A DNA stretch of 64,000 nucleotides from Thiothrix sp. UBA5583 (GTDB taxonomy: Bacteria; Pseudomonadota; Gammaproteobacteria; Thiotrichales; Thiotrichaceae). Positions within the stretch are counted from its first letter, which is position 1; every line of letters starts with the position of its first letter. The position numbers and the translations under genes were made by a program. The notes under the pieces are model-generated. The model was not told the origin of the DNA, did not search any database, and worked only from the letters and a program-made list of their open reading frames with translations. Positions 1 to 64,000 of the stretch are shown in pieces. The stretch is taken from NCBI GenBank assembly GCA_002425225.1, contig DILV01000023.1, positions 62,001 to 126,000 on the forward strand, given 5' to 3'.

Positions 1-1
1 C

Positions 2-568
2 AAGCACCTTGGCCTGTTCCCGGAACAGCGCTGCAACTGGGATTTCATTGCGGAACACCTGCCTGCCGAGGGGCGCTTCCTCAACCTGTTTGCCTACACC
101 GGGGCAGCATCCTGCATGGCACGCCACACCGGGGCGGAAACCCTGCATGTTGATTCCGTCAAGCAACTGATCACCTGGGCAAACACCAACATGGCACTCA
201 GCGGACTGGCTGACATCAAGTGGATCCGCGAAGACGCCCTGACTTTCGCCGCGCGTGAATGCAAACGTGGCAAACAATACCACGGCATCATCATGGATCC
301 CCCCGCCTGGGGGCTAGGCGTCAAAGGCGAACAATGGAAGCTGGAAAACCAACTGACAAACCTGCTGAGCAATGCCAATCAATTGCTGACACCTGGTGGA
401 TTCCTGATTCTCAACACCTATTCCCCCAGCATTAGCTTGCCTGACATCGCCCGGTTGGCACAGCAACACTTTCACTCCAGGCACTGCGAATGGCGCGAAT
501 TGTGGATGCAAACCAGCACAGGCAAGGAGCTTTATTACGGCAACCTGCTGCGAGCGTTCAAAAAATAG
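2..568 (+). CDS. Class I SAM-dependent rRNA methyltransferase-like protein, 3' part
   Basis: The gene enters the window from the left, so its start is missing; the open frame runs from base 2 to a TAA at 568 (188 residues visible). The N-terminal visible part holds the SAM-binding motif FAYTGAAS, followed about 70 residues later by DPPAWGLG, the DPPxxG loop typical of RlmI/RlmK-like RNA methyltransferases. These enzymes methylate 23S rRNA bases with S-adenosylmethionine. The missing N-terminal part would decide between an RlmI-like protein with a PUA domain and a shorter relative. The next gene is 100 bp away and seems independent; a CTGACA-tt-TGTCAG palindrome (585-598) lies between them. 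Confidence 0.75.
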   Translation, partial: KHLGLFPEQRCNWDFIAEHLPAEGRFLNLFAYTGAASCMARHTGAETLHVDSVKQLITWANTNMALSGLADIKWIREDALTFAARECKRGKQYHGIIMDPPAWGLGVKGEQWKLENQLTNLLSNANQLLTPGGFLILNTYSPSISLPDIARLAQQHFHSRHCEWRELWMQTSTGKELYYGNLLRAFKK

Positions 569-668
569 CCTTTTGGCGGCTGCACTGACATTTGTCAGCA
601 CATTCTTGCCACCCGTTTATTAATATCGGAAAGTTACTGTTTGCTTAAAAAGTCATGTGGAGTGCTCA

Positions 669-1748
669 ATGAATAATGAACAAACCGGCGAAAACCAAAA
701 CTTCGATACCGAACTGACGACAGAAACTGCCGTCGAAACCTTTACTGTCCTGCAAGCCCGTTCCGAAGCACAGGATGCACAGATTACTGCTGCCGAAGAC
801 ATTCTGGATCGTACCGAACCCAAACCATCGGACACGGCGGCGGCTTTCAAAGCGCTGGAAGCCATTCTGGAAGGCGCATCCCCGGATGACGCTGCCGCCC
901 TCAAGGTTGCCCTGCAACGCTGGCAGAAATTTGAAGCCAAAATGCCGGTCAGCCCGGATGATGAACTGGTTGACGACTGGCGTAACGCGGTTTACCCCTA
1001 CAAAAACCGCCTGTCACGCAAAGCCTATGAAAAACAGAAATACTACCTGCAAGTCGAGTTGCTCAAGTTGCAAGCCTGGGTCAAAGAAACCGGGCAGCGG
1101 GTCGTCATCCTGTTTGAAGGGCGTGATGCCGCCGGTAAGGGTGGTACGATCAAGCGTTTCATGGAACACCTCAATCCGCGTGGTGCTCGAGTCGTGGCAC
1201 TGGAAAAACCCACGGATACCGAGCGTGGGCAATGGTATTTCCAGCGTTATATCCAGCATCTGCCAGCCGCAGGCGAAATCGTGCTGTTTGACCGCTCCTG
1301 GTACAACCGTGCCGGTGTCGAGCGCGTCATGGGTTTCTGTAACGAAAACGAATACCTGGCTTTCATGCGCCAGGCTCCAGAGCTGGAACGCCACTTGGTC
1401 AACAGTGGCGTCCACATCATCAAGTTCTGGTTCTCGGTCAGCCGCAAAGAACAGCGCCGCCGCTTCAAGGAACGTGAGCTGCATCCGCTCAAGCAGTGGA
1501 AACTCAGCCCGATTGACCTTGCTTCCCTCGAAAAATGGGACGATTACAGCAAAGCCAAGGAAGCGATGTTCTTCCACACCGACACCTCCGAGTGCCCGTG
1601 GATCATCATCAAATCAGACTGCAAAAAACGCGCCCGCCTCAATGCGATGCGCTACGTGCTGAACAAACTGGAATACAAAGGCAGGGATTCCCGCAACATC
1701 AACGGGGTTGACCCACTGATAGTGGGACGTGCCAGCCTGAGCAGTTAA
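669..1748 (+). CDS. ppk2: Polyphosphate kinase 2 (PPK2 family)
   Basis: 359 residues. PPK2 enzymes transfer phosphate between polyphosphate and nucleotides in the cytoplasm. Visible hallmarks are the Walker A-like GRDAAGKG (residues 151-158), the lid/Walker B segment DRSWYNR (208-214), and FxRYIxHLP between them. The catalytic core spans about residues 100-345. The first 90 residues are an acidic, low-complexity extension that typical short PPK2 proteins lack. The ATG at 669 is chosen because GGAG (659-662) sits six bases upstream; a GTG at 657 would leave no ribosome site. The family is clear. Whether it prefers ADP, GDP or AMP cannot be read from the sequence. Confidence 0.93.
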   Translation: MNNEQTGENQNFDTELTTETAVETFTVLQARSEAQDAQITAAEDILDRTEPKPSDTAAAFKALEAILEGASPDDAAALKVALQRWQKFEAKMPVSPDDELVDDWRNAVYPYKNRLSRKAYEKQKYYLQVELLKLQAWVKETGQRVVILFEGRDAAGKGGTIKRFMEHLNPRGARVVALEKPTDTERGQWYFQRYIQHLPAAGEIVLFDRSWYNRAGVERVMGFCNENEYLAFMRQAPELERHLVNSGVHIIKFWFSVSRKEQRRRFKERELHPLKQWKLSPIDLASLEKWDDYSKAKEAMFFHTDTSECPWIIIKSDCKKRARLNAMRYVLNKLEYKGRDSRNINGVDPLIVGRASLSS

Positions 1749-1847
1749 TAGCCATGTAAACTGATTGAAACTTTTCTTCTTTACTCCCGGTCATAGTCAG
1801 AATTAATATCCATGAATCTTTTCGACTATTTCCGGGAGGAAATCCAA

Positions 1848-2822
1848 GTGCACACTATTTATTCCAAAAAGTTCCTTACCTTGATCGCATTGTCATCCCT
1901 GTTGACATTAACTGCCTGCGGAGGTGGCGGTGGCGGTGGCGGAAACAGTGGCGTCACAACGGTACAGGTCAACGCTAGAGAGGCGGCACAAATTTATATT
2001 GCCAGCGTAAATACCCAAAATATGCTTATAACCTTGGCAATGGAGGAGGTACCCTATCTCGTATCGGCAGGTAAAACCTCTGCACGGGATACAGGTGTTA
2101 ATTCTTGTTCGTTGGGTGGTTCAACAACACTGCGTTTTTCTGATAATGACCGCAACTCTTCCGTATCCACAGGTGATACCTACACCACTACCTACAACAA
2201 CTGCAACGATGGTAATGGTACAGTCTATGTGTCAGGCAACATTTCCGGCACGATCACCGCAGCCAACGGGACACTGCCGGACTTCCTCTATGCAGGCAAC
2301 CCATTTGGGGCATCTAACTGGTCTGTCCAACAGAACATGACTTTTACAAACTTTGTCACCAGAAATAGCTCCAGCAGCGAAACCAGTACCATCAATGGCT
2401 CTGCTACTGTAAATGTCTCTTATGACGCAAACAGGATAACCTACAATTCCAGCTTGACCACCAACCGCTTGCAAAGTACAGACACTTTTGCTGGTCAGCA
2501 GACACAGTTTATCTATAACCCATCCAATTTTGCCTATAGCCAAAATGTCAGTGGTGCTTACAGCATAGATCATGATGTCAGCATGAGCTTTTCCATGGAC
2601 AACCAGGTTATCAACCTGACCTATACCACCGCACCGCCATTTGGCGGCAATACTGACTCCGAACCAACGACAGGGCAAGTTTTGGTACAGGGTGCAGGCC
2701 AGCCAACCATGCGGGTAACGGCTTTGGCAAATGGGCTATTTGCGTTGCTGGAAACAGACAACAATAACGATGGTATTTTTGAATCTTCGGAACAGGCTTA
2801 CTGGGGTAGTCTGGGTTTCTAG
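1848..2822 (+). CDS. Unknown lipoprotein with poly-Gly linker
   Basis: 324 residues, function unrecognised. The GTG at 1848 is preferred over the upstream ATG at 1812: GGGAGG lies eight bases before it, and it starts directly with a lipoprotein signal peptide ending in the lipobox LTAC, followed by a run of eight glycines. The rest is rich in Thr, Ser and Asn with alternating hydrophobic residues, suggesting a beta-rich domain exported and anchored by lipid. A DNNNDGIFE segment near the C-terminus resembles a calcium-binding DxNxDG loop. The next gene is convergent, and its stop codon is 12 bp away. Confidence 0.7.
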   Translation: MHTIYSKKFLTLIALSSLLTLTACGGGGGGGGNSGVTTVQVNAREAAQIYIASVNTQNMLITLAMEEVPYLVSAGKTSARDTGVNSCSLGGSTTLRFSDNDRNSSVSTGDTYTTTYNNCNDGNGTVYVSGNISGTITAANGTLPDFLYAGNPFGASNWSVQQNMTFTNFVTRNSSSSETSTINGSATVNVSYDANRITYNSSLTTNRLQSTDTFAGQQTQFIYNPSNFAYSQNVSGAYSIDHDVSMSFSMDNQVINLTYTTAPPFGGNTDSEPTTGQVLVQGAGQPTMRVTALANGLFALLETDNNNDGIFESSEQAYWGSLGF

Positions 2823-2834
2823 TAACCGCCCGAC

Positions 2835-3845
2835 TCAGCCGCCCGTCACGCTCATGTGGCGAAAAATGACGGGCTGCCCCCCCAGTGCAAATTCATGCCC
2901 TTGCGGCTTGATCGCCATCGACGCCAGCAGTGCCTCACGCACCTTCTCATCCTCAGTCGGATTGGCTCGCAATACCCGGCGCAAATCCACCGAATGTTCC
3001 TGCCCCAGACACAGCAATAGCCGCCCTTCTGCCGTCACCCGCACCCGGTTGCAGGTGTCGCAGAAATTGTGGCTGTGCGGGGAAATGAAGCCGATCCGGT
3101 AAGGGCTGCCTGCCGGTTTGACGTAGCGGGCTGGCCCGCCGGTATTGTCTTCCACCTCATGCAGTTCCATCTGCTGCTGCAAATCGCGCAGGATGTCATC
3201 GCTGGAATAATAGGCTTCGGCACGGTCGTGGTCGCCAATCACGCCCAGTGGCATTTCCTCAATGAAGGTGATGTCCATCCCCCGCCCGTGGGCAAATTCC
3301 ACCAAGTCCATGATTTCATCGTGGTTGTGGTGTTTGAGGATCACCGCATTCAACTTGACGCGCTCGAAACCGGCCTCCAGTGCCGCATCAATCCCCGCCA
3401 TCACCTTGCTGATGTCGCCGAGGCGGGTCAGGGCATGGAAACGGTCGGGCTTGAGGGTGTCGAGGCTGATATTGATACGGGTCACTCCGGCATCTTTCAG
3501 TTCCTGCGCGTAGCGGGCAAGCTGTGTGCCATTGGTGGTCAGGGTCAGGTCGCGTAAGCCTTCCAGTTGACCCAGGTCGCGGAACAGCTTGAGGATATTG
3601 CGCCGTACCAAGGGTTCACCCCCGGTGATGCGGATTTTATGCACACCAAGATCGACGAAGGCTTTGCCCAGCCGTGCCATTTCTTCCAGCGTCAGCAACT
3701 GTTCGCGTGGCAGGAAGGTCATGTCTTCGCACATGCAGTACACACAGCGCAAGTCGCAGCGGTCGGTGACGGAAAGGCGCACGTAAGTAACCTGCCGCCC
3801 GAAGCGGTCAACCAGCAGGTTTTTGTCGGGGTTAGTTGCTATCAT
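2835..3845 (-). CDS. moaA: GTP 3',8-cyclase MoaA (molybdopterin biosynthesis)
   Basis: 336 residues, full length for MoaA. It is a radical SAM enzyme catalysing the first step of molybdopterin synthesis, rearrangement of GTP to 3',8-cyclo-GTP. The radical SAM cluster motif is C30-x3-C34-x2-C37 (CDLRCVYC). A second, C-terminal cluster is indicated by CDTCNRVR plus a later LCLG cysteine. The protein ends in the conserved Gly-Gly. It is divergent from the mobA-mobB fusion across 41 bp, so the two probably share a promoter region. I see no CCAACC repeat there. The pterin made here would serve the tungsten AOR downstream as well as molybdenum enzymes. Confidence 0.97.
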   Translation of the reverse strand: MIATNPDKNLLVDRFGRQVTYVRLSVTDRCDLRCVYCMCEDMTFLPREQLLTLEEMARLGKAFVDLGVHKIRITGGEPLVRRNILKLFRDLGQLEGLRDLTLTTNGTQLARYAQELKDAGVTRINISLDTLKPDRFHALTRLGDISKVMAGIDAALEAGFERVKLNAVILKHHNHDEIMDLVEFAHGRGMDITFIEEMPLGVIGDHDRAEAYYSSDDILRDLQQQMELHEVEDNTGGPARYVKPAGSPYRIGFISPHSHNFCDTCNRVRVTAEGRLLLCLGQEHSVDLRRVLRANPTEDEKVREALLASMAIKPQGHEFALGGQPVIFRHMSVTGG

Positions 3846-3886
3846 AGGTTTGTTTTACCAAGTTCAAGCCGGGAGCCGCAATAAGC

Positions 3887-5005
3887 ATGACGGAGCATGG
3901 GGAATGGCGCAAGGGGAGTACCACCGCAGTGGTACTGGCAGGCGGACAAGGTAGCCGCATGGGCGGGCAGGACAAAGGCTTGCTGCTGTTCCACGGGCGT
4001 CCGCTGATCGAACACGTGCTGGATGGTTTGCAAGCACAGGTCGGCAAGGTGCTGATCAGCGCCAACCGCCATGCCGATAGCTACCGGCGTTACGGCATGG
4101 TCATCGCTGACGTGGTGGAAGGCTTTCAGGGGCCACTGGCGGGTTTCGCTGCGGCCTTGCGGGTCGCCAGCACGCCTTATGTCCTCACCGTGCCGTGTGA
4201 TGCGCCCAATGTGCCACCACAACTGGCAGAGCGGCTGTTAACCGCCTTGCAAAGCGAAGGGGCGGAACTGGCGGTGGCGCACGACGGTTTCCGCCTGCAA
4301 CCTGTGTACGCGCTGTTGTCGCAATGCCTGCTGGACGATCTGCAAGCCTACCTGCAACAGGGGGGGCGCAGCCCGCATGACTGGTACAAACGCCACCGCA
4401 TGGCAGTGGTAGATTTTTCCGACTGCGCAGCCATGTTCCGCAACATGAATACCCCGGCGGACAAGCAGATGCTGGAAGGGCGCGTGCCTTTGCTGGGTTT
4501 CTGCGCCTACAGCGGCACGGGCAAGACCACTTTGCTGACCCAGGTGATCCCGCTGTTGAAGGCGGCAGGTTTGCGCATTGCGGTGGTCAAGCATACCCAC
4601 CATGTCATTGACCTCGACCAGCCGGGCAAGGACAGCTACCGGATGCGCGAAGCCGGGGCGCAACAGGTGGTGCTGGCCTCGCACCAGCGCATCATTTCCC
4701 TGCGTGAAGTCGGGCATGAGCGCCAGCGTGAAGCCTCACTGGCCGACGCCATCAGCGGCATCCTGCCGGAAAACACCGACCTGATCCTGGTGGAAGGTTT
4801 CAAGCACGAGCCGTATCCCAAGATCGAACTGCACCGCCCGAGTGTCGGCAAACCACTGATGTTTCCGACTGACGGCAATATCATCGCCATAGCCACCGAT
4901 GACCCTGCGCTGGATGTGCCGCCCCATTTGCCAAAACTGGATCTCAACCAGCCACAAACAGTGGCAGATTACATCCTCCAGCGTCTGCACGGCAAACCAA
5001 CCTAA
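3887..5005 (+). CDS. mobAB: MobA-MobB fusion (molybdenum cofactor guanylyltransferase / adaptor GTPase)
   Basis: 372 residues combining two proteins that are separate in E. coli. The N-terminal MobA half has the nucleotidyltransferase signature LAGGQGSRMGGQDKG near residues 18-32 and attaches GMP to molybdopterin. The C-terminal MobB half begins near residue 200 with the P-loop SGTGKTT (209-215) and contains VKHTHH, typical of MobB. Start ATG 3887 follows GGGAG at a reasonable distance. AOR uses a cofactor without the nucleotide, so this gene probably serves other molybdoenzymes. Its last codons overlap the first CCAACC of the tupA promoter element. Confidence 0.93.
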   Translation: MTEHGEWRKGSTTAVVLAGGQGSRMGGQDKGLLLFHGRPLIEHVLDGLQAQVGKVLISANRHADSYRRYGMVIADVVEGFQGPLAGFAAALRVASTPYVLTVPCDAPNVPPQLAERLLTALQSEGAELAVAHDGFRLQPVYALLSQCLLDDLQAYLQQGGRSPHDWYKRHRMAVVDFSDCAAMFRNMNTPADKQMLEGRVPLLGFCAYSGTGKTTLLTQVIPLLKAAGLRIAVVKHTHHVIDLDQPGKDSYRMREAGAQQVVLASHQRIISLREVGHERQREASLADAISGILPENTDLILVEGFKHEPYPKIELHRPSVGKPLMFPTDGNIIAIATDDPALDVPPHLPKLDLNQPQTVADYILQRLHGKPT

Positions 5006-5028
5006 AACCAACCTTTGGTTTTTACAGT
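4997..5028 (+). promoter_or_regulatory. CCAACC direct-repeat promoter of tupABC-moeA
   Basis: CCAACC (4997-5002), five bases, CCAACC (5008-5013), nine bases, TACAGT (5023-5028) as -10 box. No TTGACA-like -35 is visible; the repeats occupy its place. The first repeat overlaps the mobAB stop codon. A lone GGTTGG follows at 5031-5036. Transcription would start near 5035, about 34 bases before the tupA ATG. Confidence 0.7.
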
Positions 5029-5068
5029 CAGGTTGGGAATGTTGTAAGCAAGAGAGAGGAGAAGCACC

Positions 5069-5944
5069 ATGAAATCAACCCGCCTGTTCGCTGGCCTGCT
5101 GGCTGTTAGCCTGAGCCTGACGGCTTTCGCCATCCATGCCGACGACACCAAGCCACCCGCCAACAAGGTCATCAAGATGGCCACCACCACCAGCACCGAA
5201 AATTCCGGTCTGTTGCAGGACATCCTGCCCAAATTTGAAGCCAACAGCGGCTACAGCGTGCAAGTGATCGCCGTCGGTTCCGGCAAGGCGCTGAAAATGG
5301 GCGAAGACGGCGATGTGGATGTGGTGCTGTCGCACGCCCCTGCTGCCGAAAAGGAATTCGTGGAAAAAGGCTTCGGCGACAAGCGCTACCCGGTGATGTA
5401 CAACGATTTCATCATTCTGGGGCCGGAAACTGATCCGGCTGCCATCAAGGGTTCCACAACTGCCCCGGAAGCCCTTGGCAAGATTGCCGCCAAACAGGCT
5501 GTCTTCATTTCCCGTGGTGATGATTCCGGCACGCACAAGAAAGAGCTGAAACTGTGGGAAGCTGCCAGCACCCAACCGGCAGGCGAATGGTATCGTGAAG
5601 CCGGGGATGGCATGGAAAAGGTCATCCAGATGGCAGGCGAACTGTCAGCCTACACCCTGGCTGACCGGGGAACCTGGCTGTCGGCAATGGACAAATCCCC
5701 GCTGAAAATCCTGCACGAAGGTGACAAGGATCTGTTCAACCCTTACGGCATCATCGCCGTGAGCCAGAGCCGTTACGCTGACATCAACCACGCGGGTGCG
5801 CAGGCATTGATTGACTGGATGGTGTCCGCCGAAGGCCAGCAGGCCATTGGTAACTTCAAGGTGCATGACAGCGTGCTGTTTACCCCCAATGCTGACAAAG
5901 CAGACAGTAAACCTGCCGAGGCTGCCCCCGCCGCAGCCAAATAA
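5069..5944 (+). CDS. tupA: Tungstate ABC transporter, substrate-binding protein
   Basis: 291 residues with a signal peptide cleaved after about residue 24 (AIHA-DD). The mature start has the TTTSTxxSGLL motif that characterises the TupA/WtpA-like oxyanion-binding family, here TTTSTENSGLLQ. TupA captures tungstate in the periplasm for TupBC. The choice of tungstate over molybdate is a family inference, strengthened by the tungsten AOR operon 4 kb downstream. The Ala/Pro-rich C-terminal tail is unusual but harmless. The ribosome site GAGAGAGGAGA is shared with other genes carrying the CCAACC promoter. It is first in the operon tupA-tupB-tupC-moeA. Confidence 0.93.
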   Translation: MKSTRLFAGLLAVSLSLTAFAIHADDTKPPANKVIKMATTTSTENSGLLQDILPKFEANSGYSVQVIAVGSGKALKMGEDGDVDVVLSHAPAAEKEFVEKGFGDKRYPVMYNDFIILGPETDPAAIKGSTTAPEALGKIAAKQAVFISRGDDSGTHKKELKLWEAASTQPAGEWYREAGDGMEKVIQMAGELSAYTLADRGTWLSAMDKSPLKILHEGDKDLFNPYGIIAVSQSRYADINHAGAQALIDWMVSAEGQQAIGNFKVHDSVLFTPNADKADSKPAEAAPAAAK

Positions 5945-5950
5945 ACCCGC

Positions 5951-6652
5951 ATGGCAACCTTGCTGGATGCCAGCGCCGATGCCCTGACCCTGCTGTTCAG
6001 CGGGGATCAGGCGTTGTGGGAAATCGTCGGCATTTCGTTTGAAGTCTCGGCGCTGGCCTTGCTGATTGCCACGCCCCCCGCCCTGTTGCTGGCATTCGTA
6101 CTGGCGTATGGGCAATTCCCCGGCAGACGCCTGACCATTGCGCTGTTCAGTACCCTGTTGTCCGTACCCACGGTGGTGATCGGCCTGACCCTGTACCTGC
6201 TGCTGTCGCGGCAGGGGCCGCTGGGGGAATGGCGCTTGCTGTTCACCCAGACCGCGATGGTGATGGGGCAGGTGGTGCTGGCGTTTCCGATGCTGGTGTC
6301 AATCGGCCACTCGGCCTTGCAGGCGGCTGACCGGCGGGCGTGGGAAACGGCACGTACCTTGGGGGCATCACACCTGCGGGCGCTGCTGACCATTACCTAC
6401 GAAGTGCGTTTCGGCCTGCTGGCAGCGGTGTTGGCTTCGTTCGGGCGCATCATTTCGGAAGTGGGCGCGTCGATGATGCTGGGTGGCAATATCCTGCACC
6501 ATACCCGCAATATCCCCACCGCAATTGCGCTGGAAACCAGCAAGGGTGAATTCGCCCAGGGCATTGCGCTGGGCATGGTGCTGCTGGTGCTGGCTTTCAC
6601 CCTCAACGCCTTGCTGCACCACTTTCAGGGCAAAGGACACATCGGCTCATGA
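5951..6652 (+). CDS. tupB: Tungstate ABC transporter, permease
   Basis: 233 residues, strongly hydrophobic with about five to six membrane segments. The cytoplasmic EAA loop reads WETARTLGASHLRALLT. The length and this loop fit TupB, the inner-membrane permease partner of TupA. It begins six bases after the tupA stop, and its TGA overlaps the tupC ATG (ATGA), so the three genes are translated as a unit. Assignment to tungstate rests on TupA and context. Confidence 0.92.
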   Translation: MATLLDASADALTLLFSGDQALWEIVGISFEVSALALLIATPPALLLAFVLAYGQFPGRRLTIALFSTLLSVPTVVIGLTLYLLLSRQGPLGEWRLLFTQTAMVMGQVVLAFPMLVSIGHSALQAADRRAWETARTLGASHLRALLTITYEVRFGLLAAVLASFGRIISEVGASMMLGGNILHHTRNIPTAIALETSKGEFAQGIALGMVLLVLAFTLNALLHHFQGKGHIGS

Positions 6653-7347
6653 ATGAACTGCATTTCCGCCATATCCATCAGCATTTCCAGCAACGCCACA
6701 TCCTCGACGGGCTGGAACTGAGCCTGTGCCAGACGCATTGCACCCTGCTGACCGGCGACAATGGCGCGGGCAAGACCACCCTGTTGCGCATCCTCGCCGG
6801 GTTCGACAAGCCGGAGCAGTTCCAGGTCGATACCGGCTTTGGCCTGCTCAACTGGAAGCAGTACCGCAAGACCCTGCAACCCAGCGTGCTGTACCTGCAC
6901 CAGCAGCCCTACATGTTTGAAGGCAGCGTGCGCGACAACCTCGATTACGCCCTGCCACGCCAGCTCGACAAAGCCGTGCGGCAGGCACGCATCCAGCAGG
7001 CATTGCAATGGGCGGTGCTGGAACGCATTGCCGACACCCCGGCAAAAACCCTGTCAGGTGGCGAATACCAGCGGGTGGCGCTGGCACGGGCATGGCTGCG
7101 GCAACCGCGCATCCTGCTGCTGGATGAACCCACCGCCAATATGGACAAGGATGCCCGCTTACGCACCATCCAGTTGTTGCGCCAGTTGCGGGATGACGGC
7201 ATGGCCTTGCTGGTTGCCAGCCACGACCCAGACTATTTTTCCTCGCTGGTCAACGAACACCTGCATTTGCAGGCAGGTAAGCTGCAAGCGGTTACAGCCA
7301 GGGCGCGATTCGCTAACATAACCCCCTTGCACCACTTTGCCTCATGA
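6649..7347 (+). CDS. tupC: Tungstate ABC transporter, ATP-binding protein
   Basis: 232 residues. All ABC ATPase signatures are present: Walker A GDNGAGKTT, signature LSGGEYQRVALARA, Walker B ILLLDEPTANMD and the switch histidine in VASHDP. It powers tungstate import through TupB. The start ATG overlaps the tupB stop by four bases. Unlike long molybdate ATPases (ModC), there is no C-terminal regulatory TOBE domain, as usual for TupC. Confidence 0.93.
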   Translation: MNELHFRHIHQHFQQRHILDGLELSLCQTHCTLLTGDNGAGKTTLLRILAGFDKPEQFQVDTGFGLLNWKQYRKTLQPSVLYLHQQPYMFEGSVRDNLDYALPRQLDKAVRQARIQQALQWAVLERIADTPAKTLSGGEYQRVALARAWLRQPRILLLDEPTANMDKDARLRTIQLLRQLRDDGMALLVASHDPDYFSSLVNEHLHLQAGKLQAVTARARFANITPLHHFAS

Positions 7348-7368
7348 GCAGACCGGGAGTCACCCTGC

Positions 7369-8634
7369 ATGGATACCAACACCACCCTCCGCACCAGCGC
7401 CAGTTGCGCTGACAGCCAAGACCCCACCAGCCTGTCGGTGGCTGCTGCCCGTAGCCGCATTCTGGCCGCCTTGCCCGACATCACCCCCGCCATCAAGCGC
7501 CCGTTGCGCGATGCGCTGGGACAGGTGCTGGCAGTGGAGGTGATTTCACCGTTCAACGTCCCCAACCACACCAACTCGGCGATGGATGGCTATGCGCTGC
7601 GCGGGGCGGATTTGCCGCAGGATGCCATTGGTGAGTTCCGCCTGATCGGCACAGCCTATGCGGGGCAAGCGTTTGCCGGTGCGTGTGCAGAAGGCGAATG
7701 CGTGCGCATCATGACCGGCGCTGCCATCCCGGACGGTACAGATACGGTGGTGATGCAGGAACAGGCCGAAGTCGCCGGGGAAAACCTGATCCGTATCGGC
7801 ACTGGCCACCGCAGCGGTCAAAACGTGCGTCATGCCGGGGAAGACATTGCGCTGGGCAGTGCCGTCCTGAAAGCAGGTCAGCGCATCAACCCTGCCGACC
7901 TCGGCGTATTGGCCTCGCTGGGGATTGGCGAAGTCGCCGTCTACCGCCCATTGCGGGTGGCGTTCTTTTCCACCGGGGATGAGTTGCGCTCAATCGGCGA
8001 ACCGCTGGCACACGGGCAAGTCTACGACAGCAACCGTTACACCCTGTACGGCATGTTGCAACAACTGGGTGCTGACATCCTCGACATGGGGGTGGTGCGT
8101 GATGACCCGGCTTCGCTGGAAGCTGCCCTGCAACAAGCATCCGCCGCTGCTGACGTGGTGATCACCTCCGGCGGCGTGTCGGTGGGGGAGGCCGATTACA
8201 TCAAGGGCATCCTCGCCCGGCTGGGGCAGATCAGTTTCTGGAAAATTGCCATCAAGCCGGGACGTCCGCTGGCGTTCGGTACGCTGGGCAAGGCGCTGTT
8301 CTTTGGCTTGCCGGGCAATCCGGTGGCGGTGATGGTGACATTCCTGCAATTCGTGCAACCGGCATTGCTGAAACTGGCGGGGCAACACGACTACGAACCG
8401 CTGCTGCTGGATGTGGTCTGCAACAGCCGCCTGAAAAAGCAGCCGGGACGCACCGAATACCAGCGCGGCATCCTCAGGCGTGACGGTGGCAGGTTGGTGG
8501 TGGAAAAGACCGGCTATCAGGGGTCGGGGATGCTGACTTCCATGAGCCAGGCCAATTGCCTGATCATCCTGCCGGAGGCATGTGCAACAGTGGAGGTGGG
8601 GGATGTGGTGCAGGTGCAGATGCTGGGGTGGTAG
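7369..8634 (+). CDS. moeA: Molybdopterin molybdenumtransferase MoeA (metal insertion)
   Basis: 421 residues, the usual MoeA length. MoeA inserts molybdate or tungstate into adenylated molybdopterin in the cytoplasm. Recognisable segments are NHTNSAMDGYA near residue 65, IMTGAAIPDGTD, the MoCF-domain SGGVSVGEADY, and PGRPLAFG with FGLPGNPVAVMVTF. It follows tupC by 21 bp and is likely the last gene of the tungstate operon, so a tungsten-dedicated role for AOR is plausible, as in species that have two MoeA copies. Only this copy is visible here. Its stop codon abuts that of the convergent regulator gene. Confidence 0.95.
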   Translation: MDTNTTLRTSASCADSQDPTSLSVAAARSRILAALPDITPAIKRPLRDALGQVLAVEVISPFNVPNHTNSAMDGYALRGADLPQDAIGEFRLIGTAYAGQAFAGACAEGECVRIMTGAAIPDGTDTVVMQEQAEVAGENLIRIGTGHRSGQNVRHAGEDIALGSAVLKAGQRINPADLGVLASLGIGEVAVYRPLRVAFFSTGDELRSIGEPLAHGQVYDSNRYTLYGMLQQLGADILDMGVVRDDPASLEAALQQASAAADVVITSGGVSVGEADYIKGILARLGQISFWKIAIKPGRPLAFGTLGKALFFGLPGNPVAVMVTFLQFVQPALLKLAGQHDYEPLLLDVVCNSRLKKQPGRTEYQRGILRRDGGRLVVEKTGYQGSGMLTSMSQANCLIILPEACATVEVGDVVQVQMLGW

Positions 8635-9813
8635 CTATGACGACTCCCCCACCAGTTCCGCCAGCCGTTCCCGTACCCGCTCACTGCCTTGCGCCCCGTT
8701 GCACAAACTGCCGATCAGCACCTCCGGGTCACGGCAGGCAGCCACGACCTGTTCCATCACCGCTTCGATGCAGTTGCGCCATTCTTCCAGTTCCGGTGAT
8801 GCAGAGCTGGGCATGAACACGCCCCGGTACAGGTTGAGCGCCTGGTCGGCTTGTTGATCCTTGAGCAATTGCCAGAGGATGACGAAATCCGCCCAGGTGG
8901 AAACCAGCAGGCGGTAGGGGCGTGAACCGATCTGCCCATCCAGCAGGTGACGCAGGTGGGACAGTTCCGCCTTGAGGGAGGCCAGGGTCACAGGGGCATC
9001 GCCATACAGGGCAGAATGCAGCCCCGCCAGCGGCAAGCCCTGCGGGTTGAGGATCAGCAGGCAGAGGATTTCCGTCTGCCGCAGTGACAGGTGAATTTCC
9101 TGCCCGCGAAAGATCACGCGCGGAAAGCCCAGGGCGTGGATTTGCAGTTCGGCATGGCGTTGGCTGTCGGGCAAATGCCGCCGGATGGTGCGAGCCAGTT
9201 CCGTCACCGCCAGTTCCCCGAACGGGGTATGGTTGTCCCACAGGGTGGCAACGCTGAAAATGCCGAGGGTTTCGCCGGATTGCGGGTGCAATATGGGGGT
9301 GGCGTAACACACCCAGTCGTGCATGTAGCGCGAATAATGTTCCGCAGCAAACACCACCACGGTGCGGCGATGGCGCAAGGCCAGGGCAATGGCATTGGTT
9401 CCGGCGGAACGTTCATCCCAGCAACTGCCTGCCACTAAATGGACTCTGGCAGCCCGCCCGTGCATGTAAGGGTTGGCTGAAGTCCACAGAATCCGCCCTA
9501 GGCCATCTGCCATGGCGGCTACCATGGAGCCATCCGCCACGACCTGTTCCAGCGCTGCCTGTACCGGCAGGATGGCCTGCCGCAGGGGGGAAGCTTCCCA
9601 CAGTTTTTGCGGCAGGGGTTGCACTTCCAGTGGGGCAGCCGTTTTCCACGGATTGAGGTGTTGCAGGCAGCGTCGCCAGGAAGCCGCAATATCGGCGGCG
9701 AGTACACTGCCCGTGGTTGGCAAGGCTCCGCCGGTGACAAAGGTTTGCCATACCTGAGCCAAGGCTTGCTGACGTTGTTCCAGAACCTCCCGGCGGCTGG
9801 GTTGTTGCAGCAT
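8635..9813 (-). CDS. GAF-domain transcriptional regulator with OmpR/SARP-like winged helix (copy 1)
   Basis: 392 residues. The start at 9813 has a perfect upstream GGAGGGG; a longer reading frame upstream is only the antisense of aorA. Residues about 75-220 form an AcoR-type GAF sensor (SCWDERSAGTNAIALAL, then EHYSRYMHDWVCYATPI). Unlike AcoR there is no AAA+ sigma-54 domain. Instead residues about 240-320 look like an OmpR/SARP winged helix (LSLRQTEILCLLILN, SLKAELSHLRHLLDG), followed by a BTAD-like stretch (LNLYRGVFMP). A paralogue lies at 19470-20639. It is divergent from the aor operon. I infer that it senses an alcohol or aldehyde signal and binds the CCAACC direct repeats; that is not shown by sequence alone. 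Confidence 0.82.
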   Translation of the reverse strand: MLQQPSRREVLEQRQQALAQVWQTFVTGGALPTTGSVLAADIAASWRRCLQHLNPWKTAAPLEVQPLPQKLWEASPLRQAILPVQAALEQVVADGSMVAAMADGLGRILWTSANPYMHGRAARVHLVAGSCWDERSAGTNAIALALRHRRTVVVFAAEHYSRYMHDWVCYATPILHPQSGETLGIFSVATLWDNHTPFGELAVTELARTIRRHLPDSQRHAELQIHALGFPRVIFRGQEIHLSLRQTEILCLLILNPQGLPLAGLHSALYGDAPVTLASLKAELSHLRHLLDGQIGSRPYRLLVSTWADFVILWQLLKDQQADQALNLYRGVFMPSSASPELEEWRNCIEAVMEQVVAACRDPEVLIGSLCNGAQGSERVRERLAELVGESS

Positions 9814-9847
9814 CCGTTCCCCTCCGTTGCTTGTGGATTTCCTGCTG

Positions 9848-9880
9848 CCTACCTTTTTACAACCTATGCTTGTGTATAGT
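9848..9880 (+). promoter_or_regulatory. Degenerate direct-repeat promoter of the aor operon
   Basis: CCTACC (9848-9853), five T, ACAACC (9859-9864), exactly ten bases, TATAGT (9875-9880) as a good -10 box. Each repeat differs from CCAACC at one position, but spacing and -10 match the other elements. Start of transcription would be near 9887; aorA starts at 9934 after AGAGGAGGAAG. Confidence 0.62.
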
Positions 9881-9933
9881 CGTTTGCAAATACTGACACA
9901 GCAACCGGCTGAAATTCCAGAGGAGGAAGCGAC

Positions 9934-10410
9934 ATGCTCAAATCGCTGTATATAAATCCCGATAAATGCACAGGCTGCCTGCAATGCGAGATGGCCTGCT
10001 CGTATGAAAACGAAGGTATCTTCAACCCGTCCCGTTCGCGCATCAAGGTGTTCACCTTCCACGATGCCGGGCGTTTTGTCCCCTACACCTGTACCCAGTG
10101 TGATGATGCCTGGTGCATGAAAGCCTGCCCGGTCGAAGCGATTGTGTTCAATGCGGCGACCGGCTCGAAAGATGTGCTCAATGACCGCTGTGTGGGCTGC
10201 AAGGTCTGTACCATTGCCTGCCCGTTCGGTACGGTGAATTACAACTCTGCCAGCGGCAAGGTGATCAAGTGCGACCTGTGTGGCGGCAACCCGCAATGTG
10301 CGCAAGCCTGCCCGACCGGCGCAATCACCTACATTGATGCTGATGCCACCGGTCTGGAACGGATGCGTGCCTGGGCCGACAAGATCAACACCCAACACGC
10401 AGCCGCTTGA
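9934..10410 (+). CDS. aorA: AOR-associated polyferredoxin subunit (AorA-like)
   Basis: 158 residues with sixteen cysteines in four groups (CTGCLQCEMAC, CTQC..WCMKACP, CVGCKVCTIACP, CDLC..QCAQACP), enough for four [4Fe-4S] clusters, in the HycB/CooF-like ferredoxin fold. In bacterial three-subunit AORs such as that of Aromatoleum, the matching subunit shuttles electrons between the tungsten subunit and the FAD subunit. It is followed by the catalytic gene after 13 bp and by the FAD gene, in the same order as that system. Its ribosome site GAGGAGG is strong. No signal peptide, so the complex is cytoplasmic. Confidence 0.9.
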   Translation: MLKSLYINPDKCTGCLQCEMACSYENEGIFNPSRSRIKVFTFHDAGRFVPYTCTQCDDAWCMKACPVEAIVFNAATGSKDVLNDRCVGCKVCTIACPFGTVNYNSASGKVIKCDLCGGNPQCAQACPTGAITYIDADATGLERMRAWADKINTQHAAA

Positions 10411-10423
10411 GGAGGATACGAAC

Positions 10424-12280
10424 ATGGCATGGACTAAACAGATTCTGCGCATCAACCTGAGCAACGCTACGGTACAGGTTGAACCCCTCAACATGGAATG
10501 GGCGCGTGATTACCTCGGTCAGCGCGGTCTGGCGACCCGTTATTTTGTTGAAGAAGTTGACCCCAGGGTCGATGCGCTCGGCCCCGACAACAAGCTGATC
10601 ATGACCACCGGCCCGCTGACCGGCACGATGGCGTCCACCGGCGGGCGTTATTCCGTCATCACCAAAAGCCCGCTGACTGGCGCAATTGCCTGCTCCAACT
10701 CCGGCGGTTTCATTGGGGCAGAAATGAAAAACGCCGGGTGGGACATGATCATTTTTGAAGGCAAAGCGCCGTCCCCGGTCTACCTCTACGTGGAAAACGA
10801 CCAGGTGGAAATCCTGCCTGCCGACGACCTGTGGGGCAAATCGGTGTGGGAAACCGATGAGCTGATCCACCAGAAACACCAGGATCCACAAATCCGCATT
10901 TCCTGCGTGGGGCGCTCGGCGGAAGCCGGTTGCCTGTATTCCGCCATCGTCAATGACCTGCACCGTGCGGCAGGGCGTTCGGGGGTGGGTACGGTGATGG
11001 CTTCCAAAAACCTCAAGGCGGTAGCTATCCGTGGGACGAAAGGGGTGGGCAATATCAAAGACCCGATCCGTTTCATGCAGCAGGTGGCGGCACAGAAAAA
11101 AGTGCTGGCGGACAATGCCGTAACCGGTGCGGGTTTGCCCAAATACGGTACGCAGGTACTGATGAACGTCATCAACGAAATGGGCGCATTGCCAACCCGC
11201 AACATGCGCGAAGTGCAGTTTGAAGGTGCACACAGTGTGTCCGGCGAAGCCATGCACGAGCCACGCAAATCCGACGGCAAACCCAACCTGACCCGCAATG
11301 CCGGTTGTTTCGGTTGCACCATTGCTTGCGGGCGCATTTCCACCATCGACCAGGGGCATTTCTCCATCAAGGAAAAGCCCGAATACTGGGGCAATTCCGG
11401 CGGTCTGGAATACGAAGCGGCCTGGGCACTGGGGCCGGATACCGGCGTGGATGACCTGAACGCGCTGACTTACGTCAACTTCCTGTGCAATGAAGACGGC
11501 ATGGATCCGATTTCCTTCGGTGCAACCGTGGCGGCAGCGATGGAGCTGTACGAAATGGGGGTAATCACCCCGGAATATACCGGCGGGATTGAGCTGAAAT
11601 TCGGCTCGGCGGAAGCGCTGGTGGCGGTGACGGAACTGACGGCCAGAGGCGAAGGTTTCGGCAAAATCCTGGGGCTGGGTTCCAAACGCATGTGCGAATT
11701 GTATGGGCATCCTGAACTGTCAATGACGGTCAAGGGGCAGGAATTCCCCGCCTATGACCCGCGCGGCATTCAGGGCATGGGGCTGACTTACGCCACCTCC
11801 AACCGGGGTGCTTGCCATTTGCGCAGTTACACCGTGGCCTCCGAAGTGTTGGGCATCCCCATCAAGACCGACCCGCTGGCAACGGATGGCAAACCGGAAC
11901 TGGTGATTGCCTTTCAGGATGCGACCGCAGCGGTGGATTCCTCCGGCCTGTGCCTGTTCACCACCTTTGCCTGGTCGCTGGAAAACATTGCCCCGCAGAT
12001 TGATGCGGCCTGCGAAGGCGACTGGTCTGTGGAAAAATGTGCCGAAGTCGGCGCACGCATCTGGAACCTGGAACGCGATTTCAATATGCGGGCTGGTCTG
12101 ACCGGTGCGGATGACACCCTGCCGAAACGCTTGCTGAAAGACGCAGCCAACGTCGGCCCTGCCAAGGGTTTGGTGGCTGGCCTCGATGTGATGCTGCCCA
12201 AATACTACGAACTGCGCGGCTGGACAGCGGACGGGCAACTGACCGACGCAACCCGCCAACGTTACGGCCTGCCGGGATGA
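10424..12280 (+). CDS. aorB: Tungsten-containing aldehyde:ferredoxin oxidoreductase, catalytic subunit
   Basis: 618 residues, the standard AOR length. AOR oxidises aldehydes to acids with a tungsten bis-pterin cofactor. Seen here: the cubane cysteines C295-x2-C298-x3-C302 (CFGCTIAC) with the fourth, C510, inside DSSGLC, the DxxGLC pterin-binding motif; the other pterin loop reads DPRGIQGMG; and the N-terminal start WTKQILRINL is typical. The ATG at 10424 follows GGAGGATAC. The subunit order (ferredoxin, AOR, FAD protein) fits NAD-coupled bacterial AORs. With it the cell could clear aldehydes made by the PQQ alcohol dehydrogenase. Tungsten rather than molybdenum is a family inference, supported by tupABC. 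Confidence 0.96.
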   Translation: MAWTKQILRINLSNATVQVEPLNMEWARDYLGQRGLATRYFVEEVDPRVDALGPDNKLIMTTGPLTGTMASTGGRYSVITKSPLTGAIACSNSGGFIGAEMKNAGWDMIIFEGKAPSPVYLYVENDQVEILPADDLWGKSVWETDELIHQKHQDPQIRISCVGRSAEAGCLYSAIVNDLHRAAGRSGVGTVMASKNLKAVAIRGTKGVGNIKDPIRFMQQVAAQKKVLADNAVTGAGLPKYGTQVLMNVINEMGALPTRNMREVQFEGAHSVSGEAMHEPRKSDGKPNLTRNAGCFGCTIACGRISTIDQGHFSIKEKPEYWGNSGGLEYEAAWALGPDTGVDDLNALTYVNFLCNEDGMDPISFGATVAAAMELYEMGVITPEYTGGIELKFGSAEALVAVTELTARGEGFGKILGLGSKRMCELYGHPELSMTVKGQEFPAYDPRGIQGMGLTYATSNRGACHLRSYTVASEVLGIPIKTDPLATDGKPELVIAFQDATAAVDSSGLCLFTTFAWSLENIAPQIDAACEGDWSVEKCAEVGARIWNLERDFNMRAGLTGADDTLPKRLLKDAANVGPAKGLVAGLDVMLPKYYELRGWTADGQLTDATRQRYGLPG

Positions 12281-12287
12281 GGTGTGC

Positions 12288-13526
12288 ATGAATCATGTGA
12301 TTATTGGCACAGGCCCGGCAGGCGTGGTAGCGGCGGAAACGCTGCGCAAACGTTCGCCGGATGCTGACATTACCCTGATTGGCGGGGAAGCGGAGCGCCC
12401 CTACTCGCGCATGGCGATTCCTTACCACCTGATCGGCAAGGTAGACGAGGGTGGTACGCATCTGCGTACTGCTCCCGACCATTTCGACGCCTTGCGGATT
12501 GAGCTGCTGCAACAACGGGTGGATAGCATTGATGCTGATGGCAAGGCGCTGGCGCTGGATAATGGTTCACGGCTGGGTTTTGACAAACTGTTGCTGGCAA
12601 CCGGTTCACGCCCGACCCGCCCACCGATTCCCGGTATGGATTTGCCGGGGGTGGTCAACTGCTGGACGCTGGCAGATACCCGCCAGATCATTGCCGGGGC
12701 GAATGTTGGCGATGAGGTGGTGTTGATGGGCGCTGGCTTCATCGGCTGCATCATTCTGGAGGCACTGGCATTGCGCGGCGTCAAGCTGACCGTGGTGGAA
12801 ATGGAAAACCGCATGGTTCCGCGCATGATGGACGAAAAGTCCGGCGGCTTGCTGAAACGCTGGTGTGAAAACAAGGGCGTGCGCGTGTTGACTTCCACCC
12901 GTGTCAACGGTGTCAGCAGCGATGCAGGCAAGCTGACAGTGGAACTGGAAGGTCAGGAGCCACTCAAGGTCAGTCTGGTGATTTGCGCCACAGGTGTGAA
13001 AGCCAACACCGATCTTGCCAGCGGTGTGCTGGAGATTAACCACGGCATTCTGGTGAATGAGCGCTTGCAAACCAGTCACCCGGACATTTATGCAGCGGGT
13101 GACGTGGCGGAAGGCAAGGACTTTTCCACCGGCGGTTACAGCGTGCAGGCCATCCAGCCCACAGCGGTGGAGCACTGCGCTCTGGCTGCCATCAACATGG
13201 CAGGTGGCAAGGATGCCTTGCACCGTGGCAGCATCAATATGAACGTGCTGGATACGATGGGGCTGATTTCAGCCTCGTTCGGTTTGTGGCAAGGGGTGGA
13301 CGGGGGCGGCGCTGCCACGCTGGATGCTGCCGACCGTTACCGCTACATCAACCTGCAATTTGCGGAGGATGTGCTAGTGGGGGCGAATACCCTGGGGATG
13401 ACCCAGCATATCGGCGTGTTGCGCGGCCTGATCCAGAGCCGTACCCGGTTGGGCAGGTGGAAGCACAAGCTGATGGCTGACCCGACCCGTGTGATGGAGG
13501 CTTATCTGGCACAGCATATTCCGTAA
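12288..13526 (+). CDS. aorC: FAD/NAD(P)-dependent oxidoreductase subunit of AOR (AorC-like)
   Basis: 412 residues of the pyridine nucleotide-disulfide oxidoreductase fold. The FAD motif GTGPAG is at residues 6-11, the NAD motif GAGFIG lies near residue 150, and the second FAD segment reads IYAAGDVAEG. It would pass electrons from the polyferredoxin to NAD+. The ATG at 12288 is chosen over the GTG at 12282 because GAGG (12279-12282) then sits at normal distance. It starts seven bases after the aorB stop and ends five bases before the MoaD-like gene. No redox-active CxxxxC pair is evident, as expected for an NADH:acceptor reductase. Confidence 0.88.
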   Translation: MNHVIIGTGPAGVVAAETLRKRSPDADITLIGGEAERPYSRMAIPYHLIGKVDEGGTHLRTAPDHFDALRIELLQQRVDSIDADGKALALDNGSRLGFDKLLLATGSRPTRPPIPGMDLPGVVNCWTLADTRQIIAGANVGDEVVLMGAGFIGCIILEALALRGVKLTVVEMENRMVPRMMDEKSGGLLKRWCENKGVRVLTSTRVNGVSSDAGKLTVELEGQEPLKVSLVICATGVKANTDLASGVLEINHGILVNERLQTSHPDIYAAGDVAEGKDFSTGGYSVQAIQPTAVEHCALAAINMAGGKDALHRGSINMNVLDTMGLISASFGLWQGVDGGGAATLDAADRYRYINLQFAEDVLVGANTLGMTQHIGVLRGLIQSRTRLGRWKHKLMADPTRVMEAYLAQHIP

Positions 13527-13531
13527 CGGTC

Positions 13532-13786
13532 ATGAACATTACCCTGAAACTGTACGCCAACCTCAGCCCACTGCTCCCCGTGAATGCGCAACGCAACGCG
13601 GTAGCGGTGGAGGTGCCGGAAGACGCGACCCTGAACACGGTCATCGACCTGTTCCGTGTGCCGCGTGAACAGGCGCATCTGGTGTTGCTGAATGGCGTAT
13701 TTGTCTGCCACGCAGACCGCGATCAGGCGGGGCGGCTCAAGGCAGGTGATACGCTTGCCATCTGGCCGCCAGTGGCGGGGGGGTAA
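13532..13786 (+). CDS. MoaD/ThiS-family sulfur carrier of the aor operon
   Basis: 84 residues ending in VAGG, the C-terminal Gly-Gly that is adenylated and thiocarboxylated in MoaD-type sulfur carriers. The sequence has the ubiquitin-like pattern (LKLYANL, LLNGVFV, GDTLAIWPPVAGG). It probably donates sulfur for the dithiolene of the AOR pterin. Its expected activating partner, a MoeB/HesA-like enzyme, is encoded 2.1 kb away on the other strand (15893-16654). A homologue in the Aromatoleum aor operon is called AorD, as I recall. Confidence 0.88.
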   Translation: MNITLKLYANLSPLLPVNAQRNAVAVEVPEDATLNTVIDLFRVPREQAHLVLLNGVFVCHADRDQAGRLKAGDTLAIWPPVAGG

Positions 13787-13811
13787 GGCGATTTCTCTCC
13801 TCCAGCGCGAA

Positions 13812-14075
13812 ATGGGGTTTACGCGGGCAGAGTTTCTGCAACTCTTGCCCGCAGCCCTGCATGGGTATGCCTATACGCAAGACGATAACCACATCCACGT
13901 TACGCTGGAGGGCAAATCATTGCGCATTACCTTGGGCGAAGAGCAGGTGCGGCGGATTGCGGCACTGGCCTTGCCGTGGGTTCCGGTGGAATTCGATTAT
14001 GCGCAACTGGACGAGGTGGCTTTCCAGACTTTCCTCCGGCGCTTTGACTTGTACTACCGCAAAGGTGGTGGTTAA
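13812..14075 (+). CDS. Small unknown protein at the end of the aor operon
   Basis: 87 residues, not recognised. The ATG at 13812 lies 25 bp after the MoaD-like gene; its ribosome site is weak (AGCGCGA), so a slightly different start is possible. The sequence alternates helix and strand (LPAALHGYAY, IHVTLEGKSLRITLG, IAALALPWVPVEFDY) and ends in a basic FDLYYRKGGG. No cysteines, no signal peptide. Its position suggests a maturation or assembly role for AOR. A terminator follows. Confidence 0.6.
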   Translation: MGFTRAEFLQLLPAALHGYAYTQDDNHIHVTLEGKSLRITLGEEQVRRIAALALPWVPVEFDYAQLDEVAFQTFLRRFDLYYRKGGG

Positions 14076-14097
14076 CCACCCAACATCCCAAGGAATC

Positions 14098-14149
14098 CCA
14101 CATGACACTGGCAACTGACTTGTTGGCACAGTCGGTGTGGTGTTTTTTT
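14098..14149 (+). terminator. Terminator of the aor operon
   Basis: Interrupted stem CCACA/TGTGG, GAC/GTC, TG/CA, CAAC/GTTG with small internal loops and a six-base loop, followed by seven T (14143-14149). A perfect 14-bp palindrome GGTGGTTAACCACC (14067-14080) spans the stop codon of the preceding gene. Confidence 0.55.
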
Positions 14150-14152
14150 GGG

Positions 14153-15232
14153 TTATGCAGCCAGTTTGACACTTTCCAACCGTTTCAGTGCAATTCCAAT
14201 CACACGTTGGTCAAACAGGCGAGCCTTGCGTTCCCCGCTGCCACGGCCTGCTGGCCATTCGCGCAAACCTTGCTGAATACTGGCAGTATCCGCAGAAACC
14301 TGTTCCCGAACCAGCAGCCAACCCAAGGTTGACAATAATTCCAGCCCGAATGGAGACTCGAAACCGTCAATCACTTTGGCAGTATGTTCCAGGGCAGGCA
14401 GATAGGGTTTGACGGCATCGCTTTGCAGATAGGCTTGCAGATGATTTTTGCGGGTATCGTCAAACCAAATGACATCCAGCGGGGAGGCATCACTGATACG
14501 CTTGTCACAATGCAAATAGCTGCCATCCAGCCCGTCCAGCAAGTGGCGCAAGCGGTCAGCATACGGGCCATAGATGTCTGGTTTGAAACGCAAATCCAGC
14601 GGGTTGTCACCCGGAGTGAAATGTTCGATGGCTTGTTCCAGAAACCAGGCCAGCTTCTGGATTTCCAGCAGGGTGCATTCCATACCCATGATCCAGTAGC
14701 GACGTACCAGTTCGGCAATCAATGCACGGGCAGGGGTTAGCTTTTCCACGCCTTTGCGCTTGGCTACGTTCTGGTACTTCTGGATAGGCTCATAAACCTG
14801 AATATCCACCTGCGGCAAGTTACCAAGTACATGCTCGATTTTTTCACGTACAGCAGTCCAGTCCAGGCCACCATTACCCGCGCCCAGGGGGGGGATGGCA
14901 ATGGATTGCACCTGGTTTTCGAGAATGAAATGGCGCAAATCCTGCAAACCTTCAACGATCCACTCCATTCTGGAGGGATGACGCCAGTGCCGTTTGGTTG
15001 GGAAGTTGATGATCCAGCGCGGCCCCATCAGCTCACCGGTTTCGGTGACAAACATTTTGCCGGTTTGCACCTGATGGTTCTTGCAGGCTTTCTCGTACTC
15101 AATCCGGTTTTTGTCGAACCGCTCCTTGAACATCAGGGCAATACCCTTGCCCATCACACCCATGGTGTTGACAGTATTCACCAACGCCTGCGCAGGCGCA
15201 TCCAGCAGATTGCCTTGAGTGTAGTGAATCAT
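14153..15232 (-). CDS. darG: DarG-type macrodomain antitoxin (DNA ADP-ribosyl glycohydrolase)
   Basis: 359 residues. The N-terminal 155 residues are a macrodomain ([19 protein letters not shown], then [14 protein letters not shown] and [12 protein letters not shown]). DarG removes the ADP-ribose that DarT places on thymidine in DNA, and its C-terminal part binds DarT directly. Length and domain order match DarG. The ATG at 15232 overlaps the darT stop as ATGA, so the pair is translationally coupled. The two genes follow moeB with a 7-bp gap and are probably co-transcribed with it. Confidence 0.93.
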
Positions 15233-15885
15233 TGAAAGTACCAACCTGGACGAACGTATACCTTTAAATTCAGACCGCGTGCCGACACCTCACGGTCTAT
15301 TCTCTCTTTCATCTGCTCATTATAGCAAATGACACCTAAAAGGCTGCTGACTGGGCATGTCTGGTAGACAAGTGCTTCCGCCTGATAACGGTCAAGTTTC
15401 CACGGATCATCAGGGTCACGGCGGAAATCACGCCGTTGCAACAGTGGCCAGTCAATTTTATTCAAGTCATTGAGACTATTGTAAAATGTGGTTAATGTCG
15501 AATAAGCATGGCTATCGGTAAATAAAAAAGGCAGACCCGCCGAGTGGATCTGGTGCAGGCTCGATACCAGAAAGATGATTTCTTCATTACTGCGTTTCTG
15601 GATGCCAGCCCAACCGGAGTGGATATTCTTCAGCATGACCGAGAAGGGGGTGAAGTAAAATGGCACATAATCGTTCAGTGTTCCACCCGGTGCTAATGGT
15701 ACAGGGTGCATTGCCCGCTTGCTAATCAACTCAGTATTACCGATGTTGACCCAACGGTCTGAGCGTACTTTGCAGTTACCACAATGCAATCCGTTGTCCA
15801 GAATCCACCACAGGTTGTCACAATGGACAATTCGCCAGATCAGGGCTTTTTCCGGGTTAAGACTCTGGTAGTCACCTGCTGACAT
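15229..15885 (-). CDS. darT: DarT-type DNA ADP-ribosyltransferase toxin
   Basis: 218 residues. DarT uses NAD+ to ADP-ribosylate thymidine in single-stranded DNA, blocking replication. The family pattern is visible: [14 protein letters not shown] near the start, NIGN at 47-50, [11 protein letters not shown] at 75-85, and the QAEALV segment with the probable catalytic Glu170. The start at 15885 follows GAGGTAATC; a longer frame upstream is only the overlap with moeB. darG follows with an ATGA overlap. It appears intact, so the pair is likely functional. Confidence 0.92.
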
Positions 15886-15892
15886 GATTACC

Positions 15893-16654
15893 TCACAAAC
15901 AATGTCTGTCGATAGAACCACACACCGGGCAGTGCGGATCACGCGGCAATTTAAACCCCATCCACTCCATCGCCTGCCCATCAAACAGCAGCACCCGCCC
16001 GGTCAGGGTTTCACCGTTCCCCACCAGCAGCTTGATCACTTCCAGCGCCTGCATACTGCCGAGGATGCCGAGTAGCGGGCCGACCACGCCGTTTTCGCTA
16101 CAGGTTTGCGCAATCCCGCCAACCTTGCCGTAGAAGCAGTGGTAACAGGGGTTGTCACCCAGCCATGGCTGGAACACACTGATTTGCCCTTCCCAGCGGA
16201 TTGCCGCCGCAGACACCAGCGGCTTGCGGGCAGCCACTGCAACCCGGTTGATCAGCAGGCGTGAATCGAGGTTGTCGGTGCAATCCACCACCACATCGGC
16301 CTGCTGCATCTGTGCCAGCAGGGCGGCTTCATCCAGTTTGGCGGGGATGGTTGCGACGGTAATTTCCGGGTTGAGGCGGTGCAGGGTTTCGGCAGCGGAA
16401 GCCACCTTGGGCTGACCGACCTTGGGGGTGTCATGGACAATCTGGCGTTGCAGGTTGGTCAAGTCCACCACATCCGGGTCGCACAGCACCAGCTTGCCGA
16501 TACCGCTGCTGGCAAGGTACATGGCAACGGGCGAACCCAGCCCGCCCACACCGAGTATCAGCACCGTGGCGGCACTGAGCCTGGCCTGCCCGTCAATATC
16601 AATCTGCGGCAGCATGATCTGGCGGCTGTAGCGCAGGAGTTGGTCATCATTCAT
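15893..16654 (-). CDS. moeB: MoeB/HesA/ThiF-family adenylyltransferase
   Basis: 253 residues of the E1-like family that adenylates the C-terminal Gly of sulfur carriers. Visible: the SRQ motif (RYSRQIMLP), the ATP loop LGVGGLGSP near residue 37, DxxD (CDPDVVDLTNLQRQ), and two zinc-type CxxC pairs (CYHCF and CPVC). The start at 16654 has CGGAGAA upstream. Its natural partner here is the MoaD-like protein of the aor operon. darT and darG follow on the same strand. A reverse-type repeat promoter lies just upstream. Confidence 0.9.
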   Translation of the reverse strand: MNDDQLLRYSRQIMLPQIDIDGQARLSAATVLILGVGGLGSPVAMYLASSGIGKLVLCDPDVVDLTNLQRQIVHDTPKVGQPKVASAAETLHRLNPEITVATIPAKLDEAALLAQMQQADVVVDCTDNLDSRLLINRVAVAARKPLVSAAAIRWEGQISVFQPWLGDNPCYHCFYGKVGGIAQTCSENGVVGPLLGILGSMQALEVIKLLVGNGETLTGRVLLFDGQAMEWMGFKLPRDPHCPVCGSIDRHCL

Positions 16655-16679
16655 GGCAGTTCTCCGCTGGCTTTTACCA

Positions 16680-16725
16680 AGCATAACGGAAGTGGCGGAT
16701 GGCCTGCGCCAACTTTTTTCCAACC
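16680..16725 (-). promoter_or_regulatory. Reverse-orientation repeat promoter of moeB-darT-darG
   Basis: Read on the minus strand: GGTTGG (16725-16720), five A, AGTTGG (16714-16709), 23 bases, TATGCT (16685-16680), with moeB starting 25 bases later. The 23-base spacing equals that in front of the genes at 39090 and 42177. The same repeats also fit a forward promoter on the plus strand. Confidence 0.5.
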
Positions 16726-16740
16726 TTTGCGGCTTACAGT
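16709..16740 (+). promoter_or_regulatory. CCAACC direct-repeat promoter, distal copy for aldehyde dehydrogenase
   Basis: CCAACT (16709-16714), five T, CCAACC (16720-16725), nine bases, TACAGT (16735-16740). The -10 hexamer and spacing are identical to those of tupA. Transcription would start near 16747. Confidence 0.6.
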
Positions 16741-16768
16741 GACGAAAGGCTGCCATGGCGTTTGCGCA

Positions 16769-16800
16769 CCAACCTTTCCCCAACCTTTTTGCCTTATGTT
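16769..16800 (+). promoter_or_regulatory. CCAACC direct-repeat promoter, proximal copy for aldehyde dehydrogenase
   Basis: CCAACC (16769-16774), five bases, CCAACC (16780-16785), nine bases, TATGTT (16795-16800). It starts 60 bp after the distal copy. The leader to the ATG at 16871 is about 64 bases and ends in GAGAGAGGAGACAAC. Confidence 0.68.
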
Positions 16801-16870
16801 ATCCACAAGAGCCAACGAGAGGATTTCGGCTCCAACCTGATTCAACTTTGCTAATGAGAGAGGAGACAAC

Positions 16871-18391
16871 ATGCAATACGCAAACCCGAATACTGAAGGC
16901 GCAGTCATCAATTTCAAAGAGCGCTACGGCAACTTCATTGGCGGTGAGTGGAAAGAGCCGGTCAAAGGCGAATACTTCGACAATATTTCCCCGGTCAATG
17001 GCAAGCCATTCTGCCAAATTCCACGCTCCAGTGCCGAAGACATTGAACTGGCACTGGATGCCGCCCACGCCGCCAAGGATGCCTGGGCTGCCACGTCTGT
17101 GACCGCACGTTCCAACATCCTGCTGAAAATCGCTGACCGCATCGAAGCCAATCTGGAAATGCTGGCGGTCGCTGAAACCTGGGACAACGGCAAAGCCGTG
17201 CGCGAAACCCTAAATGCTGACGTGCCACTGTCTGCTGACCACTTCCGCTATTTCGCAGGCTGTGTGCGGGCGCAAGAAGGCACTATCGGTGAAATCGATG
17301 CCAACACCGTGGCTTACCACTTCCACGAACCGCTGGGTGTGGTTGGTCAGATCATCCCGTGGAACTTCCCGCTGCTGATGGCGGCGTGGAAACTCGCCCC
17401 GGCACTGGCGGCAGGCAACTGCATCGTGTTGAAACCGGCGGAACAAACCCCTGTTTCCATTCTGGTGCTGGCTGAACTGATCCAGGATCTGCTGCCACCG
17501 GGCGTGCTTAACATCGTCAACGGCTTCGGCGTGGAAGCGGGCAAGGCACTGGCCACCAGCACCCGCATCGCCAAGATCGCCTTCACCGGTTCCACTCCGG
17601 TCGGTTCCCTGATCATGAAATACGCTGCTGACAACATCATCCCGTCTACCGTGGAACTGGGCGGCAAATCCCCCAACATCTACTTCGCTGATGTGATGGA
17701 TCAGGAAGATGCCTTTGTCAGCAAAGCGGTCGAAGGTGCAGTACTGGCGTTCTTCAACCAGGGTGAAGTCTGTACCTGCCCATCCCGCTTGCTGGTACAG
17801 GAATCCATCTACGAAAAATTCATCGGCATGGTGATTGAGCGTGCGGCGATGATCAAGCGCGGCAATCCGCTGGATACCGAGGTGATGGTCGGTGCACAGG
17901 CTTCCCAGGAGCAATACGACAAAATCCTCAGCTACATCCAGATCGGCAAGGAAGAAGGCGCGGAAGTCATCACCGGCGGTGAATCCGAACAACTGGGGGG
18001 CGACTACTGCGATGGCTACTACATCCAGCCGACCCTGCTGAAAGGCACCAACAACATGCGCGTATTCCAGGAAGAAATCTTCGGGCCGGTGGTGTCGGTT
18101 GCCACGTTCAAGGACGAAGCGGAAGCGCTGGCGATTGCCAATGACACCGAATTCGGCCTGGGTGCTGGCGTGTGGACGCGCGACATGAACCGTTCCTACC
18201 GCATGGGCCGTGGCATTCAGGCAGGCCGGGTGTGGACTAACTGCTACCACCTGTACCCGGCGCACGCAGCCTTCGGTGGCTACAAGAAGTCTGGCGTAGG
18301 CCGTGAAACCCACAAGATGATGCTCGACCACTACCAGCAAACCAAAAACCTGCTGGTCAGCTACGACATCAATCCGTTGGGCTTCTTCTAA
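16871..18391 (+). CDS. NAD-dependent aldehyde dehydrogenase (ExaC/AcoD-like)
   Basis: 506 residues, the length of acetaldehyde dehydrogenases that accompany quinoprotein ethanol dehydrogenases. Catalytic residues are in place: Cys301 in GEVCTCPS (an adjacent C303 is typical of this subgroup) and Glu262 in VELGGKSPN. The NAD-binding [12 protein letters not shown] and FTGSTPVGS are also present. It converts aldehydes to acids in the cytoplasm and complements the tungsten AOR. Two repeat promoters precede it and a hairpin terminator follows, so it is probably monocistronic. Confidence 0.95.
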
Positions 18392-18412
18392 GTTTCCTCC
18401 TCCTAGCGTGGT

Positions 18413-18447
18413 GCGCGGGTTGGGTCAAGCCTGACCCGTGCTTTTTT
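18413..18447 (+). terminator. Terminator after aldehyde dehydrogenase
   Basis: GGGTC-aagcct-GACCC hairpin (18422-18437), extended by GCGCGGG/CGTGC with imperfect pairing, followed by six T ending at 18447. Confidence 0.65.
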
Positions 18448-18457
18448 AGGTGGCGTC

Positions 18458-19477
18458 ATGCGGCGTTTATCTGAACTCAGATTTCAACAACTGTTCCATA
18501 CGCTGGGCAGCGAATTTTACACCCCTCACTTGCCGCAAGGCTTGCAGCAGGCTCAATGGGTGCGCACCAATTCCAGTGTTGCCGCCATGCTTGAGCTTGA
18601 TCCTGCCGAATTTGCTACCGATCCATGCCTGCAAGTTTTCAGTGGCAATCGCTTGTTGCCCGGAATGCAGCCTCTCGCCCAAGCCTACGCAGGGCATCAA
18701 TTCGGCAAATTCAATCCGTTTCTGGGTGATGGGCGCAGCGTATTGTTAGGGGAAATCACCAGCAATACGGGTACATGGGATATTGTCCTGAAAGGTGTGG
18801 GCAGAACCCCCTATGCCCGTCGTGCAGATGGACGTGCCGGGCTGGATGAATGCCTGCATGAATACCACCTCAGCGAACAACTGGCAGCATCAGGCGTACC
18901 AACCAGCCGCGTGTTGTGCATCATTTCCGGCAAACCGCTGGTATATCGGCATGGCGGCTTCCAGCCTGCGGCGATCCTCACTCGCGTTGCCCCAAGCCAT
19001 ATCCGCTTTGGCACATTTGAATACCATTATTTTCGCCGTGATCATGCTGCCTTACGCCAACTGGCTGACCATGTAATAGCCCGCCACTACCCGGAATGCG
19101 CAGGCACGGATGAAGCACGCCATGCCCGCCTGTTTCAGGCTATCGTCCTGAAAACAGCGCAACTGATTGCCTGCTGGCAAGCCGTGGGGTTTACGCATGG
19201 GGTGATGAATACCGACAACCAGTCGATTGCTGGCATTACGCTGGATTTGGGCGAAAGCAGTTTTAACCCGGAACACGACCCGAATTACATCGGCAACCGC
19301 GAAGATGAAAAGGGTCTCCATGCTTTCGGGCAACAACCCATAGTCGGGCTATGGAACTGTAACGCACTGGCTCGCGCCCTGTCGCCACTGGTGTCAGCGC
19401 AGGATTTGCGGGAAGCCTTGCTGCAATACGAAACGGCGTATTTACAGCACTACGCACAATTGGGCGGTATCACGTAG
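18458..19477 (+). CDS. selO: SelO/YdiU-family protein adenylyltransferase, C-terminally truncated
   Basis: 339 residues; complete homologues have about 480. SelO is a pseudokinase-fold enzyme that AMPylates proteins in redox stress. Conserved parts are LAQAYAGHQFGKFNPFLGDGR, GVGRTPYARRADGRAGLDE and HGVMNTDNQSIAGITLDLG, which hold the nucleotide- and metal-binding residues. The protein stops after YLQHYAQLGGIT, where others continue for about 140 residues. The stop overlaps the 3' end of the convergent regulator gene by eight bases, so the tail may have been lost when that gene arrived. It could be a remnant or a short active form. Its start ATG follows TAGGTGGCGTC. Confidence 0.85.
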   Translation: MRRLSELRFQQLFHTLGSEFYTPHLPQGLQQAQWVRTNSSVAAMLELDPAEFATDPCLQVFSGNRLLPGMQPLAQAYAGHQFGKFNPFLGDGRSVLLGEITSNTGTWDIVLKGVGRTPYARRADGRAGLDECLHEYHLSEQLAASGVPTSRVLCIISGKPLVYRHGGFQPAAILTRVAPSHIRFGTFEYHYFRRDHAALRQLADHVIARHYPECAGTDEARHARLFQAIVLKTAQLIACWQAVGFTHGVMNTDNQSIAGITLDLGESSFNPEHDPNYIGNREDEKGLHAFGQQPIVGLWNCNALARALSPLVSAQDLREALLQYETAYLQHYAQLGGIT

Positions 19478-20639
19478 TCATCAGCTCCGCCAGACGCTCC
19501 CTCACCAGTTCACTGCCGGATGTGCTATGACACAGTTTTTCCATCAGCACGTGTGGATCCTGACACGATTCCAGCGCCCTCCCCATCACGGCATCAATGC
19601 AATGCCGCCATTCTTCCAGCTCTGGTGATACCGATTGCGGCAGGAAGGAACCACGGTACAGGGAAAATGCCGTAGTCCCCTGCTGCCGACGCAGCGCTTG
19701 CCACACCTGAATAAAATCAGCCCACACCGGCATCTGCAAGCGGTAAGGGCGCGAACCGATCTTGCCATCCAGCAGGCGGCGCAGGTGGGAAAGTTCCGCT
19801 TTCAGGGTGGTGGTGGAAACCGGCAGGTCGCCGTACAGGGCTGCGTGGAAACCTTCCAGCGTCAGCCCTTGCGGGTTCAACGCCAGCAGGCAGAGAATTT
19901 CAACCTGACGCATCGGCAGATTCAGGGGTTTGCCCCGGAACAGGATACGGGGCTGGCCAAGAGCGTGAATTTCCAGTTCCGCACGTGGCAGGTTTTGTGG
20001 CAGGCAACGCCCGATGGCACGAGCCAGTTCGGTAACGGCAGCCTGACCCAGCGGCGTATGGCGGTTCCAGGTAGTGGACATGTCCAGAACCCCAACCACT
20101 TCGCCAGACTGCGGATGGGTAATCGGGGCTGCATAACACACCCAGTCGTGTACAAACGGCATGTAATGCTCTGAGGAAAACACCGTCACAGAACGGCGCA
20201 GCTTGAGTGCCAGCCCGACCGCATTGGTGCCTACCGAAGCTTCATCCCAACGCCCTCCGGCAGTGAAATGCACGGATTCGGCACGGCTACGCATGTGGCG
20301 GCTGGAAAAAGTCCACAGCAGACGGCCTTGCGGGTCGGCAATCGCTGCAACCAGTTCACCTTCACTGGCAAGCTGCATCATCTGTTCCTGCTCGCGCTGG
20401 GCTGCCAGGCACAACTGGGACTCCTTCCAGCGATGCAGGGTGGAATATTCATCATCCAGTGGCGCATAGACCTGGCGGGGCGGGATATGCTGGGCACTAC
20501 GCTGCCACGACGACATGATGTCTTCACGGATACTGTTGCTTTTCGCAAACGGGCTACCTGTTACAAACCGGTTCCATTGCGACTCTATGGCGTTGCGGCG
20601 TTGCGATAAATTGCCAACTGTCAGATTCACTTGCTCCAT
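19470..20639 (-). CDS. GAF-domain transcriptional regulator with OmpR/SARP-like winged helix (copy 2)
   Basis: 389 residues, clearly paralogous to the regulator at 8635-9813 along the whole length. The N-terminal helical region (about 1-85) is followed by an AcoR-like GAF domain (GRWDEASVGTNAVGLALK, EHYMPFVHDWVCYAAPI). The winged helix spans about 230-310 (LPMRQVEILCLLALN, TLKAELSHLRRLLDG, IGSRPYRL), and a BTAD-like tail has FSLYRGSFLP. There is no sigma-54 ATPase domain. The start at 20639 has GGAGGAGG upstream. It sits between the aldehyde dehydrogenase and the porin/pqq genes, all with CCAACC repeats, and is the other candidate activator. The two copies may respond to different inducers. 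Confidence 0.82.
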   Translation of the reverse strand: MEQVNLTVGNLSQRRNAIESQWNRFVTGSPFAKSNSIREDIMSSWQRSAQHIPPRQVYAPLDDEYSTLHRWKESQLCLAAQREQEQMMQLASEGELVAAIADPQGRLLWTFSSRHMRSRAESVHFTAGGRWDEASVGTNAVGLALKLRRSVTVFSSEHYMPFVHDWVCYAAPITHPQSGEVVGVLDMSTTWNRHTPLGQAAVTELARAIGRCLPQNLPRAELEIHALGQPRILFRGKPLNLPMRQVEILCLLALNPQGLTLEGFHAALYGDLPVSTTTLKAELSHLRRLLDGKIGSRPYRLQMPVWADFIQVWQALRRQQGTTAFSLYRGSFLPQSVSPELEEWRHCIDAVMGRALESCQDPHVLMEKLCHSTSGSELVRERLAELMTT

Positions 20640-20692
20640 ACGCCTCCTCCTGCGTTCAGCTCAAGCTCTTGTGGTGTCTGGAAAACGGCCTC

Positions 20693-20725
20693 CCAACCTT
20701 TTCCCAACCTTTAGCGTATTACTAT
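20693..20725 (+). promoter_or_regulatory. CCAACC direct-repeat element between regulator 2 and the porin
   Basis: CCAACC (20693-20698), five bases, CCAACC (20704-20709), ten bases, TACTAT (20720-20725). It points to the right, away from the regulator gene 54 bp to its left, and would give a leader of about 370 bases before the porin, or a separate RNA. No reverse-type -10 box for the regulator is evident. Confidence 0.55.
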
Positions 20726-20759
20726 TGCGGGAATGTTACAAACCCAAGGTTCCCCGCTA

Positions 20760-20978
20760 CGTTACAAGACTAGCACGCAAATCCAAACATGAAAAGAGAA
20801 ATAAAACAAAATTTTCATATAAATTTAAAAATTAATACAACAAGTCACCATGTAAATCTTCGCTTTGCTCGCCTGGATAAATAAACTCATCATTTTGATT
20901 TAAATATACATTTACAATAAATCCAAATAAAAATTAATTACAATGAAATTCAAATAAATAAGAATAAAAATCATAAAA
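20760..20978 (+). other. AT-rich, A-tract-containing non-coding stretch
   Basis: Part of the 465-bp gap between regulator 2 and the porin. About 220 bp are markedly rich in A and T, unlike the GC-rich surroundings, with many runs of A4-A5 and T3-T4. I see no gene. It ends exactly at the four-repeat promoter of the porin, so it may act as a curved or UP-like upstream region. Confidence 0.6.
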
Positions 20979-21033
20979 CCAACGTTTTTCCAACCTTTCA
21001 ACAACCTTTAACCAACCTGACAAACCCTAGCAT
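20979..21033 (+). promoter_or_regulatory. Four-repeat promoter of the porin gene
   Basis: Four repeats at a strict 11-bp period: CCAACG (20979), CCAACC (20990), ACAACC (21001), CCAACC (21012), then ten bases and TAGCAT (21028-21033) as -10. It is the only element with two full repeat pairs in line. Transcription would start near 21040. Confidence 0.7.
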
Positions 21034-21104
21034 GGCTCCTCGCACACCCGCGCAATGGGGTGTGTAACGACCTTGAATCAAGTTTTACGGAGAGGAGAAA
21101 CGAC

Positions 21105-22325
21105 ATGCACAAAAACCAAATCGTGCTGGCAGTCACACTGGCACTAGTAGCAACCGCCATGCCTTACGCCCATGCAGCCACCTGGCAGGCAGGCGATTGG
21201 GAATTGGGGCTAGGCGGCAACGTCAACACCTTTTACACCGTGACAAACTGTGATAGCAGCAAGCTGGGAGCAGGTGGCGGCACTTACGCAGGTCTGGCCT
21301 GTCTTGACCCTGATACTGGTGCAATCGCCAGCGGTGACACCCATAGTGTTTCCAACGGCTTATTGCCTGCATCCCTAAATTTCAGTGCCAAAACCAAACA
21401 AAACGGTTACGACATCAGTGGTAACGTCAATGTTTATTATGGTACTGCCACCCAGGATGCCAACGGCTTGCCGGGTGATGCACTGGACTTTTCCACGGTG
21501 GATGCCCGTCAGGTTTACCTGACCTTTGGCAATGAAAAAATGGGGACAGTCAAGGCGGGACGCGACTTCGGCCTGTTCGGTTTTGACCCGATCATCAATG
21601 ACATGAGCCTCAGTGGTAACGGCGCGACCTTCGCTTCCGCAGGCCCTGGCCATACCACACTGGGCGGGTTGGGTTACGGTTATGTCTATACTGACCGCCT
21701 GTCACAAATCAACTGGACTACCCCCAAGAAAAACGGGGTGGAAGCTACCGTCGGCGTTTTCAACCCGGTTGACGGGGTAGAATCAAATGGTTCATCTACC
21801 GGCGATGGCGGTCAACCCGGCGTGCACGGGCGCGTCAGCTATGACTGGGACAAAGGCAATGGTGTCAAGGGACGTGTTTCCGTCAGTGCCCTGAACCAGA
21901 AGGTCAAGCTGGCGAATGGCAACAAGCCCAGCATCAATGGTGCAGAAATCTTTGGCAAGGTGGATGTCAACAAAGCCAGCTTTGCCGCTTCCTACTATCA
22001 GGGTAAAGGCATGGACAGCCTCGGCCTGGGCGGTGTGGTTTTCCCCGGTTTTGACAGTGCCAGCGGGCAGGCTGAAAAAACCAAAGGCGGTATGGTGCAA
22101 GCCACTTACAAGGTGGGTAAAACCAAACTGGGGGTCAACCTTGCCCAAAGCAAGCAAACCAATCTGACCAAGGTCAAGAATGACAAGGTAACGGTCGGTG
22201 CTTACCACAACCTGACCGACAACCTGACCCTGATTGGGGAAGTTTCCCAACAGAAGAGCAACCTGGATGGTGTTGGTACAGACAAAAGCGGTAGCGTTGC
22301 AGTAGGGGCAATGCTGTCGTTCTAA
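21105..22325 (+). CDS. Outer-membrane porin (Gram-negative porin family)
   Basis: 406 residues. A clear signal peptide ends at PYAHA (residue 24). The mature protein begins with a beta strand (WELGLGGNVNTFYT) and continues in repeated amphipathic strands, with VKAGRDFGLFG and a C-terminal strand ending in aromatic Phe (VAVGAMLSF), as in trimeric porins. The ATG at 21105 follows GGAGAGGAGAAACGAC. Its four-repeat promoter ties it to the alcohol and aldehyde genes, so it may admit alcohol substrates or small metal complexes; that is an inference. A strong terminator follows. Confidence 0.88.
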   Translation: MHKNQIVLAVTLALVATAMPYAHAATWQAGDWELGLGGNVNTFYTVTNCDSSKLGAGGGTYAGLACLDPDTGAIASGDTHSVSNGLLPASLNFSAKTKQNGYDISGNVNVYYGTATQDANGLPGDALDFSTVDARQVYLTFGNEKMGTVKAGRDFGLFGFDPIINDMSLSGNGATFASAGPGHTTLGGLGYGYVYTDRLSQINWTTPKKNGVEATVGVFNPVDGVESNGSSTGDGGQPGVHGRVSYDWDKGNGVKGRVSVSALNQKVKLANGNKPSINGAEIFGKVDVNKASFAASYYQGKGMDSLGLGGVVFPGFDSASGQAEKTKGGMVQATYKVGKTKLGVNLAQSKQTNLTKVKNDKVTVGAYHNLTDNLTLIGEVSQQKSNLDGVGTDKSGSVAVGAMLSF

Positions 22326-22407
22326 GGTTCTCTCCCTGTACGGTTTGCTGTTCCTGAGTCAGCGGCAAGCCGTTTTCCCTGTCGATCCTGTTTGCCTGTT
22401 ATGTTTT

Positions 22408-22437
22408 AGCCGGGTTCTCCTTTCCCGGCTTCTTTTT
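22408..22437 (+). terminator. Terminator after the porin
   Basis: AGCCGGG (22408-22414), nine-base loop, CCCGGCT (22424-22430), then TCTTTTT. It separates the porin from the pqqA promoter. Confidence 0.85.
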
Positions 22438-22454
22438 ACCCGCATCCTGCACAA

Positions 22455-22487
22455 CCAACCTTTAGCCAACCTCTGTTGCCGTATTCT
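22455..22487 (+). promoter_or_regulatory. CCAACC direct-repeat promoter of pqqAB
   Basis: CCAACC (22455-22460), TTTAG, CCAACC (22466-22471), ten bases, TATTCT (22482-22487). Predicted start near 22494, 33 bases before pqqA. Confidence 0.72.
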
Positions 22488-22526
22488 GCAATCTCACCTT
22501 AAACCCTATCGAGAAGGAGAGATCGT

Positions 22527-22613
22527 ATGAAAAAATCCCTGAAGTGGACCAAACCGGCATTCAAGGAAATGCGTTACGGGTTTGAAATCAACCTGTACAT
22601 CATGAACCGTTGA
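22527..22613 (+). CDS. pqqA: PqqA, peptide precursor of PQQ
   Basis: 28 residues. PqqA supplies the Glu and Tyr that are cross-linked by PqqE/PqqD and become the PQQ skeleton. The conserved pair is Glu20-x3-Tyr24 in FEINLYI. The N-terminal WTKPAF is also typical. The ribosome site GAGAAGGAGAG precedes the ATG by a few bases. pqqB follows after 15 bp. Confidence 0.95.
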   Translation: MKKSLKWTKPAFKEMRYGFEINLYIMNR

Positions 22614-22628
22614 TAACTGGTCTGACCC

Positions 22629-23546
22629 ATGTACGTTCTGGTACTGGGTTCTGCTGCGGGTGGTGGATTTCCCCAGTGGAACTGTAACTGCCCGATGTGC
22701 AGCGGCGTGCGGACGGGTGAGATGCTTGCCCGTCCGCGCACCCAGTCTTCCATCGCGCTCTCCACCGACAAGGTGAACTGGTTGCTGGTGAATGCCTCAC
22801 CGGACATCCGCACCCAGCTCAATGCCAACCATGAACTGTTGCAACCTGCCCGCCAGTTGCGTGACACCGGCATTGTGGCGGTGATGCTGGCGGATAGCCA
22901 GATTGACCACACCACCGGCTTGCTGATCCTGCGCGAAAGCAAACAGCCGCTGGAACTGTATTGCACCGACAGCGTGTACGAAGACCTCACCACCGGTTTC
23001 CCGATCCTCAACATGCTGCAACACTATTGCGGAACCAACCGCCATGCCCTGCCGCTGGATGGCACGGCGTTCAGCATTCCCAAACTCGACAACCTGCGCA
23101 TTACCGCCGTGGGTTTGCACAGCAAAGCACCGCCTTACTCCCCGCACCGTGAACACCCCACCCCCGGCGATAATGCCGGTTTCTGGTTTGAAGATACCGC
23201 CACGGGTGGCAAACTGTTCTATGCACCGGGCTTAGGGGAAATCGAGCCGCACCTGCACACCTTTTTCGCCAATGCCGACTGTGTGCTGGTGGATGGCACG
23301 TGCTGGACTAATGATGAAATGCTGCGCCGCGCAGTGGGTACGAAATATTCGTTGGAAATGGGGCATCTGCCGCAATCCGGCGAGGGTGGCATGATGGAAT
23401 GGCTGGGAAATTTCCCCAAAGTGCGCAAAATCCTCATCCATATCAACAACACTAACCCGATTCTGGAAGAGACTTCGCCCGAACACGCCGAACTGACGGC
23501 GGCGGGGATTGAGGTTTCGCATGATGGGATGTTGCTGGAACTGTAA
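22629..23546 (+). CDS. pqqB: PqqB, metallo-beta-lactamase-fold hydroxylase of PQQ synthesis
   Basis: 305 residues, full length. PqqB hydroxylates the Glu-Tyr diamino acid intermediate. The start [23 protein letters not shown] is diagnostic, with cysteines CNCPxC. DHTTGL and the C-terminal [11 protein letters not shown] are also conserved. It lies directly after pqqA and probably shares its transcript. A separate repeat promoter lies between pqqB and pqqC. Confidence 0.97.
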
Positions 23547-23566
23547 GGCGACAGCAGCCTCGTAAC

Positions 23567-23599
23567 CAACCTTTCGCCAACCCAGCGCCCACCATACTG
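23567..23599 (+). promoter_or_regulatory. CCAACC direct-repeat promoter of pqqCDE
   Basis: CCAACC (23567-23572), TTTCG, CCAACC (23578-23583), ten bases, CATACT (23594-23599) as -10; a shifted reading TACTGT (23596-23601) is also possible. It starts 21 bp after the pqqB stop, so pqqCDE can be transcribed apart from pqqAB. Confidence 0.68.
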
Positions 23600-23629
23600 T
23601 CAGTCATCTTTGGGAGAGGAGACTGACAC

Positions 23630-24373
23630 ATGACCACAGCGTGGACACCCGCCGAATTTGAACAGCAACTGCGCTCGTTAGGGCGTTATTACCATACTTA
23701 CCACCCATTCCAGCAGATGATGTACGAAGGCAAGCTCAATGCCGAACAACTGCGTGGCTGGGTGGCGAACCGTTTCTATTATCAGGTGATCATTCCGCGC
23801 AAGGATGCCGCCCTGTTGTTCAACTGCCCTGACCGCGAAGTGCGGCGGGTGTGGATTCAGCGCATCCTCGACCATGACGGGGGGCCTGCCACCAACCATG
23901 TATCCGACGGTGGGATTGAAGCCTGGTTACGGCTAGGGGAAGCCTGCGGTGTGCCGCGAGAGGAATTGCTCGATCACCGCCATGTATTACCGGGGGTGCG
24001 TTTTGCGGTCGATGCCTATATCAATTTCGTCCACAGTGCGGACTGGCGCGAAGGGGTGTGTTCCTCGCTGACCGAGCTGTTTGCGCCGACTGCGCACCGC
24101 CAGCGCTTGCAAAGCTGGCCTGACCATTACCCGTGGATTGATAACGCGGGCTTGCAATATTTCCGCAACCGCCTGACCGAAGCACACCGCGATGTTGACC
24201 ACGGCCTTGCCCTGACCTTGCAGCATTTCACTACGCCTGAGCAGCAGCAACGCGCCCTGCACATCCTCAAATTCAAGCTGGATGTATTGTGGACAATGCT
24301 GGATGCGATGTATCTGGCCTACATCCAGCACATGCCGCCCTATTTCAATATCGCGGAGGTGGAACATGCCTGA
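23630..24373 (+). CDS. pqqC: PqqC, pyrroloquinoline-quinone synthase
   Basis: 247 residues, the family length. PqqC performs the last, cofactor-free oxidation and ring closure to PQQ. Typical blocks are [30 protein letters not shown] and [14 protein letters not shown], then DHDG. The ribosome site GGGAGAGGAGACTGACAC belongs to the shared leader pattern. Its stop overlaps the pqqD start by eight bases. Confidence 0.97.
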
Positions 24374-24635
24374 CCTGGATGCCAAACCGGCACTTGCCCC
24401 TGGCTACCGTTTCCAGTGGGAGCCGGTACAGGGTTGCCATGTGCTGCTCTACCCCGAAGGCATGGTGCAACTGAACGAAACCGCCGCTGCCATCCTGTCG
24501 TTCTGCGACGGGCAGCGCAATATCCTGCGTGTGATTGCCGACCTCGAAAACGAATATGCGGCGGAAGGTTTGCGCGAAGACGTGCTCAGCTTCCTCGCCG
24601 AAGCGGTTGAGCGCGGGTGGGTGCGCTATGCCTAA
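24366..24635 (+). CDS. pqqD: PqqD, PqqA-binding chaperone
   Basis: 89 residues. PqqD binds the PqqA peptide and presents it to PqqE. The family pattern [21 protein letters not shown] and [16 protein letters not shown] is visible. The ATG at 24366 lies within the end of pqqC, and the stop lies within the start of pqqE, each overlap eight bases, which indicates coupled translation. Confidence 0.95.
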
Positions 24636-25737
24636 ACCACCTCCCCCGCTGTGGCTGCTGGCGGAAGTGACCCATTCCTGCCCCCTGCAATGCCCGTATT
24701 GCAGCAACCCGCTCGACTTAATCCCCAAAAAAGACGAACTCGATACCGAAAACTGGTTGCGCGTGTTGCACGAAGCCCGCCAGATTGGCGCGGCACAACT
24801 CGGTTTTTCCGGCGGCGAACCGCTGGTGCGCAAAGACCTGGAAGTGCTGATCGGGGCTAGCCGCAAGCTGGGTTTTTACAGCAACCTGATCACCTCCGGC
24901 ATTGGCATGGATGCGGAACGGGTGGAACGTTTCCGCGCACTGGGGCTGGATCACATTCAGGTCAGCTTCCAGGCCGATGATGCGGTATTGAACGACTATC
25001 TGGCAGGCACTAACTCGTTCCAGCACAAGCTCGACATGGCGCGGGCGGTGAAAGCGAACGGCTACCCGATGGTGTTGTGTTTCGTGATTCATCGGCAAAA
25101 TATCGGGCAAGTGCGGCAAATGCTCGATTTGGCTGCCGAATTGCAGGCCGATTACGTGGAATTGGCAACGGCGCAATACGAAGGCTGGGCGTTGCTCAAC
25201 CGCGATCACCTCTTGCCCACGCAAGCGCAAGTACGCGAAGCCGAACGCATTGCCCACGATTATCAGGCCAAGCTCAAGGGCAAGATGCGCATTTATTACG
25301 TCGTGCCGGATTATTACGAAAACCGCCCGAAACCGTGCGTCGGCGGCTGGGGACGGGTGTTTCTGGCGGTTGCACCGGATGGGCTGGCGTTACCGTGCCA
25401 TTCCGCACGCGGCTTGCCAGGGCTGGAACTGCACAATGTGCGTGAGCGCAGCATTGAGTGGATTTGGAATGAATCGCCCGGTTTCAACCATTTCCGGGGT
25501 GAAGGCTGGATGAAAGAGCCGTGCCGCACTTGTGATGAGCGCGAAAAGGATTTCGGCGGTTGCCATTGTCAGGCGTTCAAGCTGACCGGCGACCCGACCA
25601 ATGCTGACCCGACTTGCGCTAAGTCACCGCACCATCATCTGGTGGAAAAAGCGATTGATACCAGTGAGTTGGGGCTTGTTCCTGCCAAACCGATGGTATT
25701 CCGGCAACGCAACAAGCGGCTTGAGGTTAAGGGGTAG
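24628..25737 (+). CDS. pqqE: PqqE, radical SAM/SPASM enzyme cross-linking PqqA
   Basis: 369 residues. PqqE forms the carbon-carbon bond between Glu and Tyr of PqqA. The radical SAM motif is CPLQCPYC near residue 20. The SPASM auxiliary cysteines are visible in CVGGWG, LPCHSA, CRTCDEREKDFGGCHCQAF. The ATG at 24628 overlaps pqqD. No pqqF-like protease gene is present in the window. The following gene is convergent. Confidence 0.97.
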   Translation: MPKPPPPLWLLAEVTHSCPLQCPYCSNPLDLIPKKDELDTENWLRVLHEARQIGAAQLGFSGGEPLVRKDLEVLIGASRKLGFYSNLITSGIGMDAERVERFRALGLDHIQVSFQADDAVLNDYLAGTNSFQHKLDMARAVKANGYPMVLCFVIHRQNIGQVRQMLDLAAELQADYVELATAQYEGWALLNRDHLLPTQAQVREAERIAHDYQAKLKGKMRIYYVVPDYYENRPKPCVGGWGRVFLAVAPDGLALPCHSARGLPGLELHNVRERSIEWIWNESPGFNHFRGEGWMKEPCRTCDEREKDFGGCHCQAFKLTGDPTNADPTCAKSPHHHLVEKAIDTSELGLVPAKPMVFRQRNKRLEVKG

Positions 25738-25780
25738 CTGCCTGACGTGATGCCAGCCACTCCGCCCGTTCAATACCGTT

Positions 25781-26428
25781 TTACAACGCTTGCCGAAACG
25801 TCAGGTTGAGACGCTCTTCACCCAACAACGGATGTTGCCCCGACTTGAGTGGCGCAATACCGTGGAACACCAACCGCGCTTCCCCACCCCACACCACCAC
25901 ATCGCCGTGCAGCAATGGCACTTTCACCGCCTTGTCACTGCGCTGCAAACCGCCCCACAAAAATGTCGCTGGCAAACCCAACGACACCGACACAATCGGC
26001 GCAGTCAGGTCGCGTTCGTCCCGATCCTGATGCAGTGCCATTTTCGCCCCCACCGGATAGCGGTTGATCAGGCAAGCATCCGGTGGGAAACCGGGGAAAC
26101 CTGCCGCCAGTGCTGCGGCTTGCGCCAAACTACGGAAATCTGCTGGCATCGCAGGCCACGCTTGCCCACTCAGCGGGTCAGTGCTGCTGTAGCGGTAGCC
26201 TTTGCAGTCGGTGATCCAACCCGCCGTGCCGCAATTGGTCATCGCCACCGACATCGTATGGCCGCCGGGCGTTTGCATCCGACGAAACGGGGCTTGCGCA
26301 GCAATAGCACGGATGCCTGCCAGCAAGCTGTCGGTGTGGGCGATGGCGTATTGGCGCAATACCAGTGCACCGGGGCTTAAAGGTTCAGTCCACGGTTCGG
26401 GCGGGGTGTTGAAAAGGTCGAGGTTCAT
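25781..26428 (-). CDS. alkB: AlkB-type DNA repair dioxygenase
   Basis: 215 residues, full length. AlkB removes methyl groups from 1-methyladenine and 3-methylcytosine with Fe(II) and 2-oxoglutarate. The iron ligands are His133-x-Asp135 (ALHQDRDE) and His189 (LVFHGI); the 2-oxoglutarate arginine lies in ERLNLTFR at the end. PGGHTMSVAMTNCG is a family block. It is last in a minus-strand run of defence-like genes. Alkylation by aldehyde-related metabolism is one possible reason for its presence, but AlkB is widespread. Confidence 0.94.
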   Translation of the reverse strand: MNLDLFNTPPEPWTEPLSPGALVLRQYAIAHTDSLLAGIRAIAAQAPFRRMQTPGGHTMSVAMTNCGTAGWITDCKGYRYSSTDPLSGQAWPAMPADFRSLAQAAALAAGFPGFPPDACLINRYPVGAKMALHQDRDERDLTAPIVSVSLGLPATFLWGGLQRSDKAVKVPLLHGDVVVWGGEARLVFHGIAPLKSGQHPLLGEERLNLTFRQAL

Positions 26429-26443
26429 GGCAGAAGTAAATGC

Positions 26444-27139
26444 CTACGGAATTTCCCGCATGATACGCAACACCCGTTCATCCATGCACGAACGCATGAA
26501 GGCATTCATCGCGGTTTCATCGCCGGATGCATAAAACGCCAGCATCAGCATATTGAACTCCAGTTGGCGTTTGGCGGGCAGATTGATCGCGGGGTAGCCG
26601 TGCTGGAGCAAATGCCCGTTCATCATGAAACGCCCCATCCGCTTGTTCACGTCATAGAAAAACTGGCAACGCGCCATCGTCAGGAAAATGTGGATGGCTT
26701 GGTCGTAAATGTCGTCGATGTGGGCAAGGTCGGCAATCATTGCCTCGAAACGGGCGGGCAATTCGGCGACGGGGGGAGGCAGATAATCTGTCCCAGCAAT
26801 CAGGACGCCGCCGGAGCGGAAACGTCCCCATTCCAGGGCTTCTTCTTTCCCGGCTGCGGCATGAAGTTTACAAGCGATTTCCGCCGAAACAGTGAATTCG
26901 CCGCATTCCAGCCAGCCGAACAACAACCGCCATGCATTGCCTTGGTTGACGGTGACTTGCTGGTCGGAAAGTTTGTGTCCGCCCACGGTGATGCCATCCA
27001 GCAGGGTTTGTACTTCCGGCAGGGTCATGTTGATGCCTTCCAGATTGACTGCATCGCAGACGAATTCGCTGAGTTGGCGCTTTGCCAGCATCAGGGCGGT
27101 GGCGGGGTTGGGGGGCATTTGCCAGTGGGTGTCGTGCAT
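26444..27139 (-). CDS. Fic/DOC-like protein with degenerate catalytic motif
   Basis: 231 residues. A Fic-type fold is suggested by the N-terminal EGINMTLPEVQTLLDG, which resembles the inhibitory-helix region of class II Fic proteins, and by QFFYDVNKRMGRF (159-171), which aligns with HPFxDGNKRxGR. The catalytic histidine is replaced by Gln159 and the Gly before Asn by Val164, so AMP transfer by the standard mechanism is unlikely. The Ser of the inhibitory motif is also missing. It may be an inactivated enzyme or have another chemistry. It lies 15 bp upstream of alkB. Confidence 0.7.
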   Translation of the reverse strand: MHDTHWQMPPNPATALMLAKRQLSEFVCDAVNLEGINMTLPEVQTLLDGITVGGHKLSDQQVTVNQGNAWRLLFGWLECGEFTVSAEIACKLHAAAGKEEALEWGRFRSGGVLIAGTDYLPPPVAELPARFEAMIADLAHIDDIYDQAIHIFLTMARCQFFYDVNKRMGRFMMNGHLLQHGYPAINLPAKRQLEFNMLMLAFYASGDETAMNAFMRSCMDERVLRIMREIP

Positions 27140-27153
27140 GATTACCGTACCTG

Positions 27154-27441
27154 TCAGGGTTTTGCTTCCGCAGCAAACAGTTGGTCAAGATGGCTGTTGC
27201 CCGTCACAGCCAACACCTTTTTGCGCACTACGTCATCCCCGATATTGAGCCGGAAATAATGCTCCTTGCCATCGGCTGCCTTTTGTTTACGCACCAGTTG
27301 GATGCGGTCAAATTTCACCTTATCCGCGCCACGGTCAGAATGGGTGCACGAATAATCCATGTGCAGACCGTTATCCAGCAAACGCCCTCTTTGCTGGAAA
27401 TGGCACTCAATGTCGTCGCTGATATAAAAAAGGCAATGCAC
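27154..27441 (-). CDS. Unknown small protein
   Basis: 95 residues, not recognised. It has a hydrophobic start (MHCLFYISDD), two cysteines in the first third and an alternating charged beta-like central region. It sits in an operon-like run, 14 bp from the Fic-like gene and 19 bp from the broken HNH gene. No signal peptide or membrane segment is evident. Confidence 0.45.
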   Translation of the reverse strand: MHCLFYISDDIECHFQQRGRLLDNGLHMDYSCTHSDRGADKVKFDRIQLVRKQKAADGKEHYFRLNIGDDVVRKKVLAVTGNSHLDQLFAAEAKP

Positions 27442-27460
27442 GAGTAAATTACTCCTGAAA

Positions 27461-28401
27461 TTACTGAATAAAACGATTTCTGTTATGCCAATCTAAAAAA
27501 TCAGGATTAGGGCGCAAATTCGGAGCTTCAGGAATGGAGGCGAGTTTACAGCCTTGTAAACGATAATACGCTTTTCCATTGAAATAGGACTCTTTAATTC
27601 TTGAACTAATTTTTATGGTCAAGTCGGGCTTTACAGTCACTAATCCTGAGTCAAATAGCTTATGGAAATCAGCTCTTAATAGTAGTCCATTTGAAATATC
27701 GTGAGTGCCACTTTGAGAGTATGGGACAATATGTGCTGCTTCTAAAACAGGCAATGTGCTTTCTCCTGTGATGGCGCAGCGTCGTTTATAAGCATCAGTT
27801 ACTAACAGCCTAAATGACCCTTGCCCGATCCTTGGTTTTGTAAGATATGGATTTCCATACTTCAGAACATTGCTTTCTTCGATTCTTGAATTATCAGGCT
27901 TATATGCATAATTCTTAAAAACATCATCTTCATTCAGATTTTTTTGGACGTTATTCCATAAAACGAGGCCATCATTCTTTTCGGTATCATACATTTTCCC
28001 CCGGACAATGTTTGAGGAAAATGAATCAGGTGTCTCTATCTGTTGATTTTTTAAAAAAAGAATGGACTAGCTAATATGGTGCAGCCAATCAAGTTATCGG
28101 TCTTATTCTCCTGTTGGAGTGGTGATAGTAGATTTAACAGACCAGTGAGAGAATTTGCGCCATTTTTTTCTCCAAACAAATCCCATGCAACTGAAATAGG
28201 TAATGTGCTGTAAGTCACAAAAAAGCCACCGCCAGCAATATAGTTATTGGGTTTCTTTAGTTTAAATAAGAAAGGCATTCCTGAAGGGGCATTTTTGAAT
28301 GGTGGTGTAGCACTAGGTTGCCAAAAATTAACCTCATCAGGCTTATTAGCCTGCTGGAAATTAAACCATGAGTTATCTGTAACGCCAACCCAGAACTTCA
28401 T
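27461..28401 (-). pseudogene. PUA/EVE-like plus HNH restriction endonuclease, frameshifted
   Basis: Two minus-strand fragments form one protein. The 5' part (28401-28051) starts MKFWVGVTDNSWFNF and has FLFKLKKPNNYIAGGGFF, an N-terminal PUA/EVE-like domain as in modification-dependent EVE-HNH nucleases. The 3' part (27994-27461) has the HNH core CAITGE...LEAAHIVPYSQSGTHDISNGLLL. They are separated at a homopolymer (plus-strand T6A7, 28047-28059). A one-base shift there restores PFFFLKNQQIETP through NIVRGKMYD, continuous with both parts. It may be a real inactivation or a sequencing error in a poly-T run. The region is AT-richer than its neighbours. It overlaps the methylase remnant upstream by ATGA. 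Confidence 0.78.
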
Positions 28402-28670
28402 GCCCTTTCCCCTTGTATCATGTGTTCCACCTGCAACCTCTTGTGTTGGTAGGTGTTCAGCCGCTTATCAAGCTCCAATTGTAAGTTAACGAACAAACCA
28501 TTACCCGCCTTGCGGACACGCGCCGAATACACTGGGGTCAGTTCCGGCAAATGGTCTTCAAACACCAGTCCGAACTTCTTTTCCTTGGTGATGCGCCCCA
28601 TTTCCAGCCGCAACCGCTCCCGCAGGGTCTTGTCTTCAATTTGTGCAATCAGGTCGTCGATAGCTGCCAC
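28398..28670 (-). pseudogene. N-terminal remnant of a DNA methyltransferase
   Basis: 90 residues starting at a GTG with AAGGAA upstream. AAIDDLIAQIEDKTLRERL and EKKFGLVFEDHLPE match the N-terminus of large site-specific DNA methyltransferases of type II/III systems. No catalytic motifs (DPPY, FxGxG) follow, and the last 40 residues do not fit that family. It is therefore likely a deletion remnant of a restriction-modification gene. An in-frame stop lies 13 codons upstream of the GTG. Confidence 0.6.
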
Positions 28671-28804
28671 GCGAATCTGTTCCTTTTCATCTAGATGATT
28701 GATTTTTCAAGGTAATAAAAACCAATGCAGGGCTTGTCGTGTTGGGAGTCAGTATAGCCTAAAGGTGAGTGGGTAGCATCTGCGCGGCTGCCCCCTATTC
28801 TCCC

Positions 28805-30043
28805 CTAATTCACTATTTCCTCGCCCCCCGCCATCATCCCCAACGGCACTGCCCATAACTTCACCCCGTCACATTCCCCAAACGGCAACACCCGCTCCCC
28901 CGCATACAACACAATCCCCTGTACCACCCGCCCCGGATTCTGCCCAATAAAGTAGCTGATATGCCGGAAATCCGCCGGGGTCACGCTATGCGCCGCCTTC
29001 ACTTCCAGCAACACCAACCCTTTGCCGTTATCCAGCACGAAGTCGATTTCCTTGCCATCGCTAGTGCGGTAAAAGCTCAAATCCACTGGCTGCGCCGCGT
29101 AAGTATTCGCCTTCACCAATTCACTCAGCACAAACGTTTCATACACCGCCCCGCGCTGGCTGGATTGTTGTAAATCTTCCGCGCTACTGAGCTTGAGCAA
29201 ATGGCACAAAATGCCGCTATCGAGCATGAACACCTTGGGCATTTTCACCAGCCGTTTCGCCGCATTGTTAAACCACGGTTTGAGCAGGGCAATCTGGTAG
29301 GTGTTTTTGAGGATGCCGAGGTAATTATCCAGCGTTTTATTGTCAAGCTGGCAATCCCGCGCCAGATCAGCCTTGTTGAGCAGATTGGCACTGCGCAACG
29401 CCAACGACAGGTACAAACGCATGAAACTATCGAGATTGCGGATATTGCCCATGTCGTGCAAATCACGCTCAATGTAGGTGCGAATATAGGAACTGAACCA
29501 CAACATGCGCGTTTTAGCGTGTTCAATCGCCTGCACTTCGGGAAACCCACCCTTGAGCAAATGCGGCACAATATCCGCCACCTCTGCTACTGCCGGAAAT
29601 GCCGTACCGGAAAACACCTGGTCGATGAAATTGAAACGGCTCCCGTACAACTCGCTGAGGTTGAAAGCATACAAATCCACAATCCCAATCCGCCCTGCCA
29701 GCGAATCTGAAATATCGCGGAAGCCCTGCAAACTGCTCGAACCCGTCAGCACAAACCGTCCCGGCGTGCGGTCAAGGTCAATCTGTTCCTTGATGGCAAC
29801 GAACAGCCCCGGCACACGCTGCACCTCATCAATCACCACTGGCTTGGGCAGACTGAGCACAAACCCTTTCGGGTCGGCCTTGGCACTTTGGTAAGTGGCG
29901 ATGTCATCCAGCGTGACGTAGTGTTCAATCCCCAACTGCAAGGCCAGCGTAGATTTGCCCACTTGCCGAGCGCCTGTGATCAGCAGAGATGGGAAATGCG
30001 CGAGATAGGCTTGTACGTCAGCGGCGATATGGCGGTTTAGCAT
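28805..30043 (-). CDS. AAA-type ATPase with DUF4143 nuclease-like domain
   Basis: 412 residues. The N-terminal ATPase has Walker A GARQVGKST (about 24-32), Walker B VVIDEVQR and the sensor LTGSSSLQ. The C-terminal DUF4143 part has DFVLDNGKGLVLLEVKAA, with the spacing of a PD-(D/E)xK nuclease. These proteins are common, often near mobile or toxin genes, and have no settled role. A second member lies at 39977-41206, only moderately similar. It is divergent from the alcohol dehydrogenase. Confidence 0.85.
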   Translation of the reverse strand: MLNRHIAADVQAYLAHFPSLLITGARQVGKSTLALQLGIEHYVTLDDIATYQSAKADPKGFVLSLPKPVVIDEVQRVPGLFVAIKEQIDLDRTPGRFVLTGSSSLQGFRDISDSLAGRIGIVDLYAFNLSELYGSRFNFIDQVFSGTAFPAVAEVADIVPHLLKGGFPEVQAIEHAKTRMLWFSSYIRTYIERDLHDMGNIRNLDSFMRLYLSLALRSANLLNKADLARDCQLDNKTLDNYLGILKNTYQIALLKPWFNNAAKRLVKMPKVFMLDSGILCHLLKLSSAEDLQQSSQRGAVYETFVLSELVKANTYAAQPVDLSFYRTSDGKEIDFVLDNGKGLVLLEVKAAHSVTPADFRHISYFIGQNPGRVVQGIVLYAGERVLPFGECDGVKLWAVPLGMMAGGEEIVN

Positions 30044-30164
30044 TAGCTATTCCTGTAAATCTAAGGATTATAATCCATGAATTTACAGGAATAGCTGTTT
30101 ATCATGCAATGCCATTTCACAACTTCAGTCTTCTACTGATATGCCCAACTTCCTACCGCCCCGC

Positions 30165-30197
30165 CCAACCTTTTTCCAACCTGCTCTTAGTTAAGCT
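30165..30197 (+). promoter_or_regulatory. CCAACC direct-repeat promoter of the PQQ alcohol dehydrogenase operon
   Basis: CCAACC (30165-30170), five T, CCAACC (30176-30181), ten bases, TAAGCT (30192-30197). Start near 30204, an 80-base leader to the ATG at 30284. Confidence 0.75.
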
Positions 30198-30283
30198 GTT
30201 TTCCAGCACCCGCAAAGGCATTGGGAGGCGTTGCGGGTATTCCCCTGATAATTGGCTTGATAGCTGGAGAGGAGATTCCATTC

Positions 30284-32041
30284 ATGAAACAAGAGCATTC
30301 ATTCCGTCAATTCGTGCTGGCGCTGGCAGTCGGTACTGCCCTGAGTGCCACCACGGCATCCGCTGCCATCACCGACCAGGACATTGCCGATGATGCCAAA
30401 ACCACGGCTGATGTGGTCAGCTACGGCCTGGGCCTGCAAGGCCAGCGGTTCAGCCCGCTGGACAAACTCAACACCGATACCGTGAAAAACCTCACCCCAG
30501 CCTATGTGCTGTCTTACGGGGATGAAAAGCAGCGCGGTCAGGAAGCCCAGCCACTGGTGGCCAACGGCAAGATTTTCACTACCGCATCCTATTCGCGGGT
30601 GTTCGCGGTCGATGCCAAGACCGGCGAAGAGTTGTGGCAATACGACCACCGCCTGCCAGAAGGCATCATGCCGTGCTGTGACGTGGTAAACCGGGGCGGG
30701 GCGCTGTACGACAACCTGTTCATTTTCGCCACCCTCGACGCGCAACTGGTTGCCCTTGATCAGGAAACCGGCAAAGTGGTGTGGAAAGAAAAAATGGAAG
30801 ACTTCAAGGCTGGTTATTCCAACACCGCCGCGCCAATCGTGGTCAAAGGCAAGGTCATTACCGGCGTTTCCGGCGGTGAATTCGGTATCGTCGGCAAGGT
30901 CGAAGCCCGCGACGCCAAGACCGGCAAACTGGTGTGGTCACGCCCAACGGTGGAAGGTCACATGGGGACGCTGGATGGTAAAGACAACGGCATTACCGGT
31001 GAAACCAACAAATCCTGGCCGGGTGACTTGTGGAAAACCGGCGGGGCAGCCACATGGTTAGGCGGTACTTACGACGCGGAAACCGATTCCCTGTTCTTTG
31101 GGACAGGCAACCCCTCACCCTGGAACTCACACCTGCGCCCAGGTGACAACTTGTATTCATCTTCCGTACTGGCAATCAACCCCGATGACGGCAAAATTAA
31201 GTGGCACTACCAGTGGACACCGCACGACGGCTGGGACTTCGATGGTGTCAACGAATTCATTCCATTTGACCTGAAGAAAGAAGATGGCACAGTCATCAAA
31301 GCCGGTGGTCATGCTGACCGTAACGGCTTCTTCTATGTACTGGATCGCACCAATGGCAAGTTGATCAATGCCACGCCTTTCGTCAACCAGATTACCTGGG
31401 CAAAAGGCATTGACCTGAAAACCGGTCGCCCGGAATACATTGACGACAACCGCCCCGGCAAACCCGGCGAGGGAGCTGACAAAGGCACCTCGGTATTCTC
31501 CGCGCCCTCCTTCTTAGGCGGTAAAAACTGGATGCCAATGGCGTACAACCCGAACACTGAATTGTTCTACGTACCAGCCAACGAATGGGGCATGGACATC
31601 TGGAACGAGCCGATCAGCTACAAAAAAGGCGCGGCTTACTTGGGGGCGGGTTTCACCATCAAGCCATTGAACGAAGATTACATCGGCGCATTGCGTGCGG
31701 TTGACCCGAAAACCGGCAAGATCGTCTGGGAAGCCAAAAACAAAGCGCCGTTGTGGGGTGGTGTACTCACGACCGCAGGCAACCTGGTGTTCACCGGCAC
31801 ACCGGAAGGCTACCTCAAGGCGTTTGATGCCAAAACCGGGGCAGAACTGTGGAAGTTCCAGACCGGTTCTGGTGTGGTCGGCATCCCAGTGACATGGGAA
31901 CAAGACGGTGAACAGTTTGTTGCCGTACCGTCCGGCTGGGGCGGTGCAGTGCCGTTGTGGGGTGGTGAAGTGGCGAAGAGTGTCAAGCACCTCAATCAGG
32001 GTGGCAGCCTGTGGGTATTCAAACTGCCGAAAACATCCTAA
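30284..32041 (+). CDS. pedH: PQQ-dependent alcohol dehydrogenase, lanthanide type (PedH/ExaA-like)
   Basis: 585 residues with a signal peptide (cleavage near ASA-AI). It oxidises alcohols to aldehydes in the periplasm. The sequence follows ExaA/PedE quinoprotein ethanol dehydrogenases closely: [14 protein letters not shown], the vicinal disulfide C131-C132 in PCCDVVNRG, and [17 protein letters not shown] near the end. In WDFDGVNE the catalytic D318 is followed two residues later by D320. Calcium enzymes have Ser or Ala there; the extra Asp marks lanthanide-dependent enzymes such as PedH, ExaF and XoxF. Lanthanide use is therefore a residue-based inference. ATG 30284 follows GGAGAGGAGA. Confidence 0.93.
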
Positions 32042-32057
32042 TTCCCGCGTTTAGTGT

Positions 32058-32087
32058 GGTAACGGGGGAACTATCTGCCCCGTTACC
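32058..32087 (+). other. Intercistronic hairpin between alcohol dehydrogenase and cytochrome c
   Basis: Perfect 10-bp stem GGTAACGGGG (32058-32067) / CCCCGTTACC (32078-32087) with a ten-base loop and no T run. It may stabilise the upstream mRNA or attenuate read-through into the cytochrome gene. Confidence 0.6.
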
Positions 32088-32126
32088 CACCGAGTAAGGG
32101 GCTATTTTTGATCGAAGGTATGAGAT

Positions 32127-32639
32127 ATGCAAATCGTTAAACGTTCTGTATCTGTGGTAGTGGCGGCCTTGGGTTTGGTTGCCTGCGTGAATCTGTTTGC
32201 CCACGGTGATGTTACGCCACAAGCCATTGACATCAGTGGTTTGGAGCCGATTAAAGACAGTAAAGTCTGGCTGGATACCAACCCGTATTCCGGCAATGAA
32301 CGTGCGGTCGAAATTGGTCATGCGGCTTACGCCCAGAACTGTGCGCGTTGCCACGGAATTGATGCGGTTTCCGGCGGGATTGCCCCTGACTTGCGCGAAA
32401 CCCTGCCATTGGGCGCAGAAGGCGACGAGATTTTTAAAGAACGCATGGTTAACGGCGCGATCCGCAACGGCGTCACCTACATGCCCAAATTTGACGGGAT
32501 TGTCGCACAGGAAGGGCTGTGGTCGATCCGTGCTTGGCTGGAAACGGTGTCGGTAGACGCACCACCCAAAGATGCTAAAAAAGAAGATGCCAAACCCGAA
32601 GAAAAACAGGAAGAAACCAAGCCTGACGCGAAAAAGTGA
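32127..32639 (+). CDS. pedF: Cytochrome c-550 (PedF/ExaB-like)
   Basis: 170 residues with a signal peptide and one heme site CARCH (72-76). HGDVTPQAIDISGL, YSGNERAVEIGHAAYAQNC, SGGIAPDLR and a later YMPKFDG with the Met ligand match the PedF-type electron acceptor of quinoprotein ethanol dehydrogenases. The last 25 residues are a highly charged Lys/Glu/Asp/Pro tail not needed for heme binding. It follows the dehydrogenase directly and would take its electrons. Confidence 0.93.
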   Translation: MQIVKRSVSVVVAALGLVACVNLFAHGDVTPQAIDISGLEPIKDSKVWLDTNPYSGNERAVEIGHAAYAQNCARCHGIDAVSGGIAPDLRETLPLGAEGDEIFKERMVNGAIRNGVTYMPKFDGIVAQEGLWSIRAWLETVSVDAPPKDAKKEDAKPEEKQEETKPDAKK

Positions 32640-32701
32640 TATTTCTGCCTTGTACCGCTTGGGGAGAAGTGGTGCAGGGTTTTCCACGTAGAGGAGGACG
32701 T

Positions 32702-33589
32702 ATGAACGTAACAACCGTATTCGCCGCAGCATTCGCCTGCTGCCTATTGGCAAACCCAGCACACGCTGATCTGGAAAATGTCAAAACCAAAGGCACATTA
32801 AGTGCATCACTGTATAAAGATTTCCCACCGTATTCCTTCGTTAAGGATGGCAAGCAACAAGGTATTGACGTAGCGCTTGCCGAAGCCATCGCCCAAAAAC
32901 TCGGTGTCAAAAGCGAAGTGCGCCTCGTCACCCCCAGCGATGAAAAACTCGAAGATGACTTGCGCAATAATGTCTGGAAAGGGCATTACCTCGGCGGCGG
33001 TGTCACCGATATGATGCTGCACATGCCTTATGACAACGCTTATTCCGCCAAGGTAGATCAGGTCAAATTCATTGCCCCCTACCAACTGGAACAAGTGGTG
33101 TTTGCGTTTGATACCAATAAAGTCGGCAAGCAACCCACCCTAGCCAATTTCACCAGTGCAGCGATTGGGGCAGAAATCGACACCCTCAGCGATTTTTACC
33201 TGCTGGAAGCCATGCAAGGTAAAATCAGCAACAATGTGCGCCACTTCCCCAACCTAACCTTGGCAGTCGAAGCCCTCAAAAAAGGTGACATTGCCGGAAT
33301 CATGGGGCCACGCGGTGAGCTAGAAGGCATATTGGCAGAACGTCCCGAACATATTCAGATTCAACGCCTCATTACCCCCGGTTTAGCGCGGGATAGCTGG
33401 GCAATGGGTGTAGCGGTCAAAGCCGAATACGCCGACCTTGCTACGGCTATCGACAATGCAATGGCAGAACTGGTCAGAGACGGCACAGTGAAACAGATTT
33501 TCGAGCAGCACAAACTGACTTACGCACCGCCCGCTGTTCCACCGACGGCGACCACCACAACCCCTGCGGCAACCACGGCGCAGAAGTGA
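32702..33589 (+). CDS. Quinoprotein dehydrogenase-associated substrate-binding protein (XoxJ/MxaJ-like)
   Basis: 295 residues with a signal peptide (cleavage near AHA-DL). It has the bacterial family 3 solute-binding fold (GTLSASLYKDFPPYSFV, GIDVALAEAIAQKLG). Such proteins accompany PQQ alcohol dehydrogenases as MxaJ/XoxJ and are thought to help activate or assemble the apo-enzyme rather than to import nutrients. ATG 32702 follows AGAGGAGGACGT. No transporter gene of the matching type is adjacent. Confidence 0.88.
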   Translation: MNVTTVFAAAFACCLLANPAHADLENVKTKGTLSASLYKDFPPYSFVKDGKQQGIDVALAEAIAQKLGVKSEVRLVTPSDEKLEDDLRNNVWKGHYLGGGVTDMMLHMPYDNAYSAKVDQVKFIAPYQLEQVVFAFDTNKVGKQPTLANFTSAAIGAEIDTLSDFYLLEAMQGKISNNVRHFPNLTLAVEALKKGDIAGIMGPRGELEGILAERPEHIQIQRLITPGLARDSWAMGVAVKAEYADLATAIDNAMAELVRDGTVKQIFEQHKLTYAPPAVPPTATTTTPAATTAQK

Positions 33590-33595
33590 GGCTTT

Positions 33596-34342
33596 ATGTT
33601 CCGGCATGGCAGATGGTTATTACTCTGCCTGCTCTGTCAATCGGCAGGCGCAGCAGAACCTGACCCGCTCAATTCCCCGCAATGGGGAGCGATGCATTCG
33701 CGCTTCCTTAAGAGTGAGCCGTATGTATTCGATGATAACGTGAAAGTGGATGCTCCGGCAGATGCCGAGGATTCGCTGAATGTGCCGGTTGCGTTCGATG
33801 CTAGCGCCTTAAGCGGTATTCAGGAAATCGTGGTGGTATCGGACTTAAACCCACTGCCCCACGTTCTCAATTTCCGCCCCAAAACCGTCCCCGCGAGTCT
33901 GGCATTTCGCATGAAACTGCAACAAGGCAGCCCCATCCGCGTCGCGGCAAAAACCGCTGATGGGGTGTGGCATGTGGGGAGCACTTACGTCAATGCGGCG
34001 GGTGGCGGCTGTACATTACCCAGCGTTGGCACCTCATCCGGTGACTGGAGCAAAACACTGGGGCAGGTCTCCGCGAATGTGTGGGAACGGGCAGAAAACA
34101 ACCGTTTGCGCATTCGTGTCATGCACCCGATGGATACCGGCTTGGCAAGCGGCATTCCCGATTTTTATATCGAAAACCTTAACGTCAAAGATGCCCAAGG
34201 CAATCTGCTGGCAGAGCTGGATCTGTACGAACCCATCAGCGAAAACCCCATGCTGAGTTTGGATGTCGGCAAAGTCACCACCTTCAAACTGGAAGGGCGC
34301 GACAACAACGGCAACAAGATTGCAGCGGAGGTAGCACGATGA
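33596..34342 (+). CDS. Quinoprotein-associated SoxYZ-like carrier
   Basis: 248 residues, with an N-terminal signal peptide. The N-terminal half resembles SoxY and the C-terminal half SoxZ (VMHPMDTGLASG). SoxY carries sulfur on a Cys near a GGCGG end; here a Gly-rich GGGC with Cys139 lies internally between the two halves, as in the quinoprotein-associated SoxYZ-like family. Role unknown; a relay in dehydrogenase maturation is suggested by constant neighbourhood. Its stop overlaps the next start (ATGA). Confidence 0.88.
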   Translation: MFRHGRWLLLCLLCQSAGAAEPDPLNSPQWGAMHSRFLKSEPYVFDDNVKVDAPADAEDSLNVPVAFDASALSGIQEIVVVSDLNPLPHVLNFRPKTVPASLAFRMKLQQGSPIRVAAKTADGVWHVGSTYVNAAGGGCTLPSVGTSSGDWSKTLGQVSANVWERAENNRLRIRVMHPMDTGLASGIPDFYIENLNVKDAQGNLLAELDLYEPISENPMLSLDVGKVTTFKLEGRDNNGNKIAAEVAR

Positions 34343-35271
34343 AAATCTGGTGGTTGACGCTGTTATTGCTGAATGGCGCGGTATGCGCTAATGACTTTGA
34401 CTACGCCTTACAACCGCAGCAAATTGCTGCCGACACTTACGTCATCGAAGGCAAAACCGAAGACTTTTCCAAAGCCAATGGCGGTTTCATTGTCAACACC
34501 GGCTTTATTGTCACCCGTGAAGGCGTAGTGGTGATTGATACGGGCGTATCCCGACGTTTTGGTGAGCAACAGCGGGCAGCCATTGAAAAGCTGACCGGCA
34601 AGAAAATCCTGCGCGTCTACATTACCCACCATCACCCCGATCATTTCCTTGGCAACCAAGTGTATGGCGATGTGCCGATTTACGCCCTGCCCGCCACCCG
34701 CGACGGCATCAAAGCGGAAGGGGAAACTTTTAGCGGCAATATGTACCGGCTCATCGGCGACTGGATGCGCGATACCCGCATCACCGCCCCCACCCACGAA
34801 GCCAAAGCAGGCAAGGAAACCATCGGTGGGCATGAATTGGAAGTGATTGCCTTGCAAGGGCATACCACTGGCGATTTAGTGCTGTTTGACCATACCACGG
34901 GCGTGCTGTTTGCTGGTGATTTGGTTTTCAATAACCGCGCTGCCACCACCCCGCACGCCACACTGAAGGCATGGCTGCAAACCTTAGACAGCCTGCAAGC
35001 CTTACCCTTTAAAACCCTCGTGCCGGGGCATGGCAACGTTACCAATGACCCCGTTCCCATTACCCAAACCCGTGCATGGCTGCAATGGCTGGAAACCGCC
35101 CTGAAAGACGCGGCTGCCAATGGGCTGGACATGACAGAAGTAATGCAAACGCCCATCCCAGAGGCTTTCAAGGATGTAGCGTTAGCCCAAAATGAACTGC
35201 GGCGCTCGGTCAGCCATCTGTACCCGGTGCTGGAACAAGCAAACCTGAAACCGGCGAAACAGGCGGAATGA
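34339..35271 (+). CDS. Quinoprotein relay system metallo-hydrolase
   Basis: 310 residues, exported (signal ending near VCA-ND). The metallo-beta-lactamase fold is shown by HHHPDH (97-102), LQGHTTGDLVLF and FAGDLVFN, then PGHG. It belongs to the zinc hydrolases found only with quinoprotein dehydrogenases. Four-base overlaps with both neighbours show tight coupling. Substrate unknown. Confidence 0.9.
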   Translation: MKIWWLTLLLLNGAVCANDFDYALQPQQIAADTYVIEGKTEDFSKANGGFIVNTGFIVTREGVVVIDTGVSRRFGEQQRAAIEKLTGKKILRVYITHHHPDHFLGNQVYGDVPIYALPATRDGIKAEGETFSGNMYRLIGDWMRDTRITAPTHEAKAGKETIGGHELEVIALQGHTTGDLVLFDHTTGVLFAGDLVFNNRAATTPHATLKAWLQTLDSLQALPFKTLVPGHGNVTNDPVPITQTRAWLQWLETALKDAAANGLDMTEVMQTPIPEAFKDVALAQNELRRSVSHLYPVLEQANLKPAKQAE

Positions 35272-35834
35272 AGCGGAGCCTCCTCCTCATCTCCCTGCCT
35301 CTCTGCTTGGCTGCCTGTCAGCCGGATTTGGGTGTTACGGACTGTGAACGCACCCCGGAGATGCCGCCAGGGTTGAAAATGGAGCATTACCGTAGCCCTA
35401 CCCCGGCCTGTGTACCGGATGCGATTACCCTGAATACGGCTGAACTGCAACGCCTGCTGGCAGAGCAACAGCCGGTGCTGATTGATGTGTGGGCGATTTT
35501 GCGGCGGGTGGATGAAGGGTTTGGCAATACCTGGCTGAACAGCGAACCCCACGCCAGCCTGCCCGGTGCGGTGTGGCTGCCCAATGTTGGCTATGGCACG
35601 CTGGAACCGGATATTGAAGCCTGGTTCCAGCGCGAACTGCACCATCTCAGCGCTGGCGATAAAGCCAAACCACTGGTGTTTTTCTGTGTGGCGGATTGCT
35701 GGATGTCGTGGAATGCTGCGCAACGCGCCCGCGCTTACGGCTACAACCAGGTGTACTGGTACAAGCTGGGGGTGGATGGCTGGAAGGAGGCCGGGCTGCC
35801 GCTGGTCGAGGTCAACCCGGTAACGATAGATTAA
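35268..35834 (+). CDS. PQQ-associated CxxxCW-motif protein (rhodanese-like lipoprotein)
   Basis: 188 residues. The N-terminus is a lipoprotein signal with lipobox LAAC. The body is rhodanese-like and carries C140-x3-C144-W145 (CVADCWMSW), the hallmark of the PQQ-dependent catabolism-associated family. Together with the SoxYZ-like and hydrolase proteins it may form a periplasmic sulfur or redox relay; no biochemical role is established that I know of. It overlaps the 3' end of the convergent barrel gene by four bases. Confidence 0.9.
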   Translation: MKRSLLLISLPLCLAACQPDLGVTDCERTPEMPPGLKMEHYRSPTPACVPDAITLNTAELQRLLAEQQPVLIDVWAILRRVDEGFGNTWLNSEPHASLPGAVWLPNVGYGTLEPDIEAWFQRELHHLSAGDKAKPLVFFCVADCWMSWNAAQRARAYGYNQVYWYKLGVDGWKEAGLPLVEVNPVTID

Positions 35835-36595
35835 AACTCGTAATTCAGGCGAGTCATGACGCGATGTCCATCGGTATCATTGACACCAAAACCGACGCCC
35901 AAACCCACATCCAGCCCTTTGCGTGGTTTCCAGAAAACCCCCGGTGTTACCCAGCTTTCTTCTTCACTCCAGTTATATTCACCGACCAGCACGTGTTTGC
36001 CCACCGCATGGAATGCCGCCAGATTGGCGAAGGTTTCACTGTTGCCAGCGCTGCGCTCCGTACCCACCTGCAAGGTCGCCTGGGTATTACCGGTTGCGTC
36101 CAGGTTGCGGGCAGCAATGAGATAAACTTCGTCACTGTCTTTGGCATCGTCACCGACAATTTCGGCAGCACCATTGGCGAAGGTATGTTCATAACCGATG
36201 GCAACACTGTTGGCTGATCCGCCGATGTGCATCCAGATGTTCTTCACCCCCATCGAGATATTGCCGCGTCCATCAACGCTTTCCTCATTATCATCCGCAG
36301 GTTTGATGCGCACATGGGGCGTATGCTCAATTTCAACCTGCAAGCTGTCCGTGATGCCATATTCCAACCCGGCGCTGATTGCCGTGGTTTTGGCATCATC
36401 ATCCTTGCCGAAATCAGCCCCCAGTTTGAGTTGCCATTCACCCTGATTCTGGCTGAACACGGCCTCGGTCTGGAAAAAGTCGTTCAACGGTTGGGCTTTT
36501 TCCATGGCCTCGTCATCAGCAGCGGCGAAACTGGTCACAGGGGCAAACAGCAAAGTGCCCATCAAGCTCACCAGCAAGGTACGTTGTAACGGCAT
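35831..36595 (-). CDS. Putative outer-membrane beta-barrel protein
   Basis: 254 residues. The start at 36595 has GGAGGAATT upstream, and a signal peptide ends near SFA-AA. The mature part is a series of alternating strands (WQLKLGADFG, AISAGLEYGITDSLQVEIEHTP, GVGFGVNDTDG) and ends in LNYEF, an aromatic C-terminal signature of outer-membrane barrels. It is last in a minus-strand operon with the two PQQ/lanthanide-associated genes upstream. No TonB box or plug is present, so it is not a LutH-type receptor. Confidence 0.7.
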   Translation of the reverse strand: MPLQRTLLVSLMGTLLFAPVTSFAAADDEAMEKAQPLNDFFQTEAVFSQNQGEWQLKLGADFGKDDDAKTTAISAGLEYGITDSLQVEIEHTPHVRIKPADDNEESVDGRGNISMGVKNIWMHIGGSANSVAIGYEHTFANGAAEIVGDDAKDSDEVYLIAARNLDATGNTQATLQVGTERSAGNSETFANLAAFHAVGKHVLVGEYNWSEEESWVTPGVFWKPRKGLDVGLGVGFGVNDTDGHRVMTRLNYEF

Positions 36596-36609
36596 TTGAA
36601 TTCCTCCAG

Positions 36610-37773
36610 TTAAAATTTGCATAGGCTATCGCGTTCGTCGAAGCCTAGCGTGTCGAGGTTATTGGTTTGATGTAAGAAACCATCCAGCGGCAGGCGCTCC
36701 ACCACCCAGTTATGCGTACCCAGCAGGATTGGCTGGCGCAACTGGTGATCCCACGGGCGGAAATTGCTGCGTTTGCCCTTAAAACCATCCAGGATAAAGG
36801 CATCACTGAGCAGGTAGTCACGCAATTTGGCAAAATCGGTGCTGGCACTGCGCTGCACCGCTTCGGCAATCGCCTTGACCGCCAGCCATGCCGCCCAGTC
36901 CACATCGCGCATCGGGCGACCGGCGTATTTCTCGAAGCGCTTTTCCAGTTGCGGTGCGCCGTGACGATCCCACGCCCAGTGCCATGCCGCCGGAGCCAAG
37001 CCTTCCGAACCGACCACCAGTTGTGGCCTGATGCTTTGGTAAGGCACATTGCGGGCAAACTCGCCGTGGGTATCCGCCACAAAAATCACGTCGTAATCGG
37101 CTTCACTGGTGAGCAAGGCCACATTGTTCTGGCTGCGGTGGCGTGGGTCATTGCTGAGTTCAAACGGGCGCTTTTCGGTGATGTCCACACCGTAACGCTT
37201 GGCGGAACGTTCAAACGCGGCAGTCAGTTGCAGGTCTTCGTCAGACGTGCCGTGCAGCAACAGGGCTTCCGGCCATTTGCGCACTTTCAGGTACTGGGTG
37301 AGCGCATCGGTCAGCATCGCGTAGTTGGGGATAATGTGCAGCAAATGGGGCTGACACTGCGCCTGCCGCAAGCTGTCTTCGCGGGCAGAAATGTTAAACA
37401 GCAACAGGTCTTTGCCCTTGGTAGCCGCTGCCAGTTCCGCTACCGTCACGGCTGGTGCATCCACCACGAAAAACTGCACACCCTGCTTGCCAAGACTATC
37501 CACCTGCGCCAGCAACTCGGCAGTATCCTTGCCATTGACCGGTTGCAATTTGAATTCCGCACCGACGGCTGAGCCGTGGAACTTGCTTTCCTTCAACGCC
37601 ACCTCCGCCCCGGCGTAAGGGCGACCCAGCGGCTGCATCAGGTACTGGGCAAAGCTGCGTTTGCTGCTGTAACGCGGGTCATCCTGCAATTGCAGGTAGC
37701 CGATGGTGAAATCGGTTGCCATTGCCGCATTGCCCAGCAGCAGGGCAATAAGCAAGAAAATCCCCCTAATCAT
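36610..37773 (-). CDS. PQQ alcohol dehydrogenase-associated ABC substrate-binding protein
   Basis: 387 residues with a signal peptide (cleavage near AMA-TD). It has the branched-chain amino acid-type periplasmic binding fold (FTIGYLQLQDDPRYSSKRS; HGTSDEDLQLTAAFERSAKRYG). This subfamily is found with PQQ dehydrogenases; in Methylorubrum a similar gene belongs to the lut lanthanide-uptake cluster, as I recall. Its partners are the ABC-2 permease at 39090 and the ATPase at 45437. Start and upstream stop overlap by eight bases. Confidence 0.88.
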   Translation of the reverse strand: MIRGIFLLIALLLGNAAMATDFTIGYLQLQDDPRYSSKRSFAQYLMQPLGRPYAGAEVALKESKFHGSAVGAEFKLQPVNGKDTAELLAQVDSLGKQGVQFFVVDAPAVTVAELAAATKGKDLLLFNISAREDSLRQAQCQPHLLHIIPNYAMLTDALTQYLKVRKWPEALLLHGTSDEDLQLTAAFERSAKRYGVDITEKRPFELSNDPRHRSQNNVALLTSEADYDVIFVADTHGEFARNVPYQSIRPQLVVGSEGLAPAAWHWAWDRHGAPQLEKRFEKYAGRPMRDVDWAAWLAVKAIAEAVQRSASTDFAKLRDYLLSDAFILDGFKGKRSNFRPWDHQLRQPILLGTHNWVVERLPLDGFLHQTNNLDTLGFDERDSLCKF

Positions 37774-38935
37774 CGATCAGTACCGTATGCGGCACCCGCG
37801 CAACCGGCACGGATTTGACCACCTTGCGGCTGGCAACATCCACCACCGACAGGTCGTCGCTCAGGCCGTTGGCAACGTACAGCAGGCTGTTGTCACGGTT
37901 GAAGGTCACGTTCCACGCCCGTTTGCCCACCAGCACGTAGTCCTGAATTTCATGGCTGGCAACATCCACGAAGGCAATGTGGTTTGCCCCACCCAGACCG
38001 ACGATCACGGTTTTGCCATCGCTGCTCATGGTGATGCCCACCGGAGTCACGTCTTCCTCGCGGAAACCCTTGGGCTGGAACTTGATGGTTTGGGTCAGTT
38101 TATTGGTGGCGGGGTCAATGATGGTGACTTCGCCGCTGATTTCGTTGGTCACCCACAGCTCTTTCTGGTCGGGGGTCATGGCGAAACGGCGCGGGCGGTT
38201 GCCGACCACGATGTTGGCTTTCATCTCACCGCTGGCGGTATCCACCACATGCACGGTGTTGGCAACTTCGGAAGTGACGTAAGCGGTTTTGCCATCCGGG
38301 CTGAGCAGGATGCCTTCCGGCTCTTCGCCCACTTCCACGGTTTTCAGGCCGGGAATGGCGGCAGCATCGTCGTCTTCACCTGCTTTTTCTTCATCCTCTT
38401 TAGCGTCTTCTTTCTCTGCATCTTTCTCTGCGTCGTCATCCGCCTTGTCGTCTTCAGCTTCGCTGGTTTCACCCGGTGGCGCTGGTTCAGCCACACTCAA
38501 GTCGGGCTTGTCGCCGCGTTTGGCGAAGTATTCGTCCAGATTGAGGATGCCGAGTGCGCCGTCATCTTCCAGCGAGATGTACAGGGTTTTGCCATCGGCG
38601 CTGATGTCGAACAGTTCCGGGTCTTCGATACCGGCAATGCGGTCAACCAGTTCCAGCTTGGCGACATCGATCACGTCAATCGCTGCACCATCACCGCAGG
38701 CGGCGTAAATCTTGCTGCGGTCAGGGCTGAATTGCAGGTGGCGTGGGCGGGCAGCCGTGCCAATGCGCTTGACAACTTCAAAGGTTTTGGCATCGAGGAC
38801 GCTAATATTGTTGTCTTTTTCGCTACTGACAAACAAATAGCCCGTGTCTTTGGCAAACGACGGGCTGGCTACCAACAGGCTTACAGGTAGTAATGACAGA
38901 ACAAAACAGGCACGAACAGGGTTAAAAACCTTCAC
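37766..38935 (-). CDS. PQQ-associated YVTN beta-propeller protein with acidic insert (LutD-like)
   Basis: 389 residues, exported (signal ending near SFA-KD). Repeats of the YVTN type (GYLFVSSEKDNNISVLDAKT, KIYAACGDGAAIDVIDV, YVTSEVANTVHVVDTASGE, YVANGLSDDLSVVDVAS) form a seven-bladed propeller. Residues about 145-194 are an insert of about 50 residues made almost only of Glu, Asp, Lys, Ala and Pro, absent from a minimal propeller. A related Methylorubrum gene (lutD) is in a lanthanide-uptake cluster, as I recall. The acidic insert could bind metal; this is inference. It is first in a minus-strand operon with its own repeat promoter. Confidence 0.88.
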   Translation of the reverse strand: MKVFNPVRACFVLSLLPVSLLVASPSFAKDTGYLFVSSEKDNNISVLDAKTFEVVKRIGTAARPRHLQFSPDRSKIYAACGDGAAIDVIDVAKLELVDRIAGIEDPELFDISADGKTLYISLEDDGALGILNLDEYFAKRGDKPDLSVAEPAPPGETSEAEDDKADDDAEKDAEKEDAKEDEEKAGEDDDAAAIPGLKTVEVGEEPEGILLSPDGKTAYVTSEVANTVHVVDTASGEMKANIVVGNRPRRFAMTPDQKELWVTNEISGEVTIIDPATNKLTQTIKFQPKGFREEDVTPVGITMSSDGKTVIVGLGGANHIAFVDVASHEIQDYVLVGKRAWNVTFNRDNSLLYVANGLSDDLSVVDVASRKVVKSVPVARVPHTVLIDD

Positions 38936-38974
38936 GAGGTCCTCCTCATCAATGAATGAATATCCATGCTTTCC

Positions 38975-39007
38975 AACCTAACCCAATCAGGGTTGGCAGA
39001 AGGTTGG
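38975..39007 (-). promoter_or_regulatory. CCAACC direct-repeat promoter of the beta-propeller operon
   Basis: On the minus strand: CCAACC (39007-39002), five bases, CCAACC (38996-38991), ten bases, TAGGTT (38980-38975). The gene starts 39 bases further at 38935, after GAGGAGGACCTC. Confidence 0.68.
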
Positions 39008-39018
39008 TGACTTGCCAG

Positions 39019-39064
39019 GGTTGGTAAAAGGTTGGTAGCCAGCCCCCCCCGTTTGCTGTATCAA
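39019..39064 (+). promoter_or_regulatory. Reverse-orientation repeat promoter of the ABC-2 permease
   Basis: GGTTGG (39019-39024), TAAAA, GGTTGG (39030-39035), 23 bases, TATCAA (39059-39064). Spacing and -10 hexamer are identical to those at 42098-42143. The neighbouring pair 38991/39002 serves the divergent gene. Confidence 0.55.
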
Positions 39065-39089
39065 CAGGAAAACCACCGGGGAGGCACAC

Positions 39090-39896
39090 ATGACACACAC
39101 ACGGCACTGGCCTGCACTGCTGGCAATCAGCCAGCGCGAAACGGTCAAGTTCTGGCATCAGCGCGGACGCCTGCTGTCAGCATTGGTGCGCCCGACCCTG
39201 TGGCTGGTGGTGTTCGCTGCCGGGTTCCAGAACATTTTCGGCGTTTCCATCATCCCGCCCTACGAAACCTATATCGAATACCAGGTGTATGTGGTTCCCG
39301 GCCTGCTGGGGATGGTGCTGCTGTTCAACGGGATGCAGTCGTCGCTGGCGATGGTGTATGACCGCGAAATGGGGCTGATGCGCCTGCTGCTGATTGCGCC
39401 GCAACCGCGCTGGTTTTTGCTGTTCAGCAAGCTGGTCGCCGGAACCGTGCTGTCAGTGCTGCAAGCCTATGCGTTTCTGGCACTGTGTGTCGTGTTCAAG
39501 GTCGATATTCCGTGGATGGGCTGGCTGTATGCCTTGCCACCGCTGATTCTTGCCGGGTTGATGCTGGGGGCGTTGGGCTTGCTGTTGTCGGTGTCGATCC
39601 GCCAACTGGAAAACTTTGCCGGGACGATGAATTTCGTCATCTTCCCGATGTTTTTTCTCTCCACCGCCCTGTATCCGCTGTGGAAATTGCAGGAATCGGG
39701 GGCTGCCATTGTCCACAAGCTGGCGCAGCTCAACCCGTTTACCCATGCGGTGGAAATGATCCGTTTTGCCCTGTACGGCCAGTTCAACATCCTCTCTTCC
39801 TTGGTCGTGCTGGGCGCTTTGATGCTGTTTTTCCTGCTGGCGGTGTGGGGCTATGACCCGCAGCGCGGGATGGTGAAAAGGGCGCGGCAGGCTTAA
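39090..39896 (+). CDS. ABC-2 type permease of the PQQ alcohol dehydrogenase system
   Basis: 268 residues with about six membrane segments. It is an ABC-2 permease (PTLWLVVFAAGFQNIFGVS, LLIAPQPRWFLLFSKLVAG, FFLSTALYPLWKL), of the subfamily tied to PQQ dehydrogenases (LutF-like in Methylorubrum, as I recall). Its ATPase partner is most likely the gene at 45437, separated by 5.5 kb of other genes. Export or import of a metal-chelating compound, or of an assembly factor, are both possible. Confidence 0.87.
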   Translation: MTHTRHWPALLAISQRETVKFWHQRGRLLSALVRPTLWLVVFAAGFQNIFGVSIIPPYETYIEYQVYVVPGLLGMVLLFNGMQSSLAMVYDREMGLMRLLLIAPQPRWFLLFSKLVAGTVLSVLQAYAFLALCVVFKVDIPWMGWLYALPPLILAGLMLGALGLLLSVSIRQLENFAGTMNFVIFPMFFLSTALYPLWKLQESGAAIVHKLAQLNPFTHAVEMIRFALYGQFNILSSLVVLGALMLFFLLAVWGYDPQRGMVKRARQA

Positions 39897-39905
39897 CAAC
39901 AGATA

Positions 39906-39938
39906 CTGAAAATCGTCCATTACCTGGATGATTTTCAG
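39906..39938 (+). terminator. Stem-loop after the ABC-2 permease
   Basis: 14-bp stem CTGAAAATCGTCCA / TGGATGATTTTCAG (one G-T pair) with the loop TTACC. A T run after the stem is missing, so it is a weak or factor-dependent terminator. Confidence 0.55.
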
Positions 39939-39976
39939 CGCTTGAATAGCTGATATGCGTAGCCTAAAATCAGGGT

Positions 39977-41206
39977 ATGTATACACGTCACATCACCCCC
40001 CTGCTTCAGGAAGCACTGGCAGACACGCCCGTGGTGCTGCTCAACGGTGCACGCCAGACCGGCAAAAGCACGCTGGTGCAAACCCTCGCCAGCCATGAAG
40101 GCCGCCGTTATTTCACCCTGGATGATTACGCTACCCTGGCGGCAGCCAGCAGTGACCCTGCCGGATTCATTGCAGGCATCAACGGCCCGGTAGCACTGGA
40201 TGAAGTGCAACGTACCCCCGGCCTGTTCCTGGCCATCAAGGCTGCGGTTGACCGCGAGCGCAAGCCGGGGCGTTTCCTGCTGACCGGCTCGGCCAATGTC
40301 ATGCTGTTGCCGGATATTGCCGACTCACTGGCAGGGCGCATGGAAGTGTTGTCATTGTACCCACTGTCCAGCGCAGAAATTGCCGGGGATGCCAGCACCA
40401 ACCTGGCTGACTGGCTGTTTGATGGTCATCTGGACGCCAAGCCGGTTGCACCTTGCGAGCGTTCCCAACTGGTGGAACGGCTGGTGACGGGTGGTTTCCC
40501 TGAAGCAGTGGAGCGTAGCAGCGAACGGCGACGGGCAGCGTGGTTCGACAATTACCTGCAAGCGATCCTGTACCGCGACGTGCGCGAACTGGCACGGTTG
40601 GAACAACTGACCGAAATCCCCAACCTGTTGCAATTGCTGGCAACCCGCAGTGCCAGCCTGCTGAATTTCGCCGAACTGTCACGCACCAGCAACCTGACGC
40701 AAACCACCCTCAAGCGCTATTTCACGTTGCTGGAAACCCTGTTTCTGGTCTACCGCCTACCGGCGTGGGAACGCAATCCCGGCAAGCGTCTGGTCAAAGC
40801 CCCCAAGGTGTTCGTGCCTGACACCGGCCTGCTTGCCCATCTCGCCAACTGGACAGTAGCCCGCATGGATGTAGCCAGCGGTTTGCCCGGCGGGCTGGTT
40901 GAAACCTTCGTCCTCGGTGAACTGCTCAAGCATCTGGCATTTTCACCACAACGCCTGAGCCTGTGGCACTACCGCACCCAAAACAACATCGAAGTTGATT
41001 TCATCCTCGAAAACCGCTCCGGCGGCATCACCGGCATTGAAGTCAAAGCCAGCGCCAGCGTGGACGCCAAAGATTTCAAGGGCTTGAAACATTTGCAGGA
41101 AACCGAAGCGGCGATATTCCAGCGCGGGATTGTGCTGTACAGCGGGCGCGAGCTTGTGCCGTTTGGGGAAAAGCTGTTTGCCGTGCCGTTGTCGATGTGG
41201 TGGTAA
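39977..41206 (+). CDS. AAA-type ATPase with DUF4143 domain (second copy)
   Basis: 409 residues. Walker A is GARQTGKST (about residues 25-33), Walker B VALDEVQR, and the C-terminal nuclease-like part reads VDFILENRSGGITGIEVKASA. It shares architecture with 28805-30043 but not close sequence. With the toxin-antitoxin pair downstream it separates the ABC-2 permease from the rest of the regulon, which suggests insertion as a unit. Confidence 0.85.
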   Translation: MYTRHITPLLQEALADTPVVLLNGARQTGKSTLVQTLASHEGRRYFTLDDYATLAAASSDPAGFIAGINGPVALDEVQRTPGLFLAIKAAVDRERKPGRFLLTGSANVMLLPDIADSLAGRMEVLSLYPLSSAEIAGDASTNLADWLFDGHLDAKPVAPCERSQLVERLVTGGFPEAVERSSERRRAAWFDNYLQAILYRDVRELARLEQLTEIPNLLQLLATRSASLLNFAELSRTSNLTQTTLKRYFTLLETLFLVYRLPAWERNPGKRLVKAPKVFVPDTGLLAHLANWTVARMDVASGLPGGLVETFVLGELLKHLAFSPQRLSLWHYRTQNNIEVDFILENRSGGITGIEVKASASVDAKDFKGLKHLQETEAAIFQRGIVLYSGRELVPFGEKLFAVPLSMWW

Positions 41207-41281
41207 ATCCGATTTGTGCATACCTCACTGTTCAGGCTATCATGCCTCATGCTATCTACACATTTGTAGAGGATTGGATTC

Positions 41282-41554
41282 ATGACCACAGCAACCACCC
41301 AGATTTCCGCCTACATCTCCGAAGAAACCAAAGGGCAAATCGAGTCCTACGTCAAACGTCGGGGCGTGACCAAGGCATTCATGATCGAGAGTGCCTTGCA
41401 ACATTTTCTGCAAGCCCTGCGCGAGATACCGGAGGATGTGATCATTCCTGCCCGTTTGGTGATTACCGAAACCAGCCTGTTGAAATTGGTGGAGAGACTG
41501 GAAGCTGACGAAGAACCTACCCCCGCCCTGCGTGCCCTGATGGCAGGCTCGTAA
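41282..41554 (+). CDS. Ribbon-helix-helix antitoxin (partner of GNAT toxin)
   Basis: 90 residues. The N-terminal ISAYISEETKGQIESYVKRRGVTKAFMIESALQHFL fits a ribbon-helix-helix DNA-binding fold (split here as strand ISAYIS and two helices). Its stop shares one base with the start of the GNAT gene, the usual order antitoxin-toxin in TacAT/AtaRT-like modules. It probably represses its own promoter (41207-41281). Confidence 0.75.
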   Translation: MTTATTQISAYISEETKGQIESYVKRRGVTKAFMIESALQHFLQALREIPEDVIIPARLVITETSLLKLVERLEADEEPTPALRALMAGS

Positions 41555-42087
41555 TGCCTGACTCTCTGCTGATACAGGTTCGCCGTCTGGAAAGCCACGA
41601 TGACCGTTCCGGTTTTGGCAGCGGCGACATTGAGCTTGACCGTTTTTTCCAGCGTTTTGCCGGGCAGAACCAGTTCAAACATTACGTTGGAACCAGTTAC
41701 ATTGCCGAATGCAGCGGGCAAATTGCCGGGTTCGCCACCGTCAGCAGCGGTGAAATTACGGCTGAATTGCTGACAGGCGTAGTACGCAAACGTCTGCCAG
41801 ACTACCCCCTTCCCATCCTGCGGCTGGCACGGTTGGCCGTTGACCAGCGTTTCCAGGGGCAAGGCATCGGCAAGCTGCTACTGAAAGCCATGCTGGAACT
41901 CGCCTTGCAGTTGCGTGACCAGACTGGCTGCCTTGGTGTGTTAGTGGACGCCAAACCCACCGCCGTCAATTTCTACGCCACGCTGGGTTTCCAGCCACTG
42001 GAAAGTGTCAGCGGTGAACTGGGCAACCGCCCGCAACCGTTACCCATGTTCCTGCCCATCCAGATCATTGCCAAAGCGCTTCCCTGA
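41554..42087 (+). CDS. GNAT acetyltransferase toxin (TacT/AtaT-like)
   Basis: 177 residues. The coenzyme A loop is RFQGQGIGKLLL, and FYATLGFQPLE is the conserved C-terminal block. Such toxins acetylate aminoacyl-tRNA and stop translation. FGSGDIELDRFFQRFAGQNQ is typical of this subgroup. It is directly coupled to the ribbon-helix-helix gene. It looks intact. A plain metabolic acetyltransferase is less likely given the pairing. Confidence 0.8.
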   Translation: MPDSLLIQVRRLESHDDRSGFGSGDIELDRFFQRFAGQNQFKHYVGTSYIAECSGQIAGFATVSSGEITAELLTGVVRKRLPDYPLPILRLARLAVDQRFQGQGIGKLLLKAMLELALQLRDQTGCLGVLVDAKPTAVNFYATLGFQPLESVSGELGNRPQPLPMFLPIQIIAKALP

Positions 42088-42097
42088 CCGCCCCACA

Positions 42098-42143
42098 GGT
42101 TGGTAAAAAGTTGGTAGCGCCCCGCCCCGCTTTGCAGTATCAA
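42098..42143 (+). promoter_or_regulatory. Reverse-orientation repeat promoter of the NitT/TauT-type transporter
   Basis: GGTTGG (42098-42103), TAAAA, AGTTGG (42109-42114), 23 bases, TATCAA (42138-42143), then GGGGAGGAGG before the ATG at 42177. The 3' end of the block (TTTGCnGTATCAACA) is almost identical to that at 39054-39066. Confidence 0.57.
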
Positions 42144-42176
42144 CAAGCTATTCATGTCATCGGGGAGGAGGACATC

Positions 42177-43178
42177 ATGCAAGGTTCGTTTTGCCACTAT
42201 TTTGTACGCTGGCTGCTGGTGCTGGGCTTGCTGTTCGGGCTGGCTGCGCCTGCTGTTGCGCTGGAAAAAATCCGCGTCGGTGTGCTGGAATTCGGCACGG
42301 TCAGTTGGGAGATGGATACCGTCCAGCACCACAAGCTGGCGGAACAACAGGGCGTGGAACTGGAAGTCGTGCCGCTGGCTTCCGCCGATGCCTCCACCGT
42401 GGCCTTGCAGGGCGGGGCGGTGGATGTGATCGTCTCCGATTGGGTGTGGGTCAACCGCCAGCGGGCGGCAGGGCAGGATTACACCCTGTTCCCGTATTCC
42501 AACTCACTGGGCAGCCTGATGGTCAAGGCTGACAGCCCGATCAAGACGCTGGCAGACCTGAAAGGCAAAAAACTTGGCATCGCTGGCGGGGCCAACGACA
42601 AAAGCTGGCTGCTGTTACGCGCCTACGCCAGGCAGCAGGGGCTGGATTTGCCCAACGATACCCAGCCGCAATACGCCGCCCCACCCTTGCTCAACGAATT
42701 GCTGGAACAGGGCGAGCTGGATGCGGTGCTGAATTTCTGGAATTTCGCCGCCCGCTTGCAGGCCAAGGGGATGCGCAGCGTGATCAGTGTGGCGGATGTG
42801 GTGCAAGGCCTGGGCATCAAGGGCGAATTGCCGCTGGTGGGCTGGGTATTCAGCAAACAATGGGCGGCAGAACACCAGCAGGCGATGCAGGGTTTCCTTA
42901 CCGCCTCCTACGCTGCCAAAAAGCTGCTGAAAGACGATGATGCCGAATGGCAACGGCTGCGCCCGCGCATGAAAGCCGACGATGAGGCGGTGTTCACTGC
43001 GCTGCGGGACAGTTTCCGCGCCGGGATTCCGGCCTGTTTTGGCGACAAGGAAAAGCAGGCCGCTACCGACACGTTCCGCGTGCTGTCCGGGATCGGTGGC
43101 AGTGAACTGGTGGGCGAAGCCAAAGCACTGGACGCCAAGACATTCTGGGCTGGTTTCAGCTTGCCTGCCTGCCCATGA
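42177..43178 (+). CDS. NitT/TauT-type ABC transporter, substrate-binding protein
   Basis: 333 residues with a signal peptide (cleavage near AVA-LE). The fold is that of SsuA/TauA/NrtA-like proteins (RVGVLEFGTVSWEMDTV, LADLKGKKLGIAGGANDKSWLLL, NELLEQGELDAVLNFWNFAARLQAKG). The ligand cannot be told. It is first in a three-gene transporter operon and carries a reverse-type repeat promoter, so its ligand is probably linked to alcohol oxidation, for example an organic metal chelate or cofactor part. Two-residue aromatic sites (W, W, F) line the likely pocket. Confidence 0.82.
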   Translation: MQGSFCHYFVRWLLVLGLLFGLAAPAVALEKIRVGVLEFGTVSWEMDTVQHHKLAEQQGVELEVVPLASADASTVALQGGAVDVIVSDWVWVNRQRAAGQDYTLFPYSNSLGSLMVKADSPIKTLADLKGKKLGIAGGANDKSWLLLRAYARQQGLDLPNDTQPQYAAPPLLNELLEQGELDAVLNFWNFAARLQAKGMRSVISVADVVQGLGIKGELPLVGWVFSKQWAAEHQQAMQGFLTASYAAKKLLKDDDAEWQRLRPRMKADDEAVFTALRDSFRAGIPACFGDKEKQAATDTFRVLSGIGGSELVGEAKALDAKTFWAGFSLPACP

Positions 43179-43924
43179 GGCCAGCGCAATGGCGGCAGGT
43201 GCGGCTGCTGGTGCTGGTGGGTTTTCTGCTGTTATGGCAACTGGCGGCTTGGTGGCTGGCTAGCCGCAGCCTGCCAACACCGGTGGCGGTGCTGGAGGTG
43301 CTGTGGCAACAATTACTCAGCGGCGAATTGCTCAAACATCTGGGCGCAACCCTGGCGCGGATGGCCGCCAGTTTCAGCCTGGCCATGCTGGTGGGGGTTG
43401 CCATCGGCATCCTGATGGGCAACCGCCGGGTGTGGAACGAGTTGCTGGATGTGCTGCTGATTCTGGCGCTGAATATTCCCGCGCTTGTCACCATTATCCT
43501 GTGCTACCTCTGGCTGGGGCTGGGCGAAACGGCAGCGGTACTGGCAGTCGCCCTCAACAAGATGCCGACGGTGGTTGTGACCCTGCGCGAAGGCGCTCGT
43601 GCCGTCGACCGGCAATTACTGGAAGTGGCACAAGTCTACCGCCTGTCACGCTGGCAAACCTTCAGCAAGGTCTATCTGCCGCAGCTTTACCCCTACCTGT
43701 TTGCCGCCGCCCGCAACGGGCTGGCGCTGATCTGGAAAATCGTGCTGGTGGTGGAACTGCTGGGGCGCAGCAATGGGGTGGGTTTCCAGCTTGGCAACTA
43801 TTTCCACTTTTTCGACATCAAGGGGATTCTGGCCTACACGCTGGCGTTTGCGCTGATTGTGCTGGCGCTGGAAACCCTGCTGCTACGCCCGCTGGAGCAG
43901 CGGCTGAACCGGTGGCGCAGATGA
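43175..43924 (+). CDS. NitT/TauT-type ABC transporter, permease
   Basis: 249 residues with about six membrane helices and the cytoplasmic loop REGARAVDRQLLEVAQVYRL, the EAA-like motif of SsuC/TauC permeases. Start overlaps the stop of the binding protein (ATGA), and its stop overlaps the ATPase start. A longer overlapping frame from 43303 is not a gene upstream of 43921. Confidence 0.88.
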   Translation: MRPAQWRQVRLLVLVGFLLLWQLAAWWLASRSLPTPVAVLEVLWQQLLSGELLKHLGATLARMAASFSLAMLVGVAIGILMGNRRVWNELLDVLLILALNIPALVTIILCYLWLGLGETAAVLAVALNKMPTVVVTLREGARAVDRQLLEVAQVYRLSRWQTFSKVYLPQLYPYLFAAARNGLALIWKIVLVVELLGRSNGVGFQLGNYFHFFDIKGILAYTLAFALIVLALETLLLRPLEQRLNRWRR

Positions 43925-44700
43925 GTTTCCTCACGGTTTATATAACGGACAAGACTTATACCAATGGGGTGCAGGCCATCCGTGACCTGCACTTTCAGGT
44001 GGCGAAGGGTGAATTCGTGGCGCTGGTTGCACCTTCCGGGGCAGGCAAGAGCACCCTGCTCAACCTGCTGGCAGGGCTAGATACCGATTTTCAGGGCAAG
44101 CTGGCGTTTCCCGCAGATGCCAGCCTCAGTTTCATGTTTCAGGAACCGCGCCTGTTGCCGTGGCTGACGGTGGAAGACAATATCCGTCTGGTTCTGGATG
44201 CGCCTGCCCGCCACACCGACCTGACCCGCTTTGCCCGCATGGACTTGCTGTTGCAGCAACTGGGTTTGCAGGATTTCCGCCAACTTTACCCCAACCAGTT
44301 ATCTGGCGGGATGAAACGCCGGGCGGCTCTGGTACGAGCTTTTGTTACCCGTCCGGCGGTGTTGCTGATGGACGAGCCGTTCCAGTCGCTGGATGAACCC
44401 ACCGCGCAAGGCTTGCGCCAGTTGCTGTTGCAATTGTGGGCGGAACATCACCCTACGGTGCTGTTTGTTACCCACAGCCTCAATGAAGCGCTATTGCTGG
44501 CTGACCGCATCCTGTTCCTGTCGGCTCGCCCGGCGCAGGTGGTGCTGGATTACACCGTGCCGTTACCACGCCCGCGCCCGCAACAACTGAGCGAGTTGCA
44601 GGCATTACAGACGGAATTGCTGCAACGTTTCCCGCAGTTGCTATCCGGCAGTGGCGTCAGCTCCCAACCTTTTGCCAACCCAGCGGCCCCTAAGCTGTAA
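43921..44700 (+). CDS. NitT/TauT-type ABC transporter, ATP-binding protein
   Basis: 259 residues. Walker A is APSGAGKST (Ala replaces the usual Gly), signature LSGGMKRRAALVRA, Walker B VLLMDEPFQSLD and switch VTHSLNEA. It belongs with the SsuB/TauB-like ATPases. Codons near its 3' end (SQPFANP) carry the CCAACC repeats of the following cytochrome promoter, so regulator binding lies inside this coding sequence. Confidence 0.9.
   Translation: MSFLTVYITDKTYTNGVQAIRDLHFQVAKGEFVALVAPSGAGKSTLLNLLAGLDTDFQGKLAFPADASLSFMFQEPRLLPWLTVEDNIRLVLDAPARHTDLTRFARMDLLLQQLGLQDFRQLYPNQLSGGMKRRAALVRAFVTRPAVLLMDEPFQSLDEPTAQGLRQLLLQLWAEHHPTVLFVTHSLNEALLLADRILFLSARPAQVVLDYTVPLPRPRPQQLSELQALQTELLQRFPQLLSGSGVSSQPFANPAAPKL
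44664..44696 (+). promoter_or_regulatory. CCAACC direct-repeat promoter of the diheme cytochrome gene
   Basis: CCAACC (44664-44669), TTTTG, CCAACC (44675-44680), ten bases, TAAGCT (44691-44696). The -10 hexamer equals that of the alcohol dehydrogenase promoter. It lies within the end of the ATPase gene. Confidence 0.7.
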
Positions 44701-44738
44701 GGCAATTTTCAGATAACCGGTGTTACGGGAGAATTGTG

Positions 44739-45407
44739 ATGCGCACTGTGAAAATCATGGCTTTGGCAGGTCTGGTCGGGCTTAGCAGCGTTGCCCAGGC
44801 TGATACCTCAATGCTGGAAACCGCCACCCAGAAAGGCTGTTTCATCTGCCACTCGGTACAGGCCAAAACCGGCCCGGCGATCCCGCTGGCTCCGGCTTAT
44901 GCCGACATTGCCGAACGTTTCAAAAACCAGAAAGATGCCGCCAGCTATCTCTCCCAGCGCATCCTCAAAGGCACGGTCGATACCCCACAGGACTGGGAAG
45001 GCAAGGTCAATATGCGTTTCATGCCACCCAACGTCAATGTGAGCGCTGAAGAAGCCAGCAAACTGGCAGAGTGGGTACTGAGCATCAAGAAGGATGCGAT
45101 CAGCGAGGAAGTGATCACCCACGAAGGGATGATGACGCTGGCGGCGCAAAACGGTTGTATTGCCTGCCACGGCATCAGCAAACAGGCCGATAGCCACTAT
45201 GTCCCGCTCGCGCCACCATTCCATGAAGTTGCCGCCCGCTACAAGGATAACCCGGACGCGAAGAAAACCCTGGTCGAATCCATCATCCAGGGCACGGTCG
45301 ACAAGGAAAAGAAATGGCCGGATGTGAACATGCGCTTCATGCCTCCCAACCCGTCCCTCAAGCAGGAAGATGTCGATAAACTGGTGGAGTGGATTCTTAC
45401 CCTGTAA
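44739..45407 (+). CDS. Periplasmic diheme cytochrome c
   Basis: 222 residues with a signal peptide (cleavage near AQA-DT). Two heme sites, CFICH (34-38) and CIACH (140-144), lie in two repeated halves of about 105 residues, each with the axial Met segment MRFMPPN. It is a tandem duplication of a class I cytochrome domain. The ATG at 44739 is chosen over the GTG three bases earlier. Its own repeat promoter suggests that it links the alcohol dehydrogenase electron flow to terminal oxidases. Confidence 0.9.
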   Translation: MRTVKIMALAGLVGLSSVAQADTSMLETATQKGCFICHSVQAKTGPAIPLAPAYADIAERFKNQKDAASYLSQRILKGTVDTPQDWEGKVNMRFMPPNVNVSAEEASKLAEWVLSIKKDAISEEVITHEGMMTLAAQNGCIACHGISKQADSHYVPLAPPFHEVAARYKDNPDAKKTLVESIIQGTVDKEKKWPDVNMRFMPPNPSLKQEDVDKLVEWILTL

Positions 45408-45436
45408 CCAGCCAACCCTGCCAACTGGAAAACCCT

Positions 45437-46201
45437 ATGCCTGATGAAACGGTCTTAAGCGTCACTTCGGTCAGTAAACACTACGGCAAACTGTGTGCCG
45501 TCAATCAGGTCAGTTTCCAGCTTGGCAGCGGCTTTTATGCCCTGCTGGGGCCGAACGGGGCGGGCAAATCCACCCTGTTCCAGCTTCTCACCGGCCTGTT
45601 TGCGCCCGATCAGGGCGATATTCACCTCAATGGCGTCAGTATCCGCCAACATCTGCCGCAAGCACTGGCACAGATGGGGGTGGTGTTCCAGCAACCGGCG
45701 TTGGATCTGGATTTGAGCGTACAGGCCAATCTGGATTTTTACGGGCGGCTGCATGGGATGGGCAAAGCTGCCATCCGTACCCGCAGCGCGGCGGTGCTTA
45801 CCCAACTGGAATTGACGGCGGTTGCCCAGCAAGCCTGCCGTAGCCTCAGCGGGGGCAACCGCCGCAAGGTGGAACTGGCTCGCGCCCTGCTCACCGAACC
45901 CCGTTTGCTGCTGATGGATGAGGCCACCGTCGGGCTTGACCCGGCTTCCCGCGCCACCTTGCTGGCTTACGTGCATCGCTTGTGTCAGGAACAGCAGTTG
46001 TGCGTGCTGTGGGCGACCCACCTGATTGATGAGGCCGAACAAGCGGCGCAAGTACTGGTGTTGCACAAGGGCAAGCTACTGGCACAGGATACGCCTGCCA
46101 CGCTGAGGCAGCAGACGGGTACGGCTTCATTGCTGGAGGCATTTTTCCAGTTGTCCGGCGAAGCAGCCGTAGACTCACCACCCACCTCCCCAAGCCTGTA
46201 A
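45437..46201 (+). CDS. ABC transporter ATP-binding protein of the PQQ alcohol dehydrogenase system
   Basis: 254 residues. Walker A is GPNGAGKST, signature LSGGNRRKVELARA, Walker B LLLMDEATVGLD and the switch ATHLIDEA. The length and the sequence type fit ATPases that pair with ABC-2 permeases; the likely partner is at 39090-39896. The ATG at 45437 lacks a strong ribosome site (GGAAAACCCT), so coupling to the cytochrome gene is possible. A hairpin follows, but its T run lies on the other strand. Confidence 0.87.
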   Translation: MPDETVLSVTSVSKHYGKLCAVNQVSFQLGSGFYALLGPNGAGKSTLFQLLTGLFAPDQGDIHLNGVSIRQHLPQALAQMGVVFQQPALDLDLSVQANLDFYGRLHGMGKAAIRTRSAAVLTQLELTAVAQQACRSLSGGNRRKVELARALLTEPRLLLMDEATVGLDPASRATLLAYVHRLCQEQQLCVLWATHLIDEAEQAAQVLVLHKGKLLAQDTPATLRQQTGTASLLEAFFQLSGEAAVDSPPTSPSL

Positions 46202-46202
46202 A

Positions 46203-46228
46203 AAAATAGACCGGGATATTTCCCGGTC
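46203..46228 (-). terminator. Minus-strand intrinsic terminator of the candidate small RNA
   Basis: GACCGGGA / TCCCGGTC, an 8-bp stem with a four-base loop (46228-46209), followed on the minus strand by TATTTTTT. In the plus direction only TT follows, so it works mainly leftward. Confidence 0.75.
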
Positions 46229-46279
46229 TTAAACAGCTCACGAGAGAGCTTGGAGGATGTACGGTGCATGACTTACATG
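46203..46279 (-). ncRNA. Candidate regulon small RNA
   Basis: A repeat promoter on the minus strand (46286-46317) and a minus-strand intrinsic terminator (46228-46203) bracket about 77 bases with no minus-strand gene. The predicted RNA has a short GCAUG/CAUGC hairpin at the 5' end, an unpaired CCUCC, AGCUC/GAGCU pairing around UCUCGU, and the terminal GACCGGGA hairpin. CCUCC and CUCUCUC are complementary to the purine ribosome sites (GAGAGGAGA) shared by regulon genes; CUCUCUC can form seven contiguous pairs with the tupA and aldehyde dehydrogenase leaders. Transcription is not proven. Confidence 0.45.
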
Positions 46280-46285
46280 CTGCCT

Positions 46286-46317
46286 ATTGTAAACACTTGG
46301 GGTTGGAGAAAGGTTGG
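46286..46317 (-). promoter_or_regulatory. CCAACC direct-repeat promoter of the candidate small RNA
   Basis: On the minus strand: CCAACC (46317-46312), TTTCT, CCAACC (46306-46301), nine bases, TACAAT (46291-46286), the best -10 box of the set. Start near 46279. The repeats overlap the ribosome site of the divergent peptidase gene, which they could therefore also affect. Confidence 0.6.
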
Positions 46318-47261
46318 TGTCGAATTACCTGATGACCACACAAGGACACAGCATTTACTTTGCGGAATTGGGCAACCCGGCGGGTATTCCGCTGTTATTC
46401 GTCCACGGCGGCCCCGGTTCCGGCTACAACCCTGCCCACGCTGACCTCCTGTATCCACAAGGCTTCCGCATCATCCAGTTTGACCAGCGTGGTTGCGGGC
46501 GTTCCACCCCCGGCGGCAGGCTGCTCGGCAACCGCACCTGCGACCTGCTGCGGGACATGGAACACCTGCGCCAACACCTCAGCATCGCGCAATGGGTCAT
46601 CTATGGCGGTTCGTGGGGGGCAACACTGGCGCTCGAATACGCCAAACACTATCCGCAACAGGTGCTGGGTTTGCTGTTGCGTGGTGCGTTTCTCGCCCGC
46701 CAGCAGGACTGGGAATGGTTCAGCCTGCCACAGGGGGTGGCGCAACAGTTTCCCGCTGCTTATCAGGCATTGCTGCACGCCTTGCAGGTACGGCCAGGGG
46801 AAAACCCGGTCAACAGCCTGTACCGGCATCTGCTCAACCCGCGTCTGGCAACGGAAACCGCCTACCGTTACGCTTTGGCGTGGGATGGCTGGGAAGCCGC
46901 CGTGATGGGCTTGCCAGCCCCCCGTTGCAACCCCGACCCGGCAAGCTGGCAGGCACGCATCAATCGTGCCCGTGTGTACAGCCACTATGCGTGTCGGCAG
47001 TTTTTCCTGCCCACAGCAGGGGTACTGCCGGGGCTGGAACGTATCCAGCATCTGCCGCTACTGCTGGTGCATGGACGGCATGACCGGGTTTGCCGTTATG
47101 TCGGGGCGCAAATGCTGGCAACGGCCTTGCCCAAGGCGCAACTCATTCCCGTAGCAGCCGGGCATGGCTTGCATGAAGCCGCCTTGCAACAGGCACTGGC
47201 AGAAGCCGCCAGCAAACTATTCCAGCATTTGCACAGAACAATAGACAACACCACCCATTAA
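46317..47261 (+). CDS. pip: Proline iminopeptidase-like alpha/beta hydrolase (S33)
   Basis: 314 residues. HGGPGSG (oxyanion), FDQRGCGRS, and the nucleophile GGSWGATLAL are the marks of prolyl aminopeptidase Pip. The catalytic Asp and His are in GRHDRVC and AAGHGLHE. The start is uncertain: TTG 46314 or GTG 46317 follow GGAG (46304-46307) and keep YLMTTQGHSIYF, which homologues have; ATG 46332 has no ribosome site. It releases N-terminal proline from peptides. Another small-molecule esterase role is possible. Confidence 0.82.
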   Translation: MSNYLMTTQGHSIYFAELGNPAGIPLLFVHGGPGSGYNPAHADLLYPQGFRIIQFDQRGCGRSTPGGRLLGNRTCDLLRDMEHLRQHLSIAQWVIYGGSWGATLALEYAKHYPQQVLGLLLRGAFLARQQDWEWFSLPQGVAQQFPAAYQALLHALQVRPGENPVNSLYRHLLNPRLATETAYRYALAWDGWEAAVMGLPAPRCNPDPASWQARINRARVYSHYACRQFFLPTAGVLPGLERIQHLPLLLVHGRHDRVCRYVGAQMLATALPKAQLIPVAAGHGLHEAALQQALAEAASKLFQHLHRTIDNTTH

Positions 47262-47427
47262 GCGATTAAAGAAACGTGAATTCAAGCAATACGTGTTTAA
47301 AACCATGTTCATGCACGATTCACTTGCGCAAATATTATTCATTGGCATAAGATTGTCTGGCGAGCGCGAGTGATAGCAATAACACAGCATATAAAGACGA
47401 ACATACAAAAACGGGGGCTTGACGGGG

Positions 47428-47958
47428 ATGCAAAAGCAAAGAATTGCGTTAGTGGCTCATGACAACCTGAAGCCAATATTGTTGAGCTGGGTCAAAGAAA
47501 ACCGGCAGGTGTTGGCTGGTTGTGAATTGTTTGCAACCGGTACAACCGGCAAGCTGCTACAGGAACATACCGGGTTGGATGTGATTTGCCTGTTGAGCGG
47601 CCCTTATGGTGGCGACCAGCAGATTGGCGCAAAAATTTCCGAAGGCACAATTGATATACTGATTTTTTTCTGGGATCCGCTGAGTCCTGTTCCGCATGAT
47701 GCCGATGTCAAAGCGCTGCTACGTATGGCGACTCTGATGAATATCCCTGTTGCCAACAACCAGAGCACCGCAGATTGTGTGCTGGCAATGCTGCAACTGG
47801 ACAAACCCTCGCACAGCGGCGTGCTGTATCAACATCCGGCAACCCATTATTCCGCCCGCTTCATGCTGCCCCAACCTGCCAAGACGAAATATGCCCAGAC
47901 GGAGGGGAAGGTGAAGTACAAATTTTCTCCAGCACGTTCAGTAAATCCTGCGCATTGA
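47428..47958 (+). CDS. mgsA: Methylglyoxal synthase
   Basis: 176 residues; E. coli MgsA has 152. It converts dihydroxyacetone phosphate to methylglyoxal and phosphate. Conserved blocks are [51 protein letters not shown]. The C-terminal 30 residues are an extension, and the last 98 bp overlap the 3' end of the convergent kinase gene. Methylglyoxal is itself an aldehyde, but a link to the aldehyde oxidases is not shown. Confidence 0.93.
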
Positions 47959-49549
47959 AGGGTTTGCTCATGAAACCATCCATGCCCGCTTCCTGACAAC
48001 GTACCCGGTCGCCGTGCATGGCATTAGCCGTCAGGGCAATGATGGGGGTGCGGGACAATTGCCGGGTGTCTTCATGCTGACGGATGCGGGTGGTGGCTTC
48101 CAGCCCATCCATGACAGGCATTTGTACATCCATCAAAATGATGTCGTGAGTGCCGCTTTGCCATTTGTCGACCGCTTCGCTGCCATTTTCAGCTACGGTC
48201 ACTTTATGCCCAACCTTGTTGAGCAGGCGCACTGCCAACATCCGATTGACGGCATTGTCTTCTGCCAACAAGATATTGAGCGGACGTTCGGTCTGAACCA
48301 GTTGCGACGGCTTGCCCTGTACGGGTGTTTTGGCTGTCGCTGCCAGCAGGAATGGGATGCTGAAATGGAAAATGCTGCCATGCCCCAGATCGCTGTCCAC
48401 CTGCAATTTCCCCCCCATCATGGCAATCAGTTGTGAGGAAATGGTCAAACCCAAGCCCGTCCCCCCATAGCGGCGGGTAATGGAGCTGTCCGCCTGCTGA
48501 AAGGGTTGGAAAATGCTGGCCTGCTTTTCCTGCGGAATGCCGATGCCGGTATCGCGTACTGCAAACAGCAGGTTGGCTTGCCCGGCGGGTGCACCACTTT
48601 GCGGGGAAATGTTGACAGTGACTTCGCCATGCTCAGTGAACTTGATGGCATTCCCCACCAGATTAATCATGACTTGTCGTAAACGCCCTGCATCGCCTTG
48701 CAGTTCGTTAGGTACACCTGCGGCGATTTCCCAATGGAAAGCCAGTGATTTCTCCTGCGCCCGCACTGCCAGTGGTGTGAACGTATCCTGTAACAGGTTT
48801 TTCAGGTGGAAAGGTGCAGGGCTGAGTGCCAGCGTACCCGCTTCGATGCGTGAAAAATCGAGGATTTCATTGATGATGTCCAACAATGCCCGTGAGGATG
48901 ACTTGATCATGCCCAGGTATTCGCGCTGGGTATCGGTTGCTTCGCTATACAACATCAGGTCGGTCAGGCCAATCACCCCATTCATGGGAGTGCGGATTTC
49001 ATGGCTGATCATCGCCAGAAATTCACTTTTAGCTTTGCTGGCTTTTTCTGCCGCTTCCTTGGCTTGCAGGGCTTCACGACGGGCCTCTTCCAGATCGGCG
49101 TGTTGCAAACAGGCCAGACAAGCCGTTTCCAGCCGTTTCAAGACCAGCCCCAAGGCGAGCAAGTGGGATTCAGGCAGAGGTGGATCACGCAACAACACCA
49201 GCAAGCCACTCGCACCAATCGGCAGGAAATGGTAACTCATGGTATCGGTGACAATGATTTCACCGGGTTTTTTAGCCTGCCAGCCATTGAGGGCAAGCTG
49301 TTGCAAATGTGCCGCCATGACAGGCTGGCAATCTGCCAACGGTACATTCAATGCCGGGTAGCTATAGCAAGGTGCAGGCACTGTTTGGCTGGGCGATTTG
49401 CCAAACAGCCATACATAACCGCTACGGCAGTTGAGCAGTTTCAAGGCTGGCGGTAGAAACTTGCGTAACATGATGCGCAAATCCAGATCCTGACCAACCA
49501 GCAAAGCCAGTGCATACTGGATGGAAACCAGCTCCAGGGTCGATGTCAT
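47861..49549 (-). CDS. Hybrid sensor histidine kinase (NahK/ErcS'-like)
   Basis: 562 residues, no membrane segment. The N-terminal 150 residues are a GAF-like sensor region, followed by a short coiled coil. The phosphoacceptor is His183 ([17 protein letters not shown]). The ATPase has N300 (NLVGNAIKF), DTGIGIP and GGTGLGLTI. The receiver domain carries Asp474 ([12 protein letters not shown]). The gene is preceded by a FIST protein with ATGA overlap, the arrangement of NosP-NahK in Pseudomonas aeruginosa, where the kinase (also called ErcS') belongs to ethanol oxidation control. Its phosphorelay target is not in the window. Confidence 0.88.
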
Positions 49550-50694
49550 GCTGTAGTCCCTGAACCAAGCGTCCCCAGCACGATGGTCTTGTTAAACAGT
49601 TCCAGACAGGAATTGTCCGCATCAGCAATTTCGCCCAGTGACATGGCACCAATCAGTGGCGTACCCTGCGGCAGACAAGACTGGATGTTGCCGAGTTCTT
49701 CCTCAAAACGTTCCTGTAAAAACAGGGTGCGGCTGATACAGTCAAACAATAATCCCATACAAGGGTCTGGTAGGTGCTGCATGGCCGTTTGGGCACAACG
49801 CTGGGAGGCTTCCAGCAAAGTATCGGCGTCACCCTTGAGGATGTAAATGATGTGATTGGCGGGTACTTCACCCACACAAACCAGCGTATTGTCATTGCGG
49901 AACAAGGGGTCACGCACCACCACATCGGCTTTCAGCCTGTCCAACCCGAAGGGGTAGGCTTTTGCCAAGTCGAAAAACTCATGCTCACTGAAACGCTTGC
50001 CACTATCGGCTTCCACCACCTCGCGGTAAATCTCGAAGGCAGGGCGGTAATCCAGCGTGGTGATGGTGTTGTTATACGCACCTGTCACCACAAAAGGCCC
50101 GGCAAATTTGTGCCAGCCGTGATCAATACCAATGCCAACCGGCAGGTTGATGGCGGTAATCTGTGCGCAATCTACCAGCAACCCCTGATTACTGAACAAA
50201 CAGGGTTTCTGTTCGAAACTGAGTGAGCCAGCGCCACCACCGAGGTACGGGCAACTGCTGCCAAGGACTTCATACAGGCTTTCCAGCACCGCCGAAATGC
50301 GCTTGCTCAGGCCATCCACCAGTGTGATCAGGGTCTCGCCGGGAGTAATGCTGCCAGAGAGGCTTTCAGCTTGAGCGAAATAGTCGGCATCCGGGTCAGA
50401 CAGCCTGTCAATATGCTGGACATTGGCATTAACCGGCAAACCACAAACGATGCTGCCACGTTTGAGGGTATGCCCTTCTGCAATGATTTCAGGAAAAATG
50501 CCGCCGAAGACAGGTACAGGCAAGCTACGCAAGCGGGCATCTGCCTGGGCTGGAGTCAGCCCATTCGCATCACAAGCCAGCACAAACAGGCTTTTGGCTC
50601 CAGCGATGATAGCGGTATTGATGTTATGGAACAGTTGGTCAGTAGTACCACGATGGTCGACCAGAATCATGGGTGAGGTGCATTTGTTGTTCAT
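49546..50694 (-). CDS. FIST-domain sensor protein (NosP-like)
   Basis: 382 residues with the FIST N domain (ALAHRG-type start replaced by FVLACDANGL; PVFGGIFPEIIAEG) and FIST C domain (FFDLAKAYPFGL, VPANHIIYILKGDADTLLEA, LLFDCISRTLFL). In Pseudomonas the FIST protein NosP binds heme and nitric oxide and controls the adjacent kinase. Here the stop overlaps the kinase start by ATGA, so they are co-translated. The heme ligand cannot be assigned from sequence reading. It faces the large cytochrome gene across 245 bp. Confidence 0.83.
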   Translation of the reverse strand: MNNKCTSPMILVDHRGTTDQLFHNINTAIIAGAKSLFVLACDANGLTPAQADARLRSLPVPVFGGIFPEIIAEGHTLKRGSIVCGLPVNANVQHIDRLSDPDADYFAQAESLSGSITPGETLITLVDGLSKRISAVLESLYEVLGSSCPYLGGGAGSLSFEQKPCLFSNQGLLVDCAQITAINLPVGIGIDHGWHKFAGPFVVTGAYNNTITTLDYRPAFEIYREVVEADSGKRFSEHEFFDLAKAYPFGLDRLKADVVVRDPLFRNDNTLVCVGEVPANHIIYILKGDADTLLEASQRCAQTAMQHLPDPCMGLLFDCISRTLFLQERFEEELGNIQSCLPQGTPLIGAMSLGEIADADNSCLELFNKTIVLGTLGSGTTA

Positions 50695-50858
50695 GTTGTT
50701 GCCTGCCGGGAATGACTGTAGTTATGAAGTGAAGACCCGCTCACATTCTATACATTACATTTGCTTTACAACAGCTTGAGGCGACACACGGCAGGATGGG
50801 TTCAGGGTAGGGAAAGGGCTGCTTGCTTCCTCAAGCAAGGCAACGTTTCAAGCAAAAA

Positions 50859-50910
50859 TGTTACAGTTGCATAAATTTTGACAATCATTAGATTTTCTGC
50901 AATTGTAACA
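50859..50910 (+). promoter_or_regulatory. Inverted repeat and possible promoter upstream of the large cytochrome gene
   Basis: TGTTACAGTTGC (50859-50870) and GCAATTGTAACA (50899-50910) form an inverted repeat with one mismatch. TTGACA (50878-50883) lies between the arms as a possible -35, with a poor -10 within the right arm. A GCTTG/CAAGC inverted repeat lies at 50821-50836. The remaining intergenic sequence shows nothing else. Confidence 0.45.
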
Positions 50911-50939
50911 AAATGTTTTATTGCGAGGGAGTCAGGGTC

Positions 50940-53900
50940 ATGACAACGCTGTCAGGCTACCGTTTTTGGTGGGTATCTGTTTGTCTGCTCATGCTGGCGG
51001 GTTGCATATCACCCGACAATGCTACCGTTGAGGGGGCTGGCACTCCCGATGTTACCCAGTGCAGCACCATCCCCGGTGTGGCTGATGGCGCAGACTTTGA
51101 GCCGCAAACAGCAACGGTACATGGCAGTGACGGGCGAACCCACCCCGACCTGTTCTATATTGCCTGGGCGCAACTGGATAACCGCACCGACCTGCGATTC
51201 CCCGGCAAAGGTTATGACGATGTGGGCTTTGAAGACAAACTGCTGGTTAGCCGTCGTGATCCTGAAGGCAAATACAATACCTGGCAGGTATGGCCGCCGC
51301 TGGACAATGACTGCAAGGATACTGAAAAAGTCCGTATCCACAGTTTTGATGTAGCCCCTGATGGCAAAAGCCTGTTTGTGTCCATGAGCCGCGAGGAAGC
51401 GGATAATCCGAACCGCAAGCTGGCGATTTACCGCATGGATATTGCCGCCCAAACCATCAGCAAACTGTCCAAAGACAATTCGGTGGATTTCATGTACCCC
51501 ACCTACATCGGCAATGACGCGGCAAGCGGGCATGAAATGTTGCTGGTAGCCAAAACCGTGCAGGACAATGAAATCCCCATCAACTATGCCGCCCGCAGCA
51601 CGCTGGCTGATGAGTATGACCGCGCCCCCACGCCACTGATCCACAAGATGGATACGCAAACCGGCGATGTTACCCGGATCGGTTTCAACAATTCCCACCA
51701 AACTGAACCAATGGTCATGACAGGCCCCGATGACACCAAACTGGTGGTGTTCAACCAGTGGGAACATCAAGAGACCACCAACCGCTTCAGTTTGTGGAAA
51801 ATGCAGATTGATGGCAGTGACAATTTCACCTTTTTCGGACAAGAAGCCTCCACCGATCGTGGCAACCAGGATTTGTACTCGCCACGGGTGGTACGCTCCG
51901 GCAAATACGCAGGTTACGTGCTGATGGGGCAAAGGGCGCGTAGCAACCACCCCTTTGTGTCGGAAGGCCATATCCTCATGACCAAGCGCGAGCATCTGGA
52001 TTTGCGCAGCGACAAGGTGTTTCTGGGGAAAATGGATGGCAGCAGCGGTGTTGACCAACATATTGCCCGCACGCCGGAACATTACAACGACCAGAGTTTT
52101 ACGTATGCCTACCGGGCGTCGTCTGACCACAGCTATGGCATTTACGTGAAAGATTTTCCGGCGAATGTCACTGACCCACTGGATAACACGCCAGGCACGC
52201 TGATCATCCAGAATAATGACTACCATTTTATGCAGCCGCGCAGCTTCTATCCCCCGACCAGCCAGACGGTTGCACCGGGCGAAGGTGACATCGGTGAAAA
52301 CCGGGTATCGTTTACCAACACCCATTTGAATGGCAAATCCGGTTTTCTGGTGCAGAACCTTGGGCAATCGGACAATGGCGTGCAACATCAGCTCGATAAT
52401 ATCCCGCCCACTGATTTGCGTTTGCAATTCTTCATTCCATCCCACCACTTTGCCCATTCCAATGCAGTTGGCATGAAAAACAGCCAGGAAATGAGTATTC
52501 CTGCCAGTGATTTCATTCAGCCGGAAACCGATGGCTCACTTGGTGTGGTGATGAAAAACGGCTTGTATGTATGGAAAGTACACAAACGCTTTGAGCATAC
52601 CGATGCTGCCGGGGCGAAACAGGATATTTGGGTTCCGGTACGTGCCGAGCGCCAAGAGGTCAGTTTCGTTCCCAACCGGGTAAATGCCTGTAACCAGTGC
52701 CATCAGGAACGCAATCAGGCCAATATCGACAAATACGCCACTTATAATTCCATCGCTGCCCAGAAAATGCAGGGCGACTTGAGCAATGTGCTGGGTACGG
52801 ACAAGGACATCAGCACCTACAACGCCAGTGAGGATGTGCCTGATTTCCACCGTGACATCGTGCCGTTGCTGGCAAAACGGGGAAACAATGGTGGTCAGTC
52901 CTGCGTGGATTGCCACAATGCCAAGGACAAACTCAACCTGTCGAATACCACGGGGACATCCAGTATCAATTCCACCTTCCGCAACCTGTTGGCGGGTGCT
53001 CACAAGCGCAGTGATGGTAATGGGGTTGTGCCATTCCTGATTGACTCGATCAATCCGCTGGGGATGGATGACAGTTACAAGCCCGCCCCGTTCCTGTGGA
53101 GCCTGTTGCTGAACAATGACCTGAGTGTGCCACCAGAGACAGGCTACCCCAATGCAGCCAGCCGTGCCCTTGACCGTGCCGGGGATTATGGTGCTGCCTA
53201 TGATGCTGTCGTGGAAACGGATATTGCTGCCATCAATACCCAGTATGATCACAGCAAGCACTGGTCGGCGGAAGATTTGCAGGCATTCATCACTTATACC
53301 ACCACACAAATTCCCGTGGGATTGTCTGACCGTATCACCTTCAAGACAAACAGTATCTCCCGCACTACCCCTGCCGCGCAGAAAGCCTACCAGTCCATGG
53401 TCAGGCAGTGTTTCAGTTGCCACAGTAACAATCAGGGGGGAATTGATACGGCAGGTGTCCCCTTGCTCAAACGTTATATTTCGACCACCTGGCTGAAAGA
53501 CCCTGATACCCGTTTCGTCATCGACAGTCATATGGAAAAACTGGATGGCGACCGCTTCTCGCAATACACTTGGATCAGCAACTTGACCAACGACATGAAT
53601 CGAACCTTGCTGTCTGCTACTCAGCGGATCGACTTCAGCAAACCAGACGATTCCGAACTGCTGGTGTATGCACGTGGGGGCAAGGATGCGGATGGCGCAT
53701 CCGGTGCATTCCACAGCAATGTTTCACCAAGCCATCCGGGCCTTGCCATTTCCTCGGAAGATTATCTGGCGTTGGCAAACTGGGTGAAAGGCGTTGCTGG
53801 CAGCAATCAGTCACCGGGCATTACCACCAACGTTCCGAATATTACCTTGAAGGAATATGACGACCCCTCCTACCTGAAAGATCCGCTCACAGGTGATCCG

Positions 53901-55058
53901 CTTGCCATTCAATGGGCTGACCCGGATGCAGGGGATTTGTCACAGGCATTCATCAACGGCAGCGGTACAACGACCCATAGCTTTAACGACACCATGCTAG
54001 CACTGGAATACCAGTCGTTTACCAGCGCCAAACTACGAACTTACGCCATTCTCGGTGATCGTGGTGCGCAAAATCTTGAGTTCAAGGTAACGGACGGTCA
54101 GACATGGAGTGCTGTACAGCAAGTCCCTGTCACCGTCACCAGTGACTATCAGGTTCCCCGCCCTGCTAGCGCATTACCCAACTTCTACGCCTTCTACACG
54201 GTGCGGGCAACCGGTGAGTTGCACAAGGTGGATGCCAGCGGCACCGACACGCTGGTTGGTATCATCCCCAATTACAACGGTAAAACCTGGACAACAGTTT
54301 ACCGCCGCGCTGACAAAGGCTGGCTGTATTTCGTGGAACAAGCTGCGCAGGTTATCCATGTGGTGGATGAGACTAATGCCAGTTACCTGTTCAATATCCA
54401 GCTTGACCACTCCTACAACAAGGATTCCGACACTCACAAACAGACAGTTTATCTGATCTGGTGGCGGCCTGCGGAAGGCAACCGTCCTGGTGAGTTGCAA
54501 GGCTTGCTGGAAAGCAAATTGAGCAAATACAAGAATGGTGATTTCTATGTAGGCTTGGGCGATGGTGAAGCACCTACCAGTGGAACCAGCCAAACCTTCA
54601 AACTGGACAGTTATCGCACCAAACTGGTGGATGGCGGTAATACGGTTGGGGTGTATGTATGGCGACGTGCCACTTTCATGACCAAGTGGAACAATAATGC
54701 AGCAGATGCTGGAGCAATTGACCGCGTAAACGTATTGAATCTGGAAACAGGCAAGGCCAAACCACTGGCAGAGTACCGTTTCGCTGCAAAAACCGTGGAT
54801 GGCGTGGACTATCCTGCCGCCGATTACCTGAACGTGCGGGCGCTTGCCGTGGCAGAAGATGGCGCATTCTACGGGTTCAACAAGGATCTGAATCAGGAGG
54901 TCAAGATTTTCAACTTTGACCCACTGGAGGGTATCCAGCAGCCTGTTGCCAACGTTCCGGCAAGCATCAAGGCATTGCTGAACGACCCGGTAACTTACGC
55001 CACACCGTTTCTGGTGGTTGAACCACGCCCAATCACCCCACCACCCGCCAGCCCGTAG
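50940..55058 (+). CDS. Very large triheme c-type lipoprotein with beta-propeller
   Basis: 1372 residues, function unknown. The ATG at 50940 starts a lipoprotein signal with lipobox LMLAGC. Residues about 60-480 are a TolB/PD40-like propeller (VAPDGKSLFVSM, QTGDVTRIGFNN, LWKMQIDGSDN). Three heme sites follow: CNQCH (584), CVDCH (655) and CFSCH (824). The region 900-1060 is cytochrome-like to Ig-like, and the last 300 residues are beta-rich (GELHKVDASGTDTLVG). The order propeller then cytochrome recalls proteins annotated as hydrazine-synthase-alpha-related, but I see no proof of that chemistry. It lies with a small outer-membrane barrel, so an electron-transfer or oxidation unit at the outer membrane is plausible. 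Confidence 0.75.
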   Translation: MTTLSGYRFWWVSVCLLMLAGCISPDNATVEGAGTPDVTQCSTIPGVADGADFEPQTATVHGSDGRTHPDLFYIAWAQLDNRTDLRFPGKGYDDVGFEDKLLVSRRDPEGKYNTWQVWPPLDNDCKDTEKVRIHSFDVAPDGKSLFVSMSREEADNPNRKLAIYRMDIAAQTISKLSKDNSVDFMYPTYIGNDAASGHEMLLVAKTVQDNEIPINYAARSTLADEYDRAPTPLIHKMDTQTGDVTRIGFNNSHQTEPMVMTGPDDTKLVVFNQWEHQETTNRFSLWKMQIDGSDNFTFFGQEASTDRGNQDLYSPRVVRSGKYAGYVLMGQRARSNHPFVSEGHILMTKREHLDLRSDKVFLGKMDGSSGVDQHIARTPEHYNDQSFTYAYRASSDHSYGIYVKDFPANVTDPLDNTPGTLIIQNNDYHFMQPRSFYPPTSQTVAPGEGDIGENRVSFTNTHLNGKSGFLVQNLGQSDNGVQHQLDNIPPTDLRLQFFIPSHHFAHSNAVGMKNSQEMSIPASDFIQPETDGSLGVVMKNGLYVWKVHKRFEHTDAAGAKQDIWVPVRAERQEVSFVPNRVNACNQCHQERNQANIDKYATYNSIAAQKMQGDLSNVLGTDKDISTYNASEDVPDFHRDIVPLLAKRGNNGGQSCVDCHNAKDKLNLSNTTGTSSINSTFRNLLAGAHKRSDGNGVVPFLIDSINPLGMDDSYKPAPFLWSLLLNNDLSVPPETGYPNAASRALDRAGDYGAAYDAVVETDIAAINTQYDHSKHWSAEDLQAFITYTTTQIPVGLSDRITFKTNSISRTTPAAQKAYQSMVRQCFSCHSNNQGGIDTAGVPLLKRYISTTWLKDPDTRFVIDSHMEKLDGDRFSQYTWISNLTNDMNRTLLSATQRIDFSKPDDSELLVYARGGKDADGASGAFHSNVSPSHPGLAISSEDYLALANWVKGVAGSNQSPGITTNVPNITLKEYDDPSYLKDPLTGDPLAIQWADPDAGDLSQAFINGSGTTTHSFNDTMLALEYQSFTSAKLRTYAILGDRGAQNLEFKVTDGQTWSAVQQVPVTVTSDYQVPRPASALPNFYAFYTVRATGELHKVDASGTDTLVGIIPNYNGKTWTTVYRRADKGWLYFVEQAAQVIHVVDETNASYLFNIQLDHSYNKDSDTHKQTVYLIWWRPAEGNRPGELQGLLESKLSKYKNGDFYVGLGDGEAPTSGTSQTFKLDSYRTKLVDGGNTVGVYVWRRATFMTKWNNNAADAGAIDRVNVLNLETGKAKPLAEYRFAAKTVDGVDYPAADYLNVRALAVAEDGAFYGFNKDLNQEVKIFNFDPLEGIQQPVANVPASIKALLNDPVTYATPFLVVEPRPITPPPASP

Positions 55059-55069
55059 GAGGCAACACG

Positions 55070-55753
55070 ATGCACATGACAAAAATGATGTTTCCGGTTT
55101 TGCTCCTGTTGCCAGCCAGTCTGCTGGCAGGTGGCTTGGGGGGCAACATTGAAACAGGCATTTCTGCCGCCAAAATCGGCGATCTGGGCAAGAGTTACGG
55201 GCTGGAAGCCGGGTATCAGCTAACGCCTGCCCTGCGGACGCGCCTGTCATACTCCACCCTAGATTACCAGACAGACCAAACCTTCGGTTCCATCCGTTTT
55301 ACGGAAGAACTGGATCAGAAAAATGCCCGCCTGACGCTGGACTGGTTTCCGCAGCGTAAAGCAGATGGTTTGTATGGCAGTGCAGGTCTGGTTCATTTGG
55401 GGGAGCCAAGCAAACTGGCAGCCACCTTGACCCCCGGATTGAACTACCCGGTGAACGGCGTGGTATACAGTGCGGCACAACTGGGACAAATCAGCGGTAC
55501 GCTCGAAACCAGCAAGACCGTACCTTATGCTGGGGTTGGCTATAACCACCATTTTGGCAAAAGCAATGGCAATGGCTGGTATGTGCAGGCGGAAGCCGGA
55601 AGCGTTTTTGGCCTTGATCCGCAACTGAAGATGCAATCCACGGGTGTCTTACCTGGCTTGGCAGATAACCTGAATGCCTACGCTGCACAAGAAAGCACCA
55701 AACTGAAGGATTCTTATGCTATATATGGGATCACGATTGGCTACCGCTTTTGA
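55070..55753 (+). CDS. Small outer-membrane beta-barrel protein
   Basis: 227 residues with a signal peptide (LLLLPASLLA). Alternating strands (YGLEAGYQLTPALRTRLSYS, NARLTLDWFPQ, YGSAGLVHLG) and a last strand YGITIGYRF ending in Phe mark an OmpW-like or similar eight-stranded barrel. It starts 11 bp after the large triheme lipoprotein, with GTAGGAGGCAAC as ribosome site, so the two are likely partners. Confidence 0.7.
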   Translation: MHMTKMMFPVLLLLPASLLAGGLGGNIETGISAAKIGDLGKSYGLEAGYQLTPALRTRLSYSTLDYQTDQTFGSIRFTEELDQKNARLTLDWFPQRKADGLYGSAGLVHLGEPSKLAATLTPGLNYPVNGVVYSAAQLGQISGTLETSKTVPYAGVGYNHHFGKSNGNGWYVQAEAGSVFGLDPQLKMQSTGVLPGLADNLNAYAAQESTKLKDSYAIYGITIGYRF

Positions 55754-55756
55754 CCA

Positions 55757-56362
55757 TTGAAACTATCATTCCTGTACCCACTCCTGACCAGCATGGTGAT
55801 GACCGCCAGTATCATGCTGGCAGCTTTCCACCTGCTGCTGCATACCCAGCGCCCGGAGATCAGCCCTGAGTTGCAGGCCAGCAGCCAGTGGGTATGGCAA
55901 TATCTATTGCATGATTCCGCACTAAACCTACCCAACACCAGCTTGCTGGACATGTCTGCCCGCCGCCACATGCTGGATGTAAAACGCATCCTTGCTACGT
56001 TCCAGCAAGCCGCCTTATTGCTGGCTGCCGTCGGTGGGCTACTGCTGATCTTGCAAGCTCGGCCTGCCGCCAATTTGCGGCGCTTGCTGGACTGGTCAGG
56101 CAGAATGGGAATGAGCCTCATGGCAGTCGGCATGGTCGCGGCAAGCGTGGATTTCCGCTGGGCATTCATCCTGCTGCACAAGCTGCTGTTTCTGGAGAGA
56201 ACTTGGGTATTCCCGGATGACAGCCTGCTGATCCGCCTGTTTCCGCTGGAATATTTTCAACAATTCTTTTTGTACTGGGTATTTTTGTGTGTAATGAGCT
56301 TCCTGCTATTGTTGCTGACAGCTCATTTTTGGCGGACACCCCATGCACATCCAGATACATGA
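55757..56362 (+). CDS. DUF1461-type integral membrane protein
   Basis: 201 residues with four to five membrane helices. The segment LLDMSARRHMLDVKRI agrees with the conserved loop of the DUF1461 (TIGR01906) family, of unknown function. The TTG at 55757 is used because it gives the complete first membrane helix; the next Met is inside that helix. No ribosome site is visible, so it may be translated by coupling to the barrel gene four bases upstream. Its end overlaps the next gene by 20 bp. Confidence 0.68.
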   Translation: MKLSFLYPLLTSMVMTASIMLAAFHLLLHTQRPEISPELQASSQWVWQYLLHDSALNLPNTSLLDMSARRHMLDVKRILATFQQAALLLAAVGGLLLILQARPAANLRRLLDWSGRMGMSLMAVGMVAASVDFRWAFILLHKLLFLERTWVFPDDSLLIRLFPLEYFQQFFLYWVFLCVMSFLLLLLTAHFWRTPHAHPDT

Positions 56363-57503
56363 CAGCATTGATGACATCCCTGCCAGCCAGTGGAATGCAC
56401 TGGTACGTGACCACAACCCCTTCCTGCATCATGGCTGGCTAGCAGCGCTGGAGCAGCACGGCTGTGTCGGTGAAAATTTTGGCTGGATTCCTCGCCATAT
56501 TGCAGTGCAGGAGGATGGCAAGCTGGTCGCTGCCATACCTTTGTACGAAAAACACAATTCCTATGGCGAATTCGTGTTTGACCATGCCTGGGCAGATGCC
56601 TACCAACGACAAGGCATGGCCTATTTTCCCAAGCTGGTAACGACAATCCCCTATTCGCCGGTCAGTGGACAACGCCTGCTGGCAGAAGCCGGGCGGGAAA
56701 CGGAACTGTTTCCCGTGTTGCTGTCGGCTGTCCAGCAAGTGGCAAAAATCCTGCCCGCCAGCAGTTTTCACTGCCTGTTTCCACCTGCCAGCCAGCTTGA
56801 ATGGCTGGCACAGCAAGGGCTAACCATCCGCCATGACTGCCAGTTCCACTGGAATAACGCAGGCTATCAGACCTTTGAGGATTTTCTGGCAGTTTTACAG
56901 CCGAAAAAGCGCAAAAACATCCGTCAGGAACGGCGCAAGATCGTGGATGCGGGGATCCGCCTGCGCCAACTGGATGGGCATACCGCCACCGCTGCTGACT
57001 GGGAACGCTTTGCCTTTTTCTACCGGCAGACTTTTGAAAGCAAATGGGGCATCCCGACCCTGAACGCAGGATTTTTCCGGGCAATGGCACAGGCACTGGG
57101 CGAACAGGTATTGCTGGTGATGGCTGACAACCATGATGGGGAATGCATTGCCGGGTCACTGATGTTACGTAGTGATACCCGCCTGTACGGCCGTCACTGG
57201 GGTTGCACGGAATATGCCGACAGCCTGCATTTCGAGGCGTGTTATTACCAAGGCATCGAGTACTGCATCCGACACGGCTTGCAGGTATTTGAACCGGGAG
57301 CACAGGGGGAACACAAGGTTCCGCGTGGTTTCATCCCAACCTTGACCCGTTCAGCCCACTGGTTAAGGGAAGAAACCTTCCAACAGGCAGTTGAACGTCA
57401 CGCAGGTTATGAACGCACGTCAGTGGAGCAATACATGCAGGCCGTCAAATGCCATTTGCCTTACCGTGCAGATAGCGTGCCCGAAAAAAAGCCGGAACCT
57501 TAG
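56343..57503 (+). CDS. FemAB-like GNAT acyltransferase (COG3146 type)
   Basis: 386 residues with two GNAT-like halves. PFLHHGWLAALE, FGWIPRHIAVQEDGKLVAAIPLY, FVFDHAWADAYQRQG and the C-terminal FEPGAQGEHKVPRGF are hallmarks of the family formerly called peptidogalycan biosynthesis protein (PF04339). The real substrate is unknown. No signal peptide. The gene's tail overlaps the minus-strand terminator of the amidase gene. Confidence 0.88.
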   Translation: MHIQIHDSIDDIPASQWNALVRDHNPFLHHGWLAALEQHGCVGENFGWIPRHIAVQEDGKLVAAIPLYEKHNSYGEFVFDHAWADAYQRQGMAYFPKLVTTIPYSPVSGQRLLAEAGRETELFPVLLSAVQQVAKILPASSFHCLFPPASQLEWLAQQGLTIRHDCQFHWNNAGYQTFEDFLAVLQPKKRKNIRQERRKIVDAGIRLRQLDGHTATAADWERFAFFYRQTFESKWGIPTLNAGFFRAMAQALGEQVLLVMADNHDGECIAGSLMLRSDTRLYGRHWGCTEYADSLHFEACYYQGIEYCIRHGLQVFEPGAQGEHKVPRGFIPTLTRSAHWLREETFQQAVERHAGYERTSVEQYMQAVKCHLPYRADSVPEKKPEP

Positions 57504-57511
57504 CCCCGGCT
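57484..57511 (-). terminator. Terminator of the amidase gene
   Basis: On the minus strand AGCCGG (57511-57506), a ten-base loop, CCGGCT (57495-57490), then seven T. It partly overlaps the 3' end of the plus-strand acyltransferase gene. Confidence 0.75.
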
Positions 57512-57559
57512 AACAGAGAGATCCAACACTATCACTCCAAACATCTGTTAACACGCTTG

Positions 57560-58783
57560 TCAGGCACGGGCATTCTGATCGGCAGCCCAGGCAACCTGAT
57601 AGCGTTTGACACCCCGAAACATGGCATCCGCCAACTGCTGCTGGTATTCAGCCGTGCGTAAACGGCGTTCCTCGGTAGGGTTGCTGATGAAAGCGGTTTC
57701 CACCAGCATGGAGGGAATATCGGGGGAACGCAGCACCACAAAGCGGGCACTTTCCACCCGGTTGCGCAACGGATTATTGACCTTGGCAAGCTCGCCCAGC
57801 ACACCTTTGGCAACGTACAGACTGCGTTCAATCATGGCATTCTGACTCAAATCCAGCAGCACGGAAGCGATATGGCTGCGGGTATCGCTCAGGCTTTGCC
57901 CACCGAATTTCAGGTCGTAAGAGTTTTCACTTTCCGCCAACAAATGCGCTGCCTCACTGGACGCGCCGTTTTCCGACAGGATATAGACTGACGAACCATT
58001 CACCCGTGCATTGTTGTTGGCATCCGCATGGATGGAAATGAACAGGTTGGCTTTGTGGGCATGGGCAATGTCCATGCGGTCACGCAAAGGAATGAAACGG
58101 TCTGAATCGCGGGTCAGCACGGCTTTCATGCCCTTGCTCTGGTCAATCTGTTTTTTCAGGCGACGCGCAATCTGGAGGACAACTTCTTTTTCCTGCGTGC
58201 CATTGGGGCCAATCGCACCGGGGTCTTTACCGCCATGACCGGGGTCAATCACAACGATGAACTTGCCGCGTACCGGCTCTTCCGTTACCGGCTTTTCTTG
58301 GCTTTTTTTCTTGCTGGCGGTGGTTTTCTTGGCTTCCTGTGTTTTTTCCGCAGGACTGCTGCGTCCGCTAGACTTGAGGGAAACCACCAAGGAACTGCCT
58401 TTCATGTCTGCACTGACGCCGACAGGCTCAGACACATCCAGCACGACCCTCAAACTGCCGTCCTCACGTTCTGCATAACGGATACCGATCACAGGCGGGC
58501 GATCATGTGCACCGTTTTTGAGCTTGCCCGCCAGTCGGGTATTCAGCAGGTCGATAACCACCCGATGCGGATTTTCCAGGGTAAACGTCTTGTACGGGAC
58601 GGCCTGATCCAAGGAAAGGGAAAACGTCAGGTTAGTGCTGCTACCTTCCAGGCTTGCGCCCGTAACACGCCCTTGGGAAGATGCCGCAAACGCTGCGGGA
58701 GCACCCCATCCACCAGCCACGGATGCCGCCAGTGTACCCAGTTTTAACAGAAAATCCCTTCTGCTTGCCTTATTGCTATTCAT
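57560..58783 (-). CDS. amiC: N-acetylmuramoyl-L-alanine amidase (AmiB/AmiC type)
   Basis: 407 residues. A twin-arginine signal (SRRDFLLKLG, then AAFA) directs folded export. Residues about 40-135 form the AMIN domain that targets the septum, then a Lys/Glu-rich linker (136-170), and the Amidase_3 domain (VIDPGHGGKDPGAIG, SIHADANNN, ETAFISNP) with the zinc ligands. It splits cell-wall cross-links during division. Gene order nnr-tsaE-amidase is the ancestral gammaproteobacterial one, where the amidase is usually called amiB. Confidence 0.95.
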   Translation of the reverse strand: MNSNKASRRDFLLKLGTLAASVAGGWGAPAAFAASSQGRVTGASLEGSSTNLTFSLSLDQAVPYKTFTLENPHRVVIDLLNTRLAGKLKNGAHDRPPVIGIRYAEREDGSLRVVLDVSEPVGVSADMKGSSLVVSLKSSGRSSPAEKTQEAKKTTASKKKSQEKPVTEEPVRGKFIVVIDPGHGGKDPGAIGPNGTQEKEVVLQIARRLKKQIDQSKGMKAVLTRDSDRFIPLRDRMDIAHAHKANLFISIHADANNNARVNGSSVYILSENGASSEAAHLLAESENSYDLKFGGQSLSDTRSHIASVLLDLSQNAMIERSLYVAKGVLGELAKVNNPLRNRVESARFVVLRSPDIPSMLVETAFISNPTEERRLRTAEYQQQLADAMFRGVKRYQVAWAADQNARA

Positions 58784-58956
58784 AACCCAAATCTCTCAAA
58801 CATTTGCTGACCGATAGGACAAAGAAACCCGCAGTGTTGCCCATCAAGCCACTGTCATATCAAAACTTGTATGCTTCCAATTAGTATTGAACCATATCGG
58901 CTTTTTTTCAAGTGCTTTTTTATGAAAGGCCTATAACATTATGAAAATTATGAATA

Positions 58957-59370
58957 TTAACTCAATTCAACCCGACGTTCGGAACCCGCATGGTGTATAA
59001 ATACTTGCAAATCGGCAATGGGTAAAATATCGCCTGCTTTTTCGGGCCATTCCACCAGACAAAGGGCATCCGGGCGCAAATAATCACGGATGCCCATGTA
59101 CTCCAGTTCTTCCGCCTCTGCCAACCGGTACAAGTCGAAATGGTAAATGTCCCGACCTGCCAGATGATAGGGTTCCACCAATGTATACGTGGGGCTTTTG
59201 ACCACACCTGTATGCCCCAGTTCGCGCAACAAGCCACGCACCAAGGTGGTTTTGCCTGCCCCCAAATCGCCATGCAGGGTAATCAGCCCACCTGCCGGAA
59301 AGCGCCGCGCCAGCCTTGCCCCCAACGCCAACATTTCCGTTTCATCGTGGATCTGCAAACTTTCTGTCAT
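58957..59370 (-). CDS. tsaE: tRNA threonylcarbamoyladenosine ATPase TsaE
   Basis: 137 residues. The P-loop GDLGAGKTT and SPTYTLVEPY, with FDLYRL and EWPEKA, are diagnostic of TsaE, which supports TsaB-TsaD in t6A37 modification of tRNA. Start overlaps the nnr stop by four bases. Confidence 0.96.
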   Translation of the reverse strand: MTESLQIHDETEMLALGARLARRFPAGGLITLHGDLGAGKTTLVRGLLRELGHTGVVKSPTYTLVEPYHLAGRDIYHFDLYRLAEAEELEYMGIRDYLRPDALCLVEWPEKAGDILPIADLQVFIHHAGSERRVELS

Positions 59371-60839
59371 GGATTCACCGCTTCCCGCAAACAGGTCAGT
59401 ACATCACTTGCCAGCAACCCTCGTTCCCCGCTGGCGGCGGCTTGGTCGGATGCCCGTGCGTGGGCATAAACCCCGGTTTCGGCAGCCGCCTGTAATCCTA
59501 AACCCTGCGCCAGTAAACCTGCAATGATCCCGGTAAGAACATCGCCCATTCCACCTGAAGCCATACCAGGGTTGCCCGCCGGGCAGAATGCCATGCTGTC
59601 GGCGGAGGCAATGACCGTACCTGCCCCTTTCAATACCACCACACCACCGTATTGCTGTTGCAGGCGGCGGGCAGCACTGGGGCGATCCTGTTCCACTTGC
59701 GCCGTTTCACAACCCAGCAAGTGGGCAGCTTCCCCCGGATGCGGGGTCAGTACCCAGTCGTCACGTTTGACCGGCGTTTGCGCCAACAGGTTGAGGGCAT
59801 CCGCATCCAGCACTTTGGGCATCTCGGCATTCTGTACCATCGTCAGCAGACCACGTGACCAGGCCGTTTGCGCCATGCCGGGGCCTATGCCGAGTGCATC
59901 CATTTTTTGCAGCAGGGAACGCAGGTGTACCGGCGATTCGACCGGATGCACCATCAGTTCCGGGCGGGTCAGGTTGAGCATCGCGGCATGATCCTGATGG
60001 GTAGCGATGGAAACCAGCCCGCTACCCACCCGCAAGGCCGCTTCCCCTGCCAGCCGGATGGCACCACTCATGCCGGGAGCACCACCCACCAGCAAGGTAT
60101 GACCGAAATGTCCCTTGTGCGCGGTGCGATGACGGGGGGGCAAGTTGGCTTGCAGGGTATGTAATCCCAGCAGGTGCATGTTGCCAGGAATGTTGGCATA
60201 GGCTTCATCCGGCACATCCAGCCGGGCAAAATGCAGTTGCCCGCAATAATCACGCGCATCGCCAGTCAGCAAACCGGCTTTCATGCCGATGAAAGTCACG
60301 GTCAGGTCAGCCTTGACAGCACAACCACACACTTTGCCAGTGTCAGCATGGAGACCGGAAGGGATGTCCACCGCCACCACTGGCGCAGCGTGCTGGTTGA
60401 GCAGGCTGATGGCAGTGGCATGGATGCCCTCGACCGTGCGGGTCAGGCCAGTACCAAACAGCGCATCCACCAGCAGGTCGACAGGTGGCAATTCCCCATC
60501 AAACGGCCTAACTCGTCCGCCTGCCATCTGGAATTCGGCACAGGCACGCTGGGCGTCATCCCCCAGCCGCAGGATGTCACCCAAGGCCAGCACTGTCACC
60601 TGCCAGCCTGCCTGCAAAGCCAGTCTGGCAATGATGAAACCATCCCCGCCGTTATTGCCACCACCGCACAAAACGCAGACCGAGCGTGCCTCAGACCAGT
60701 GCTGCTGCATGGCGTCGAATGTGGCTTGCCCTGCCCGCGACATGAGGGTGAAGCCGGGAATGCCGCATTCCTGAATCGCCACCCGATCCAGTTCACGTAC
60801 CTGTGCTGCACTATAAACCCGGTGAGAAATTGCCGTCAT
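59367..60839 (-). CDS. nnr: Bifunctional NAD(P)H-hydrate epimerase / ADP-dependent dehydratase
   Basis: 490 residues. The N-terminal epimerase (NnrE, about 1-210) has CGGGNNGGDGF and DIPSGLHADTG. The C-terminal dehydratase (NnrD) has KGHFGHTLLVGGAPGMSGA, LTPHPGEAAHLLG and GNPGMASGGMGDVLTG. It repairs damaged NADH and NADPH hydrates. Coupled to tsaE by a four-base overlap. Confidence 0.96.
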   Translation of the reverse strand: MTAISHRVYSAAQVRELDRVAIQECGIPGFTLMSRAGQATFDAMQQHWSEARSVCVLCGGGNNGGDGFIIARLALQAGWQVTVLALGDILRLGDDAQRACAEFQMAGGRVRPFDGELPPVDLLVDALFGTGLTRTVEGIHATAISLLNQHAAPVVAVDIPSGLHADTGKVCGCAVKADLTVTFIGMKAGLLTGDARDYCGQLHFARLDVPDEAYANIPGNMHLLGLHTLQANLPPRHRTAHKGHFGHTLLVGGAPGMSGAIRLAGEAALRVGSGLVSIATHQDHAAMLNLTRPELMVHPVESPVHLRSLLQKMDALGIGPGMAQTAWSRGLLTMVQNAEMPKVLDADALNLLAQTPVKRDDWVLTPHPGEAAHLLGCETAQVEQDRPSAARRLQQQYGGVVVLKGAGTVIASADSMAFCPAGNPGMASGGMGDVLTGIIAGLLAQGLGLQAAAETGVYAHARASDQAAASGERGLLASDVLTCLREAVNP

Positions 60840-60993
60840 GATAGTCGTCCTTTGCTGATCACATCCCTAGAGCTTATGCACAAAATGGTGATATTTCCTC
60901 ACCAAAAGCAACAAACAGCTACACCTGCCATAGCGGAAGCCAGCAAGATGACAAGGGCAACGGCAAAATGATGGCAAGCGGCAAGATCAGCGT

Positions 60994-61932
60994 TCATAGC
61001 CTGCGCAATTCCTTGGGCAAAACAAACGACACGTTTTCACTGATGCCGGAATCCTGCACCCGCACGTTAGCGCCCAGCGCCTGCAAATGGGTGATCACGC
61101 CATCCACCAGCACTTCCGGGGCAGAAGCTCCAGCAGTGACGCCGATCTGCTGTTTGCCTGTCAGCCATTCAGCGCGGATGTCTTCCGCACCGTCGATCAG
61201 ATAGGCGGGCGTACCGCGTTTTTCAGCAATTTCGCGCAAACGGTTGGAATTGGAACTATTGGGGGAACCGACCACCAGCACCAGATCGGATTCGTCTGCC
61301 AACCGTTTCAGGGCATCCTGCCGGTTCTGGGTGGCGTAACAGATGTCATCCTTTTTCGGCCCGACAATCGAGGGGAAACGCTGGCGCAAAGCGTCAATCA
61401 CGATGGAGGCATCATCTACCGACAAGGTGGTTTGGGTAACGAATGCCAGTTTTTCAGGATTGTACACATGCAGTGCCGCTACTTCGGCGGGGCAATCGAC
61501 CCGGTAGACCGCACCGCCAAACGAAGTGTCGTATTGCCCCATTGTGCCTTCCACTTCCGGGTGGTTTTTGTGCCCGATCAGGATGGTTTCACGCCCTTCA
61601 CGGCTATAACGGGTCACTTCGATATGGACTTTGGTCACCAGCGGGCAGGTAGCGTCGAACACTTTCAACCCGCGCCGCCTGGCTTCATCCTGCACCGCAC
61701 GGGAAACGCCGTGGGCACTGAAAATGACGGTGGCATCATCGGGAACTTCATCCAGTTCCTGGACAAAAACCGCGCCTTTTTCGCGCAGGTTGTTGACGAC
61801 AAAACGGTTGTGAACGACTTCGTGGCGCACGTATACCGGCGCACCGAGCACCTCCAGCGCCCGGTCAACGATTTCAATGGCACGGTCAACACCGGCACAA
61901 AAGCCGCGTGGATTGGCGAGAATGGCTTGCAT
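60994..61932 (-). CDS. ispH: 4-hydroxy-3-methylbut-2-enyl diphosphate reductase
   Basis: 312 residues. IspH makes the isoprenoid precursors IPP and DMAPP in the MEP pathway. The iron-sulfur cysteines lie in [22 protein letters not shown] and the segment [13 protein letters not shown]; the active-site Glu and Thr in TQTTLS and IGHKNHPE are visible. It forms a pair with the upstream FKBP gene, as in many proteobacteria. Confidence 0.97.
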
Positions 61933-61991
61933 GGTGGTTGTCTTTTCTGGTGGTTAATCTGATAGGAGCAAGCGTACAGGCGGGCTGGGGG

Positions 61992-62426
61992 TTAGTCCAA
62001 TATCGCCAGAATCTCCAGTTCAAAGCTGATGTGCTGTCCAGCCAGCGGGTGGTTGAAATCCACTTCCACCTCATCAGCGCCGAGGCCAAGAATTTTGCCC
62101 GGAATTTCCTGCCCGGATGGCAAGGCGAAACTGATCACTTGCCCGACGGCGACATTCAGTTCAGGCGGAAACGTATCCCGCGCAAGCTGCTGGATGGCAT
62201 CCGGATCTGGCATCCCGAAGGCTTCGCTTGCCAGCAGTATCAGACGGGATTTTTCTCCTTCCGGCAAGCCGACTAGGGCACTTTCGACATTCGGATGCAT
62301 GTCACCGCACCCCAGTTGCAGGATGTCACCCTCCGGGTCTTCGCTGGTTTCCACCAATTGCCCGTCAGCAAGGAACAGTTTGTAACGCCAGCGGATGCGG
62401 CTGTTGGCCTGAATGGTTTTACTCAT
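61992..62426 (-). CDS. fkpB: FKBP-type peptidyl-prolyl isomerase (FkpB/SlpA)
   Basis: 144 residues of the SlyD/FkpB class: short FK506-binding domain with the insert-in-flap domain (YKLFLADGQLVETSEDPEGDILQLGCGDMHPNVE split by insert; VDFNHPLAGQHISFELEIL). It helps proline isomerisation and folding in the cytoplasm. The ispH gene follows after 59 bp. Confidence 0.93.
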   Translation of the reverse strand: MSKTIQANSRIRWRYKLFLADGQLVETSEDPEGDILQLGCGDMHPNVESALVGLPEGEKSRLILLASEAFGMPDPDAIQQLARDTFPPELNVAVGQVISFALPSGQEIPGKILGLGADEVEVDFNHPLAGQHISFELEILAILD

Positions 62427-62473
62427 GTTGGCAGAATTAATTGCGTGTAAAAACCATCAGGATAGCAGAGCTT

Positions 62474-62803
62474 TCAGGAAACTGGCACAAGCTCGTTGGT
62501 ATTGATGTAACAACTTGGGCGATGTCCCAGACGCGGGTAAACGTGCAGCCAGAATTGTCCCCCCTGACGCAATGTGCCCTCCTCCAGTGCCACCAGATCA
62601 ACCAGTTGCCCATTGTGCAACAGCGTTACAACCGGGGCAGCAGCATCCGGCAGGCGGTAACAGGACACCGTATCGCTGGCGGAACGGGTTTCATACACCG
62701 TGGCCACAATACGTGTAGGAGGCAGTTCCACCGTTGGCTGGGATGTTTCCTGTTTGCAGCCCCCCAGCACGGCAGCAGCGATCAAAAATCCACAATAATA
62801 CAT
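62474..62803 (-). CDS. Small unknown lipoprotein
   Basis: 109 residues from the ATG at 62803, which has GGGAG six bases upstream; the ATG at 62809 is too close to it. A signal with lipobox VLGGC is followed by a Pro/Thr-rich spacer and an SH3-like segment (ATVYETRSASDTVSCYRLPD, LHNGQLVDLVALEEG, WLHVYPRLG). Two cysteines beyond the lipidated one may form a disulfide. Role unknown. Confidence 0.65.
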   Translation of the reverse strand: MYYCGFLIAAAVLGGCKQETSQPTVELPPTRIVATVYETRSASDTVSCYRLPDAAAPVVTLLHNGQLVDLVALEEGTLRQGGQFWLHVYPRLGHRPSCYINTNELVPVS

Positions 62804-62928
62804 ATTCATCTCCCGGAGATTCCTTTTTTCCGGCATTAACCCTTTGTGGATTAAACGCATGAACTATTGAAACAGCTACCTAATCCCGCTTTAATGGTGC
62901 GTTTTTCAGGATTTAGGGAGCAAAAGGC

Positions 62929-64000
62929 ATGAAAGTTCTGGTGGTAGGCGGTGGCGGGCGTGAACACGCACTGGCATGGAAAATTGCGCAATCCGGGCGC
63001 GTGAGTGAAGTTCTGGTGGCTCCCGGCAATGCCGGTACGGCGTTGGAACCCAACATGCGCAACCTGCCGATTGCCGCTGAGGATGTGGATGCCTTGGCAA
63101 CCTATGCCAAGGAACACGCAGTTGACCTGACGGTGGTTGGCCCGGAAGCGCCCTTGTCCAGAGGGATCGTCGACAAATTCCGCGCAGCAGGCTTGCGCTG
63201 CTTTGGCCCGACCCAGCAGGCGGCACAACTGGAGTCATCCAAAGCATTTGCCAAGGATTTTCTGGCACGCCACCACATCGCCACGGCGGAATACGCCAAT
63301 TTTACCGAAATCGAACCAGCGCTTGCCTACATCAAAGCCAAGGGTGCGCCGATTGTGGTCAAGGCTGACGGGCTGGCGGCTGGCAAAGGTGTCATCCTTG
63401 CCCAGACTGAGGAAGAAGCCATTGCCGCAGTGCAGGACATGCTGGCAGGCAATGCCTTCGGTGCTGCTGGCAGCCGGGTGGTCATTGAGGAATTTCTGGT
63501 GGGTGAAGAAGCCAGTTTCATCGTGATGGTGGATGGCGAGCATGTGCTGGCAATGGCGAGTTCACAAGATCACAAAGCACGCGACAACGGCGACAAGGGG
63601 CCGAATACCGGCGGCATGGGAGCGTATTCCCCGGCCCCGGTCGTAACACCCGCCATGCACGAGCGCATCATGCAGGAAGTCATTTATCCCACGGTGCGCG
63701 GTATGGCAGCCGATGGCATCCCTTACACCGGTTTCCTGTACGCAGGCGTGATGATCACCCCTGATGGTTTGCCGAAAGTGCTGGAATTCAACTGCCGCTT
63801 TGGCGACCCGGAAACCCAGCCCATCATGGTGCGCCTGCAATCCGATTTCGTCGGTCTGCTGGAAGCCGCACTGGATGAGCGCCTGGACAAGGTTTCAGCC
63901 GAATGGGACAGCCGTGCGTCTTTGGGCGTGGTACTGGCAGCGGGCGGCTACCCTGATGCTTACCGCAAAGGGGATGTCATCAGCGGGTTGGAGCAGGCGG
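62929..64000 (+). CDS. purD: Phosphoribosylamine-glycine ligase, 5' part
   Basis: The gene runs off the right edge; 357 codons are present of about 425. PurD (GAR synthetase) catalyses the second step of purine synthesis. VLVVGGGGREHALAWK opens the protein, followed by ATP-grasp segments APIVVKADGLAAGKGV, DHKARDNGDKGPNTGGMGAYSP and EFNCRFGDPETQ. ATG 62929 follows AGGGAG. The visible part is intact. Confidence 0.97.
   Translation, partial: MKVLVVGGGGREHALAWKIAQSGRVSEVLVAPGNAGTALEPNMRNLPIAAEDVDALATYAKEHAVDLTVVGPEAPLSRGIVDKFRAAGLRCFGPTQQAAQLESSKAFAKDFLARHHIATAEYANFTEIEPALAYIKAKGAPIVVKADGLAAGKGVILAQTEEEAIAAVQDMLAGNAFGAAGSRVVIEEFLVGEEASFIVMVDGEHVLAMASSQDHKARDNGDKGPNTGGMGAYSPAPVVTPAMHERIMQEVIYPTVRGMAADGIPYTGFLYAGVMITPDGLPKVLEFNCRFGDPETQPIMVRLQSDFVGLLEAALDERLDKVSAEWDSRASLGVVLAAGGYPDAYRKGDVISGLEQA

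Follow-up and report, generated by a model that had tools for sequence, protein, structure and literature searches.

Introduction

In promoters of the PhoB/PhoP type, direct repeats with an 11-bp period replace the -35 element. In the SARP family, AfsR boxes are likewise direct repeats, with a period of 11 or 22 bp and the 3' repeat 8 bp from the -10 element, and a SARP is defined by an N-terminal SARP domain to which extra domains are added C-terminally (excerpted text of PMC10936776). The best-described control of genes for PQQ-linked alcohol oxidation, that of Pseudomonas, rests on regulators unrelated to the one proposed here: the ped cluster, which holds nearly the same genes as the locus studied below, is under the LuxR-type AgmR and PedS2/PedR2, according to the excerpt of PMC12997753.

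Here, we analyze a 64,000-nucleotide stretch of Thiothrix sp. UBA5583 (the window) and propose a regulator, an operator and a mechanism for its PQQ, lanthanide, tungsten and acetaldehyde oxidation genes. Among the matches listed in the open-licence literature, as judged from titles and the starts of abstracts, we found no description of the motif or of a GAF-SARP aldehyde regulator.

Results

A direct-repeat promoter element in the Thiothrix window

The exact box CCAACC-N5-CCAACC occurs 12 times in the whole 3.55-Mb genome; 10 copies lie in the window and the remaining two are both within open reading frames. Allowing up to two mismatches, the window holds 30 matches versus 11.3 ± 3.6 in shuffled sequence, and none of 100 shuffles reached 30. 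All 12 sites of the preliminary description were recovered, with exact boxes at 4997, 16769, 20693, 22455, 30165, 39007 (minus), 44664 and 46317 (minus), as well as at 23566 (given there as 23567), an 11/12 match at 16709, a 10/12 match at 9848 and a four-repeat array at 20979-21017 in which two units are imperfect. A tenth exact box, which had not been listed, lies at 39035 (minus), 28 bp behind 39007. The sites, the principal target genes and the two regulator genes (RegA and RegB are names proposed here) are as follows:

4997..5028, plus strand: box and -10 TACAGT upstream of tupA (tungstate uptake), overlapping the final 9 bp of mobAB
8635..9813, minus strand: RegB, a RegA paralogue (~54% identical), divergent from the AOR operon
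9848..9880, plus strand: divergent box CCTACC-N5-ACAACC and -10 TATAGT, between regB and the AOR ferredoxin gene (9934)
16709..16740, plus strand: upstream exaC box, 11/12, and -10 TACAGT
16769..16800, plus strand: exaC box and -10 TATGTT
16871..18391, plus strand: exaC, acetaldehyde dehydrogenase, core target (NF050026 above cut-off)
19470..20639, minus strand: RegA, GAF (DhaR-N-like) sensor and AfsR/SARP-type winged-helix regulator, proposed box reader
20693..20725, plus strand: box and -10 TACTAT, ~54 nt upstream of the regA start and pointing away from regA
20979..21033, plus strand: four 11-bp repeats and -10 TAGCAT upstream of the porin gene
22455..22487, plus strand: box and -10 TATTCT upstream of pqqA (22527)
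23566..23598, plus strand: box and -10 CATACT upstream of pqqC
30165..30197, plus strand: box and -10 TAAGCT upstream of the PQQ alcohol dehydrogenase gene
30284..32041, plus strand: PQQ-dependent alcohol dehydrogenase with D-F-D motif and adjacent cysteines
38975..39035, minus strand: boxes 39035 and 39007, with -10 TAGGTT after the second, upstream of the beta-propeller gene (PedA2-like)
44664..44696, plus strand: box and -10 TAAGCT upstream of the cytochrome c gene
46286..46317, minus strand: box and -10 TACAAT upstream of a candidate small RNA

We take the D-F-D motif of the alcohol dehydrogenase to be a lanthanide-type signature. Unlisted 11/12 matches were found at 14307 (in a macro-domain gene), 42114 (minus) and 44280; the latter two, together with 39035 (minus), were dropped as promoters because they have no good -10, that of 42114 (minus) and 44280 being absent altogether.

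The promoter geometry held up well. A TAnnnT element starts 9 or 10 nt past the second hexamer at 11 of the 12 listed sites, including 9848 (TATAGT), and the 23566 site carries CATACT at 10 nt and TACTGT at 12 nt. At all 12, the best TTGACA match with a 15-19 bp spacer shares at most three of six letters, in line with the claimed absence of a -35 box; the 39035 box reaches 4/6, but its -10 is poor. More broadly, TAnnnT was present 7-11 nt past the box at 74 of 101 distinct proteobacterial sites (10.8 in shuffles) and 26 of 30 distinct actinobacterial sites (0.5 in shuffles). A backward-motif control was uninformative because CCAACC-N5-CCAACC is its own reversal, and letter-order and gap controls were used instead: CCAACC in other letter orders was found at 0-7 of 79 loci versus 47 of 79 for the true motif, and gaps of 0-4, 6-11 or 16 between hexamers at no more than three loci each, indicating a preference for a gap of 5. 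The geometry had been likened to a Pho box; direct repeats do stand in for the -35 element, but the SARP box is the closer relative, the CCAACC box having 11-bp direct repeats with TAnnnT mostly 9-10 nt past the second hexamer.

By eye, the 46317 (minus) box would drive a transcript of ~70 nt that a hairpin and T-run terminate near 46205. Among the loci compared, this candidate small RNA had no relative, the box alone matching besides the window copy. Also by eye, it contains a C/U-rich stretch facing GAGAGGAG leaders. Rfam returned no match at gathering score in the window, which holds no tRNA.

Boxed genes in relatives

We surveyed 40 stretches from relatives, scoring a gene as boxed when a match of at least 11/12 lay within 220 bp upstream of it. 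The proposal of one shared promoter, of activator type, for a quinoprotein/aldehyde regulon is supported, with boxes at 12 of 14 exaC genes (two misses), 9/9 pqqA and 10/10 PQQ alcohol dehydrogenase genes, as well as porin (5/5), pqqC (8/8), beta-propeller (5/5) and cytochrome c genes (4/4); pqqB was boxed in 7/8, solely via the pqqA box. The motif is not equally common before other genes (SBP3 0/6, PeriBP 0/7, ABC2m 0/6, NMT1 0/5, ABCtran2 0/6), and selO (0/10), proAP (0/6), pqqE (0/8), mobAB and moeA (0/1 each, from one locus each) were likewise unboxed. Upstream of exaC, two Leucothrix-type genomes gave best matches of 9 and 10, and all 15 relatives with a RegA of at least 73% identity had a box of at least 11/12 (one of CCTACC type). 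Six relatives with RegA lack a PQQ alcohol dehydrogenase gene and still keep the exaC box; aldehyde oxidation thus looks like the regulon's cross-phylum core, to which the PQQ genes were added.

The inclusion of tungsten stood in part. Sites do precede AOR and tupA, but the AOR box, next to the paralogue gene regB, has diverged (at least 11/12 in one of three relatives), and among the few loci compared the exact tupA box was seen in this genome only, the one usable family locus matching at 8/12 (L097 had no upstream sequence) and six Methyloversatilis-type loci at 7-10/12. The tungsten part of the regulon is therefore weaker than the quinoprotein/aldehyde part.

RegA is predicted to combine a GAF-type sensor with a SARP-type DNA-binding domain

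The 20693 site had been left unassigned and no regulator had been named; the site itself stands, and it adjoins regA, the likely regulator gene. Of 12 relatives, 7 likewise have a box next to regA, one of these being an 11/12 match. The predicted structure of RegA, built from an alignment, has a pLDDT of 90.2 (single-sequence folding gave 35.9). In this model, residues 37-216 match DhaR-N (Z 25.8, 17% identity), and residues 217-360 match AfsR as captured in a promoter complex (8k60/8hvr; Z 15.4/15.0, 2.4-2.5 Å, 140-144 residues) and EmbR (Z 13.9), with a predicted winged helix of the OmpR DNA-binding type. Helices are predicted between 308 and 388 and the AfsR alignment reaches residue 360, so that it takes in part of the BTA domain; Pfam BTAD matches 2 of 44 family members, with a best E of 0.018. 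Because the SARP-type domain is C-terminal in the model, following the GAF part, we call RegA SARP-like rather than a SARP.

Pfam Trans_reg_C matches 41 of the 44 family members at E ≤ 0.1, RegA itself scoring below the curated cut-off, and RegA and RegB are the only Trans_reg_C matches on this contig at E ≤ 10. Pfam gave no GerE/LuxR helix-turn-helix in RegA, and neither an AAA+ sigma-54 interaction domain nor a receiver domain (Response_reg) in RegA or among the seven families matched by the 44 members. When 26 CCAACC readers were compared with 5 CCTACC readers, only positions 325 and 342 separated cleanly; as both lie outside the predicted recognition helix (276-289), we claim no specificity code.

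Box and RegA occur together

Of 57 genomes, 16 contain CCAACCTTTNNCCAACC, the Thiothrix genome itself among them, and these 16 are precisely the ones that encode a RegA orthologue at ≥73% identity; they are not 16 independent events because most belong to one genus. Distant RegA homologues (25-54%) occur in five of the 57 without an exact box (G006, G018, G021, G026, G043). In named proteobacterial and actinobacterial genomes, over which the RegA-homologue loci are unevenly spread, we scored 40 exaC genes lying near a RegA homologue, and 37 of them matched the box or its CCTACC variant in at least 11 of 12 letters; the failures are L145, L147 and L148, and rows with less than 100 bp upstream, less than 61% identity or a late start in the query (e.g. 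L118, L120) were left unscored. In RegA-less genomes, exaC was boxed in 0 of 15 cases class-wide (best matches 7-9; the G105 gene, at a contig end, was left out) and 0 of 5 within the family, and the PQQ alcohol dehydrogenase of three genomes without a close RegA had no box upstream.

The association has exceptions. Of the 79 RegA-homologue loci, 11 contain nothing that reaches 11/12, and in a few of the remaining 68 the box lies only at a distance from any recognised target (e.g. L120, L187). In the class-wide sample, six genomes have one match to box plus -10 and no RegA, and two of five RegA genomes have no such match; three of seven plasmid records (L242, L243, L244) lack a fitting box. 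Separately, the exact box of G003 (L104) lacks an obvious -10, and its 20-kb locus holds no homologue of a window gene.

Further afield, Acinetobacter has a boxed exaC beside a 42%-identical RegA homologue, and the box lies upstream of a PQQ-dehydrogenase stretch in Deinococcus, at a xanthine-oxidase-family molybdenum enzyme operon in Nocardioides and at a monooxygenase gene in Mycolicibacterium.

Discussion

Together, these data make it highly probable, in our view, that CCAACC-N5-CCAACC is the operator of RegA, a one-component activator in which a GAF sensor at the N-terminus precedes a SARP-type winged helix at the C-terminus. Two RegA protomers would most likely bind next to each other, one per 11-bp repeat, occupying the place of the missing -35; in the manner of AfsR, they would retain sigma region 4 and RNA polymerase at a TAnnnT -10 that has no -35 partner. 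The GAF domain probably senses an aldehyde, an alcohol or a related metabolite as inducer. The Thiothrix circuit would turn on an alcohol-to-acid chain of porin, PQQ synthesis, quinoprotein alcohol dehydrogenase, cytochrome, the PedA2-like gene and ExaC, while RegB, with its drifted box, probably plays the same role for the tungsten aldehyde oxidoreductase.

We give little credence to the view that, as for this gene set in Pseudomonas, a two-component response regulator like AgmR/ErbR or PedR2 (LuxR type) recognises the box, RegA being a mere neighbour. The genome does contain 10 LuxR-type domain matches in addition to the Pseudomonas precedent, but none of the 10 is on this contig, box and RegA homologues go together in several phyla, also at loci whose only window homologues found are exaC and regA (and selO), and exaC goes without the box where RegA is missing. 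Comparably doubtful is that RegA binds the box as a repressor while another factor drives the promoters. The box ~54 nt from regA, pointing away from it, could block regA transcription; however, as the box lies over the -35 position and a good -35 is missing, a protein bound at this fixed distance would be expected to recruit polymerase, and the predicted DNA-binding part finds its best fold match in an activator within an initiation complex. It is also very improbable that the box is an OmpR/PhoB-type site, a Pho-box analogue read by an unlinked OmpR-family regulator: 11-bp direct repeats in place of the -35 fit PhoB/PhoP geometry as well, and the genome has 11 Trans_reg_C matches above the Pfam cut-off, but all 11 are on other contigs, and geometry does not favour such a reader because the RegA domain is of the same winged-helix class. 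That the repeats are ancestral exaC promoter sequence copied with the genes, with no dedicated regulator, is scarcely credible, for although exaC is the most widespread box carrier, RegA-less genomes have it without the box and unrelated genes are boxed (the Thiothrix PQQ alcohol dehydrogenase and the Deinococcus, Nocardioides and Mycolicibacterium genes).

Returning to RegA as activator, we lean towards a broader reading in which an ancient one-component family, GAF plus SARP-type, has retained the half-site CCAACC in Pseudomonadota, Actinomycetota and Deinococcota alike and governs the alcohol and aldehyde oxidation enzymes that each host happens to have (NAD-, PQQ/lanthanide-, molybdenum- and tungsten-dependent enzymes, hydrocarbon monooxygenases) by SARP-style sigma adaptation outside actinomycetes. 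Paralogues and boxes would then co-diverge, as in CCTACC of Methyloversatilis and second Thiothrix copies, and YCWACC-N5-RCAACC for RegB/AOR. SARP-type activation, best known from antibiotic control, would thereby extend to Gram-negative primary metabolism. The box is specific enough to predict alcohol and aldehyde genes from sequence in several phyla, and RegA with its box could be used as a portable sensor of aldehydes or alcohols.

Among known systems, the Pho box shares direct repeats in the -35 position, but PhoB, unlike RegA, has a receiver domain, and the box sequence differs. In the excerpted account of the Pseudomonas ped/exa cluster with AgmR (ErbR) and PedS2/PedR2 (PMC12997753), the elements in common with Thiothrix are the porin, PQQ alcohol dehydrogenase, cytochrome c, SoxYZ-like carrier, metallohydrolase, rhodanese, PedA2-like beta-propeller, ABC transporter and ExaC/PedI; LuxR-type and two-component regulators govern them there, whereas for Thiothrix we propose a single, uniform box read by a one-component GAF-SARP-like protein. 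DhaR (AcoR-like) resembles RegA over residues 37-216, but no sigma-54 AAA+ domain was found in RegA, its C-terminal part is SARP-type and its promoters look sigma-70-like. The SARP family (AfsR and EmbR, with an OmpR-type DNA-binding domain, a BTA domain and the afs box) is like RegA in the predicted fold of residues 217-360, and its promoters share with the CCAACC box the 11-bp direct repeats, a 3' repeat at a fixed short distance before the -10 and the want of a good -35. Unlike SARPs, RegA has an N-terminal, GAF-type sensor, a short BTA part and the half-site CCAACC, and it goes with carbon oxidation rather than antibiotics.

The box and the genes behind it

Motif scanning of the window confirmed the sites of the box (CCAACC-N5-CCAACC, an 11-bp direct repeat) listed in the preliminary description. 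The exact box occurs 10 times in these 64 kb versus twice in the remaining 3.49 Mb of the genome, both times within ORFs. A -10 element nine or ten bases downstream and the lack of a -35 element had also been claimed, and both were borne out: a plausible -10 begins 9 or 10 nt past the second hexamer in 9 of the 10 exact boxes (at 23566 it is CATACT; the sole exception is 39035 (-)), and the box occupies the -35 position, where the best TTGACA match is at most 3/6 at all 12 listed sites. The genes behind the boxes were identified with Pfam and NCBIfam, and pqqA from its sequence.

Genes of the window with a box upstream
tupA (NF041772, below its cut-off)
Tungsten aldehyde oxidoreductase (AOR) operon, ferredoxin-AOR-FAD; preceded by a divergent box (Pfam/NCBIfam)
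exaC, 16871-18391 (+), acetaldehyde dehydrogenase (NF050026, above cut-off)
Porin gene (Pfam/NCBIfam)
pqqA (assigned by sequence)
pqqC (Pfam/NCBIfam)
PQQ methanol/ethanol-family dehydrogenase (TIGR03075)
PQQ-associated beta-propeller (TIGR03866)
c-type cytochrome (Pfam/NCBIfam)

The PQQ dehydrogenase has a D-F-D motif and adjacent cysteines, which we take to be characteristic of PedH-like, lanthanide-type enzymes.

Further features share the window. A DarTG-like toxin-antitoxin pair (DarT-type DNA ADP-ribosyltransferase and macro-domain protein, 14153-15984 (-)) sits between the AOR operon and exaC. At 46205-46290 (-), a predicted ~70-nt transcript with a hairpin and T-run contains CCUCC and CUCUCUC, which could face the regulon's GAGAGGAG leaders; no relatives of it were found among the loci compared. 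A 1381-residue protein (50913-55058) resembles outer-membrane multihaem cytochromes (MtrC/F) at a score below threshold; it adjoins a possible beta-barrel protein, with which it perhaps forms an extracellular electron conduit.

A candidate reader of the box

Box 20693, confirmed as a site and previously left unassigned, adjoins on the (+) strand the gene of a 389-residue protein, here RegA (19470-20639 (-)), whose start lies ~54 nt away; the box may serve to autoregulate RegA or to drive a transcript in the direction of the porin gene. Some 65-80 nt past it, at 20760-20810, eight aligned Thiothrix-type genomes show partial conservation of a short block, roughly ACTATCATGTAAA...TTAAAAG, while its flanks drift; the block is perhaps part of a small transcript. 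Pfam gave RegA a GAF domain slightly below cut-off and a trace of Trans_reg_C. In a structure model built with 43 relatives (pLDDT 90.2), the predicted fold of residues 37-216 resembles DhaR-N (Z 25.8); that of residues 217-360 resembles EmbR (Z 13.9) and, with Z 15.4 and 15.0, AfsR as seen in its transcription complexes. We infer that RegA binds the box, activates and has a ligand. A paralogue, RegB (8635-9813 (-), 54% identical), is divergent from the AOR operon.

Joint occurrence of the box and RegA

Among 57 genomes, mostly of one genus and thus not independent, CCAACCTTTNNCCAACC is present in 16 (own included), the same 16 that hold a RegA orthologue of at least 73% identity. Two species of the same genus lack both exact box and orthologue: G004, and G006, in which there is a 47% homologue only. 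Distant homologues (25-54%) occur in five genomes without an exact box. Given the narrow sampling, we searched GTDB species genomes with profile A1; the best 80 of 192 relatives yielded 79 loci, including Thiothrix, Thiolinea, Thiomicrorhabdus, Thiohalocapsa, Granulosicoccus, Zetaproteobacteria and Methyloversatilis, and the actinomycetes Janibacter, Knoellia, Nocardioides and Actinomadura.

At least one box scoring 11/12 or better was found in 68 of these 79 loci, in a few of them distant from any recognised target. Such a box precedes 37 of the 40 exaC genes that lie near a RegA homologue in this set and have an upstream region of 100 bp or more (26 of CCAACC type, 11 exact CCTACC; none at L145, L147 and L148). 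Eleven Nocardioides-type loci without exaC have, by eye, a box before an apparent molybdenum hydroxylase operon; in the one checked, L170, Pfam gave 2Fe-2S, molybdopterin and FAD subunits, and the nearest NCBIfam models, glyceraldehyde dehydrogenase and aerobic CO dehydrogenase, were both below cut-off. Six Methyloversatilis-type loci (L153, L154, L157, L158, L159, L166) carry TupABC-like transporter genes at a distance of ~1-4 kb from regA and exaC, reminiscent of the window's tungsten link.

Specificity was examined with several controls. When the letters of CCAACC were permuted at gap 5 (15 orders), the true order was found in 47 of the 79 loci (best 80 of 192 relatives), the runner-up CCCAAC in 7, probably in part the same sites shifted, and the others in 0-3; gaps of 0-4, 6-11 and 16 gave at most 3 of 79. 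Family relatives with RegA have an exaC box of 11/12 or better in 15/15 cases, and those without it in 0/5 (best 9); three family members without close RegA have no box at PQQ-dependent alcohol dehydrogenase (PQQ-ADH) genes, and the exaC boxes of two Leucothrix-type genomes, whose homologue is 53-54% identical, are degenerate and score 9-10. In a class-wide sample, all three exaC with upstream sequence in RegA genomes have a 12/12 box (one CCTACC), as against 0 of 15 exaC in 14 genomes without RegA (best scores 7-9). RegA (E <=1e-40) occurs in 5 of 274 genomes class-wide and box plus TAnnnT in 9, with three in common. The six box genomes without RegA have one match each, which we estimate to be roughly what chance would give. 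Two RegA genomes show no match: in G179 the exaC box scores 12/12 and has a differing -10, and in G105 a contig end cuts exaC.

The proposed regulon in relatives

In 40 stretches from relatives, the box lies upstream of 12/14 exaC genes and of every gene for the porin (5/5), pqqA (9/9), pqqC (8/8), PQQ-ADH (10/10), the beta-propeller (5/5) and cytochrome c (4/4). It precedes no copy of SBP3, PeriBP, ABC2m, NMT1, ABCtran2, selO, proAP or pqqE (5-10 each). Three relatives share an AOR box, YCWACC-N5-RCAACC, resembling that at 9848 (L078 10/12, L085 11/12, L100 10/12). Loci L080 and L085 have a box before an oxidoreductase gene of the Pyr_redox_2 family, which may encode a type-II NADH dehydrogenase; the one checked, L085, has no NCBIfam name at E <=1e-60. 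At many gammaproteobacterial loci, counterparts of the window's short SelO (protein adenylyltransferase) gene (18458-19477) stand beside exaC or regA; they have a box of their own in 0/10 relatives.

Six RegA genomes (G001, G002, G003, G010, G011, G013) lack a PQQ-ADH gene at E <=1e-100 and keep the exaC box, in G001, G002, G010 and G011 as the genome's sole exact TTT-type box. Aldehyde oxidation therefore looks like the regulon's core, and the PQQ genes like an addition.

Plasmid records

RegA homologues (E <=1e-30) occur in 45 plasmid records, seven of which were scanned for boxes. Acinetobacter schindleri has a box with TATGTT before exaC (NF050026, above cut-off), divergent from the RegA homologue and near an iron-type alcohol dehydrogenase; an A. 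baumannii record is arranged alike, and each has an extra CCTACC tandem without -10. Deinococcus aetherius has two boxes: one stands between a transporter gene and the RegA homologue and shows no TAnnnT at 8-11; the other, with TAGACT, precedes a Rieske/PQQ-dehydrogenase stretch. In Mycolicibacterium chubuense NBB4, a box with TAACGT precedes a gene annotated as methane monooxygenase, and an 11/12 site lies ahead of sigC. No fitting box was found on the scanned records of Mycobacterium dioxanotrophicus, Streptomyces NBC_01324 and Rhodococcus USK13. RegA homologues lie in Mycolicibacterium/Mycobacterium plasmid clusters (L241, L242) with methane-monooxygenase-like genes and sigma factor sigC, and in L242 an NDMA-dependent methanol dehydrogenase.

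Promoter geometry and known systems

Across 131 distinct CCWACC sites, which include close relatives and are not independent, TAnnnT starts 7-11 nt past the box, nearly always at 9 or 10 nt: this holds for 74 of 101 proteobacterial sites (10.8 with shuffled tails) and 26 of 30 actinobacterial sites (0.5). SARP promoters have direct repeats of 11- or 22-bp period, in which 8 bp separate the 3' repeat from the -10 and AfsR provides the docking site for sigma region 4 (PMC10936776); by analogy, they would be the best match known to us for the box mechanism. The Pseudomonas ped cluster has a nearly identical gene set but is controlled by AgmR/ErbR and PedS2/PedR2 (PMC12997753); in the Thiothrix circuit, these genes therefore seem to have been rewired in a non-homologous way.
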